In this document: positions 1 through 37,842 of the stretch, piece by piece
How positions within the stretch are numbered: position 1 is the stretch's first letter
Layout of the letters: every line of letters starts with the position of its first letter
Origin: Actinomycetota bacterium
GTDB lineage: Bacteria; Actinomycetota; Thermoleophilia; Gaiellales; Gaiellaceae
Length of the DNA: 37,842 bases
NCBI GenBank assembly: GCA_019237315.1
Contig: JAFAHG010000164.1
Span: 1-37,842, forward strand
Reading direction: 5' to 3'
Notes under the pieces: generated by a model
What the model was told of the DNA's origin: nothing
The model's database searches: none
The model's input: the letters and a program-made list of their open reading frames with translations, nothing else
Position numbers and translations under genes: made by a program

Positions 1-1
1 G

Positions 2-250
2 ACGTCGGGGACCTACGCCCGCGGCGACCACGTCGTCGATCCGCACACCGGCCGCGCTCCGGACGACGTCCTGTCGGTGACGGTGACGGGCCCGGATCTC
101 GGGACGGCCGACGCCTATGCCACTGCGGCGTTCGCGATGGGCGCCGCCGGCCCGAGCTGGACGGCGAGGCTGCACGGCGGCTACGAGGCACTGACGATCC
201 TCGCCGACGGCCGCGTGCTGTCGACCCCCGGCTTTCCCCGCGTCGGCTGA
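2..250 (+). CDS. FAD:protein FMN transferase (ApbE family), C-terminal part
   Basis: Only the last 82 codons are inside the window; the reading frame is open from position 2 to TGA at 248-250. The visible protein contains [19 protein letters not shown] followed by a [13 protein letters not shown] segment. In the ApbE family these are the conserved 'DP.TG.p...v.SVTV' stretch and the 'aDa.aTa.f.mG' stretch of the C-terminal half, which take part in Mg2+ and FAD binding. ApbE enzymes covalently attach FMN to threonine residues of flavoproteins such as Nqr/Rnf subunits, usually at the outer face of the membrane. The N-terminus and any signal peptide lie upstream, so localisation cannot be judged. 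The call rests on pattern memory over a short stretch; another ApbE-like flavin protein is possible. Confidence 0.7.
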
Positions 251-418
251 CCGACCGCCGCCGGGCCGCGTTCGCGGATCCCCGCGAACACGGGAACCCA
301 CCTCCCTCCCCAATAGGCGACGAGCCTACCGCCGCCGCGGCGGCGGCGAAATGTCCGATTCGTGCCGACTTCGTGACAATCGATCCCCGGCCGCGCGGGC
401 CGCTCGCGAAGCCGCGGC

Positions 419-424
419 TACCAT
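419..424 (+). promoter_or_regulatory. Predicted -10 box (TACCAT) of lepA
   Basis: TACCAT lies 13 bases before the lepA ATG, so the message would have a leader of only a few bases. There is no Shine-Dalgarno sequence before the start. The upstream gap (251-418) also holds a perfect 18-base palindrome of CCG/CGG repeats at 329-346 and a short TAGGC/GCCTA hairpin at 314-328, which may terminate apbE. No convincing -35 was found. Confidence 0.4.
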
Positions 425-437
425 CGCCGCTCAGCCG

Positions 438-2224
<1,787 letters not shown>

Positions 2225-2225
<1 letters not shown>

Positions 2226-2404
2226 TGACGCTCGAGATGCGGGAAACGTGCGAGCGCTGCGGCGTTTCCCTCGCGGCGGACGGCGACGCCGTCATCTGCT
2301 CGCACGAGTGCACGTTCTGTCCGTCGTGCGCCGCGGCCATGGCGCATACGTGTCCGAACTGCGGCGGTGAGCTCGTCGCGCGACCGAAACGGGTCGTGAC
2401 GTGA
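2225..2404 (+). CDS. DUF1272 small zinc-ribbon protein
   Basis: The 59-residue product carries eight cysteines in four pairs (C9/C12, C25/C29, C32/C35, C43/C46) and the motifs ICSHECTFC and CPNCGGELV. This pattern matches the DUF1272 family as I recall it, with two predicted zinc sites; no biochemical role is established for it. The ATG overlaps the lepA stop and the TGA overlaps the hemW GTG, so the gene sits inside the operon with no spare DNA on either side. That placement means it is cotranscribed with, and possibly coupled to, translation and haem-related genes. It could be a metal-binding or redox-responsive accessory protein, but this is not shown by the sequence. Confidence 0.8.
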
Positions 2405-3513
2405 CCGGCGCTCGTCACCTCTACGTCCATTTGCCGTTCTGCAGCCACCGCTGTGGATATTGCGACTTCGTCACCGTCGTGGGAGGGCGCGGCGACCACC
2501 ACGGGTACGTGGACGCACTTCTCACCGAGCTCGCGCTCGAACGTGAGTCGCTGGCTTCCACGCTCGAGACGGTCTTCCTCGGCGGCGGAACGCCGACGTT
2601 CACCGATCCGGCTGCTCTGGCGCGACTCCTCGCCGCGTTGCCCGCCGCGGAGGAAGTCACGGTCGAGGCGAACCCGGAGACGGTGACGCCCGGGCTTGCG
2701 GCACTCCTTCGACGCCACGGCGTCAATCGCGTGTCGCTCGGCGCGCAGACCTTCGACACGTCTCTTCTGGCCGTGCTCGAACGCGTTGCCACCCCGGACG
2801 ACGTCCGACGCGCCTTCTACGCTCTACGTGATGCCGGATTCGACAACATCTCCCTCGATCTCATCTACGGCATCCCAGGCCAGAGCGCCTCCGACGTCGC
2901 ACGCGACCTCGCCGAAGCGCTCGCTCTCCGGCCCGAGCACATCTCCGCGTACGAGCTCGAAGCGAAACCCGGAACCCGCTTCGCGCACGCACACGGAGCG
3001 GAGCTCGCACGCCTCGCCGATTCGATGGAGGGCTTCTTCGAGCTCGTCGTCGAGACGCTGACGGCCGCGGGGTACCGCTGGTACGAGACGGCGAACTTCT
3101 GCCGTTCGGCGTCGGATGTCGACGGGCGCGACCTGCGGGCGCGTCACAACCTCGCCTACTGGCGCGGGCGTGACTATCTCGGCCTCGGCGTGGGCGCGGT
3201 CAGCACAATCGAGAACCGGCGCTGGCGGAACGCTCCGTCACTCGGCGGCTACCTCGCCGCGCTCGGCCGCGGCGAACGGCCGCGCTGCGAGTACGAGGCG
3301 CTGCCCGTGGAGACCCGCCACGCCGAGCGGCTGATGCTCGGGCTCAGGCTCGACGAGCCCGTCGCGACGCGCGGCCTCGAGGAGGCGTTCGACCCCGTCG
3401 GGCTCGCCCGGCTCGAGGAGCTCGGTCTGGCCGAGCGGCGGCCGGGGGCGCTCACGCTGACGCGCCGCGGCCGATTCCTGGGCGACGGGGTGACCGCCAG
3501 GCTGCTTGCCTGA
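2401..3513 (+). CDS. hemW: Radical SAM haem chaperone HemW (HemN-like)
   Basis: The 370-residue protein is a cytoplasmic radical-SAM protein of the HemN/HemW family. Near the N-terminus it has CSHRCGYC (C14, C18, C21), the CxxxCxxC site that binds the 4Fe-4S cluster and S-adenosylmethionine, preceded by LYVHLPFC. Further on it has LGGGTPTF, SLGAQTF, the SLDLIYGIPGQ segment and RHNLAYWRG, the HNxxYW signature used to tell HemW from true coproporphyrinogen dehydrogenase. HemW proteins bind haem and deliver it to respiratory enzymes; older annotations call them oxygen-independent coproporphyrinogen oxidase. The GTG start overlaps the DUF1272 stop by four bases (GTGA). A minor role in porphyrin synthesis cannot be excluded from sequence alone. 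Confidence 0.95.
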   Translation: MTGARHLYVHLPFCSHRCGYCDFVTVVGGRGDHHGYVDALLTELALERESLASTLETVFLGGGTPTFTDPAALARLLAALPAAEEVTVEANPETVTPGLAALLRRHGVNRVSLGAQTFDTSLLAVLERVATPDDVRRAFYALRDAGFDNISLDLIYGIPGQSASDVARDLAEALALRPEHISAYELEAKPGTRFAHAHGAELARLADSMEGFFELVVETLTAAGYRWYETANFCRSASDVDGRDLRARHNLAYWRGRDYLGLGVGAVSTIENRRWRNAPSLGGYLAALGRGERPRCEYEALPVETRHAERLMLGLRLDEPVATRGLEEAFDPVGLARLEELGLAERRPGALTLTRRGRFLGDGVTARLLA

Positions 3514-3525
3514 CGCCCGCTCGCC

Positions 3526-3531
3526 TACCAT
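3526..3531 (+). promoter_or_regulatory. Predicted -10 box (TACCAT) of hrcA, leaderless start
   Basis: TACCAT ends seven bases before the hrcA ATG at 3539, the spacing expected if transcription begins at the start codon. A weak -35-like TTGCCT lies at 3506-3511. I saw no CIRCE inverted repeat (the usual HrcA operator) in this gap. Confidence 0.5.
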
Positions 3532-3538
3532 GACGGCG

Positions 3539-4567
3539 ATGGACGAAATGCTCTCGCAACGGCAGCGGGAGATCCTTCGCCGCATCATCGAGGAGTACGT
3601 CGCGACGGGCCAGCCGGTCGGGTCGAAGACGCTCGTCGAGCGTGCGGGCTTCGACCTCTCGTCGTCCACGGTGCGCGCGGAGCTCGCCGACCTCGAGCGG
3701 CGTGGACTCCTCACGCATCCGCACACGTCGGCCGGCCGGATGCCGACCGAGGCCGGCTACCGCGAGTACGTCGACGAGCTCCTCGCGCGCCCCGAGACGC
3801 GGCCGAGCAGCTTCGGGTTGCGGCTGCCGGCAGCGCGTTCCGAGGTCGAAGAGGCGCTGCAGGCGACGACCGACGCGCTTTCCCAGCTGACACGCCTCCT
3901 CGCGCTCGTCTCGGCGCCGCCGCTCGAGGCAGCGACGATCCGGCACGTCGAGGTCCTGCCGCTCCAGCCCGACGTGGTGATGGTCGTCGTCATCACCTCG
4001 ACCGGCGGTGTCGCGAAGCAGCGCTTCGTCTTCGCGGAGGCCGTCGACCCCGGACTCGTCGCCTGGGCGGGCGAGTACCTCCACGAGCGCCTCGTCGGCG
4101 TCCGGCTCCGCTCGCGCCTGCTGCGACGCGCACTCGAAGAACCGACGCTCTCGCCGCGCGAGCGCGCGTTCCTGGACGCGATCCGCGGGACGTTCGACGC
4201 CGTCGAGGACGAGAGGCAGCTCTACGTCGGCGGCGCCGCCGGCCTCCTCGACGAGCTGCGCGCGGAGGAGATCGGCGCGTACCGCAGCCTCATCGACGCC
4301 CTCGAAAAGCGTGCGGCGTTGCTCGACGTTCTCGCGCAGTCGTTCGACGCGCGGCGGCCGTTCGCACGCGTCGGCGACGAGCTCGAGCCGTCCGGCCTGC
4401 ACGAGGTCGCGCTTGTCGGCGTGAGCTACGGGCTCCCGAACCAGCCGCTCGGCGCGGTGAGCCTGCTCGGCCCGTTGCGGATGGACTACGAGAAAGCGCT
4501 GCGCTCGGTCCAGGCCGCGGCGTACGAGCTCTCGCGGTTCGTCGAAGAGGCATACGCCGAGGACTGA
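3539..4567 (+). CDS. hrcA: Heat-inducible transcription repressor HrcA
   Basis: The 342-residue product is the repressor that binds CIRCE operators before groE/dnaK genes and is kept active by GroEL. The N-terminal winged helix is clear: [41 protein letters not shown] and the [20 protein letters not shown] block. The C-terminal GAF-like domain ends with [20 protein letters not shown] and a helix ending in AYAED. The start at 3539 (MDEMLSQ) is chosen over an in-frame ATG at 3530 because family proteins begin just before the winged helix and the -10 box sits at 3526-3531; 3548 is also possible. dnaJ follows after 35 bases, the usual neighbour. Confidence 0.96.
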
Positions 4568-4587
4568 GTCGCGCGGCACCTCGCTGG

Positions 4588-4593
4588 CACCAT
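4588..4593 (+). promoter_or_regulatory. Possible -10 box (CACCAT) before dnaJ
   Basis: CACCAT ends nine bases before the preferred dnaJ ATG at 4603, in the same relative place as the TACCAT boxes of hrcA and lepA. It may give dnaJ its own leaderless message in addition to read-through from hrcA. The first base departs from TAnnnT, so this is weaker than the others. Confidence 0.3.
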
Positions 4594-4602
4594 GTGACGC
4601 GG

Positions 4603-5712
4603 ATGTCCACGACCGAACGCGACTACTACGAGCTCCTCGAGGTCTCGCGCGACGCCGACGAGCGCGAGATCAAGAAGGCCTTCCGCCGTCTCGCGCGGCA
4701 GCTTCACCCCGACGTGTCGGAGGTGCCGGATGCCGAGGTCCGCTTTCGCGAGGTGTCCGAGGCCTACGAGGTCCTCTCGAACCCGGAGACCCGCCAGCTG
4801 TACGACCGCTACGGCCACGCCGGTCTGCGCTCGGGCGGCTTCAGCCCGTCGCACTTCGACCTCGGCGACCTCGGCGATCTGTTCTCGACGTTCTTCGGGG
4901 AAGACGTGTTCGGCGGCAGGGGCGGCCGTGGCCACCGCGCAGACGTCGCGGCCGCCGTCGAGATCGAGCTCGCAGAGGCCGCGCGCGGCGTGACGAAGAC
5001 TGTTTCCGTCGACCTCGCGGTGACGTGCGAGACGTGCGCTGGGAGCGGCGTCAAGCCCGGCACGCCGGTCGTCACGTGCCGTCGTTGCGGCGGCGCAGGG
5101 CGCTTGCAGCAGATCTCGCGCAGCGTCTTCGGCGAGTTCGTTCGGACCGCGAGCTGTCCCGAATGCGGCGGCACCGGCCGCGTGGCCGAGCAGCCGTGCG
5201 AAGACTGCGACGACGGCCGCCGGGTCGAACGGCGTGACGTCGAGGTCGTCGTCCCTCCCGGCATCCACGACGGTCAGCGCATCCGGCTGACGGGTGCGGG
5301 GCATGCCGGTGTGCGCGGCGGTCGCTCCGGCGATCTCTACGTTGGCGTGCGGATCGCCCCCGACCCCCGCTTCGCACGCGAAGGCAACGACGTGTACTCG
5401 CAGGTCGACCTGACCGTGGTCGAGGCGGCACTCGGGAAGAGCGTGCCGGTCGAGACGCTCGACGGCACCGTCGAGCTCGAGTTCGAGCCGGGGACGCAGC
5501 CGGGCGACGTGAAGGTGCTGCGTGGCAAGGGCATGCCGGTGCTGCAGGGCTTCGGGCGCGGCGACCAGCGTGTTCTCGTCAACGTGCTCGTTCCGCGGCG
5601 TCTCACTGACGAGCAGCGCAACCTGCTCGAGCAGTTCGAGCGCGCGACGGACGACGACACCTACCGACGCGAGGGCGGCTTCTTCCAAAAGTTGAAGAGC
5701 GCGTTCCGCTGA
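4603..5712 (+). CDS. dnaJ: Molecular chaperone DnaJ (Hsp40)
   Basis: DnaJ stimulates the ATPase of DnaK and presents unfolded clients. Of 369 residues, the J domain (about 5-70) has [13 protein letters not shown] and the HPD triad in [10 protein letters not shown] short Gly/Phe-rich region follows ([20 protein letters not shown]). The zinc domain has four cysteine pairs: [24 protein letters not shown] and CEDCDDGR; the fourth departs from CxxCxGxG but keeps both cysteines. The C-terminal client-binding region contains [19 protein letters not shown] at 4594 in frame would add three residues; ATG 4603 is preferred because it directly precedes the J domain. Its place after hrcA fits heat-shock control, although no CIRCE site is visible here. 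Confidence 0.96.
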
Positions 5713-5753
5713 TCCGCGCGTCGGTTACCGTCGGGCTCGACGACGCCGAGGAG

Positions 5754-6455
5754 TTGCGCGCACGGTTCGTCGACCTCGCTCCCGACGGCTTCGAGGAGCG
5801 TGCCGTCGGCGGCGGAGTCGAGCTCGCGGCCTACGGCGACGCGGCAGAACGCGTGCGCGAGGCGTTCGCGGGCGCAGACGTGCGCACCGTCGAAGACGGG
5901 TGGGAAGACCGTTGGCGCGAGTTCCACCACGGCGTCCGCATCGGAGCCCTCTGGGTCGGCCCGCCGTGGGAGGCGGCGCCCGACGACGTTGTCGCGATCG
6001 TGGTCGACCCGGGCCGTGCGTTCGGGACGGGCGCCCACCCGACGACGCGCCTCTGCCTCGAGCTCCTGGCGGACGTCGAGCCGGGGAGCCTCGTCGACGT
6101 CGGCTGCGGCTCGGGTGTGCTCTCGATCGCCGCAGTCCGGCTCGGCTTCGCGCCGGTGGTCGCCGTCGACGTCGCCGCCGCCGCCGTCGAGGCGACGCTC
6201 GCCAACGCTGCCGCGAACGAGGTCGAGTTGGAGGCACGCGTCCTCGACGCGCTCACCGAACCGCTGCCGGCCGCAGATGCGGTGGTCGCGAACATCGCGC
6301 TCGACGCCGTCGAGGTGCTGGCACCGCGCGTCGAAGCGAACCTCCTCGTCACGTCCGGCTACCTCGCGCGCGACACGCCGCACCTCGCCGGCTTCGTGTG
6401 CGTGGAGCGGCGCGAGCGGGAGGGCTGGGCGGCCGAGTTGCACGCGCGGAAGTAG
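5754..6455 (+). CDS. prmA: Ribosomal protein L11 methyltransferase (PrmA)
   Basis: PrmA transfers methyl groups from S-adenosylmethionine to ribosomal protein L11. The core motifs are present: FGTGAHPTTRLCLELL, the SAM-binding DVGCGSGVLSIAAVRLG, and ANIALDAVEVLAP at the place of the family's 'NIL' motif. The given start is the first canonical one (TTG at 5754, 233 residues), but the same frame continues upstream through [18 protein letters not shown], which looks like the genuine PrmA N-terminus. No ATG, GTG or TTG exists there; only CTG at 5709 or ATC at 5712, overlapping the dnaJ TGA, could start that form. The true start is therefore probably non-canonical and coupled to dnaJ. Confidence 0.9.
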   Translation: MRARFVDLAPDGFEERAVGGGVELAAYGDAAERVREAFAGADVRTVEDGWEDRWREFHHGVRIGALWVGPPWEAAPDDVVAIVVDPGRAFGTGAHPTTRLCLELLADVEPGSLVDVGCGSGVLSIAAVRLGFAPVVAVDVAAAAVEATLANAAANEVELEARVLDALTEPLPAADAVVANIALDAVEVLAPRVEANLLVTSGYLARDTPHLAGFVCVERREREGWAAELHARK

Positions 6456-6458
6456 CAT
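6453..6458 (+). promoter_or_regulatory. Predicted -10 box (TAGCAT) of mtaB
   Basis: TAGCAT overlaps the prmA stop codon and ends nine bases before the mtaB ATG, so the expected transcript has almost no leader. There is no Shine-Dalgarno sequence before mtaB. Confidence 0.4.
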
Positions 6459-6467
6459 CTTCGGGCC

Positions 6468-7664
6468 ATGGCCCGTTTCCGCGCCGATTTCCTCGGATGC
6501 AAGGTCTCGCACGTCGACGTGCAGGAAGTGCGCGAGCGGCTGCTCGCAGACGGCCACGAGGAGGCTTCGGACGCCGATGTGGCCGTGATCAGCACGTGTT
6601 GCGTCACGAACGAGGCCCTCGCCAAGAGCCGTAAGGCGGCCGCGCGCGCGGCGAGGACGTGCGCGAAGGTCTACGTCACCGGCTGCGGGGCGAACCTCGC
6701 GGGCGACGCCTTTGCGGGCCTTCCCGCGAACGTCGTCGTGGTCGCGCGGCGGGCGGAGGAGACGGCGCAGGTCGTCGCCGACGACCTCGGTGCGATCGGT
6801 TGCGTCCAGGCCGACGCGCGTCTCGACCGCGTCCGCGCCTTCGTGAAGATCCAGGACGGCTGTTCGTTCTCGTGCGCGTTCTGCGTCATCCCGCTCGTCC
6901 GCGGCGCGTCGCGCAGCAGGCCTGCCGGCGCGGTGCTCGCGGAGATCGCACGTCGCGTCGCGCAAGGTCACCGTGAGGTCGTCCTGACGGGGATCAACCT
7001 CGGCTGCTTCCGCGACCGCGCTGCGGACTACGACCTGCCGAGGCTCGTGCGCGAGGCCGCCGCCACCCCGGGCCTCGCCCGCCTCCGGCTGAGCTCGATC
7101 GAGATCAACCACGTCGACCGCGACCTTGTCGCGGCGCTGCGCGAGTCGCCGACCGTCGCGCGCCACCTCCACGTGCCGCTGCAGTCCGGCGACGACGGCG
7201 TTCTACGCGCGATGGGGCGGAGGTACACGACCAAGACGTATCGCGACCGCCTTGCGCTCCTCGACGACGACTTCAACCTGACGACCGACGTGATCGTCGG
7301 CTTCCCGGCCGAGGACGACCAGGCGTTCGGCCGGACGGTGCAGACTCTGCGAGAGGCGGGTATTGCCCGCGTACACGTGTTTCCGTACTCGCCCCGACCA
7401 GGAACGCGTACGGCGACGAGCGACGCGGTTCCTCCGTCGGTGAAGAAGAACCGCGTCGCCGAGTTGCGCGCCCTCTCCGCCGAGCTCGAGCGCCGGCACT
7501 GGGCGACGAAGCTCGGCCGGGAGGATGTCGTGCTCGTCGACCGGCCCGGCCGCGGCTACGGCGACGACTACTCGCCGTTCCTCGTCGACGCGCCGGTCGG
7601 CGATCTCGTCCGCGTGCGCGCACAGGCTCTGACCGAGGAGGGAATCCTTGCCGTCGCAGCATGA
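6468..7664 (+). CDS. mtaB: tRNA ct6A/t6A37 methylthiotransferase MtaB
   Basis: This radical-SAM methylthiotransferase converts t6A at position 37 of ANN-decoding tRNAs to ms2t6A. The 398-residue protein has the UPF0004 domain first, with cluster cysteines C11 (FLGCKVS), C44/C45 (STCCVTNEA) and VTGCGAN. The radical-SAM site CSFSCAFC (C132, C136, C139) follows, then LTGINLGCF, the HLHVPLQSG signature, GFPAE and the VFPYSPRPGT segment. A TRAM-like end is present. The TGCGA / HLHVPLQSGDD pattern and length favour MtaB over MiaB or RimO. It overlaps the HIT gene by 17 bases. The same class of gene sits after prmA in many Firmicutes and Actinobacteria. Confidence 0.93.
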   Translation: MARFRADFLGCKVSHVDVQEVRERLLADGHEEASDADVAVISTCCVTNEALAKSRKAAARAARTCAKVYVTGCGANLAGDAFAGLPANVVVVARRAEETAQVVADDLGAIGCVQADARLDRVRAFVKIQDGCSFSCAFCVIPLVRGASRSRPAGAVLAEIARRVAQGHREVVLTGINLGCFRDRAADYDLPRLVREAAATPGLARLRLSSIEINHVDRDLVAALRESPTVARHLHVPLQSGDDGVLRAMGRRYTTKTYRDRLALLDDDFNLTTDVIVGFPAEDDQAFGRTVQTLREAGIARVHVFPYSPRPGTRTATSDAVPPSVKKNRVAELRALSAELERRHWATKLGREDVVLVDRPGRGYGDDYSPFLVDAPVGDLVRVRAQALTEEGILAVAA

Positions 7665-8016
7665 CGACTGCGTGTTCTGCGACATCGTCCGCAACGGGAC
7701 GTACGTCGCGAAGACGAAAGGGTTCGTCGCCATCAACGACATCAACCCGAAGGCGCAGACGCACCTGCTGATCATCCCGGAACGGCATGTCGACTCATTC
7801 CGCGAGATCGGTCACTTCGGCGCCGGCGACACCAAGCGCATGCTGGAGTTCATCGCCGAGACCGCGCGCGGTGCCGGCCTGACCGACTACCGCATCGAGG
7901 TGAACGTCGGCCGGAGCGCAGGGCAAACCGTGTTCCATCTCCACTGGCACGTCCTCGGGGACGTCGAGAGCCACATCCACATCCCGAATTCGCTGACGGC
8001 GGTGACCGAGCTGTGA
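7648..8016 (+). CDS. HIT family nucleotide-binding hydrolase (HinT-like)
   Basis: The 122-residue protein has the histidine triad HLHWHVLG near the C-terminus, preceded by VNVGRSAGQTVFH, and an N-terminal CVFCDIV segment. HinT-type proteins hydrolyse nucleoside phosphoramidates and acyl-adenylates in the cytoplasm. The start is TTG at 7648, supported by an unusually good Shine-Dalgarno sequence (GAGGAGGGA, 7636-7644), one of the few in the window. The start lies inside mtaB, so translation is probably coupled. CVFC resembles the zinc-binding cysteines of some HIT proteins. The stop overlaps the next GTG by three bases. Confidence 0.93.
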   Translation: MPSQHDDCVFCDIVRNGTYVAKTKGFVAINDINPKAQTHLLIIPERHVDSFREIGHFGAGDTKRMLEFIAETARGAGLTDYRIEVNVGRSAGQTVFHLHWHVLGDVESHIHIPNSLTAVTEL

Positions 8017-8456
8017 CGTTGATCGAGCAGCTGGAGACCGAGGTGAAGGAAGCGACTCTCGCGCGTGATGCACAGCGCCGCGACGCCCTGCGGCTGATCC
8101 TGGCGAGTCTCCGGTCTGCGGAAAAGGACCTCCAGCGGCCGCTCTCGAACGACGAGGAGCTGCAGGTCCTGCAACGCGAACGCAAGCGGCGGGTGGAAGC
8201 CGCCGACGCGTTCCGCGCGGGGGGGCGCGAGGCGCAGGCCGCCGGTGAGGAGGCCGAGCTCGCGATCCTTGAGGAGTTCATGCCCGAGCCCGTTTCGGAG
8301 GAGGAGCTCGAGCGGATCGTCGACGACGCGATCGCCGAGAACGGCGCGACAAGCCTCCGCGACATGGGTCGCGTGATGGCGGACGTGATGCCGCAGATCG
8401 CGGGGCGCGCCGACGGCTCGGCCGTCAGCCAGATCGTCCGCGAAAAGCTCGCGTGA
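8013..8456 (+). CDS. GatB/YqeY domain-containing protein
   Basis: The 147-residue product matches the YqeY family, which resembles the tRNA-binding tail of GatB, the amidotransferase subunit. Visible features are the N-terminal helix LIEQLETEVKEATLARD, the RDALRLILASLRSAEKD segment, the EEFMPEPVSEEELE block and the C-terminal GRADGSAVSQIVREKL. It is probably cytoplasmic and its precise function is unknown; a role in tRNA handling is inferred from the GatB similarity. GTG at 8013 overlaps the HIT gene stop and its own stop overlaps the next GTG, giving three genes in one coupled chain. Confidence 0.93.
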   Translation: MTLIEQLETEVKEATLARDAQRRDALRLILASLRSAEKDLQRPLSNDEELQVLQRERKRRVEAADAFRAGGREAQAAGEEAELAILEEFMPEPVSEEELERIVDDAIAENGATSLRDMGRVMADVMPQIAGRADGSAVSQIVREKLA

Positions 8457-8827
8457 ACGTCTTCGCAGACATCGGCGAGGTGCCGGCGCTGCAAATCTGG
8501 GACGGTGTCGTCGCGCGGCCCGTCCACGCCGAGCGGATGACGATGGGGCTCATCGAGCTCGAGCCGGGGGCAGTCGTCCCGGAGCACAGCCACGGGCAGG
8601 AGCAGATCGGCATCCTGCTCGCCGGGTCGATGACGTTCACGATCGGGGGCGAGACGAAGACGGTCGGCCCCGGCGGAATCTGGACGATTCTCGCCGACGT
8701 CCCGCACTCGGTCGAGGCCGGCAAGGACGGTGCCGTCGCCTTCGAGATCTTCGCCCCCGGGCGAACGGACTGGCGGGACCTCCCCGCCGCGCCGGCGCGC
8801 GCGCCGCGCTGGCCGCCGCCCGGGTAA
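8453..8827 (+). CDS. Small cupin-domain protein
   Basis: The 124-residue protein is a single cupin barrel. Cupin motif 1 is visible as PEHSHGQEQIGILLAG and motif 2 around GPGGIWTILADVPHSVEA, supplying His, Glu and His ligands for a metal. Such proteins range from dioxygenases to sugar isomerases and sensors, so the substrate is unknown. The C-terminal tail is rich in proline, arginine and alanine (APARAPRWPPPG) and may be disordered. The GTG start overlaps the yqeY stop (GTGA), and a terminator-like hairpin follows 17 bases after the stop, so this is the last gene of the run. Confidence 0.85.
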   Translation: MNVFADIGEVPALQIWDGVVARPVHAERMTMGLIELEPGAVVPEHSHGQEQIGILLAGSMTFTIGGETKTVGPGGIWTILADVPHSVEAGKDGAVAFEIFAPGRTDWRDLPAAPARAPRWPPPG

Positions 8828-8844
8828 CCCGCGGGTTCACCCCC

Positions 8845-8867
8845 CAAGGGGGCGCACGGCCCCCTTG
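8845..8867 (+). terminator. Hairpin terminator after the cupin gene
   Basis: CAAGGGGGC pairs perfectly with GCCCCCTTG around a five-base loop. There is no T-tract. It separates the cupin gene from the phoH promoter. Confidence 0.7.
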
Positions 8868-8942
8868 CATGCACGCTACCGGGGCGCGTGTGACGTGTCT
8901 GTGCCGGAAGTGCGCCGAGAGCGTGTCGAATCTTCCACGGCC

Positions 8943-8948
8943 TACACT
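8943..8948 (+). promoter_or_regulatory. Predicted -10 box (TACACT) of phoH, leaderless GTG
   Basis: TACACT ends six bases before the GTG at 8955, placing the transcription start at or next to the start codon. The frame is open further upstream, but this box and the family's N-terminus support 8955. The whole gap from 8828 to 8954 holds only the hairpin and this box. Confidence 0.5.
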
Positions 8949-8954
8949 GGCTCC

Positions 8955-9914
8955 GTGCAGGAGGTTCTCGACGTCTCGAACGCCGTCGCGGCGGAGCTCG
9001 CCGGGATGGGGGACGGGGTGCTCGACGCGCTGCGCGACCGACTCAACTGCACGATCCGCCTCCGCGGCAACCAGCTCACCCTCGAGGGGAACGACGAGGA
9101 CGTCACCGAGGCGCGCGAGGTCATCGACGAGCTCGTCGAGCTCGTCGAGGGCGGCCACCAGATCGGTGCGCACACGGTCGACGCCGTGCTCGGCGCGCTC
9201 GAGGCGGAGCAGGACGTCCGCGAGGTCTTCGACGACGTCGTCTGGCGCCACCGCGGCAAGAAGATCTCGCCGAAGACCGTCACGCAGAAGGCCTACGTCG
9301 ACTCGATCCGCCGCTGCACGGTCACATTCGGCATCGGCCCCGCCGGCACCGGCAAGACCTACCTCGCGATGGCGCTCGCAGTCGCCGCGCTCTCCGACCG
9401 GCAGGTGGCGCGCATCATCCTCACGCGCCCCGCGGTCGAGGCGGGCGAGCGCCTGGGCTTCCTTCCCGGCGACATGCTGGCGAAGGTCGACCCGTATCTG
9501 CGTCCGCTCTTCGACGCGCTCTACGACATGCTCGACCCCGACAAGGCGAACACGTACATGGAGCGCGGCACGATCGAGGTCGCACCGCTCGCCTTCATGC
9601 GCGGAAGGACGCTGAACGACAGCTTCATCATCCTCGACGAGGCGCAGAACACAACGCCGGAGCAGATGCAGATGTTCCTCACCCGCCTTGGTTTCGGCTC
9701 GAGGGTGGTCGTCACCGGCGACGTGACGCAGATCGACCTGCCGCGCGACCAGGCGTCGGGGCTAATCCAGGTGCAGGACATCCTGCGTTCGATCGAAGGC
9801 ATCGCGTTCATCCGCTTCGGCCACGAGGACGTCGTTCGGCACAAGCTCGTGCAGCGCATCGTCGAGGCGTACAAGCAGCACGCGGAGGAGACCGGCACCG
9901 AGCGGAGGCGCTGA
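8955..9914 (+). CDS. PhoH family ATPase (PhoH-like, YbeZ type)
   Basis: The 319-residue protein has an N-terminal KH-like region (residues 1-100, CTIRLRGNQLTLEGNDEDV) and a P-loop ATPase domain with GIGPAGTGKTYLA at about residues 126-138, RPAVEAGERLGFLPGD, the Walker B FIILDEAQNTTPEQ and VTGDVTQIDLP. This is the PhoH2/YbeZ type that partners the endoribonuclease YbeY in rRNA maturation. ybeY follows after four bases, as in many bacteria. The GTG start at 8955 is chosen because the sequence before it (to 8730) is Arg/Pro-rich frame-shadow of the cupin gene and because of the -10 box at 8943. Confidence 0.95.
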   Translation: MQEVLDVSNAVAAELAGMGDGVLDALRDRLNCTIRLRGNQLTLEGNDEDVTEAREVIDELVELVEGGHQIGAHTVDAVLGALEAEQDVREVFDDVVWRHRGKKISPKTVTQKAYVDSIRRCTVTFGIGPAGTGKTYLAMALAVAALSDRQVARIILTRPAVEAGERLGFLPGDMLAKVDPYLRPLFDALYDMLDPDKANTYMERGTIEVAPLAFMRGRTLNDSFIILDEAQNTTPEQMQMFLTRLGFGSRVVVTGDVTQIDLPRDQASGLIQVQDILRSIEGIAFIRFGHEDVVRHKLVQRIVEAYKQHAEETGTERRR

Positions 9915-9918
9915 GGGC

Positions 9919-10296
9919 GTGCTCTCGGTCGAGGTCGACAACCGGAGCGGGCAGCAGGTCGACGAGGCGGCCGCCGTCGAGCTCGCGACGCGCGTCCTCC
10001 GTGCGGAGGGCGTCACAGACGGCGAGCTCGGGCTCGCGTTCGTGGCGCCGGACGAGATGCGCACCCTCAAGCGCGAGCACCTCGGCATCGACGAGGCGAC
10101 GGACGTGCTGTCGTTCCCGATCGACGGCCGTGACGAGCTGCCGCCGGGAGTGCCGCGTGCGCTCGGGGACGTCGTGCTGTGCCCGGACGTCGTCGGCGAG
10201 CAGTGGCGGGAGCCGCTCACACACGGTCTCCTCCACCTGCTCGGCTACGACCACGGCGACGAGATGCAGACGCGCGAACGGGAGCATCTCGGATGA
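9919..10296 (+). CDS. ybeY: Endoribonuclease YbeY (rRNA maturation factor)
   Basis: YbeY is a zinc metalloendoribonuclease acting in 16S rRNA 3'-end maturation and ribosome quality control. The 125-residue product ends with the zinc signature HGLLHLLGYDHGDE (three histidines) and has the upstream ATDVLSFPID and LGDVVLCPDVV segments of the family. The protein is somewhat shorter than the common 150 residues because the C-terminus stops soon after the zinc motif, which is normal for several actinobacterial members. The GTG start lies four bases after phoH. Its TGA overlaps the next gene's ATG (ATGA). Confidence 0.95.
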   Translation: MLSVEVDNRSGQQVDEAAAVELATRVLRAEGVTDGELGLAFVAPDEMRTLKREHLGIDEATDVLSFPIDGRDELPPGVPRALGDVVLCPDVVGEQWREPLTHGLLHLLGYDHGDEMQTREREHLG

Positions 10297-11009
10297 GCTC
10301 CTGGCGCTCGCGGACGATCCTCGACTCGTTCAACTACGCCTTCGAGGGGATCATCCACGCGCTCCGCACGCAGCGGAACATGCGCATCCACTTCGTCGTC
10401 GGTATCGGCGTGATCGTGCTGGCGCTCGTCGTCGCCGTCTCGAAGATCGAGTTGATCGCCCTCCTGATGTCGATCGCATTCGTGCTCGTTGCGGAGATGG
10501 TCAACACGGCGATCGAGAGTGCCATCGACGTCGCGACGACGTCCTTCGACCCCATGGCCAAGCTCGCCAAGGACGTCGCGGCGGGCGCGGTGCTGATCGC
10601 GACGCTGAACGCGATCGCCGTCGGATACCTCGTCTTCTCCCACCGGGTCGGCGCCCGCTCCGGCCGGCTGCTCGACCGGCTCCGGGACGCGCCCGCCTCG
10701 CTCACGCTGATCGCGCTGGCGCTCACCGTGGTCGGCGTCGTCGCCGCGAAGGCCTGGACGGGACGCGGCACGCCGCTGCGGGGTGGGCTGCCCTCCGGCC
10801 ACGCCGCGCTCGCGTTCGCAGCGTGGATCGCAGTCACCTACGCCGCGGGCTCGAGCCGTCGCTTCGTCGTCTCGTCGATCGCGCTCGTGATGGCGCTGCT
10901 CGTCGCGCAGACACGGGTCGAGTCGGGCGTCCATTCCGCGCTCGAGGTCTTTCTCGGCGCGCTGCTCGGCTCGCTCACCGCACTCGCCCTCTTCCAGCTC
11001 GCCGGATGA
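10293..11009 (+). CDS. Diacylglycerol/undecaprenol kinase fused to PAP2 phosphatase
   Basis: The 238-residue membrane protein joins two lipid-carrier activities. Residues 1-120 are a DgkA-type kinase: FNYAFEGIIHALRTQRNMR, three hydrophobic segments and the catalytic/Mg2+ motif AEMVNTAIESAIDVA. Residues 120-238 are a PAP2-like phosphatase with GGLPSGHAALAFAAW and RVESGVHSALEV, matching the PSGH and SR...H.D-like motifs, although the last is degenerate (SGVHSALE). Gram-positive DgkA enzymes phosphorylate undecaprenol and PAP2 enzymes dephosphorylate undecaprenyl pyrophosphate, so both serve cell-wall carrier recycling. Start ATG 10293 overlaps the ybeY stop. Separate dgkA and pap2 genes are more usual elsewhere, with dgkA between ybeY and era. 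Confidence 0.88.
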   Translation: MSSWRSRTILDSFNYAFEGIIHALRTQRNMRIHFVVGIGVIVLALVVAVSKIELIALLMSIAFVLVAEMVNTAIESAIDVATTSFDPMAKLAKDVAAGAVLIATLNAIAVGYLVFSHRVGARSGRLLDRLRDAPASLTLIALALTVVGVVAAKAWTGRGTPLRGGLPSGHAALAFAAWIAVTYAAGSSRRFVVSSIALVMALLVAQTRVESGVHSALEVFLGALLGSLTALALFQLAG

Positions 11010-11869
11010 AATCGGGATTCGTCGCCGTCGCGGGCCGCCCGAACGTCGGCAAGTCGACGCTCGTCAATGCGCTCACGGGCGAGAAGGTCGCGATCGTCTC
11101 CCGTGTCCCGCACACCACGCGTCATCGGACGCGTGGCATCTACACGACGGCCGACGCCCAGCTCGTCCTCGTCGACCTCCCCGGCTGGCAGAAGCCGATC
11201 GACGCGTTGACCGAGCGCATGCAGGAGCGCGTCGACGAGACGATGGCGGACGACCTCGACGCCGTGCTCCTCGTCGTGAACGCGCGGGAGCGGATCGGCG
11301 CAGGCGACCACTACATCGCACGACGCGTGTTCGCGCTCGGCATCCCCGTGGTGATCGTCCTCAACAAGGTCGACCGGCTGAAGGCGGGGCACATCGCGAC
11401 CCAGATGAAGGCCGCCGCGGAGCTCGGCAACTTCCACGCGCTGCATCCGGTCAGCGCGAAGACCGGCGACGGAATCGGAGAGTTGCGCGCCGACCTGATC
11501 GCTCTCCTCCCGGAAGGCCCGCAGTACTACGGCGCCGAGGAGGTCACGGATCTCCCCCTCGAGGCGCGGATCGCGGAGCTCGTGCGCGAGCAGGCGCTGC
11601 GGCTGACGAAGGAGGAGGTGCCGCACGCGCTCACGGCCGAGGTCGTGGAGATCGACGAGGGACGTGTTCACGTGCGCCTCTACACCGAGACCGAGAGCCA
11701 GAAGCAGATCCTGATCGGCAAGGGCGGCTCGATGGTGCGCGAGATCGGCCGCGGCGCGCGGCCCGGGATCGAGCAGCTGCTCGGACGGAAGATCTTCCTC
11801 GAGCTACAGGTGCGCGCCGCCCCGAAATGGCGCAGGAACGAGACGATGCTCGAGCGCCTCGGGCTGTAG
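11006..11869 (+). CDS. era: GTPase Era
   Basis: Era is an essential GTPase that binds the 3' end of 16S rRNA during 30S assembly. The 287-residue product has G1 GRPNVGKS (residues 10-17), G2 region TTRHRTRG, G3 DLPGW, G4 NKVD and the SAKTG element. The C-terminal KH domain is seen as LIGKGGSMVREIGRGAR and the C-terminal APKWRRNETMLERLGL. G3 is DLPGW where many Era proteins have DTPG. ATG at 11006 overlaps the kinase/phosphatase stop (ATGA). The phoH-ybeY-dgkA-era order is common in bacteria. The converging mtnP gene ends 132 bases downstream; I see no clear terminator there beyond two short T-runs at 11875-11900. Confidence 0.97.
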   Translation: MKSGFVAVAGRPNVGKSTLVNALTGEKVAIVSRVPHTTRHRTRGIYTTADAQLVLVDLPGWQKPIDALTERMQERVDETMADDLDAVLLVVNARERIGAGDHYIARRVFALGIPVVIVLNKVDRLKAGHIATQMKAAAELGNFHALHPVSAKTGDGIGELRADLIALLPEGPQYYGAEEVTDLPLEARIAELVREQALRLTKEEVPHALTAEVVEIDEGRVHVRLYTETESQKQILIGKGGSMVREIGRGARPGIEQLLGRKIFLELQVRAAPKWRRNETMLERLGL

Positions 11870-12001
11870 GACGCTTTTTCCCACTCTTTTTGCGAAGCCG
11901 GCACAGCGCCGTCACACCTTCCGCGCTACCGTCCGTGGTCGGGGCGGGTGGTCCCCCCGGTGGGTGGGGTACGGACCGTTGCGCGCGCGCGAGTACCTGA
12001 A

Positions 12002-12790
12002 CTACACGCGGGCGCCGCGGAGCGCCGTCGCGCACACGTCTTCGGGCTGCGGGCCGATCTTCGGGATCACAGCGAAGAGGAGCTCGCGCAGCTTCGCGTT
12101 GTTCTCCTCGAACACCTCGAGCACGGTCTCGTGCGTAACCGGGGCGGTGCCTTCGACGCCGACGTCGTGGTCGGTGACCATCGAGATGTTCGCGTAGCAG
12201 AGCTCGAGCTCGCGGGCGAGGTAGCCCTCCGGGTAGGCGGTCATGTTGATCATGTCCCAGCCCATCGCCTGGAACCACTTCGACTCGGCGCGCGTGGAGA
12301 ACCGCGGGCCCTGGATCACCACCACCGTGCCGCCGTCGTGCACCGGGATGCCGAGCTCGCGCGCGGTCGCGACGAGCAACGCGCGCAGGTCGGGGCAGTA
12401 CGGATCCGCCGCGGACACGTGCGTCGTCTCGGGGCCCGTGTAGAAGGTGTCGCCGCGGCCCCACGTGCGGTCGACGAACTGGTCGCACACGACGAACGCA
12501 CCGAGCTCGAGCTCGGGACGCAGCGCCCCCGACGCGCAGGGACCGATCAGTCTGCGCACGCCGAGCTCGCGCATCGCCCAGACGTTCGCGCGGTAGGGGA
12601 TCTGCGCCGGCGGAAGCTCGTGCGCGCGGCCGTGCCGCGGCAGGAACGCGACGCGACGCCCGCCGACCTCCCCGATTACGAACGGCGCCGACGGCTTCCC
12701 GTACGGCGTGTCGACCTCCACCTCGTCGACGACGTCGACGAACGAGTAGAACCCGGATCCTCCGAAGACCCCGACCTCGGCGTCGGCCAC
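12002..12790 (-). CDS. mtnP: S-methyl-5'-thioadenosine phosphorylase (MTAP/PNP family)
   Basis: The enzyme splits 5'-methylthioadenosine with phosphate to adenine and methylthioribose-1-phosphate in the methionine salvage route. The 262-residue protein begins VGVFGGSGFYSF, the family's phosphate-loop start, followed by LPRHGRAHELPPAQIPYRAN, VVVIQGPRFSTRAES and the active-site stretch MINMTAYPEGYLARE, and then MVTDHDVG. The MTAYPE pattern favours MTAP over purine nucleoside phosphorylase, but methylthioinosine or inosine preference cannot be excluded. The GTG start is directly adjacent to the TAA stop of the upstream lipoprotein gene (zero spacing), so the two are cotranscribed leftward. It converges with era. 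Confidence 0.9.
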   Translation of the reverse strand: MADAEVGVFGGSGFYSFVDVVDEVEVDTPYGKPSAPFVIGEVGGRRVAFLPRHGRAHELPPAQIPYRANVWAMRELGVRRLIGPCASGALRPELELGAFVVCDQFVDRTWGRGDTFYTGPETTHVSAADPYCPDLRALLVATARELGIPVHDGGTVVVIQGPRFSTRAESKWFQAMGWDMINMTAYPEGYLARELELCYANISMVTDHDVGVEGTAPVTHETVLEVFEENNAKLRELLFAVIPKIGPQPEDVCATALRGARV

Positions 12791-13261
12791 TTAGGGCGCC
12801 ACGATCGCGAAGCCGGCCTTCTCGATCGCCTGCGACGCGTTGCGAATCTCGATCAGCCCGTGCAGCTTGAAGATGCCGGCGAGCGCCTGCGTCCCGCCGC
12901 CGTTCTTCACCGACGAGATGATGCCGTTGAGCTCGTTCGCGTAGTCCCGCACGCCGGTCATCAGGGCCTGGTGCTCGGCCGCGACCTTGGACGGCGGCGT
13001 GATCTGCGCGAGCTTCGCTGCGGCGTTCCGGAGCAGCAACTGGACGTGCTGGAGGTTGTGCACGATGGCCGGGGACGACGCGCCGATGTTCTTGTTGCCC
13101 GCGGCCTCGATCGCCGCGCCGAGCCGCGCGCCGAGCGCCTGCATCTGTGTCTCGTAATTCGAGAACGACTGTTGGGAGCCGCCGCTCGAGCCGCCGCCGC
13201 CGCAGCCGGCCGCGCCGACCGCGAGTGCGCAGGTGAGGAGAAGCAACAGGATCGGGCGCAT
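12791..13261 (-). CDS. Predicted lipoprotein of unknown function
   Basis: The 156-residue product begins MRPILLLLLTCALAVGAAGC, a short signal peptide ending in a lipobox-like GAAGC, followed by a Gly/Ser-rich linker, so it is probably a lipid-anchored protein on the outer face of the membrane. The rest is helical and low in aromatic residues (NYETQMQALGARLGAAIEA, LQHVQLLLRNAAAKLAQI), with a TPPSKVAAEHQALM segment resembling small actinobacterial lipoproteins of unknown role. The start is chosen at 13261 because the signal peptide begins there and a TATCCT box lies nine bases upstream; the frame is open further up into the deoC gene but those residues are shadow. It directly precedes mtnP in one transcription unit. 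Confidence 0.75.
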   Translation of the reverse strand: MRPILLLLLTCALAVGAAGCGGGGSSGGSQQSFSNYETQMQALGARLGAAIEAAGNKNIGASSPAIVHNLQHVQLLLRNAAAKLAQITPPSKVAAEHQALMTGVRDYANELNGIISSVKNGGGTQALAGIFKLHGLIEIRNASQAIEKAGFAIVAP

Positions 13262-13270
13262 CGCGGCGCC

Positions 13271-13276
13271 AGGATA
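13271..13276 (-). promoter_or_regulatory. Predicted -10 box (TATCCT) of the lipoprotein-mtnP unit
   Basis: Read leftward, TATCCT ends nine bases before the lipoprotein ATG at 13261. It is back to back with the deoC box at 13292, so two divergent near-leaderless promoters share only about 43 bases. Confidence 0.45.
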
Positions 13277-13291
13277 GCGGCGCCCCGGCGC

Positions 13292-13297
13292 TACACT
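13292..13297 (+). promoter_or_regulatory. Predicted -10 box (TACACT) of the deoC operon, leaderless start
   Basis: TACACT ends seven bases before the deoC ATG at 13305, the same spacing as at hrcA and phoH. No Shine-Dalgarno sequence is present. Confidence 0.5.
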
Positions 13298-13304
13298 CGC
13301 GCCC

Positions 13305-14243
13305 ATGGCGCAGGCGCCCGCTCTGCCCGCGGGGTTCGAGCTGCCGCTCAAGCAGCGCCTTCCCCGCATCGGGTCGATCGACCAGGTCGCCGTCGAGGCG
13401 CGTGCCGGCGAGCTCGCGAAGCGCAGCATCAAGCGAGACGCGAAGCTCTGGGCGCTCGAGCTCGCCATCCGCTGCTGCGACCTGACGACGCTCGAGGGCC
13501 AGGATACGCCTGGAAAGGTCGCCGCCCTCTGCTCGAAGGCGATCCGCCCCGACCCCTCCGACGCGAGCGTCCCGTCGGTCGCCGCCGTGTGCGTCTATCC
13601 GAACCTCGTCCCCGTCGCGAAGGAGCGGCTCGCGGGAAGCGGCGTCAAGGTCGCCTCCGTTGCGACTGCGTTCCCGTCCGGGCAGAGCCCGCTCGACGTG
13701 AAGCTCCGCGACGTCGAGGACGCCGTCGCATTCGGCGCGGACGAAATCGACATGGTGATCGACCGCGGCGCGTTCCTGTCCGGCCGCTACGCGCACGTCT
13801 ACGACGAGATCTGCCGCGTCAAGGAGAGCTGCGGCGACGCGCACCTCAAGGTGATCCTCGAGGTTGCGGAGCTCGGCACCTACGACAACGTGCGCCGCGC
13901 GTCGCTGCTCGCGATGGCGGCGGGCGCAGACTTCATCAAGACGTCGACCGGCAAGCTCCCGGGCGCGGCGACGCTGCCCGTGCACCTCGTGATGCTCGAG
14001 GCGATTCGCGACGTGTACGAGGAGACGGGCCGCCGCGTCGGCATGAAGCCCGCGGGCGGGATCCGCACGTCGAAGAACGCGATCCAGTACCTCGTCCAGG
14101 TGCACGAGACCCTCGGCCCCGACTGGCTGACGCCCGACCTCTACCGCATCGGCGCGTCGTCGCTCGTCAACGACATCCTGATGCAGATCCGCAAGGAGAA
14201 GACCGGCGCCTACCAGTCGAAGGAGTACTTCACCAATGACTGA
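13305..14243 (+). CDS. deoC: Deoxyribose-phosphate aldolase (DeoC)
   Basis: DeoC cleaves 2-deoxyribose-5-phosphate to glyceraldehyde-3-phosphate and acetaldehyde. The 312-residue TIM barrel is longer than the E. coli form (about 260) but carries the key motifs: CDLTTLEG near the N-terminus, VCVYPNLVPVAKERL, VASVATAFPSGQSPLDVK, DEIDMVIDRGAFL, LKVILEVAELG, the Schiff-base lysine K212 in DFIKTSTGK, and GMKPAGGIRTSKNAIQYL. The extra N-terminal 45 residues precede the barrel. It is first in an operon with two aldehyde dehydrogenase genes; its stop overlaps the next ATG by eight bases, which suggests acetaldehyde is passed to the dehydrogenase. Confidence 0.95.
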   Translation: MAQAPALPAGFELPLKQRLPRIGSIDQVAVEARAGELAKRSIKRDAKLWALELAIRCCDLTTLEGQDTPGKVAALCSKAIRPDPSDASVPSVAAVCVYPNLVPVAKERLAGSGVKVASVATAFPSGQSPLDVKLRDVEDAVAFGADEIDMVIDRGAFLSGRYAHVYDEICRVKESCGDAHLKVILEVAELGTYDNVRRASLLAMAAGADFIKTSTGKLPGAATLPVHLVMLEAIRDVYEETGRRVGMKPAGGIRTSKNAIQYLVQVHETLGPDWLTPDLYRIGASSLVNDILMQIRKEKTGAYQSKEYFTND

Positions 14244-15708
14244 GGTGGCGAAGCGCGGCGGTGCGCCGGTCCCCGCTGACTGGACGTACGCGCCGGCCCC
14301 TGAGTCGCGCGACGTCGTGTCGCTCCGCGAGCGCTACGGACTGTTCGTCGGCGGCGAGTGGCTCGAGCCCGCCGACACCTACACGACGTTCTCGCCTGCG
14401 ACCGAGGAAGCGCTCGCGCAAGTAGGCCAGGCGAGCCCCGCGGACGTGACGAACGCCGTCGGCGCCGCGCGCGAGGCGTTCGCGGTCTGGTCGTCTCTTC
14501 CCGGCAGCGAGCGCGCGAAGTACCTCTTCCGCATCGCGCGCATCCTGCAGGAGCGCTCGCGCGAGTTCGCGGTGCTCGAGTCGCTGAACGGCGGCAAGCC
14601 GATCAAGGAGTCGCGCGACGTCGACCTGCCGCTCGCTGCCGCGCACTTCTTCTACTACGCCGGTTGGGCCGACAAGCTCGAGTATGCGTTCCCGAACCGC
14701 ACGCCAAGGCCGCTCGGCGTCGCGGGACAGATCATCCCGTGGAACTTCCCGCTTCTCATGCTCGCGTGGAAGATCGCGCCCGCGCTCGCAGCGGGGAACA
14801 CGGTCGTGCTGAAGCCGGCCGAGACGACGCCGCTCACCGCGCTCCTCTTCTGCGACGTGGTCCGCCAGGCCGAGCTTCCCGCGGGCGTCGTGAACATCGT
14901 CACCGGTGACGGCGCAACGGGCGCCGCGCTCGTCGACGCCCACGTCGACAAGATCGCGTTCACCGGCTCGACCGAGGTGGGGAAGGCGATCCAGCGGCGG
15001 CTCGCCGGAACGGACAAGAAGGTCACGCTCGAGCTCGGCGGCAAGGCGGCGAACATCGTCTTCGACGACGCGGCGGTCGACCAGGCCGTCGAGGGAATCG
15101 TCAACGGCATCTACTTCAACCAGGGCCATGTGTGCTGCGCAGGCTCGCGCCTTTTCGTGCAGGAGTCGATCGCGGACACCGTCGTCGAGAAGTTGAAGCG
15201 ACGCATGGCGACGCTGCGCGTGGGCGATCCGCTCGACAAGAACACCGACGTCGGCGCCATCAACTCGCGCGCGCAGCTCGAGAAGATCCAGGAGCTCGTC
15301 GCCGCCGGGCGTGACGAGGGCGCGGAGATCTACCAGCCGCCCTGTCAGCTTCCGGAGAAGGGCTACTGGTTCGCGCCGACCGTGTTCACGAACGTCGCGC
15401 AGAGCTACCGCATCGCGCAGGAGGAGATCTTCGGCCCGGTGCTCAGCGTGCTGACGTTCCGCACGCCCGACGAGGCGGTCGAGAAGGCGAACAACACGCC
15501 CTACGGCCTCTCCGCCGGCGTATGGACGGAGAAGGGCTCGCGCATCCTCTGGATGGCCGAGCGGCTGCGCGCCGGCGTCGTCTGGGCGAACACGTACAAC
15601 CGCTTCGACCCGACGAGCCCGTTCGGCGGCTTCAAGGAATCGGGCTTCGGGCGCGAGGGCGGGCTGCACGGACTCGCGCCCTACCTCGACGGGGTGACCC
15701 ATGCCTGA
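14236..15708 (+). CDS. NAD(P)-dependent aldehyde dehydrogenase
   Basis: This is a full-length (490 residues) member of the aldehyde dehydrogenase superfamily. The cofactor domain has IIPWNFPLLMLAWKIAPALA, NTVVLKPAETTPLTA and FTGSTEVGKAI; the catalytic glutamate is E266 in LELGGKAANIVF and the catalytic cysteine is C300 in NQGHVCCAGSR, both intact. EEIFGPVLSVLTF and the C-terminal NRFDPTSPFGGFKESGFGRE are also typical. Given its overlap with deoC, acetaldehyde is the likeliest substrate, giving acetate plus NAD(P)H, but sequence alone does not fix specificity. It overlaps the following half-length homologue by eight bases. Confidence 0.93.
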   Translation: MTEVAKRGGAPVPADWTYAPAPESRDVVSLRERYGLFVGGEWLEPADTYTTFSPATEEALAQVGQASPADVTNAVGAAREAFAVWSSLPGSERAKYLFRIARILQERSREFAVLESLNGGKPIKESRDVDLPLAAAHFFYYAGWADKLEYAFPNRTPRPLGVAGQIIPWNFPLLMLAWKIAPALAAGNTVVLKPAETTPLTALLFCDVVRQAELPAGVVNIVTGDGATGAALVDAHVDKIAFTGSTEVGKAIQRRLAGTDKKVTLELGGKAANIVFDDAAVDQAVEGIVNGIYFNQGHVCCAGSRLFVQESIADTVVEKLKRRMATLRVGDPLDKNTDVGAINSRAQLEKIQELVAAGRDEGAEIYQPPCQLPEKGYWFAPTVFTNVAQSYRIAQEEIFGPVLSVLTFRTPDEAVEKANNTPYGLSAGVWTEKGSRILWMAERLRAGVVWANTYNRFDPTSPFGGFKESGFGREGGLHGLAPYLDGVTHA

Positions 15709-16501
15709 CCGCCTGCCGGTCAAGAAGACCTACAAGCTGTTCATCGGCGGCGCGTTCCCGCGCAGCGAGAGCGGCCGCACGTACGAAGCACAGGGTCAGA
15801 ACGTCGCACGCGCGTCGCGCAAGGATGTCCGCGACGCCGTCGTCGCCGCGCGTGCGGCACAGCCGAACTGGGGAGGAGTGACCGCGTACAACCGCGGCCA
15901 GGTCCTCTACCGGATCGCCGAGATGATGGAGGCGCGCTCCGCCGAGTTCGCGGAGCTCGCGACCGGACGGGACGAGGTCGAGCGCGCGGTCGACCGCTGG
16001 GTCTGGTACGCGGGCTTCGCCGACAAGCTCGCGCAGGTGCTCGGCTCGTCGAACCCCGTCGCCGGCCCGTACTTCAACTTCACCGTGCCCGAGCCGACCG
16101 GCGTCGTCGGCGTCGTCGCGCCCGACGAGCCGCCGCTCCTCGGTCTCGTCTCCCGCGTCGCCCCCGCGCTCGTCGGCGGCAACGCGGTCGTCGCGCTCGC
16201 GTCGGAGACGAGCCCGCTCGCCGCGGTCGAGCTCGCCGAGGCCCTCGCGACGAGCGATGTCCCCGCGGGCGCCGTCAACATCCTCACCGGCCGCCACGCC
16301 GAGCTTGCCCCGTGGCTCGCGTCGCACATGGACGTGAACGCGATCGACGTCACCGGCGCCGACGGCCTGCGCGCCGACCTCGAGCGCGCCGCGGCGGAGA
16401 ACGTGAAACGCGTCGTCGCCGGCGACCCGGACGCGCAGAGTCTCTACGACATCTCGGCCTTCCTCGAGCTGAAAACCGTCTGGCACCCCATCGGGGTGTA
16501 G
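15701..16501 (+). CDS. Half-length aldehyde dehydrogenase homologue, no catalytic domain
   Basis: The 266-residue product matches only the N-terminal, cofactor-binding half of aldehyde dehydrogenases: KLFIGGAFPRSESGRTYEA, ASRKDVRDAVVAARAAQ, WVWYAGFADKLAQVLG, VPEPTGVVGVVAPDEPPLL and VPAGAVNILTG. It stops before the place of the catalytic glutamate and cysteine, ending in a clean tail KTVWHPIGV. The expected IxPWNFP motif is VAPDEPP and the lysine of KPAE is replaced (VALASETSPLA), so NAD binding is doubtful. The clean ends, good codon usage and operon position argue against a recent pseudogene; it may be a non-catalytic partner subunit of the upstream enzyme. Start is ATG overlapping the upstream gene. 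Confidence 0.8.
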   Translation: MPDRLPVKKTYKLFIGGAFPRSESGRTYEAQGQNVARASRKDVRDAVVAARAAQPNWGGVTAYNRGQVLYRIAEMMEARSAEFAELATGRDEVERAVDRWVWYAGFADKLAQVLGSSNPVAGPYFNFTVPEPTGVVGVVAPDEPPLLGLVSRVAPALVGGNAVVALASETSPLAAVELAEALATSDVPAGAVNILTGRHAELAPWLASHMDVNAIDVTGADGLRADLERAAAENVKRVVAGDPDAQSLYDISAFLELKTVWHPIGV

Positions 16502-16502
16502 T

Positions 16503-16508
16503 TACAGT
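16503..16508 (+). promoter_or_regulatory. Possible -10 box (TACAGT) of the TrpC-like gene
   Basis: TACAGT ends eleven bases before the GTG at 16520, giving a leader of about four bases. The 18-base gap after the half-dehydrogenase also allows read-through. Confidence 0.3.
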
Positions 16509-16519
16509 TCGGCAGACCG

Positions 16520-17056
16520 GTGCCCGACTCACGCCGCCTGAGCCAGCGCCTCGCCGAAGGCGACGGGATCGCGATCATCGCGCGCGTCCAGGACGCCGAC
16601 GCAGCCCGCACGGCGGAGGCGCAGGGCGCGAAGGCGATCGCCGTCGAGCGCGCGATCGAAGGGATCAGGACGGCGACGTCGCTGCCGCTCCTCTGGACCG
16701 GAGCGAGCCCCGCGGTCGACGCCGACGCGCAGACGATCCGCCCCGACGACGACCATCCGGAGGCGCTCGAGCCGGTCGTCGACGTCCGCGACGAGGACGA
16801 GCTCGAGCAGGCACTCGAGCAGCTCGACCCGGAGATCTTCCTGCTCTCGGCGCGCGACACGGACGACGACGAGGACCCGCTCGAGGCCGTGCTCGAGCTC
16901 TTGCCGGACGTGCCGGCCGGGAAGCTCGCGATCGCGGAGCTCGACCTCGCGAGCCGCGACGAGGTGCTCGCCCTCGAGCGGGCCGGGGTCGACGCCGTCC
17001 TCGTCCAAGGCGCCCGCGTGGCGGAGCTCGTCGGGGCGCGCCCGCCCGACGTCTGA
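16520..17056 (+). CDS. Degenerate TrpC-like (IGPS-like) barrel protein
   Basis: The 178-residue protein resembles indole-3-glycerol phosphate synthase in pattern but is much shorter (usual about 260). Visible echoes are IIARVQDADAARTAEAQGAK near the N-terminus, LEPVVDVRDEDELEQALEQL at the place of TrpC's 'lvEvHdeeEle.Al', and the end LAIAELDLASRDEVLALERA followed by GVDAVLVQGARVAELV, like TrpC's 'ae(s)GI....dv..l..aGadavLvGe.l'. The catalytic lysine and the phosphate-binding NNRdL segment are absent (FLLSARDTDDDE instead). It is probably not an active IGPS. Acidic stretches (DTDDDEDPLEAV) are notable. A strong hairpin follows, so it ends the deoC-side unit. Function is unknown. Confidence 0.6.
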   Translation: MPDSRRLSQRLAEGDGIAIIARVQDADAARTAEAQGAKAIAVERAIEGIRTATSLPLLWTGASPAVDADAQTIRPDDDHPEALEPVVDVRDEDELEQALEQLDPEIFLLSARDTDDDEDPLEAVLELLPDVPAGKLAIAELDLASRDEVLALERAGVDAVLVQGARVAELVGARPPDV

Positions 17057-17101
17057 AATCCGACCGCGGGCGGCGGCCGTAGAACGAGCGGGAGGGAGAA
17101 A

Positions 17102-17136
17102 GAGAAGCGCCCCTTGCCGCAGAAGGGGCGCTTCTC
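17102..17136. terminator. Strong bidirectional hairpin terminator
   Basis: GAGAAGCGCCCCTT pairs perfectly over 14 bases with its complement at 17123-17136 around a seven-base loop. It ends the TrpC-like gene and, read from the other side, the leftward DUF6457 gene. There is no T-tract. The remaining 116 bases to 17252 show nothing further. Confidence 0.8.
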
Positions 17137-17252
17137 GAGTCCCAAGTGTCCGCGTTGCCCGTGTGGGAACCGGCGGCCGAAACGTATGAGTCCGGTCTGA
17201 GCGTCGGCCGGCGAGTGCAACGAGCGGCATTCGCTCCTTCAGCCAGTCGAAG

Positions 17253-17501
17253 TCACTCGTTCGATGAAGTGTGGCCCGCCGCCCGGAGGAGCTCGTCGAG
17301 CGGTGCGCCGCTCCGGCCGCGAACGAGGCCGAGCAGGTAGCACGTGAGCGGCGCGTTCGTCCGCGCGCCGCTCTCGTGGGCCGCGACACCGGCGAGGGCG
17401 AGAAGCGCCTCGATCTCCGGCGGCGTCAGCTCGAGGTCGCCGCGTGGCAGTCCGGTTTCCTCGCTCAGGCGAGCGGCGACGTCTTGCAACCAGGCGTGCA
17501 T
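17253..17501 (-). CDS. DUF6457-type small protein
   Basis: The 82-residue product begins MHAWLQDVAARLSEETGLPR and continues with LTPPEIEALLALAGVAAHES and TNAPLTCYLLGLVRGR. This helical pattern is what I recall as DUF6457, a family of short actinobacterial proteins of unknown function that often sit beside molybdenum-cofactor or transporter genes; the family name is from memory. The start at 17501 is fixed by a good Shine-Dalgarno sequence (GGAGAAGAAGGAA) directly before the ATG; the frame continues upstream without family similarity. The gene diverges from the satP-family gene across 83 bases. Fragments of a second, diverged copy lie at 18650-18844. Confidence 0.75.
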   Translation of the reverse strand: MHAWLQDVAARLSEETGLPRGDLELTPPEIEALLALAGVAAHESGARTNAPLTCYLLGLVRGRSGAPLDELLRAAGHTSSNE

Positions 17502-17584
17502 TTCCTTCTTCTCCCCGTTAGCAGAACGTTTTACAGAACGGAAATCGGGCAAAGTGAATCGTAGTACGACGTAAGGGGGTTGGA
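17502..17584. promoter_or_regulatory. Divergent promoter region between DUF6457 and satP genes
   Basis: This 83-base, AT-richer gap holds both promoters. Leftward, TTCACT and TGTAAA with 17-base spacing are plausible -35/-10 elements. Rightward, AAGGGGG (17573-17579) is a Shine-Dalgarno site before the satP ATG. Two copies of CAGAACG (17522-17528, 17534-17540) repeat at a 12-base interval and could be an operator. All assignments are by eye. Confidence 0.35.
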
Positions 17585-18334
17585 ATGAGCACACTCGAAG
17601 AACGAAGGGCAAGAGCGTTCGCGGGTGTCGAGGACGCCTGGGAGGACGGCTTCGCGCGGCCACGCGTGTTCCTCCAGCCGATCGCCGCGCCCTCCATCCT
17701 CGGACTCGCGGGCTTCGCCGGTGCGACGTTCGTCGTCGCGTCGAACCTCGCGGGGTGGTGGGGGACGCCGACGTCGGGACTGACGCTTGCGCCGTTCGCC
17801 GCGATGTTCGGCGGGCTCGCGCAGTTCGCAGCCGGCATGTGGGCCTACAAGGCCCGCGACGGCATTGCAACGCTCGCGCATGGGACGTGGGGCTCCTTCT
17901 GGATGGCCTACGGACTCCTCAACATCCTGCTCGCGACGCACGTGCTCGCGGCGCCGACGCCCTGGTACCACAACCCGGCCGTCGGGTTCTGGTTCTTCGC
18001 GCTCGCGATCACGACCGGCATCGCGATGCTCGCAGCGATGACGGAGAGCATCCTCCTCACGGGGGTGCTCGCGACGCTCGCCGCGGGCTCCGGAATCCTC
18101 GCCGGCGCGTACATCTACGGCTCGCACGGCTGGGCGCAGGTCGCGGGCTGGGTGTTCGTCGTGTCCGCGGGTTTCGCGTGGTACGCCGTCATGGCGATGG
18201 TGCTCGCGGGTACGACGGGCCGCGCGATCATCCCGCTCGGCAAGTACAAGAAGGCGGCGAACGTTCCGGGTGGGCACGTGATCCGGCCGATTCAGCTCGA
18301 GTGGGCTGAGCCGGGCGTGAAGCAGGGCCAGTAA
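17585..18334 (+). CDS. Acetate uptake transporter, GPR1/FUN34/SatP family
   Basis: The 249-residue membrane protein has six predicted hydrophobic segments. Near the first is AAPSILGLAGF, a variant of the family's NPAPLGL motif, and the second contains FGGLAQFAAGMWAYKARDG, the highly conserved 'GG..Q...G.we...gn' stretch; GTWGSFWMAYGLLN follows. Family members (SatP in E. coli, Ady2/Ato1 in yeast) move acetate or succinate with protons. The NPAPLGL motif controls substrate passage, so its change here may alter specificity. Cytoplasmic N-terminal 35 residues and a C-terminal tail ending AEPGVKQGQ flank the bundle. A terminator follows. The last 35 codons with the terminator are duplicated at 24346-24508. 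Confidence 0.85.
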   Translation: MSTLEERRARAFAGVEDAWEDGFARPRVFLQPIAAPSILGLAGFAGATFVVASNLAGWWGTPTSGLTLAPFAAMFGGLAQFAAGMWAYKARDGIATLAHGTWGSFWMAYGLLNILLATHVLAAPTPWYHNPAVGFWFFALAITTGIAMLAAMTESILLTGVLATLAAGSGILAGAYIYGSHGWAQVAGWVFVVSAGFAWYAVMAMVLAGTTGRAIIPLGKYKKAANVPGGHVIRPIQLEWAEPGVKQGQ

Positions 18335-18359
18335 GAGACACACCTCCGCTCGCGCGGTA

Positions 18360-18385
18360 GAGGGCCCGTCGACCGGCGGGCCCTC
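18360..18385 (+). terminator. Hairpin terminator of the satP-family gene
   Basis: GAGGGCCCG pairs with CGGGCCCTC around an eight-base loop, 26 bases after the stop codon. The same hairpin recurs at 24477-24502, and its loop and 3' arm recur at 18845-18860. Confidence 0.75.
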
Positions 18386-18391
18386 GCCGTC

Positions 18392-18600
18392 TCGACGGAG
18401 CGGCGTGGGAGTCGAACCCACCCAGCCGTGGGCTACACGACCTGGCCGGTTTTGAAGCCCAGACCTAGGGCGGTTCGTGAGATCGGCATCGTGCGGGCTC
18501 TTGTTCGTTGTGGAGGTCAATCGAGACGATTGACCACGCGACTGCGGCCCCCGTTGTGGCAGTTCTGGCAGTTCGAAAAAGGTCGCGGCGGATGCTGTTC
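18392..18600. repeat. Dispersed tRNA-Sec-tailed repeat, copy A
   Basis: About 200 bases match copy B at 37646-37842 in the same orientation with small indels; I estimate 80-85% identity by eye. The left edge is sharp: the sequence before 18392 is the satP terminator region, and the duplicate of that region at 24508 continues into unrelated DNA instead. Inside are the tRNA-Sec 3' half on the minus strand (18396-18463) and a perfect nine-base inverted repeat GGTCAATCG/CGATTGACC (18515-18535) kept in both copies. The right edge is not defined because copy B runs off the window. It may be an attachment-site remnant or a mobile short element; no open frame in it looks real. Confidence 0.75.
18396..18463 (-). 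pseudogene. tRNA-Sec (UCA) 3' half
   Basis: Read on the minus strand, the segment has an anticodon loop CTTCAAA with UCA, a four-base-pair variable arm (AGCC CAC GGCT), a perfect T arm (GTGGG TTCGACT CCCAC) and the acceptor 3' strand GCCGCTCC plus discriminator G. The CCA is not encoded. The matching 5' acceptor strand (GGAGCGGC) and a D arm are missing upstream, and the anticodon stem is imperfect, so it is a fragment rather than a functional selC gene. The UCA loop and long variable arm identify tRNA-Sec; a tRNA-like decoy is the alternative. Confidence 0.65.
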
Positions 18601-18649
18601 CTGGAGAAACCGCGGCTTCACGCCGGCTTGCCTTTGTTGCCTCCTTGGA

Positions 18650-18730
18650 CGACGGCCTGGTGCCAGCGCGGCCGCCTGCGAGCCCGGGCAGGTAACAGGT
18701 GAGCAGTGCGTTTGTGCGCGCGCCGCTCTC
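18650..18730 (-). pseudogene. DUF6457 fragment, C-terminal half (inverted)
   Basis: Read leftward, the translation ESGARTNALLTCYLPGLAGG aligns with ESGARTNAPLTCYLLGLVRG of the intact gene at 17253-17501. The start, N-terminal half and a proper end are missing. It lies head to head with an N-terminal fragment on the other strand, so a paralogous gene has been split and partly inverted. Confidence 0.7.
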
Positions 18731-18735
18731 GGAGA

Positions 18736-18844
18736 GGTGTCGCCGATCGACCGGCCGAGGAAACTACGCTCCCGCGCGCGGACTTCGACCTCAGGCCGGC
18801 GGAGATCGAGGCGCTCCTCACGCTCGCGGGCCACGCCGCGCACG
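18736..18844 (+). pseudogene. DUF6457 fragment, N-terminal half
   Basis: Read rightward, GVADRPAEETTLPRADFDL and RPAEIEALLTLAGHAAH align with DVAARLSEETGLPRGDLEL and TPPEIEALLALAGVAAH of the intact gene. There is no start codon of its own. From 18845 the sequence switches abruptly to the loop and 3' arm of the satP terminator. Together with 18650-18730 it accounts for most of one broken DUF6457 gene. Confidence 0.7.
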
Positions 18845-18901
18845 CGACCGGCGGCCCCTCGCCGTCTCGACGGAGCGGCGTGGGAGTCGAACCCACCCAG
18901 C
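18845..18901. repeat. Partial repeat: satP terminator arm plus tRNA-Sec T arm
   Basis: These 57 bases repeat 18370-18426 with one mismatch (46 bases, 18856-18901, are perfect). They hold the loop and 3' arm of the satP terminator followed by the acceptor 3' strand and T arm of the tRNA-Sec fragment, then diverge where the variable arm should begin. This third copy keeps the satP-terminator/tRNA junction, so it derives from the satP 3' flank. Confidence 0.8.
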
Positions 18902-18937
18902 GACGAGCTTTTGTAACCAGATCTGCATACGCAGGGC

Positions 18938-18966
18938 TTGACTTTTGCGACGGCCGCGCGCATGCT
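18938..18966 (+). promoter_or_regulatory. Predicted promoter of the RCC1/FG-GAP/HYR gene
   Basis: TTGACT (18938-18943) and CATGCT (18961-18966) are separated by 17 bases. The leader would be about 28 bases and contains a weak Shine-Dalgarno site GAAAGG seven bases before GTG 19001. This is the best -35/-10 pair in the window. Confidence 0.55.
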
Positions 18967-19000
18967 GAGCGTGGCAGGCGCTGCGGCGAAAGGCCCCTGA

Positions 19001-22000
19001 GTGCACGGCGGTCGGTTCCACGGGGGGATCAGACGGTACGGAGCCCTGGCCGCGCTCGTTTCCGTTCTCGGTCTTGGATCGGCGGTCCCGAGTGTTGCCT
19101 CCGGCCCGCCGCCCACTCCCGCGCCGCAACTTGCAGCCGGCGCATCCCACACCTGTCTCGTCGTCGGCGCGGCGGTCGAGTGCTGGGGTAACAACGAGAC
19201 CGTTGCGGGAGCGCTGACGAATGGCGGCCCGCTCGGGGACGGAACGACGACGAACAGCGCCGTCCCGGTTGCGGCCTCGGTGCTGTCGGGCCAGGCGCAA
19301 GCGGTTGTGGCGGGCATCTACCACACGTGTGTGCTCACGACGACGGAAGCGGTCCAGTGCTGGGGCTTCAATCGCGAGGGCGAATCGAGTCCGGTTCCGG
19401 CCGGCGCCTATAAGCAGGTCTCGGCCGGCTGGTACTACACCTGCGGGCTGACCGACGCCGGCGGCGTTCGCTGCTGGGGCGAGGACCCGTCGCACGCATA
19501 CGTCCTCGGCGATGGGTCGTTGACGAGCGGCGTCGCGGCGATCGCGACCGGCGCCTACAACGTCTGCGCGCTGATGGCGAGCGACGGGAGCGTCGAGTGC
19601 TGGGGGAACGACGACTTCGGACAGCTCGGGCCGGGCGGGACGACATCCCATCCGGTGCCGGTGCCGGGGCTCACCGGCGTGCAGGCGATCACCGCGGGTG
19701 GCGGTTTCATGTGCGCCCTGGAGGGCGACGGAAGCGTCTGGTGCTGGGGGACTAACAACCAGACGCCGTTCATCAACTTCGGTTTCCCGCCGACGGAGCT
19801 GATCGCGAGTGGTGCAACGGCGATCGACGCGTTCTACAACCACGCCTGCGCTGTCGTCTCCGGGGGAGTCCGGTGCTGGGGCGACAACGCGTTCGGGCAG
19901 CTCGGGAACGGGACGACGACTGGGAGCAGCGCACCGGTACAGGTCAGCGGCCTGACGAACGGCGCCGTCGCCGTTGCGGCCGGCTACGACCACTCGTGCG
20001 CGCTGCTGGTCGGCGGCGCCGTCAAGTGCTGGGGGAGCAACTCCGCCGGCCAGCTCGGAAACGGGACGACCGCCGACAGTCTTACACCCGTCACCGTCTC
20101 GCTGCCCGTCGCTCCTCCACTTCCTCCGAGCTTCGGTCCCGCGACCGCCTTCGCGGCGCCGACGAGCCCCCAGGATGTCGTGCTCGCGGATCTGAACGGC
20201 GACGGGAAGCTCGACGCCGTCGTCTCGGACGAGCTCTCGAACAGCGTCGATGTCCTGCTCGGCAACGGCGACGGGACGTTCCAGACCGCTACCTCGTACC
20301 CGGCGGGCAGCTACCCCGGCGGCGTCGCCGTCGGAGACGTGAACGGAGACGGCAGGCCGGACATGGTCGTTGCCGATTCCGGCGCGGACGAGGTTTCTGT
20401 CCTGCTTGGCAACGGGGACGGGACGTTCCAGCCGGCCACGTCATTCTCGGCGGGTGGTGCGGGCGCACTCCAGGTGGCGCTCGCAGACGTCAACCGGGAC
20501 GGAAAGCTCGACATCGTAGTAGCCGGTTTCGGCGGCGTCGCGGTGTTGCTCGGGAACGGGGCGGGATCGTTCGGCGCTCCGACGACGTACGCCACGCCGT
20601 CGACCGCGTACAACCTCGCAGTCGGCGACGTGAACCGCGACGGTAAGGTCGACATCGTTACGGCCGACCAGTTCACGGGCGTCGGCGTGTTGCTCGGGAA
20701 CGGCGACGGCACCTTCCAGCCGTTGCACGAATACTCGGCAAACGCAGGCTCGGGGCAGGACCTGACCGCCGTTTCGATCGGCGATTTGAACGGGGATGGC
20801 AAGCCGGATCTCGCCGTCTCGAACTACGACGGCAACGAGGTCGACGTCATGCTCGGCAACGGCGACGGCAGCTTCGGCGCGCCGACGGCTTACGCAGCCG
20901 GCACGTCCCCTCAGGCCGGCGTGATCGCGGACGTCACCGGTGACGGCCGGCCTGACATCGCGGTCGCAGGCGGTGTCGTCTCGGTGCTTTCAGGGAACGG
21001 CGACGGGACGTTCCAGCCGGCGGTGGAGTATCCCGTCGGACGTCACCCGAACGCCGTTGCCCTGGGCGATGTGAACGGCGACGGCAAGCCCGACCTCGTC
21101 AGCGCGGACGCCGACACGAACACCATCTCGGTTCTCCTCAACACCGCCGTCGGCGTGAGCTTCGCAACGGCCCCCCCGACGATCACGACGACGACCCTCC
21201 CCGACGCGCCGATCCCCGCCGCGGGGAGCGCGAGCTACGCCGCCTCCGTGTCGGCGACCGGCGGGATGTTGCCCTACACGTTCACCGTGACCTCCGGTAG
21301 CCTCCCGCCGGGCTTGACGCTCGACCCCGACGGTTCGATTACCGGAACGGTCTCGAGCTCAGCGACGCCGGGAACGTCGTCGTTCACCGTCAGCGTGACC
21401 GGCGACGACGGCCTCAGTTCGAGCCAGGCTCTCTCGATCACGCTTCTCCCTCCGCCCGATGCGGACCTCGCGATCGGGGTGGCGTCCGGCGTGGTGGTCG
21501 AGTCGAATTACGCGACGGCGGTGAAGTTCGCCGCGCCGGCGGCGTCTGACGAGGGTGGTGAGTCGCCGCCGGTTGTGTGTGATCCGGCGTCGGAGGACAC
21601 GTTCCCGATCGGGTCGTTCACGGTGTCGTGTAGCGCGTCGGATCCGGACGACGCGAACAGTCCGGTGTCGTCGGAATTCTCGGTGACGGTGAAGCCGTTG
21701 CCGCCGGCCTTGGTGGTTCCAGGGCTCGTGTCGACGCCGACCGACCCGGCGGTGGTGCCGGTGTCGGGCACGGTGGCGCCGGGGGCGACGGTGTCGATCG
21801 ACGACGGCTCGACGCTGGTGGGGACTGCGACGGCTGATTCGAGCGGGAGCTTCACGACGTCGGTTGCGTTGAGCGTCGGGTCGCATTCGCTGACCGCGAC
21901 GCAGTCGGTGAACGGCGAGACGAGCGACGTCTCCGGCCCGAGCTTCGTCTCAGTCACGCTCGACGACGATCACGCTCTCACCGTGCCGGCGGACGTCGTC

Positions 22001-23911
22001 GTCGATGCGAACGGCATCACGGGCACAGTCGTCTCGTATGCCGGAGTCGCCGCGTCCGACGAAGGGGGAGAAACGCCGCCGGTGACCTGCAACCCGCTCT
22101 CCGGCTCCCTCTTCCCGATCGGGAAGACCGCCGTGACGTGCACGGCGTCCGACCCAGACGACGCGAACAGCCCCGTGACGGGGATCTTCAACGTGACGGT
22201 CAGGCCGCTGCCGCAGACCATCACCTTCCCGGCGCTCGCGAACACCTACCTCGGCGCTGCGCCGCCGACTGTCAGCGCGACTGCGTCGTCGAGCCTCACC
22301 GTCACCTTCACGACGACGACTCCGCTGACCTGCACGTCCGGCGGGACGAACGGGGCAACGATCACCCTCGCCGCCGTCGGAACCTGCACGGTTCGCGCGA
22401 GCCAGGCCGGGAATGCGAGCTACGCACCTGCTTCGCCCGTCGAGCGGAGTTTCGCCGTCGTGCCCGCCTCGCCCACCCTTTCGGCGCCGGCGACGTCGTT
22501 CTCGACGACCGTCCTCGTGAGCGGCGCAGGCCTGCCGAACGCCTCGGTGTCGATCTATGACGGCTCAACCCTGGCCGGTACGGCGACCGTCGACCCCTCC
22601 GGTGCGTTCGCGGCGACGCTGACCCTGGCCAACGGTACGCACACGTTGACGGCGACGCAGACCGTAAGCGGCCTCACCAGCGCGCCGTCGGCGGCGGTCA
22701 CCGTCAGCGTCGTTCTTGCCGACACGCCCACGCTGCACCTGCCGGGTGATCTCGTCGTTGAGGCCAGGAACGCCTCAGGCGCAGTGGTGCGCTTCACGGC
22801 GACGGCGACCGACCCGGTGGACGGGACGGATCGTGTGTCGTGCAATGCCCGGTCCGGGTCGACGTTCCCGCTCGGCGTGACGGCGGTGACGTGCTCTGCG
22901 ACGAACGCGCACGGCGTGACGGCAACAGGTGGATTCTCCGTCACCGTGCAGGACACGACGCCGCCGGTGTTGCGGCTGCCGCCCGACCGCGTGCGCGAGG
23001 CGACCGGCCCTGACGGACGTGTGGTGCGCTTCCATGCGACGGCAGTGGATGCAGTCGACGGTTCAGTGGCGGTGACATGCGTGCCGGCATCCGGCTCGAC
23101 GTTCCCGCTCGGAGCGACGACGGTTTCCTGCTCGGCGAAAGATTCGGCTGGGAACAGCGCGACGGGAACGTTCTCGGTGACCATCGTGGACACGACACCC
23201 CCGCGGTTGCACCTGCCCGGCCGAGTGATGGCCGAGGCGACCGGGCCGTCGGGCGCACCGGTGTCGTTCACGGCGACGGCTGACGACCTTGTCAGCGGTT
23301 CGGTGCCGGTCGCCTGCGTGCCGTCCTCCGGTTCGACGTTCCCGCTCGGGCAGACGACGGTCTCGTGCTCGGCCACCGATGCGGCTGGGAACACGGCAAC
23401 GGGGAGCTTCCAGGTCGTCGTGCGCGACACGACCGCGCCGGTCCTGACCCTCCCGGCGAGCGCCCAGGCCGAGGCAGTAGGCCCGACCGGGGCGCCCGTC
23501 TCGTTCACCGCCTCGGCGAGCGACGCGGTTGACGGCGTCGTGCCGGTGACGTGCTCGCCCGCTTCCGGTTCCGTCTTCCGCGTCGGGACGACGACGGTCA
23601 GATGCTCGGCAACCGACGCGCACGGTAATCGCGCAACTGGGAGCTTCGGTGTCACCGTGACCGACTCGACGCCGCCGACACTGCACCTGCCGGCGAACCT
23701 GTCGGTGCAGGTGTCAGGACCGGCGACGAGCTCGGTGGTCAGGTTCACCGCGACCGCGACCGACCTGGTCGACGGCTCTGACCCCGTCAGCTGCGCGCCG
23801 GCGTCGGGCTCGAGCTTCCCGATCGGCACGACCACGGTGAACTGCAGCTCCCACGACGCTCACGGCAACGCGACGACCGGCAGCTTCACCGTCACCGTCT
23901 CGCACCGTTAG
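19001..23911 (+). CDS. Secreted RCC1 / FG-GAP / HYR multidomain protein
   Basis: The 1636-residue protein starts with a signal peptide (GALAALVSVLGLGSAVPSVAS). Residues about 45-370 hold seven RCC1 repeats (HTCxL...VxCWGxN..GQLGNGT), enough for one seven-bladed propeller. Residues 380-716 hold seven FG-GAP/VCBS repeats with calcium-binding DxNxDGxxD loops (DLNGDGKLDAVV) and LLGNGDGTFQ ends, a second seven-bladed propeller. A putative Ig domain (PYTFTVTSGSLPPGLTLD) follows, then HYR 1, an Ig-like domain, HYR 2, a TITFPALANTYLGAAPPTV segment, another Ig-like domain, and HYR 3-7 (res 1243-1636), each with a cysteine pair. No membrane anchor or sorting signal ends the protein (FTVTVSHR). It is probably exported and adhesive or ligand-binding; the ligand is unknown. 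GTG start; own promoter upstream. Confidence 0.88.
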   Translation: MHGGRFHGGIRRYGALAALVSVLGLGSAVPSVASGPPPTPAPQLAAGASHTCLVVGAAVECWGNNETVAGALTNGGPLGDGTTTNSAVPVAASVLSGQAQAVVAGIYHTCVLTTTEAVQCWGFNREGESSPVPAGAYKQVSAGWYYTCGLTDAGGVRCWGEDPSHAYVLGDGSLTSGVAAIATGAYNVCALMASDGSVECWGNDDFGQLGPGGTTSHPVPVPGLTGVQAITAGGGFMCALEGDGSVWCWGTNNQTPFINFGFPPTELIASGATAIDAFYNHACAVVSGGVRCWGDNAFGQLGNGTTTGSSAPVQVSGLTNGAVAVAAGYDHSCALLVGGAVKCWGSNSAGQLGNGTTADSLTPVTVSLPVAPPLPPSFGPATAFAAPTSPQDVVLADLNGDGKLDAVVSDELSNSVDVLLGNGDGTFQTATSYPAGSYPGGVAVGDVNGDGRPDMVVADSGADEVSVLLGNGDGTFQPATSFSAGGAGALQVALADVNRDGKLDIVVAGFGGVAVLLGNGAGSFGAPTTYATPSTAYNLAVGDVNRDGKVDIVTADQFTGVGVLLGNGDGTFQPLHEYSANAGSGQDLTAVSIGDLNGDGKPDLAVSNYDGNEVDVMLGNGDGSFGAPTAYAAGTSPQAGVIADVTGDGRPDIAVAGGVVSVLSGNGDGTFQPAVEYPVGRHPNAVALGDVNGDGKPDLVSADADTNTISVLLNTAVGVSFATAPPTITTTTLPDAPIPAAGSASYAASVSATGGMLPYTFTVTSGSLPPGLTLDPDGSITGTVSSSATPGTSSFTVSVTGDDGLSSSQALSITLLPPPDADLAIGVASGVVVESNYATAVKFAAPAASDEGGESPPVVCDPASEDTFPIGSFTVSCSASDPDDANSPVSSEFSVTVKPLPPALVVPGLVSTPTDPAVVPVSGTVAPGATVSIDDGSTLVGTATADSSGSFTTSVALSVGSHSLTATQSVNGETSDVSGPSFVSVTLDDDHALTVPADVVVDANGITGTVVSYAGVAASDEGGETPPVTCNPLSGSLFPIGKTAVTCTASDPDDANSPVTGIFNVTVRPLPQTITFPALANTYLGAAPPTVSATASSSLTVTFTTTTPLTCTSGGTNGATITLAAVGTCTVRASQAGNASYAPASPVERSFAVVPASPTLSAPATSFSTTVLVSGAGLPNASVSIYDGSTLAGTATVDPSGAFAATLTLANGTHTLTATQTVSGLTSAPSAAVTVSVVLADTPTLHLPGDLVVEARNASGAVVRFTATATDPVDGTDRVSCNARSGSTFPLGVTAVTCSATNAHGVTATGGFSVTVQDTTPPVLRLPPDRVREATGPDGRVVRFHATAVDAVDGSVAVTCVPASGSTFPLGATTVSCSAKDSAGNSATGTFSVTIVDTTPPRLHLPGRVMAEATGPSGAPVSFTATADDLVSGSVPVACVPSSGSTFPLGQTTVSCSATDAAGNTATGSFQVVVRDTTAPVLTLPASAQAEAVGPTGAPVSFTASASDAVDGVVPVTCSPASGSVFRVGTTTVRCSATDAHGNRATGSFGVTVTDSTPPTLHLPANLSVQVSGPATSSVVRFTATATDLVDGSDPVSCAPASGSSFPIGTTTVNCSSHDAHGNATTGSFTVTVSHR

Positions 23912-24345
23912 CCACCGTCCCCCCGCGCGCAGGCGGAGACCAAGATCTCGACAACGTCGGCTGACGCGCGGCAAGCGGTCGTCGTCCCCCGAGATCGAAC
24001 CTGCCGCCGAAGCTTCTCGTGCATCCAGTGCGTTCAGGCCAGAGCGGTACGACGTTGCGCCCGAGCCCGTCGAGGAAGCCGAGGCGTCGGCGTGAAATTT
24101 GGCCTTACGAGGTCCGAAGGTAGACGGGAGCGGGGTTTTCGCCCCGCTCCCGTCCGCCTACATCCCGTTAGATTCGGGTAGGTCGGCACGAAGTTCGGTA
24201 CGAAATCGCCCGCGCTCGGGTCGCGGGCAGTTCGCGACCGCTCATGAGCACGTCTGGCGTGTTCGGCTGCTCTGGGATGGGCGGGCGCGCGAATGACACG
24301 GAGTCCCCGCGCGCCCGCGCTAAGACAAGCCGACAAGCGAAGGGC
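23912..24345. other. Intergenic stretch with one strong terminator, otherwise no gene seen
   Basis: The 434 bases after the HYR gene contain the terminator at 24123-24154 and a second hairpin GGTCGCG/CGCGACC (24219-24239). Frames here have no recognisable product. It ends where the duplicated satP tail begins. A TTCGGTA/TTCGTAC-like near-repeat around 24188-24205 gives a repetitive leftward translation (FVPNFVPT) that I could not assign. Confidence 0.6.
24123..24154. terminator. Strong hairpin terminator
   Basis: GACGGGAGCGGGG pairs perfectly over 13 bases with CCCCGCTCCCGTC around a TTTTCG loop. It lies 211 bases after the HYR gene stop, the only strong candidate to end that transcript. No T-tract follows. 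Confidence 0.75.
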
Positions 24346-24451
24346 CATCCCGCTCGGCAAGTAAAAGAAGGCCGCGAACGTCCCGGGTGGGCACGTGATC
24401 CGGCCGATTCAGCTCGAGTGGGCTGAGCCGGGCGTGAAGCAGGGCCAGTAA
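24346..24451 (+). pseudogene. Duplicated 3' tail of the satP-family gene
   Basis: The last 35 codons and stop of the transporter gene (18229-18334) recur here with three substitutions; one changes TAC to TAA and makes an internal stop. The rest of the gene is absent. Including the following terminator, 163 bases align without gaps with seven differences by hand count. The copy is not translatable as a protein and marks a duplication breakpoint. Confidence 0.9.
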
Positions 24452-24476
24452 GACACGCACCTCCGCTCGCGCGGTC

Positions 24477-24502
24477 GAGGGCCCGTCGATCGGCGGGCCC
24501 TC
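24477..24502 (+). terminator. Duplicate of the satP terminator
   Basis: GAGGGCCCG/CGGGCCCTC stem as at 18360-18385, with one loop change. After 24508 the sequence departs from the original: there is no tRNA-Sec repeat here. Confidence 0.7.
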
Positions 24503-24508
24503 GCCGTC

Positions 24509-24634
24509 CTTGATCCCTCATTGGAGAGATTCGCGCTTGACTTCTATCGCGCGTTGAGCAATCGTCAGCTTCAGGCAAGGAAGCCTCCCTGAATCTCCGG
24601 GAACCGGAGAGAAAGGTCTGCGGAAGCGGTTGGG
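24509..24634 (+). promoter_or_regulatory. Upstream region of the giant Ig/NHL gene
   Basis: TTGACT at 24537-24542 is a good -35; the -10 is unclear (AATCGT region near 24560). A hairpin TCTCCGG/CCGGAGA with a three-base GAA loop lies at 24594-24610 in the presumed leader. The stretch follows the duplicated satP terminator directly, so the giant gene once stood directly downstream of a satP-type gene. Confidence 0.35.
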
Positions 24635-27600
24635 ATGGGTGTCGCACAGCGGCGCCGCGAGTCGGGGGACTGCGGCGACGGCCACGGTGGGAGCAGCACG
24701 GTGACGCAGTTGCGAGCCGTGCAGCGCCGGCGTGGACCGCTTGCGATGTGGATCGTCGCCGTGGCGATCCTCGTCTGGGGGCTCGCGTTGTCGAGCTCCG
24801 CGGGCGCGAGCGATCCGTTCGGCGGGCCGACGCACACCTATACGAACATCGCGTTCGGCGGCAACCAGTGCACGGGGACATTCGTGACGACCGCGAACGG
24901 CAGCTTCTTCGAGAGCCAGCGCAACTGCACAAACCCGAGCCTGAACAGCGACGACCTTCTTTTCGTCCCGGGCGACTTCAGCGCGTGTCCGGGGTCGCCC
25001 TTCAGCGTCGACAACACCTACAACACGAGTCAGGATCCGCAGCTCGTCGCGAACACCGGCGGCGGCATTCCGGCGAACACGCCCTACACCGCCTGCTTCT
25101 ACAACGCGAGCGCGGACACCGGTCCGGCGGTCACGCTGTCGGGTGTCGCCTCCGGCTCGGTGTATCCGTCCACGGCGCAGCCGACGCCGTCGTGCACAAC
25201 GACGGCGGGGACGTTCGGCGTCTATCAGAACGCGACCCCGTCGACCGCCTCGTCGGGCGACGCATTCACCGCGACGTGCTCGGGTGGGGAAGACGACTTC
25301 CTCGCGGCCGCCACGCCGGTGAGCGTCAACTACTCGGTGGCGTTGCCTTCCACGTGTAGCGGGATCAACGCGGGCACGTCGCTCACGGACTGCGGCTTCG
25401 AGACGCCGGTCGTCGGCGCGGGCAGCTTCCAGTACAACCTGACCGGCACGCCGTGGACATTCAGCGGGAAGGCCGGCATTTCTGGCAACGGCTCGGGGTT
25501 CACGGGCGGCAACCCGAATGCGCCCGAGGGATCGCAGGTGGGGCTCATCCAACAGGGACCGTCGCTCGGCGGCGGCTCGATCTCGCAGTCGGTCACGGGC
25601 TGGAGCTCCGGGAAGCTCTACACGCTGACGATGAGCATCGCGCAGCGGCTCGCGAACTGCGGATTCGTCGGGTCGATTCCCGGCTGCCAGCCGGAGGACT
25701 TCAAGGTCCTGCTCGACAGCACCGTGATCGGGACGTTCACGGCGAGCAGCGGCACCTACACCGACGTCTCGACCTCGCCGTTCACCGCCTCGACCGGTAC
25801 GCACACCCTGACGATCTCTGGCATCGACAGCGCCGGTGGAGACGACTCCGTCTTCATCGACTCGCTGCGTCTCACCTCGACCGACATCGTCGTCGTCTCG
25901 CCCACACTCTCGACGACGCCGACCGGCGGAGTTGCGTTGGGCGGAGCGGTGTTCGACACCGCGACGCTCGCGGGGGCGCAGAACCTCCTCGGCGGCGACC
26001 AGATCACCTTCAAGCTCTACGGGCCGTCGGCCTCTGCCAACTGCAACGGCACCCCGGTCTATACGCAGACCGTCGCCGTGACGGGGAACGGCAACTACGG
26101 CTCGGGGAACTTCTTCCCGACCACGCCGGGTACCTACTGGTGGACCGCGAGCTTCAACGGCGACGCGGACAACAACCCGGCGTCGAGCGGCTGCGGCTCG
26201 GAGTCGGTCACCGTTTCCGCGGCGTCGCCGACGCTGACGACGACGCCGTCGGCGGGGATCGCGCTCGGCGGGACGGTGTCGGACACGGCGACGATCGCCG
26301 CCGGGCAGGGCCTGCAGGCGGGCGACACGATCACGTTCCGGCTCTACGGCCCGTCGACCTCGGCAAGCTGTTCCAGCGCGATCTTCACCCAGTCGGTGAG
26401 CGTGTCAGGCAACGGCAGCTATACCTCCCCGACCTTCGCCCCGACGGCCGCCGGTACCTATTGGTGGACGGCGAGCTTCAGCGGTGACGCGAACAACAAC
26501 GCCGTCGCGAGCAGCTGCGGCACGGAGTCGGTGGTCGTCTCGAAGGCCACGGCGACGCTCTCGACGACCCCGTCTGCGGGCTACACGTTCGGAAGCGGCG
26601 GCACGCCGGGGACGATCTCGACGGTTGCGGGCATCGGCTCGGGTGGGTTCTCGGGCGATGGCGGGCCGGCGACGAGCGCGCAGCTCTGGCAGTCGTTCCA
26701 GACGGCCTTCGACGCGAGCGGCGACATGCTGATCGACGACTACCAGAACAACCGGGTGCGGCTAGTGGCGGCGGCGACGTGCTCGAGCAACTGCCCCTAC
26801 GGACTTGCCTCGATGACGAAGGGTTCGATTTACACCGTCGCCGGTAATGGGAGCGGCGGTCTTTCGGGCGACGGCGGAGCGGCGACGAGCGCCGCGCTCA
26901 ACTCGCCGGTCGGAGTTGCGGTCGACGCGAGCGGCGATCTGCTGATCGACGACTACCTGAACAACCGCGTGCGGCTGGTGGCGGCGGCGTCGTGTTCGAG
27001 CGGCTGTCCGTACGGGCTCGCGTCGACGACCAAGGGGTTCATCTACACCGTCGCAGGGACCACGGCCGGTTACTCGGGCGACGGGGGGCCGGCGACGAGC
27101 GCTGCGATCAACTTCCCGTTGGGCATCGGCATCGACACGAACGGGGATCTGCTCATCGGCGACTACGGCAACAATCGCGTGCGGCTCGTCGCAGCGGCGA
27201 CCTGTTCGAGCGGCTGCCCGTACGGGCTCACCTCGACGACGAAGGGTTTCATCTACACCGTTGCCGGCATCGGGAGCCCCGGCTTCTCGGGTGACGGCGG
27301 CCCGGCGACGAGCGCCGTGCTTTCGTACCCATACGGCGTCGGCGTCGACGCGCGGGGCGATCTCCTGATCGCCGACGCCCCGAACTACCGCGTGCGGTTG
27401 GTCGCGGCGGCGTCGTGCTCGAGCGGCTGCCCGTATGGGTTCGCTTCGCTGACGAGGGGCTCGATCTACACCGTTGCGGGCAACGGAAGCGCCACCGATT
27501 CGGGCGACGGTGGAGCAGCCACGAGCGCAGGACTCAACTACCCCATCGGAGTGACCGCCGACGCGGCCGGCGACATCCTCATCACCGACAGCGGCAACCG

Positions 27601-30600
27601 CGTGCGGTTGGTCGCGGCCGCCTCGTGTTCGAGCGGCTGCCCGTACGGGCTCGCGTCCACGACGAAGGGCTCCATCTACACGGTCGCGGGCACGGGGAGC
27701 TTCGGCTACTCGGGCGACGGCGGGCCGGCGACGAGCGCCCAGCTCGCCAGCCCATGGTCATCGACGGTCGACGCGAGCGGCAACCTGTTCATCTCCGACC
27801 GCTCCAACAACCGGGTGCGGATCGTGCAGGGGGCGACCGCCGTGAGCGACCAGGCGACGCTCGCGGGCGGCGCCTCGCCTTCCGGCTCGATCACGTTCAA
27901 CCTATACGGCCCCTCGAGCACGGCGAACTGCACCGGCACGCCGATCTACACGAACGGCGTCGGCGTCGCGGCGAACGGCAGCTACGGCTCCGGCTCGTAC
28001 GCGCCAACCACCGCCGGCACCTACTGGTGGACGGCGAGCTACAGCGGCGACGGGAACAACAACGCGGCATCGAGTAGCTGCGGGTCGGAGTCGGTGGTCG
28101 TCGCGAAGGCTTCCCCGACGATCTCGACGACGCCCTCGTCGGGGATCACGCTCGGCGGCGGCAGCGTGAGCGACCAGGCGACGCTCGCCGGCGGCAGCGG
28201 CCTCGCGGGTGGCTCGATCACGTTCAACCTCTACGGGCCGTCGTCGTCGCAGGTCTGCACCGGCACGCCGGTCTACACGGACGCGGTGAGCGTCGCGGGT
28301 AACGGCAGCTTCGGCTCGGGCAACTACAGCCCGACGGCGGCCGGTACCTACTGGTGGTCGGCGAGCTTCAGCGGCGACACGAACAACAACTCCGTCGTGA
28401 GCGTCTGCGGTCAGGAGTCGGTCACGGTCGGAAAGGCCTCGCCGACGCTGAGCACGACGCCGTCGGCGAACACCGTGCTCGGCGCGTCCGTGTCCGACCA
28501 GGCGACCCTCGCGGGCGCGCAGAGCGTCGTGAGCGGCGACACGATCGCCTTCAACCTCGTCCGCTACACGCTCGGGTCGCCGAGCCCGACCGCCGCTCAG
28601 GTCTGTGCCGGAACCGGCACCGGCTTCGTCGGCACGGTGTTCACCCCGACCGTGAGCGTCTCGGGCAACGGCATCGTCGGCTCCGGCACCTACACGCCGG
28701 CCGCGACGGGCAACTACTACTGGTGGGCGAACTTCGCCGGCGACGCGAACAACAACGCCGCCAGTACGTGCACTGTCGTCGCCGGGGTCACGGTCTCGAA
28801 GGCTTCGCCGACGATCGCGACGACGCCGTCGGCCGGCCTGACCCTCGGCGGCTCGGGCGGCGGTGCGACGATCTCGACCGTTGCCACGTCCGTGATCCCC
28901 TTCGCGGTGGCGGTCGACGCGAACGGCGACTCGTTGATCGCGGACGTCAACCAGGACCGGATCTGGCTCGTGGCAGCGTCGTCGTGTTCGAGCAACTGCC
29001 CGTACGGGCTCTCCTCGATGACCAAGGGTTCGACGTACACCGTCGCGGGGACGGGTGCTTACGGTTTCTCGGGCGACGGCGGGCCTGCGACGAGCGCGAG
29101 CCTCTTCGGCCCGTACGGGGTGACGGTCGACGCGAGCAACAACATGCTGATCGCCGACGAGGGAAACAACCGGATCCGGCTGGTCGCTGCCGCGTCGTGC
29201 TCGAGTGGCTGTCCCTACGGTCTCGCGTCGATGACGAAGGGTTTCATCTACACGGTCGTTGGCAGCGGAGGGGGCGGTTTTTCCGGCGACGGTGGGCCCG
29301 CGTCGAGCGCCACACTCTTCACCCCGCTCGCGGTCGCATTCGACGCGCGCGGCGACCTGCTGATCGCTGACTACAACAACAGCCGGATTCGGCTGGTCGC
29401 AGCTGCGTCGTGCTCGAGCGGCTGTCCTTGGGGGCTGTCGTCGATGACGCAGGGCTTCATCTACACGGTCGCGGGTAGCGCGTCGGCGGGCTTCGCGGGT
29501 GACGGCGGGCCCGCGACGAGTGCTCGGCTCGACAACCCGCGCGCGGTCGCCGTCGATCCGAGTGGCGACCTCCTCGTCTCCGACTCGAGCAACTATCGGG
29601 TGCGCCTCGTCGCCGGTGCGTCGTGCTCGAGCGGCTGCCCGTTCGGGCTCGCGTCGACGACCAAGGGATCGATCTACACGGTGGCAGGGACCGGCGGCTC
29701 TGGCTTCTCGGGCGACGGCGGGCCGGCGACGAGCGCAACGCTCTCCTTTCCGATCGGAGTGACGAGCGACGCGAGCGGCGACCTCGTGATCGGCGACTAC
29801 GAGAACTACCGGGTGCGTTTGGTCGCGGCCTCGGCGTGTTCGAGCGGCTGCCCGTTCGGACTCGCCTCGATGACGAAGGGGTCGATCTACACGGTCGCGG
29901 GCAACGGCAACAGCAGCCCCTCGGGCGACGGCGGGCCGCCGACGAGCGCCGGAATCGGCTACCCGATGGCGGTGGCACTCGACGCGCACGGGAACCTGCT
30001 GATCGGCGACGTGGCCGACGCCCAGTTGCGGAAGGTACAGGCCGGAGGAAGCGCGTTGAGCGACCAGGCGACGCTTGCCGGCGGGGTCTCACTCTCGGGC
30101 GGCTCGATCACCTTCAACCTCTACGGACCGTCCAGCTCCGCCGATTGCACAGGCGCCCCGGTCTACAGCCAGGCGGCGAGCGTGACCGGCAACGGCCCGT
30201 ACACCTCGGGCAGCTATACCCCGACGGCGGCCGGGACGTACTGGTGGACGGCGAGCTTCGCCGGCGATGGGAACAACAACGCGGTCGCGAGCAGCTGCGG
30301 CACGGAGTCGGCGGTCGTGGCCAAGGCCTCGCCCACGATTTCGACGACGGCGTCCAGCGGTGTCACGCTCGGCGCCGGCAGCGTCAGCGACCAGGCCACC
30401 CTCGCCGGCGGCGTGAGCCTCGGCGGCGGGTCGGTCACCTTCAATCTCTACGGGCCGTCGAGCTCGGCCGTCTGCACCGGTACGCCGGCCTACACGCAAA
30501 CAACGAGCGTCTCCGGCAACGGCAGCGTCGGCTCGGGCAACTTCACACCGACCGCGGCAGGGACCTACTGGTGGACGGCGAGCTTCGGCGGCGACGCGAA

Positions 30601-33600
30601 CAACAACAGCGCGGCGAGCGCGTGCGGGGCCGCTTCCGTCACCGTCGCGAAGGCCACGCCGACATTGAGCACGACCTCTCCGGCGAACATCGTCCTCGGC
30701 GGGGTGGTGTCGGACGCCGCGACGCTCGCCGGTACGCAGAGCGTCGTGACCGGCGACTCGATCACGTTCCGGCTGTACGGACCCTCGGCCACCGCGAACT
30801 GCGCCGCCGCGATCTCGACGCAGTCGGTGAACGTGGCGGCGGACGGCAGCTACATCTCCCCGGTCTTCACGCCGCCTGCGGCGGGCACGTACTGGTGGAC
30901 GGCGAGCTTCAGCGGAGACGCGAACAACAATACGATCACGACTTCGTGCGGAGCCGAGTCGGTCGCCGTGGCGAAGGCCTCGCCGACCCTGGCCAACACG
31001 CCGTCGCCCGGCATCCCGCTCGGCGGCGGCACGCTCAGTGACACGGCGACGATCGCGGCCGGCGTCGGACTTGGCGGCGGCACGCTCACGCTCAAGGTCA
31101 TCCGCTACGCGCTCGGGTCGGCGACCCCGACCGGCGCGCAGGTCTGCGCGGCAGGGCCCGTCTACTCGGTGTTCGTGCACGGCGTGACGCACAACGGCGA
31201 TTACGTCTCGGGCAGCTATACGCCGCTCGCAACGGGCAACTACTACTGGGTGGCGCTCTTCAACGGCGACGCCAACAACAACGCGGTCGACACCTGCGCC
31301 GCGCTGTCCGAGGTCACGGTCTCGCCCGCCTCGCCGACGCTGACGACGACGCCGTCGGCTCCGGTCGTCCTCGGCGCAGGGTCGCTGAGCGATCAGGCGA
31401 CGCTCGCCGGCGGCGTCGGTCTCGGCGGCGGCTCGATCACGTTCGACCTCTACGGGCCCTCTGCGACCGCGGACTGCTCCGGTCTTCCCGTCTACACGTC
31501 GACAAGCGGCGGAATCTCCGCGAACGGCAACGTCGGCTCGGGCAGCTTTTCGCCGACCGCGGCAGGGACGTACTGGTGGACGGCGAGCTTCGGCGGCGAT
31601 TCGAACAACAACGGCGCCGCGACGAACTGCGGCGACGAGTCCGTCACCGTCTCGCCCGCCTCGCCGACGCTGACGACGACGGCGTCGCCGACGATCGTCC
31701 TCGGCGGCACGGTGGGCGACCTCGCCACCCTCGCCGGCGGCTTCAGCCTCGCGTCGGACTCGATCACGTTCAACCTGTATGGGCCCGCCGTGTTCGCGGA
31801 CTGCACGGGGACGCCGGTCGACACCGAGACGGTGAGCGGCGTGTCGAGCAACGGTGTCTATCCGTCGCCGAACTTCACGCCGACAGCGGCCGGCACCTAC
31901 TGGTGGACGGCGAGCTTCAGCGGCGACGGCGACAACAACGCCGCCGCAACGACGTGCGGCCTCGACTCGGTCGTCGTCCAACTCGCGACGCCGACCCTCA
32001 CCTCGACCGCGTCGAACGGGATCGTGCTCGGCGCCGGCACCGTGAACGACCAGGCGACGCTCGCCGGGGGCGTGAGCCTCAGCGGCGGCTCGATCCTGTT
32101 CAGCCTCTACGGGCCCTCCGCGACCGCCGACTGCACGGGAACGCCGGTCTACACGAACACCGCGCCCGTCTCCGACAACGGCAGCTTCGGCTCGGGTGAC
32201 TTCACACCGCTCGACGCCGGCACCTACTGGTGGACGGCGAGCTTCAGCGGCGACGGCAACAACAACCCTGTCACGACGAACTGCGGCGACGCGTCGGTCG
32301 CCGTTGCGAAAGCGACGCCGTCGATCTCGACGGTGTCCGACCCGATCGCGCTCGGCTCGAACGGCGGCGACGCCGCGGCCGTGCTCGGGGCTCAGTCCCC
32401 GCTCGGCGGCGACACGGTCACCTTCGACGTCTACGGGCCGTCCCCGACGGCCGACTGCACCGGCACGCCGGTGTACACCCAGATCGCCCCGGTCGCAATC
32501 GGTCGGCACAAGCCCGGCGCCAGCCCCGTCGTTCGTGCGAGCTCCGGGCACTTCGCCCCGACCGCCGCCGGCACCTACTGGTGGACGGCGAGCTTCAGCG
32601 GCGACGCGAACAACAACGCGGCTTCGACGAGCTGCGGCGACGAGTCGGTCGCCGTGCCGCCGGCCTCCCCGACGCTGGCCAACACGCCGTCGGGCGACAT
32701 CGTGCTCGGCGGCACGGTGTCCGACACCGCGGCGCTCGCCGGGACGCAGTTCCTGACCGGCGGCGACGCGATCACGTTCGCGCTCTACGGCCCGTCCATC
32801 AAGGAGGACTGCACGAACCAGGTGTTCGCGCAGACGGTCGACGTCGCCGCCGACGGAAGCTACGCCTCCACGGCGTTCACGCCGACGGCGGCCGGCAGGT
32901 ACTGGTGGGCGGCGAGCTTCAACGGCGACGCGAACAACAACCCGGCGGCCACGAACTGCGCCGACGGGTCGGTCGTCGTGTCGAAGGCATCGCCAACCAT
33001 CTCCACGACGGCCTCGGCTCCGATCGTGCTCGGGAATTCGCTGAGTGATACGGGGACGCTCGCCGGCGGCGTCGACCTCGGCGGCGGCGCGATCGAGTTC
33101 AACCTGTACGGCCCATCGGCGACCGCAGACTGCTCGGGCCTGCCGCTCTACACGTCGACGGTGGGCGGAATCGCCTCGAACGGCGACGTCTCCTCGGGCA
33201 GCTTCTCCCCGACGGCGGCCGGGACGTACTGGTGGACGGCGAGCTTCGGTGGTGACGCCAACAACAACGGCGTGACGACGAACTGCGGCGACGAGTCGGT
33301 GGTCGTCTCGCCCGCATCACCCACGCTGACGACGACGGCGTCGGGGCCAATCGTCCTCGGCGGCACCGTCGGTGACCTCGCGACGCTGGCCGGCGGCCTC
33401 GACTTCGCGAGCGACTCGATCACGTTCAACCTGTACGGGCCGTCTCTGTTCGCGAACTGCTCGAACGCTCCCGTCTACACGCAGACGGTCGGCGGCGTTT
33501 CGGCGAACGGCGTCTACGCCTCCGCGAACTTCACGCCGACAGCGGTCGGCACCTACTGGTGGACAGCGAGCTTCGGCGGCGACGGGAACAACAACCCGGC

Positions 33601-36600
33601 GGCGACGAGCTGCGGCGGTGCGTCCGTCGTCGTCTCGCCCGCCTCGCCGACGCTCGCGACCGTCGCCTCCGCCGGCGTGGTTCTCGGCGCCGGTTCGGCG
33701 AACGACCAGGCGACGCTCGCGGGCGCCCAGGATCTCCTCGCCGGTGACGCCGTCACGTTCGACCTGTATGGCCCGTCGGCTTCCGCGAGCTGCTCGGGCT
33801 CCCCGGTGTACACGCAGACGGTGCCGGTGTCGGCGAACGGCTCGTTCGGCTCTGGCAGCTTCACGCCGGTCGCCGCGGGTACGTACTGGTGGACGGCGGC
33901 CCTCGCCGGTGACGCGAACAACAACGCCGCCGCGACGACCTGCGGGGACGCATCCGTCCTCGTGTCGAAGGCCACGCCCACGCTCTCCGGCAACCCGTCG
34001 GCCGCGATCGTCCTCGGGGGCGGCACGGTGAGCGACCAGGCGAGCCTCGCCGGAGCGCAGCAGCTCCTGAGCGGTGACGCGATGACGTTCAGCCTCTACG
34101 GCCCGTCGACCTCCGCGAATTGCTCCGGCAACCCGGTGTACACGCAGACAGTGCCGGTATCGGCGAACGGTTCGTTCGGCTCCGGCAGCTTCACGCCGGC
34201 CGCCGCCGGCACGTACTGGTGGACTGCCGCCTACAACGGGGACGCGAACAACAACGGAGCTACGACGAGCTGCAATGCAGAGCCGGTCGTGGTCTCGCCC
34301 GCGTCGCCGACGCTTTCCACGGTCGCCTCGGCCGGGACCGTCCTCGGTGGAGCGGTCTCCGATACGGCGACGCTCGCGGCCGCGCAGCACCTGCTGAACG
34401 GTGATGCGATCACGCTCAGCCTCTACGGCCCGTCGGCATCCGCGAGCTGCTCGGGCAGCCCGGTGTACGCGCGGACGCTGAGCGCGACCTCGAACGGAAC
34501 CTACGGCTCCGGCAGCTTCACGCCGGTCGCCGCCGGCAAGTACTGGTGGACCGCCTCCCTCGCCGGAGACACGAACAACAACGCCGTCGCGACGAACTGC
34601 GGCGACGCCTCGGTCGTCGTGTCGCCCGCGTCCCCGACGCTCTCGACGACCCCGTCCGGCACGATCGTCCTCGCGAGCGGCACCGTGAGCGACCAGGCGA
34701 CGCTTGCGGGCGCGCAGGATCTGCTCAACGGCGACTCGATCACGTTCAAGCTGTACGGGCCGTCGGCGTCGGCGGTCTGCACCGGCACGCCGGTGTACAC
34801 CGCTTCGGCAGCCGTCTCCGCGAACGGCGCCTACTCCTCGCCGAGCTTCTTCCCGGGCGCGGCCGGCACGTACTGGTGGACGGCGAGCTTCAACGGAGAC
34901 TCGAACAACAACGCGGCCGTGAGCGGCTGCGGCGCCGAGTCGGTCGTCGTCTCCCAGACGACGCCCACGCTGACGACGGCGCCGACGCCGGCGATCGTTC
35001 TCGGCAGCGGCACCGTGAGTGACCTCGCGACGCTCGCCGGCGGCGCGAACCTCGGCCTCGACTCGATCACGTTCAACCTGTACGGGCCGTCCACCTTCGC
35101 GGTCTGCACCGGCACGCCGGTGTACACGCAGACCGTGAGCGGCGTGACCGGGAACGGTCTCTACTCGACGACCCCCTTCACGCCGCTGAGCGCGGGCACG
35201 TACTGGTGGACGGCGAGCTACAGCGGCGACTCCAACAACCATGCCGCGGTGAGCGGCTGCGGCGCCGAGTCGGTCACGGTCGCCGCCGACTCGCCGACGC
35301 TCGGCACGACGCCGTCCGGAACGGTCGCGCTCGCCGGAACGGTCTCCGACGCGGCGGCGCTGACGGGCGCGCACAGCATCCTCGGCGGCGACACGGTCGC
35401 GTTCAGCCTCTACGGGCCGTCGGCAACCGCCCTCTGCACGGGTGCTCCCGTGTACATCTCGAGCGGGAACGTGACGACGAGCGGAACGGCCGCCTCCGGC
35501 AGCTTCGTCCCGGCAGCGGCGGGCACGTACTGGTGGACGGCGAGCTTCGCCGGCGACGTGAACAACAACGCCGCGGCGAGCGCCTGCGGCTCCGAGAAAG
35601 TCGTCGTCTCCCCGGCCTCGCCGACGATCACGACCTCCTCTTCGGGCGGCATCGCCCTCGGCGGAACGGTTTCCGACTCGTCCGGTCTCGCCGGCAGCGT
35701 CAACCTGACGGGTGCCGGCACCGTCACGTTCAACCTCTACGGCCCTTCCGCCACGGCCGTATGCACCGGGACGCCTGTCTACACGAAGACGCTGAGCGCC
35801 GTCTCGACGAACGGGCCCTTCGCCTCGGGCGCGTACGCGCCGGTTTCGACGGGCACGTATTGGTGGACGGCGACGTTCAGCGGGGACGCGAACAACAACA
35901 CCGCCGCGACCGCTTGCGGCAGCGAGTTCGTGACCGTGATCCCGGCGAACGCCAACCAGACCGTCGGCGCCGGCCAGACGCTTCAGCTCTCCGGCGGCAC
36001 GCTCCACGGCACGGTGACGGTGCAGCCCGGCGGGACGCTCCTCCTGAACGGCGGCACGCTGACCGGCCAGGTGAACGCCACCGGCGGAACCGTCAACGTC
36101 TCGAGCGGCAGCCTGAACGGCAACGTTCAGCTCTCCTCCGGCGCGACGCTCAACCTCTCCGGCGGCACGATCGCCGGCAACGTCCAGGGTCAGGACACCT
36201 CCGGCGTGTCGATCACCGGCGGCAGCGTGCAGGGGAACGTCCAGACCCAGATCGGGCCGGTCACCGTCGGCTCGGGCGCGACCGTGACGGGCAACGTGCA
36301 GACGCAGGGCGGCTCGATCAACGTCGGCGGCAGCGTCTCGGGCGACGTCCAGTTCAACGCGCCCGGCAACTCGACGGCCTGCGCGACCGTCGCCCTTGCG
36401 TCGAGCGCCTCGGTGGCCGGAAACGTGAGCGTCCAGAACCTCCCGTCGTGCGGTAGCTCGTCGGTGTCGGTCTCGGGTTCGATCGGCAAGGACGTGAAGC
36501 TGCAGCAGGTTGCCGCCGGCGGCTCGGTCACGATCGCGAACGCCGCCGTCGGCGGCCAGGTGCAACTGCAGCAGGTGACGGCGTCGTCGGTGTCGGTGAC

Positions 36601-37285
36601 GGGCGTGACCGGCTCCAAGGATCTGACGCTGAACCAGGTCGGCGCCGTCAACGGCCCGATCGTGGTCGGGAACAACAAGATCGCCGGCCAGATCCAGATC
36701 CAGGAGAACAACACGAGCGTTCCGGGCCTCACCGTGAACGGCAACACGGCCGGGAACGGGCTGAGCGTGCAGCAGGTCACCTCGACGGGCACGCTCTCGG
36801 TGCAGAACGACACGCTCACCGGCGGCAACCTCCAGGTGCAGAACGTGTCGGCGCCCGGTATCACGGTGAACGGCAACCAGCTGACGGGGAACAACCAGAA
36901 CCTGACGGTGATGCAGTCGACGTCGAGCGGGTCGCCGCTCAGCGTCTCGAACAACAGCCTCGGCGGGCAGCTGCAGGTGCAGAACGACACGGCCCCGGCT
37001 GCTCTCGTCAACGCGAACACGGCCGGCCAGCTGACCGTCCAGCAGATCACCGTCTCGAGCGCGGCGGTGCAAGTCGAGCACAACACCGTCGGCGGCCAGG
37101 CGCAGGTCCAGCAGAACGCGTGGTCGCCGACGAAGACGGCGGCCGCGGTGATCGTCGCCGCGAACACAGTCGGCGGGAACCTCTCCTGCAAGAACGACAC
37201 CGGCCCGGCGACCGACCTCGTCTCGGGGACGCCGACGCCAAACACGGTCACGGGTCAGAAGCAGAACGAGTGCGCGACGCTGTAG
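24635..37285 (+). CDS. Giant secreted Ig-repeat protein with two nested NHL propellers and a beta-helix
   Basis: The 4216-residue protein has a hydrophobic export segment (MWIVAVAILVWGLALSSSAG, residues 38-57). The start may instead be GTG 24701, preceded by GGTGGGAG, which removes 22 residues. Residues 60-420 form an N-terminal region including CGFETPVVGAGSFQYN, like a DUF642/galactose-binding module. Then come 23 Ig-like repeats of about 109 residues, each with GTYWWTASFSGDANNN and a cysteine pair (CTGTPVYT, SCGxESV). Two blocks of six NHL repeats (residues about 659-1065 and 1411-1802) are inserted inside two of them. Residues 3770-4216 are a right-handed beta-helix (GxVxVxxGGTLxLxGG rungs) ending in GNLSCKND and NTVTGQKQNEC. 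No sortase motif or membrane anchor is seen. A surface or matrix adhesin is likely; the ligand is unknown. Confidence 0.88.
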   Translation: MGVAQRRRESGDCGDGHGGSSTVTQLRAVQRRRGPLAMWIVAVAILVWGLALSSSAGASDPFGGPTHTYTNIAFGGNQCTGTFVTTANGSFFESQRNCTNPSLNSDDLLFVPGDFSACPGSPFSVDNTYNTSQDPQLVANTGGGIPANTPYTACFYNASADTGPAVTLSGVASGSVYPSTAQPTPSCTTTAGTFGVYQNATPSTASSGDAFTATCSGGEDDFLAAATPVSVNYSVALPSTCSGINAGTSLTDCGFETPVVGAGSFQYNLTGTPWTFSGKAGISGNGSGFTGGNPNAPEGSQVGLIQQGPSLGGGSISQSVTGWSSGKLYTLTMSIAQRLANCGFVGSIPGCQPEDFKVLLDSTVIGTFTASSGTYTDVSTSPFTASTGTHTLTISGIDSAGGDDSVFIDSLRLTSTDIVVVSPTLSTTPTGGVALGGAVFDTATLAGAQNLLGGDQITFKLYGPSASANCNGTPVYTQTVAVTGNGNYGSGNFFPTTPGTYWWTASFNGDADNNPASSGCGSESVTVSAASPTLTTTPSAGIALGGTVSDTATIAAGQGLQAGDTITFRLYGPSTSASCSSAIFTQSVSVSGNGSYTSPTFAPTAAGTYWWTASFSGDANNNAVASSCGTESVVVSKATATLSTTPSAGYTFGSGGTPGTISTVAGIGSGGFSGDGGPATSAQLWQSFQTAFDASGDMLIDDYQNNRVRLVAAATCSSNCPYGLASMTKGSIYTVAGNGSGGLSGDGGAATSAALNSPVGVAVDASGDLLIDDYLNNRVRLVAAASCSSGCPYGLASTTKGFIYTVAGTTAGYSGDGGPATSAAINFPLGIGIDTNGDLLIGDYGNNRVRLVAAATCSSGCPYGLTSTTKGFIYTVAGIGSPGFSGDGGPATSAVLSYPYGVGVDARGDLLIADAPNYRVRLVAAASCSSGCPYGFASLTRGSIYTVAGNGSATDSGDGGAATSAGLNYPIGVTADAAGDILITDSGNRVRLVAAASCSSGCPYGLASTTKGSIYTVAGTGSFGYSGDGGPATSAQLASPWSSTVDASGNLFISDRSNNRVRIVQGATAVSDQATLAGGASPSGSITFNLYGPSSTANCTGTPIYTNGVGVAANGSYGSGSYAPTTAGTYWWTASYSGDGNNNAASSSCGSESVVVAKASPTISTTPSSGITLGGGSVSDQATLAGGSGLAGGSITFNLYGPSSSQVCTGTPVYTDAVSVAGNGSFGSGNYSPTAAGTYWWSASFSGDTNNNSVVSVCGQESVTVGKASPTLSTTPSANTVLGASVSDQATLAGAQSVVSGDTIAFNLVRYTLGSPSPTAAQVCAGTGTGFVGTVFTPTVSVSGNGIVGSGTYTPAATGNYYWWANFAGDANNNAASTCTVVAGVTVSKASPTIATTPSAGLTLGGSGGGATISTVATSVIPFAVAVDANGDSLIADVNQDRIWLVAASSCSSNCPYGLSSMTKGSTYTVAGTGAYGFSGDGGPATSASLFGPYGVTVDASNNMLIADEGNNRIRLVAAASCSSGCPYGLASMTKGFIYTVVGSGGGGFSGDGGPASSATLFTPLAVAFDARGDLLIADYNNSRIRLVAAASCSSGCPWGLSSMTQGFIYTVAGSASAGFAGDGGPATSARLDNPRAVAVDPSGDLLVSDSSNYRVRLVAGASCSSGCPFGLASTTKGSIYTVAGTGGSGFSGDGGPATSATLSFPIGVTSDASGDLVIGDYENYRVRLVAASACSSGCPFGLASMTKGSIYTVAGNGNSSPSGDGGPPTSAGIGYPMAVALDAHGNLLIGDVADAQLRKVQAGGSALSDQATLAGGVSLSGGSITFNLYGPSSSADCTGAPVYSQAASVTGNGPYTSGSYTPTAAGTYWWTASFAGDGNNNAVASSCGTESAVVAKASPTISTTASSGVTLGAGSVSDQATLAGGVSLGGGSVTFNLYGPSSSAVCTGTPAYTQTTSVSGNGSVGSGNFTPTAAGTYWWTASFGGDANNNSAASACGAASVTVAKATPTLSTTSPANIVLGGVVSDAATLAGTQSVVTGDSITFRLYGPSATANCAAAISTQSVNVAADGSYISPVFTPPAAGTYWWTASFSGDANNNTITTSCGAESVAVAKASPTLANTPSPGIPLGGGTLSDTATIAAGVGLGGGTLTLKVIRYALGSATPTGAQVCAAGPVYSVFVHGVTHNGDYVSGSYTPLATGNYYWVALFNGDANNNAVDTCAALSEVTVSPASPTLTTTPSAPVVLGAGSLSDQATLAGGVGLGGGSITFDLYGPSATADCSGLPVYTSTSGGISANGNVGSGSFSPTAAGTYWWTASFGGDSNNNGAATNCGDESVTVSPASPTLTTTASPTIVLGGTVGDLATLAGGFSLASDSITFNLYGPAVFADCTGTPVDTETVSGVSSNGVYPSPNFTPTAAGTYWWTASFSGDGDNNAAATTCGLDSVVVQLATPTLTSTASNGIVLGAGTVNDQATLAGGVSLSGGSILFSLYGPSATADCTGTPVYTNTAPVSDNGSFGSGDFTPLDAGTYWWTASFSGDGNNNPVTTNCGDASVAVAKATPSISTVSDPIALGSNGGDAAAVLGAQSPLGGDTVTFDVYGPSPTADCTGTPVYTQIAPVAIGRHKPGASPVVRASSGHFAPTAAGTYWWTASFSGDANNNAASTSCGDESVAVPPASPTLANTPSGDIVLGGTVSDTAALAGTQFLTGGDAITFALYGPSIKEDCTNQVFAQTVDVAADGSYASTAFTPTAAGRYWWAASFNGDANNNPAATNCADGSVVVSKASPTISTTASAPIVLGNSLSDTGTLAGGVDLGGGAIEFNLYGPSATADCSGLPLYTSTVGGIASNGDVSSGSFSPTAAGTYWWTASFGGDANNNGVTTNCGDESVVVSPASPTLTTTASGPIVLGGTVGDLATLAGGLDFASDSITFNLYGPSLFANCSNAPVYTQTVGGVSANGVYASANFTPTAVGTYWWTASFGGDGNNNPAATSCGGASVVVSPASPTLATVASAGVVLGAGSANDQATLAGAQDLLAGDAVTFDLYGPSASASCSGSPVYTQTVPVSANGSFGSGSFTPVAAGTYWWTAALAGDANNNAAATTCGDASVLVSKATPTLSGNPSAAIVLGGGTVSDQASLAGAQQLLSGDAMTFSLYGPSTSANCSGNPVYTQTVPVSANGSFGSGSFTPAAAGTYWWTAAYNGDANNNGATTSCNAEPVVVSPASPTLSTVASAGTVLGGAVSDTATLAAAQHLLNGDAITLSLYGPSASASCSGSPVYARTLSATSNGTYGSGSFTPVAAGKYWWTASLAGDTNNNAVATNCGDASVVVSPASPTLSTTPSGTIVLASGTVSDQATLAGAQDLLNGDSITFKLYGPSASAVCTGTPVYTASAAVSANGAYSSPSFFPGAAGTYWWTASFNGDSNNNAAVSGCGAESVVVSQTTPTLTTAPTPAIVLGSGTVSDLATLAGGANLGLDSITFNLYGPSTFAVCTGTPVYTQTVSGVTGNGLYSTTPFTPLSAGTYWWTASYSGDSNNHAAVSGCGAESVTVAADSPTLGTTPSGTVALAGTVSDAAALTGAHSILGGDTVAFSLYGPSATALCTGAPVYISSGNVTTSGTAASGSFVPAAAGTYWWTASFAGDVNNNAAASACGSEKVVVSPASPTITTSSSGGIALGGTVSDSSGLAGSVNLTGAGTVTFNLYGPSATAVCTGTPVYTKTLSAVSTNGPFASGAYAPVSTGTYWWTATFSGDANNNTAATACGSEFVTVIPANANQTVGAGQTLQLSGGTLHGTVTVQPGGTLLLNGGTLTGQVNATGGTVNVSSGSLNGNVQLSSGATLNLSGGTIAGNVQGQDTSGVSITGGSVQGNVQTQIGPVTVGSGATVTGNVQTQGGSINVGGSVSGDVQFNAPGNSTACATVALASSASVAGNVSVQNLPSCGSSSVSVSGSIGKDVKLQQVAAGGSVTIANAAVGGQVQLQQVTASSVSVTGVTGSKDLTLNQVGAVNGPIVVGNNKIAGQIQIQENNTSVPGLTVNGNTAGNGLSVQQVTSTGTLSVQNDTLTGGNLQVQNVSAPGITVNGNQLTGNNQNLTVMQSTSSGSPLSVSNNSLGGQLQVQNDTAPAALVNANTAGQLTVQQITVSSAAVQVEHNTVGGQAQVQQNAWSPTKTAAAVIVAANTVGGNLSCKNDTGPATDLVSGTPTPNTVTGQKQNECATL
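26609..27829 (+). repeat. NHL propeller 1, six repeats
   Basis: Six blades of about 68 residues follow the pattern IYTVAGxGxxGFSGDGGPATSA, then a VDASGDLLIDD strand, then NNRVRLVAA. Blades 1-5 are linked by CSSGCPYGLASxTKG. The block sits between FGSGG and VSDQATLAGG, which in other Ig repeats are adjacent. Confidence 0.85.
28865..30040 (+). repeat. NHL propeller 2, six repeats
   Basis: Six blades, the first lacking the SGDGG segment (TISTVATSVIPFAVAVDANG), the last ending QLRKVQ. Linkers CSSGCP(Y/F/W)G repeat five times. It is inserted at the same point of an Ig repeat (LGGSGG before, LSDQATLAGG after) as propeller 1. Confidence 0.85.
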
Positions 37286-37294
37286 CGCGTCAGG

Positions 37295-37300
37295 CATGCT
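37295..37300 (+). promoter_or_regulatory. Predicted -10 box (CATGCT) of the small secreted protein gene
   Basis: CATGCT ends six bases before GTG 37307, the leaderless spacing, and is the same hexamer as the -10 of the gene at 19001. It starts nine bases after the giant gene's stop, so the small gene may also be read through. Confidence 0.4.
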
Positions 37301-37306
37301 GATCGC

Positions 37307-37642
37307 GTGCGGACGACGCTGGTGTTGCTGGTGTTCTTGGCGTTCGCATCGCCCGCGGCTGCCGCGCGAAACCCGAAGCCGTACGTCGCCGAGCTGACGA
37401 GTGTCTCCGTCGACTCCGGCACGGGGTCGGCGAAGTTCGCCTTCAAGGCCGTCGGAGGCAAGGCGACGTCGTTCACGTGCACGCTCACGTTGAGGAAGAA
37501 GCAGATCCGCGTGAAGTCGTGCAACTCGCCGGTCGCCTACGAGAAGCTTGCCGCCGGTTCGTACCTGTTCAGCGTGTACGCGGTCGGCCCCGGCCGTACG
37601 CGCTCCGAGCCGGCACGGAATGCCTTCAAGATCACCCGCTGA
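37307..37642 (+). CDS. Small secreted beta-sandwich protein
   Basis: The 111-residue product has a signal peptide (TTLVLLVFLAFASPAAAA) and one small domain with FTCTLTLRKKQIRVKSCNSP, an AYEKLAAGSYLFSVYAVGP strand pair and the end ARNAFKITR. This is the pattern of a short Ig/fibronectin-like domain common in Thermoleophilia surface proteins ('F.C.l......C.SP..y..L..G.y.F.v.A....G'), with one likely disulphide between the two cysteines. The GTG start is 22 bases after the giant gene; the stop is followed after three bases by repeat copy B. It is probably exported and may associate with the large proteins, but nothing in the sequence proves this. Confidence 0.75.
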   Translation: MRTTLVLLVFLAFASPAAAARNPKPYVAELTSVSVDSGTGSAKFAFKAVGGKATSFTCTLTLRKKQIRVKSCNSPVAYEKLAAGSYLFSVYAVGPGRTRSEPARNAFKITR

Positions 37643-37645
37643 TTT

Positions 37646-37842
37646 TCGACGGAGCGGCGTGGGAGTCGAACCCACCCAGCCGTGGGCTACACGACCTGGC
37701 CGGTTTTGAGCCCAGACTTTGGGCGGTTCGTGAGATCCGGCATCGTGCCGGTTCTTGATGGTTGTGGAGGTCAATCGAGACGATTGACCGCGCGACTGGG
37801 CGCCAGTTTTGGCAGTGCAAAAAGGGCTGTGCGGATGCTGTT
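37646..37842. repeat. Dispersed tRNA-Sec-tailed repeat, copy B (runs off the window)
   Basis: Direct repeat of 18392-18600, beginning at the same CGACGGAGCGG edge three bases after a stop codon. It keeps the nine-base inverted repeat (37769-37789) and has an intact six-base hairpin CCGGCA/TGCCGG (37737-37751) that is degraded in copy A. The window ends within the repeat. Confidence 0.75.
37650..37715 (-). pseudogene. tRNA-Sec (UCA) 3' half, copy B
   Basis: Same T arm, variable arm and acceptor 3' strand as at 18396-18463, but one base is missing in the anticodon loop (CTCAAAA instead of CTTCAAAA). The 5' half is absent, so it cannot be a working tRNA. Confidence 0.65.

Follow-up and report, generated by a model that had tools for sequence, protein, structure and literature searches.

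The window analysed here is the whole of a 37,842-nucleotide contig (C180) from a 2.33-Mb source genome (G000), which is assembled in 301 contigs and is about 91% complete. It contains two direct repeats, A (from 18392) and B (from 37646), each of which carries the 3′ half of a tRNA-Sec gene (selC) on the minus strand. The 5′ half of the gene is absent from both. The initial annotation described a repeat of roughly 200 bp; the tRNA part of this, a 64-bp block running from the anticodon loop to slightly beyond the tRNA end (18392–18455 and 37646–37709), is identical at 64/64 positions, but the adjoining sequence of about 130 bp on the anticodon side is only 87% alike (115/132 identical, with 14 gapped columns). 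Copy A (18392–18470, minus strand) extends from the anticodon loop to the tRNA 3′ end plus 4–5 bp and is joined to an element end, subsequently referred to as E (18471–18600, minus strand), which is the sequence that is 87% identical to that beside copy B. In copy B (37646–37723, minus strand) the anticodon loop is one T shorter than in A. The corresponding element end E′ (37724–37842, minus strand) is cut by the contig end, leaving repeat B incomplete. E holds a perfect inverted repeat, GGTCAATCG-AGA-CGATTGACC, and also contains two AACTGCCA repeats. No match to E was found in the relatives, and the core of the palindrome was absent from the GTDB contigs and IMG/VR data searched.

The match of the block to the Rfam tRNA-Sec model is weak (23.8 bits; cut-off 47) and covers the anticodon loop, variable arm, T arm and 3′ acceptor strand, with the 5′ side unmatched. 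The block is up to 91% identical to the intact selC of relatives over about 65–70 bp, and ARAGORN called no tRNA in the window. The description of A and B as direct repeats with a tRNA-Sec 3′ half and no 5′ half is therefore borne out by the identical block, the Rfam alignment and the selC genes of the relatives. A further piece, A′, corresponds to the last 35 bp of the block (18867–18901, minus strand) and is accompanied by 22 bp from the outer flank of A (18845–18866). A 30-bp piece of the block occurs three times in the window, compared with no matches in 100 dinucleotide shuffles. All three copies lie on one strand and none was found elsewhere in the source assembly, so that the repeat is not one that is scattered over many unrelated loci. 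As a possible attP, the selC half gave no match in IMG/VR.

The left part of the window follows the gene order common to the source genome and its relatives up to about 17.06 kb, where this order breaks; its last gene is a 178-aa ORF (16520–17056, plus strand). Beyond this point lie a small DUF6457 gene (17253–17501, minus strand) and, outside A, a gene for a YaaH-family (GPR1/FUN34/YaaH) transporter (17585–18334, plus strand). The possibility that yaaH is a conserved neighbour of selC was rejected, as it has other contexts in relatives. The 19-kb interval between A and B is accessory, as had been proposed, but A itself (18392) is not the boundary: because the conserved gene order ends at about 17.06 kb, the accessory region starts before A and includes the DUF6457 gene and yaaH. 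The gene content of the window at this place is not carried by relatives, whose chromosomal gene order continues differently after about 17.06 kb.

The outer flank of A consists of the 3′ end of yaaH with its terminator hairpin (18229–18391, plus strand). This 163-bp segment is duplicated at 24346–24508 (plus strand, 96% identity) as copy D, which is without the tRNA block, the identity stopping exactly at the tRNA edge. A second copy of DUF6457 is present in pieces at 18669–18731 and 18739–18853, with one part inverted relative to the other, and these pieces sit between A and A′. Together, the yaaH-end duplication, A′ and the DUF6457 pieces suggest homologous recombination within an already repeat-rich array.

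Three genes, all on the plus strand, form the cargo between A and B. The first encodes a 1636-aa secreted protein with RCC1, FG-GAP and HYR domains (19001–23911), the second a 4216-aa secreted repeat protein with NHL repeats and repeats of about 109 aa (24635–37285), and the third a 111-aa protein with a signal-peptide-like N-terminus and no family (37307–37642), which occupies the place expected for an integrase. The second gene is 12.65 kb long; its ~109-aa repeats, about two dozen in number, have no Pfam match. Two blocks of NHL-type repeats of ~71 aa lie among them, and the C-terminus is of a different repeat type. Little space remains in the interval for any further gene. A PF00589 profile search of the window contig gave no match, and the earlier statement that no integrase is present holds for the A–B interval; any element closer to selC would be beyond the end of this contig and outside the scope of that statement. 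Neither of the two large cargo proteins has a match near the selC of relatives. The GC content is equal inside and outside the interval. A shift in tetranucleotide composition is present, but is confounded by the repeat proteins.

These features could be accounted for by a single site-specific event that made one scar, the other copy and the cargo having arisen via homologous recombination or segmental duplication, in which case A–B was never a mobile unit. Such an origin is consistent with the interval having no integrase, with the duplicated yaaH terminator at 24346–24508 and with the presence in A′ of the outer flank of A, and integration alone yields neither of the latter two. However, the outer flanks of A and B differ and the edges of the repeats coincide with those of the tRNA block. 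Furthermore, a simple duplication of A to B does not explain an identical block beside element ends (E and E′) that have diverged by 13%. An origin of this kind is considered unlikely.

The initial annotation had suggested that the repeat be sought in the rest of the genome and in related genomes. Among 60 relatives searched the block was matched in 26, and many contain an intact tRNA-SeC according to ARAGORN. Eleven displaced selC 3′ halves were found in nine other genomes (G008, G014, G023, G024, G034, G038, G043, G049 and G052), with a further, weaker extra copy in G027. In all eleven, as in A and B, the identity to intact selC ends at the anticodon loop. Wherever selC and a copy are on one contig (G043, G052 and G038), every copy is downstream of selC and on the same strand. 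In 12 copies, A and B included, agreement with intact selC amounts to 28–45 of 45 nt downstream of the boundary compared with 5–13 of 30 nt upstream of it. This drop falls at the anticodon-loop TTCAAAAC, although the G024 copy instead starts at CAAAACC.

A break within the anticodon loop, where tRNA introns are also located, is what would be seen if the halves were not attachment sites but parts of a tRNA-Sec gene that is split or contains an intron. Nevertheless, an uninterrupted selC coexists with the halves in relatives, and every displaced copy is a 3′ half with no 5′ tRNA-Sec half found near any of them. This explanation is largely refuted and is regarded as extremely improbable.

In G049 (JAICJC010000069.1, ‘Thermoleophilia bacterium’) a 484-aa tyrosine integrase lies between two displaced selC halves, 360 bp from one of them, with the second half 12.3 kb away. 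The layout is that of A–B, except that G049 has the integrase at the selC-proximal end. A search of the GTDB contigs with this integrase returned its own record as the sole match. In G052 a C-terminal integrase remnant is present between selC and its copy, which are 4 kb apart; the two integrases are only distantly alike. Other genes between or beside the copies in relatives encode a Gp49/HTH toxin–antitoxin-like pair, Fic, an ERCC4-domain protein, a Mutator transposase, amino-acid metabolism functions and CHRD proteins. In two genomes of different genera, G008 and G024, a CHRD-domain gene adjoins the displaced selC half (L071:960-1406 and L059:1223-2215).

Partial selC repeats with variable cargo recur across related genomes, the comparison being one across genera and not across strains of one species. 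Serial partial copies that have no integrase are found in the source genome as well as in several relatives (G014, G043 and G023). It may be that incoming DNA carried partial selC copies through which cassettes were acquired by homologous recombination, giving an additive flexible island that has no active integrase; in published cases of such islands partial copies of tRNA-Lys recur (PMC10872708). The sharp edge at the anticodon loop in many genomes, together with the integrases of G049 and G052, instead favours recombination that was site-specific, if only at the origin, and growth of the island by homologous recombination alone is thought to be quite improbable.

Locating the intact selC gene had been proposed as a check. 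It is intact in relatives of the same order but was not found in the source assembly, where the Rfam RF01852 matches checked were only other tRNAs (Ser, Leu, Arg, Gly, His and Trp). Likewise, a congener SelB query against this assembly gave only distant matches (identity at most 37%). A different contig of the source genome, C21, carries an fdhA gene whose in-frame TGA falls where selenocysteine is expected (NQARI-TGA-HSSTVPSLGTSFGRG; L141:1-2809, about 12.0–14.8 kb of G000:C21). It is accompanied on C21 by genes for further formate dehydrogenase subunits and adjoins a gene with FdhD and MobA-like domains, selD and selA, with the contig ending inside selA. The source genome encodes selenocysteine use, and given the presence of this fdhA, selD and selA, selC must exist in it.

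The relatives have selA, selB and selC close together, the selB assignment resting on the sequence start and a lepA cross-match. Most simply, selB and selC would lie in the gap that separates the end of C21 from the right end of C180, and the orientations agree. What follows selC downstream in congeners is a formate dehydrogenase operon and rplI-dnaB instead of yaaH and the ALDH genes, and therefore either a rearrangement or a different position of selC must be assumed in the source genome. It is frequent in these genomes for a contig to stop at the block (11 contigs within 100 bp of it), as is expected because repeats hinder assembly. The last 143 bp of C180, used as a query for extending the contig, matched only copy A. 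C63, a contig with a partial integrase at its start, was rejected as a linked piece, having neither selC nor a link to the window; C163 (pfkA) and C157 (dnaB) were rejected as the far side of the locus, the block being in neither. The congeners G006, G007, G010 and G012 (genus g1) have no selA and no tRNA-Sec above background, G007 consisting of only 10 contigs, which suggests loss of the selenocysteine trait within part of this genus.

The explanation favoured here, to which a probability of about 0.7 is given, is that A and B are attachment-site scars, namely selC 3′ halves displaced by at least two related elements that integrated successively at the anticodon loop. Each incoming element would bring its own selC 3′ half, by which the tRNA gene is restored while the old 3′ half is displaced outward, such that the newest element adjoins the intact gene, with the older scars in line downstream. 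The minus-strand order would then be selB, the intact and unassembled selC, possibly a further element ending in E′, then B, the 19-kb cargo, E, A, yaaH and the chromosome. Integration of stacked elements at this loop accounts for the block as well as for its boundary, identity and serial occurrence. If the selC of the host itself is the source of each copy, an identical block (64/64) beside flanks of 87% identity is to be expected. The repeat with its boundary, the occurrence of this boundary in relatives, the integrases within such elements of the relatives and the use of selenocysteine by the source genome are all observed. Site-specific integration as the cause at this locus, the order of stacking, the position of selC and the loss of an integrase are inferred from them.

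Against stacked integration stand the A–B interval, which has no integrase, the contig, which has no intact selC, and the flank, a weak point because the genes downstream of selC in congeners are not those found here. As no integrase lies at the selC-proximal end, the A–B element may have decayed or may have been moved by the integrase of another element. A′ and D require events additional to integration, and the yaaH-terminator duplication and the A′ piece point to later recombination inside the array. The original proposal of an island or stacked insertions at a selC-derived site is supported by the halves in relatives, which have the same start, lie downstream and are co-oriented, and by the integrase in G049 and its remnant in G052.

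The locus belongs to a known kind of insertion hot spot, here in a little-studied group known mostly from metagenomes, and the present data mark selC as a recurrent insertion site in this Thermoleophilia order. The exact block edges can be used for finding island cargo. Repeats of the block are also a likely reason that assemblies of these genomes break at selC, with the result that selenocysteine users can appear to be without the tRNA. A more speculative suggestion, which is held to be unlikely, is that the selC half serves as a general cassette boundary, with integrase-less cargo such as giant surface proteins and toxin–antitoxin pairs being added and removed by a selC-specific tyrosine integrase acting in trans. 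If true, this would make selC a main accumulation point for stacked cassettes in an uncultured Thermoleophilia order.

Attachment at tRNA-Sec has been described for the Pf prophages of Pseudomonas aeruginosa, which are tyrosine-recombinase elements that use this gene as attB (PMC7549136). Their attP is a 27-bp piece of the T-arm and 3′ end, whereas the block described here is 64 bp long and starts at the anticodon loop, and no phage genes are present. The anticodon-type scar of selC therefore differs from the T-arm-type tRNA-Sec site of the Pf phages. In Escherichia coli, selC is a known island target (PMC6174562; PMC7545054); accessory DNA beside selC is shared with the present locus, but the cargo and the host are unrelated. 

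In its workings the locus resembles an array of the tRNA-gene islands of Islander (PMC4383910), where the anticodon (‘A’) is one of the listed crossover subsites and tandem arrays are also described. Shared with these are a displaced 3′ fragment from the anticodon loop, co-oriented serial fragments and cargo between them. A and B conform to the Islander definition of a fragment, in that they start at a known crossover subsite and reach the tRNA 3′ end, and the distance from A to B (19.25 kb) is inside the 2–200 kb length range of such islands. An intact gene with a co-oriented fragment downstream is seen in G043, G052 and G038, but selC is unassembled in the source genome. An integrase within the island is found in G049 and as a remnant in G052, but not in A–B. 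Nor does each unit of the array have its own fragment and its own integrase, the window having two full 3′ halves, one piece and no integrase. Because the defining integrase is lacking and the intact gene at the end is unassembled, A–B is classed as a probable integrase-less relative of a tRNA-gene island array and not as a proven member.

Tycheposons, as presented in PMC10872708, are similarly bordered by tRNA genes and carry cargo, and it is on these two features that the likeness is drawn; selC is not stated as a border there, and tycheposons have a tyrosine recombinase whereas the A–B interval has none. The additive flexible islands of the same report are marked, as they grow, by recurring partial tRNA copies, there a 20-bp tRNA-Lys end and here half of selC together with shared element ends. 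These islands with their tRNA-Lys copies are the nearest published picture of the array described here.

Follow-up and report, generated by a model that had tools for sequence, protein, structure and literature searches.

Why does one and the same flanking sequence run, at one place on a bacterial contig, into a piece of a selenocysteine tRNA (tRNA-Sec) gene, and at another into unrelated DNA? The window in which this occurs is the entire contig C180 (37,842 nucleotides) of a 2.33 Mb Gaiellaceae genome assembled in 301 contigs. An earlier note had taken the two places for the filled and empty versions of a single site, and the tRNA-derived piece for a discrete mobile unit, perhaps a tRNA-derived short element. 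The observation is confirmed; the interpretation is partly supported, most of it failing. The repeat is very probably the broken-off end of a tRNA-Sec gene, a scar of tyrosine-integrase islands inserting into that gene. Such a scar is a known kind of feature, of the ordinary island-integration type; it gives an ordinary cause to what had been a candidate for a new class of tRNA-derived mobile elements in bacteria, and so removes that candidate.

The satP tail and the edge of the repeat

The satP gene (17585–18334, plus strand) belongs to the GPR1/FUN34/YaaH family (PF01184, E 6.4e-20). Its 3′ flank does stand twice in the window, as 163 bases each on the plus strand: copy A at 18229–18391 and copy B, the supposed empty site, at 24346–24508. 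Pairwise alignment finds 156 of 163 bases equal and seven differing sites, and this identity of 95.7% bears out the roughly 96% that had been counted by hand. The duplicated part takes in the last satP codons, a terminator hairpin (18360–18385) and the hexamer GCCGTC. Beyond 18391 and 24508 the two copies agree at 7 of 40 bases, which is chance level, so that the edge is sharp and similarity does not continue past 18392 into the 24509 side.

The precise left boundary claimed for the repeat holds for this pair, but not for a third copy of the terminator side, at 18845–18901, which matches 18370–18426 at 98% and spans the 18392 boundary, with 21 of 22 bases agreeing to the left of it. The repeat therefore does not end at 18392 every time, and its left ends show the very variability that the note had set against its own reading.

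A true empty site should run into the DNA found to the right of the filled copy. Since 24509–24634 has no match in the DNA following the repeat on its right, and since the copy at 24346 is truncated at its other side too, 24508 is not an empty site, contrary to what had been proposed. Copy B begins within satP and carries a stop codon in the satP frame, and is thus a decayed fragment rather than an intact locus. The satP-tail copies at 24346 and 18845 would be later local duplications, arising outside the integration mechanism proposed below. Further duplication is visible in the DUF6457 gene (17253–17501, minus strand; PF20058), which has two mutually inverted relics within 18669–18853, 83% identical to 17314–17376 and 75% identical to 17366–17480. 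Together, these relics and the copy at 18845–18901 show that pieces of this stretch were duplicated locally several times, which could account for the paired flanks without any transposition.

Displaced tRNA-Sec 3′ halves and their arms

The tRNA part of the repeat has three copies in its own assembly, at 18392, 18867 and 37646, all of them on C180 and on the minus strand. The first, W1 (18392–18462), is a displaced tRNA-Sec 3′ half: read from 18462 to 18392, it comprises an anticodon loop with TCA, the variable arm, the T arm and the 3′ acceptor strand up to the discriminator base, followed by a four-nucleotide trailer (18392–18395). The second, W2 (18867–18901), is a 35-nt tRNA-Sec 3′ end joined to 22 bp (18845–18866) from the terminator flank of satP. 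The third, W3 (37646–37715), is another displaced 3′ half with a one-nucleotide deletion in the anticodon loop, and its copy of the repeat extends into the contig end at 37842. Alignment to intact tRNA-Sec genes of relatives upholds the tRNA-Sec origin asserted in the earlier note, and places the beginning of both W1 and W3 at the anticodon stem/loop.

A functional tRNA-Sec gene at W1 was considered and rejected, as the 5′ half and the cloverleaf are missing. No full tRNA was found in the window by ARAGORN, or by Rfam at the gathering score; at a loose threshold, W1 reaches 23.8 bits against the Rfam tRNA-Sec model RF01852, whose gathering score is 47. Its folding z is −0.25, whereas a relative's intact tRNA-Sec gives −3.12; no functional RNA fold was found in the secondary structure that the note had thought worth checking. 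The W1 core is best matched, at 90% identity, by a genome of another genus (G024), while same-genus tRNA-Sec genes reach 76–82%; it is thus nearer to other genera than to its own, which blurs its donor and history.

Each of the two larger pieces has an arm upstream of it on the minus strand. That of W1 (18463–18600, perhaps on to about 18660) is shared with W3 and reads as a P′-type island end; that of W3 (37716–37842) is cut by the contig end. The conserved arm measures about 140 bp, with 117 matches, 14 substitutions and 13 gap columns between the two. Both contain a perfect 9-bp inverted repeat (18515–18535 in W1), read from the sequence and from their alignment. A putative arm-type motif, CAGTCGC, chosen post hoc, lies at 18538–18544 on the minus strand, 82 nt from the core, and its counterpart in W3 at 37792–37798. 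A 26-bp block of the W1 arm recurs in the arm next to a displaced fragment of the same-genus genome G008: against that arm W1 scores 32 (shuffle maximum 29) and W3 scores 40 (shuffle maximum 27), in each case for a single short block. The 26-mer had no match in the genome_contigs or viral_contigs collections, from which the own and very near genomes may be left out, and when the repeat plus arm was searched against 103 family genomes the arm part was matched in the own genome only.

tRNA-Sec loci and integrases in related genomes

With window positions 18392–18670 as query, 57 of the 103 family genomes gave a match at E 1e-6 or better. The census that followed, covering genomes mostly picked for having hits and hence not a random sample, comprises 62 tRNA-Sec 3′-half hits in 41 genomes, the own genome included. 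A rule based on the 5′-half score first counted 32 of them as displaced and 28 as intact, the other 2 being truncated by contig ends. Four of the "displaced" hits (G052, G038, G003 and G073) proved to be complete tRNA-Sec genes by ARAGORN and were reassigned, which leaves 28 displaced halves in 19 genomes (three of the 28 being those of the window), 32 intact genes and 2 cut ones. A second copy in G085 (L157, 8615–8705) is called complete by ARAGORN, but its 5′ half is unlike tRNA-Sec, and it was counted as displaced. tRNA-Sec thus appears as a repeatedly used island target in the lineage, with displaced halves in 19 of 41 mostly hit-selected genomes.

How do displaced and intact copies lie with respect to each other? 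This geometry was determined with each genome's own tRNA-Sec as query, at 24 loci plus G008, excluding hits weaker than E 0.001. In six genomes, displaced halves lie 0.7–10.3 kb downstream of the intact tRNA-Sec and on the same strand: at 0.7 kb in G038, 2.3 kb in G085, 2.6 kb in G075 (with an additional short piece 6.4 kb away), 4.0 kb in G052 and 10.3 kb in G099, while G043 has displaced pieces at 1.1, 1.6 and 3.2 kb. The displaced half is identical to the genome's own intact gene in G052 (100% over 64 bp) and G085 (100% over 69 bp), and close to it in G075 (96.8% over 62 bp) and G099 (90.5% over 74 bp). G008 has its intact gene on one contig and the displaced half on another, each at or close to a contig end; the two are 98.5% identical over 66 bp. 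Eight of the ten measured fragments begin in the anticodon region, at tRNA positions 26, 28, 30, 30, 31, 32, 32 and 34, and two short ones begin at 72 and 75. At none of 33 loci, drawn from around tRNA-Sec or further matches, did satP or DUF6457 occur with a tRNA-Sec hit. An ancestral order satP-tRNA-Sec was dropped, having appeared in none of these 33 loci, nor in 15 selA loci, at the cut-offs used.

In the 150 nt preceding each displaced half, motif occurrence was measured against 200 shuffles. The motif [CT][AT]G[TG]CGC, picked after inspection, is present in 13 of the 27 arms of displaced halves, where shuffles gave a mean of 3.65 and at most 9, and upstream of 5 of 31 intact genes (shuffle mean 5.78); the other 14 displaced arms are without it. 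Its distance from the core is 49–99 nt (−82 in W1 and −83 in W3), and in four arms (G023, G008, G102 and G097) it is paired, 12 nt apart. A narrower form, [AT]GTCGC, is weaker: it occurs in 7 of 27 arms, and the shuffle maximum is likewise 7. The motif in displaced-fragment arms, W1 and W3 included, may be of the integrase arm type.

Integrases accompany several of these loci. In G052 a frame-broken tyrosine integrase, with a SAM-like N-terminal domain and a PF00589 match of 2.1e-12, lies between tRNA-Sec and the displaced half. In G101 a homolog of it adjoins a tRNA-Sec 3′ half, and in G099 one lies 2.2 kb from tRNA-Sec. G026 has an integrase relic less than 1 kb from tRNA-Sec, and G049 a PF00589 gene 1.3 kb from a displaced half. 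Selected ORFs from the intervals of G014, G043, G075 and G085 belonged to other families or to none (Fic, glycosyltransferase, cyclase-domain). No integrase (PF00589) was found in the window, the own genome's PF00589 hits being on C194 and C63. The latter, a fragment at the contig start (L201, G000:C63 1–518), was considered as the missing integrase and dropped, since it adjoins tRNA-Thr.

Island integration and its alternatives

The identity of the fragments, their start in the anticodon loop, the same-strand pairs of intact and displaced copies, the integrases of relatives, and the shared arms and motif all argue for island integration. A tyrosine integrase would recombine in the anticodon loop of tRNA-Sec; the island would supply a tRNA 3′ half that makes the gene whole again, and the original host 3′ half would end up at the opposite end of the inserted DNA, beyond the island's arm, one displaced 3′ half being left per integration. 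The DNA left of 18392 would then be whatever lay downstream at the time. On this account, 18392–18600 and 37646–37842 are in all likelihood attR-type ends, with 18392 the outer edge of the attachment core. As W1 and W3 are in direct orientation and 19.25 kb apart, they would record two stacked integrations, both decayed, and the window probably contains a stack of islands, now decayed, at a tRNA-Sec gene. We infer that the intact gene would lie beyond 37842, that W1 and W3 would come from separate integrations, and that events would have followed this order. Several findings weigh against this account: this genome's assembly yielded neither an intact tRNA-Sec nor, at the cut-off, selB; no integrase was found in the window; none of the 33 loci pairs satP or DUF6457 with tRNA-Sec; the W1 core is closest to another genus; the W1 arm resembles that of G008 in one short block; and 14 of 27 displaced arms are without the motif. 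The mobile behaviour suggested in the earlier note thus survives in the sense that the repeat is part of mobile DNA, but not as a discrete, SINE-like unit, given the intact-plus-displaced tRNA-Sec pairs of relatives, with island DNA in between.

The arrangement has well-described parallels. According to the Islander account, an island integrated at a tRNA gene restores the tRNA at one of its ends, and the displaced 3′ part marks the other; its Table 1 gives a 3′ fragment in 3760 of 3919 islands and an anticodon-centred site in 2083 (PMC4383910). As in the islands described there, the tRNA-Sec fragment is a displaced 3′ part that starts in the anticodon loop and, in relatives, lies downstream on the same strand, with an integrase near the tRNA in some of them; unlike those islands, the window is without an intact tRNA or an integrase, and some intervals in relatives are shorter than 2 kb, below the length filter of that database (PMC4383910). 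Prokaryotic tRNA gene fragments have also been attributed to island integration in PMC9897764, and the partial tRNA genes reported there would share their origin with ours; the seven integration cases in the main data set of that source are archaeal, whereas the present ones concern tRNA-Sec in Thermoleophilia.

The same tRNA isotype is the target of the selC islands of enterobacteria, whose hosts are unrelated. Could a single integration suffice here, one displaced half having been copied with its neighbourhood by local recombination? Such a plain segmental duplication is possible, though unlikely. Local duplication of other pieces is certain (the satP tail at 24346, the DUF6457 relics at 18669–18853 and W2 at 18845–18901). 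W1 and W3, however, differ by 0 substitutions in 65 aligned core bases (with one gap) and by 14 in 131 arm bases (Fisher p 0.006), which is unexpected from one neutral duplication. A core more alike than its arm fits a core held by tRNA function before displacement, and so, as far as these alignments can tell, two successive integrations into a selected tRNA fit better than one duplicated pseudogene, gene conversion being an alternative source of the contrast.

It is improbable that the part of the contig right of about 17060 was wrongly joined during assembly or binning. Synteny with the 11 same-genus contigs compared does break off after the IGPS-like orf16520 (16520–17056), at about 17056; DNA to the right of that point has no counterpart in these 11 contigs, which likewise give no clean view of an unoccupied site, and the contig ends in a repeat within a 301-contig assembly. 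Against a chimera, LepA at the left end of the contig is 82–88% identical to same-genus matches, the same-genus G005 has a satP fragment with 91% identity over 57 aa, and the seven differences between the satP tails show that the assembler did not place a single sequence twice. From about 17056, the contig is either strain-specific or wrongly joined.

The window also holds two very large repeat-protein genes flanked by tRNA-Sec fragments: an RCC1/FG-GAP/HYR repeat protein of 1636 aa (19001–23911, plus strand), between W1/W2 and W3, and a repetitive ORF of 4216 aa (24635–37285, plus strand), between W1 and W3. That displaced tRNA-Sec halves in Thermoleophilia are recombination sites at which an integrase acting in trans stacks cassettes made of cargo alone seems very doubtful, even though intact-displaced intervals of 0.7–3 kb occur and in several the scanned ORFs are not integrases; it is just as hard to credit that the window is a tRNA-anchored array with the two giant genes as cargo. 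Scarcely credible at all is a tRNA-Sec-derived short interspersed element moved by another element's enzymes: three copies on one contig and the sharp edge at 18391/24508 speak for it, but it was rejected because the copies are not dispersed (none elsewhere in the own assembly), their left ends differ, the right end is undefined where W3 runs off the contig, 24508 is no empty site, and relatives have intact-plus-displaced pairs in cis and integrases.

Under island integration, where should the selenocysteine genes of this genome be sought? Its assembly has no intact tRNA-Sec, the eight best Rfam tRNA-Sec hits being or overlapping tRNA-Ser, Leu, Gly, Arg or Trp, and no selB at the cut-off. It does have selA, at the extreme end of contig C21, alongside formate dehydrogenase, fdhD-mobA and selD (L165, G000:C21 140–8477). 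This selA is 66–71% identical to same-genus copies, 70–73% to four records from other lineages and 66% to one, and was perhaps acquired, to judge by these identities. Of 15 selA records labelled Thermoleophilia, Gaiellaceae, Actinobacteria or Actinomycetota, 12 have selB on the far side of selA and 6 have tRNA-Sec on the same stretch, a neighbourhood that makes an assembly gap at the selA end of the own genome plausible. Attachment-site repeats can break assemblies at selB/tRNA-Sec, and genomes may then seem to be without selenocysteine genes. In G101, which has five matches, contigs L153 and L154 end within tRNA-Sec 3′ halves, as expected if such repeats break assembly. The integrase fragment beside tRNA-Thr on C63 may in turn be another tRNA-targeted island end.

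Follow-up and report, generated by a model that had tools for sequence, protein, structure and literature searches.

The question raised by this locus is how two NHL propellers came to lie within an array of Ig-like repeats, and whether each of them interrupts an Ig-like domain or simply stands between two neighbouring ones. The gene concerned occupies positions 24635 to 37285 of the window, that is, the whole stretch of 37,842 nucleotides analysed here, and consists of one open reading frame, uninterrupted by any stop, for a multidomain protein of 4216 aa. Its hydrophobic N-terminal segment, MWIVAVAILVWGLALSSSAGA, suggests that this protein is secreted. The N-terminal region (24635 to 25894; plus strand, as for all features of the gene) comprises this putative signal segment and a possible HpiC1-like beta-sandwich, for which the Pfam family PF22825 gives 23.5 bits, below its cut-off of 27. 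It is followed by an array of 23 Ig-like repeats (residues 421-3770; 25895 to 35944), delimited by repeat cutting and alignment and recovered as 23 copies by profile A6, and by a C-terminal repetitive region (35945 to 37282) that may form a bactofilin-like beta-solenoid, with PF04519 giving 21.5 bits, below its cut-off of 27.9. The adjacent upstream gene, located on the same strand at window positions 19001-23911, encodes a 1636-aa propeller-rich protein with RCC1 and FG-GAP repeats and HYR/He_PIG Ig-like domains, and these two neighbouring giant propeller-plus-Ig genes could make up a locus for surface proteins.

When the frame is cut at the repeat starts, 21 of the 23 Ig-like repeats are continuous, with lengths of 108-122 aa. 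Two cysteines, C50 and C100 of the unit, do not vary among the 17 aligned plain repeats (window 25895-35944), and they are likely to form one disulfide per Ig bead. The repeats probably have a fold related to Big_3_5 (PF16640, bacterial Ig-like domain group 3), even though they are not to be filed as members of this family, whose cut-off of 35.5 bits is not reached (18.3-18.4 bits). The search with the Ig-repeat profile returned no solved relative (best E=1.2). Two further features of the array were observed. A second segmental duplication spans window positions 31328-33640, where repeats 2232 and 2342 match repeats 2785 and 2894 at 81% and 76%, respectively. Additionally, two longer repeats (28436-28801 and 30977-31327) have a common insert, VRYTLGSPSPTAAQ in one and IRYALGSATPTGAQ in the other, and pair in the tree.

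The two remaining repeats measure 521 aa (residues 638-1158) and 508 aa (residues 1390-1897). In both of them a block of six NHL blades lies at the identical point, between strands A/A' (TTPSAGxTxG) and strand B (VSDQATLAGG). The first split repeat begins with strands A/A' and a GSGGTPG linker (residues 638-659; 26546 to 26611), identified by alignment to the 21 plain repeats and by a DSSP pattern (EEEEEE/EE) whose offsets agree with those repeats, and resumes with strands B to G (residues 1066-1158; 27830 to 28108), which match profile positions 12 to 109 with E=5.1e-41. The second one begins with strands A/A' and a GSGGGA linker (residues 1390-1411; 28802 to 28867), identified again by alignment to plain repeats and DSSP pattern, and resumes with strands B to G (residues 1804-1897; 30044 to 30325), matching profile positions 15 to 109 with E=1.2e-41. 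Every plain repeat of the array is matched by the plain-repeat profile from position 1 or 2, and the bodies of the split repeats only from position 12 or 15. The missing unit positions 1-16, strands A/A', precede the insert, keep the family consensus, and score inside the range of the plain repeats. Segment A of repeat 1390 retains P3 and L15 and is mid-range in conservation (mean column frequency of 0.61), and that of repeat 638 has lost both residues, which are invariant in plain repeats, and stands at the low end (0.50). The original prediction, which placed whole six-blade NHL blocks inside two otherwise ordinary Ig repeats at positions 26575-30060, is thus borne out by the repeat cutting and the plain-repeat profile, and its coordinates are correct to within about 40 bases.

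The inserts themselves are NHL propellers by several measures. The Pfam family NHL (PF01436) matches with E=3.6e-35 and 118.7 bits, against a cut-off of 20, and five single blades in the contig score above this cut-off. Propeller 1 (residues 660-1065; 26612 to 27829) and propeller 2 (residues 1412-1803; 28868 to 30043) were each cut into six blades, the first blade of propeller 2 being shortened by the absence of the GDGGPATSAQL stretch. Each block is predicted to form 24 strands, as expected for a closed ring of four-stranded blades, and Foldseek matches both to Pizza6, with TM scores by target length of 0.82-0.88 for propeller 1 and 0.85-0.88 for propeller 2; the comparison with PknD gives 0.81 by target length. 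Both blocks start with the outer (d) strand of the last blade and end with strands a-c of that same blade, so that, by strand order, the first strand completes the last blade, and one blade contains both ends of the block. This arrangement suits insertion into a loop, and short Gly/Ser-rich linkers flank each propeller on both sides. Inserted domains generally have close termini (PMC13114784). Their usual size is 50-200 aa (PMC13114784), which the propellers, with about 400 aa, exceed; we count this against the nesting explanation. A CSSxC pair is present in the c-d loop of blades 1-5 of both blocks and could form a disulfide in each of these loops; neither the last blades nor the nearest outside relative have it.

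Whether the propellers are truly nested depends on where an Ig unit begins. The unit boundary in a tandem array is arbitrary from sequence alone, and just 16 or so residues of the unit precede the insert, so that the segment called strand A might be part of the preceding Ig domain, with the propellers lying between neighbouring domains and no nesting at all. This phase can be read from copies that have no neighbour. In single copies (L051, L097) and arrays (L052, L053, L055, L068) from other genomes, as well as in a single copy elsewhere in the source genome (C187), strand A comes first, and the last strand gives way to unrelated sequence. Both ends of the 23-repeat array agree with this phase, the first repeat starting with VSPTLSTTPTGG and the last one ending in VTVIPANANQ. 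Since in all of these strand A stands ahead of the first body and not after the last one, it belongs to the body that follows, and the propeller interrupts the unit. A mis-phased array is therefore highly improbable. That single copy in the source genome is a divergent Ig domain of the array's family, located after a Thr-rich stretch in a 612-aa frame on the minus strand (L117, G000:C187:3500-7500); the start of this frame looks TadE/TadG-like by reading only.

Even with the phase settled, strand A may have been lost from the fold of the two split repeats, so that the body would fold on its own and the residues ahead of the propeller would be a mere linker. The divergence of segment A in repeat 638, which is among the least conserved, would agree with such a loss, as would the low confidence of the models (about 44-48) at the linker that follows strand A'. 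Against it stand the conserved segment of repeat 1390 and the AlphaFold2 models, which are of moderate confidence (pLDDT 82 and pTM 0.65 for block 2; pLDDT 81 and pTM 0.62 for block 1). For block 1, the alignment contained whole repeats and whole neighbours. For block 2, the Ig rows were trimmed so that strand A was unlinked from the body except through the other split repeat. Alignments A1, A2 and A4 were kept out of the folding because outside NHL rows had slid onto Ig columns. In both models the split repeats have the strand pattern of the adjoining plain ones, with strands at offsets 4-9 and 13-14, even where no alignment link to the plain-repeat bodies existed. As read from this DSSP pattern, strand A is predicted to pair with strand B of its own domain, and we consider the loss of strand A unlikely. 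Structure prediction, which had been proposed originally as a check of the nesting, thus returns split and plain repeats alike in strand pattern and 24 strands per NHL block, and together with the phase test it lends good support to the domain-in-domain reading.

Nested propellers at the same point of two repeats could have arisen twice or once. The original prediction took them for two independent blocks accepted by a permissive loop, and the divergence of the two split units, with 67% identity over the whole unit, and the different length of blade 1 in each block would be in line with two separate insertions. However, all 12 blades form one clade (support 98/97) against the ten blades of the closest outside NHL protein, found in genome G678. 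The blades also match by position between the blocks, with a permutation rank of 0.8-1.4% when six blades are used and of 3-8% with the first five. The motif CSSN occurs in both blocks and there in blade 1 only, and the series of blade ends, S,F,F,S,S, is the same in the two. The flanking Ig repeats pair as well (1159 with 1898, at 77%; 1268 with 2115; 530 with 2007), and GSGG is common to both linkers. The AU test of whether the two split repeats are sisters, with p=0.20, does not discriminate. The single clade, the positional match of the blades, and the paired flanks lead to one insertion followed by segmental duplication, which is the simpler account and, on these comparisons, most likely the correct one. 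Two separate insertions are rather unlikely, and the independence of the blocks is not supported. One insertion and a duplication, in turn, say little about a site that repeatedly accepts plug-ins.

Two other ideas about the origin of the blocks were considered and dropped. Base composition does not point to a recent import of the NHL blocks, their GC content being 0.69, against 0.69-0.71 in the Ig repeats, and their third-position GC merely slightly lower (0.88-0.89 against 0.91-0.95). The resemblance of YTFGSGGTPG at the first junction to GTFFGQAMSAG had the look of a remnant blade; T14, though, is common to the plain repeats 1159 and 1898.

Further nested cases were searched for in the genomes of relatives, of the family, the order, the class, and the phylum, and of the family of G678, amounting to about 760 distinct genomes (1350 with overlaps). 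These contain NHL-only or Ig-only proteins and no second case of an NHL block inside an Ig-like repeat. In a local check, 43 HSPs extended over one of the query's NHL/Ig junctions; by reading, they look like register slips rather than nested cases. Some of them place extra blades on Ig sequence (TVAG on ATLAGG, or the c-d blade loop on SAGYTFGSGG), and others have different sequence after the last blade, or align an Ig repeat to a blade (L053/L060). No relative was found in viral contigs. Among plasmids, 18 records have partial NHL matches, several of them annotated as RICIN domain-containing, and none covers the Ig part.

Domains nested in other folds are familiar elsewhere: integrin beta subunits have a domain inserted in their Ig-like hybrid domain, and prolyl oligopeptidases have a propeller inserted in another fold. 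An NHL propeller inside an Ig-like domain was not found in the literature searched, which comprised open-licence papers only, and to that extent the expectation that the architecture had not been described holds for the NHL/Ig pair. It does not hold for the design as such, given that split Ig-like domains of RTX adhesins orient inserted ligand-binding domains outward, as in MpIBP with PA14 and FrhA with PBD and SBD-UKD (PMC10865825). As in those domains, here an Ig-like domain is interrupted by a complete second domain. Contrary to the lectin or peptide-binding inserts of the RTX adhesins, the insert of the 4216-aa protein is a six-bladed NHL propeller, and the nested unit has been duplicated; no calcium-binding repeat (RTX) family is among the Pfam matches of the whole protein or its C-terminal region. 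The nested propellers are a new combination, built on a design for which other bacterial adhesins already provide examples.

Other proteins combine similar parts in a different order. BapP from Pseudoalteromonas tunicata, an adhesin with a demonstrated role in biofilm formation, joins 12 Ig-like beta-sandwich repeats to a predicted beta-propeller (PMC12153261). Its propeller is N-terminal, five-bladed, and located beside the Ig array, whereas those studied here are six-bladed and lie inside the repeats. The closest solved NHL propeller is that of a teneurin-like protein, 9ifo (E=7.6e-56 by sequence; 37% identity in the fold match). A bacterial Ig-like domain is present, too, in the Bacillus teneurin-like protein (PMC13018210). 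In teneurin-like proteins, however, the NHL propeller follows the FN-plug and precedes the YD shell in sequence order (PMC13018210), and in the 4216-aa protein just NHL and TEN_NHL of this set are matched by Pfam, with no YD/RHS family in the whole protein. Free-standing NHL propellers of relatives (G678 L104, G021 L009, and those of the PknD type) have the same type of blade and stand un-nested, directly after a signal peptide or a kinase domain. They start and end at similar places, as in PGTIATVAG...NNRVRIVYGG of G678, in whose blades the c-d loop is of similar length and lacks the CSSxC cysteines.

Taken together, we consider it fairly likely that the protein is a stalk of 23 Ig domains and that an entire NHL propeller of six blades was at one time inserted into one of them, within the A'-B loop. 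The propeller-bearing segment would later have been duplicated, resulting in two propellers in two split Ig domains. Both ends of each propeller would lie at one point, around which the Ig domain is predicted to close through the short Gly/Ser linkers. The Ig array would act as the extender of a stalk-like secreted protein, and the propellers would probably be two binding modules projecting laterally from the stalk axis, by analogy with the inserts of the split Ig-like domains in RTX adhesins. A general acceptor role of the A'-B loop in this Ig family, with different lineages inserting different whole domains there, propellers included, and turning stalk beads into display platforms, is very unlikely.

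In RTX adhesins, split Ig-like domains display lectin-type or peptide-binding inserts; the finding extends this display to a whole propeller of ~400 residues, in a different kind of protein. It also suggests that a nested unit can be copied whole during repeat expansion. Moreover, a single chain here contains both plain and split repeats, which are natural pairs for testing how the Ig fold tolerates a large insert.
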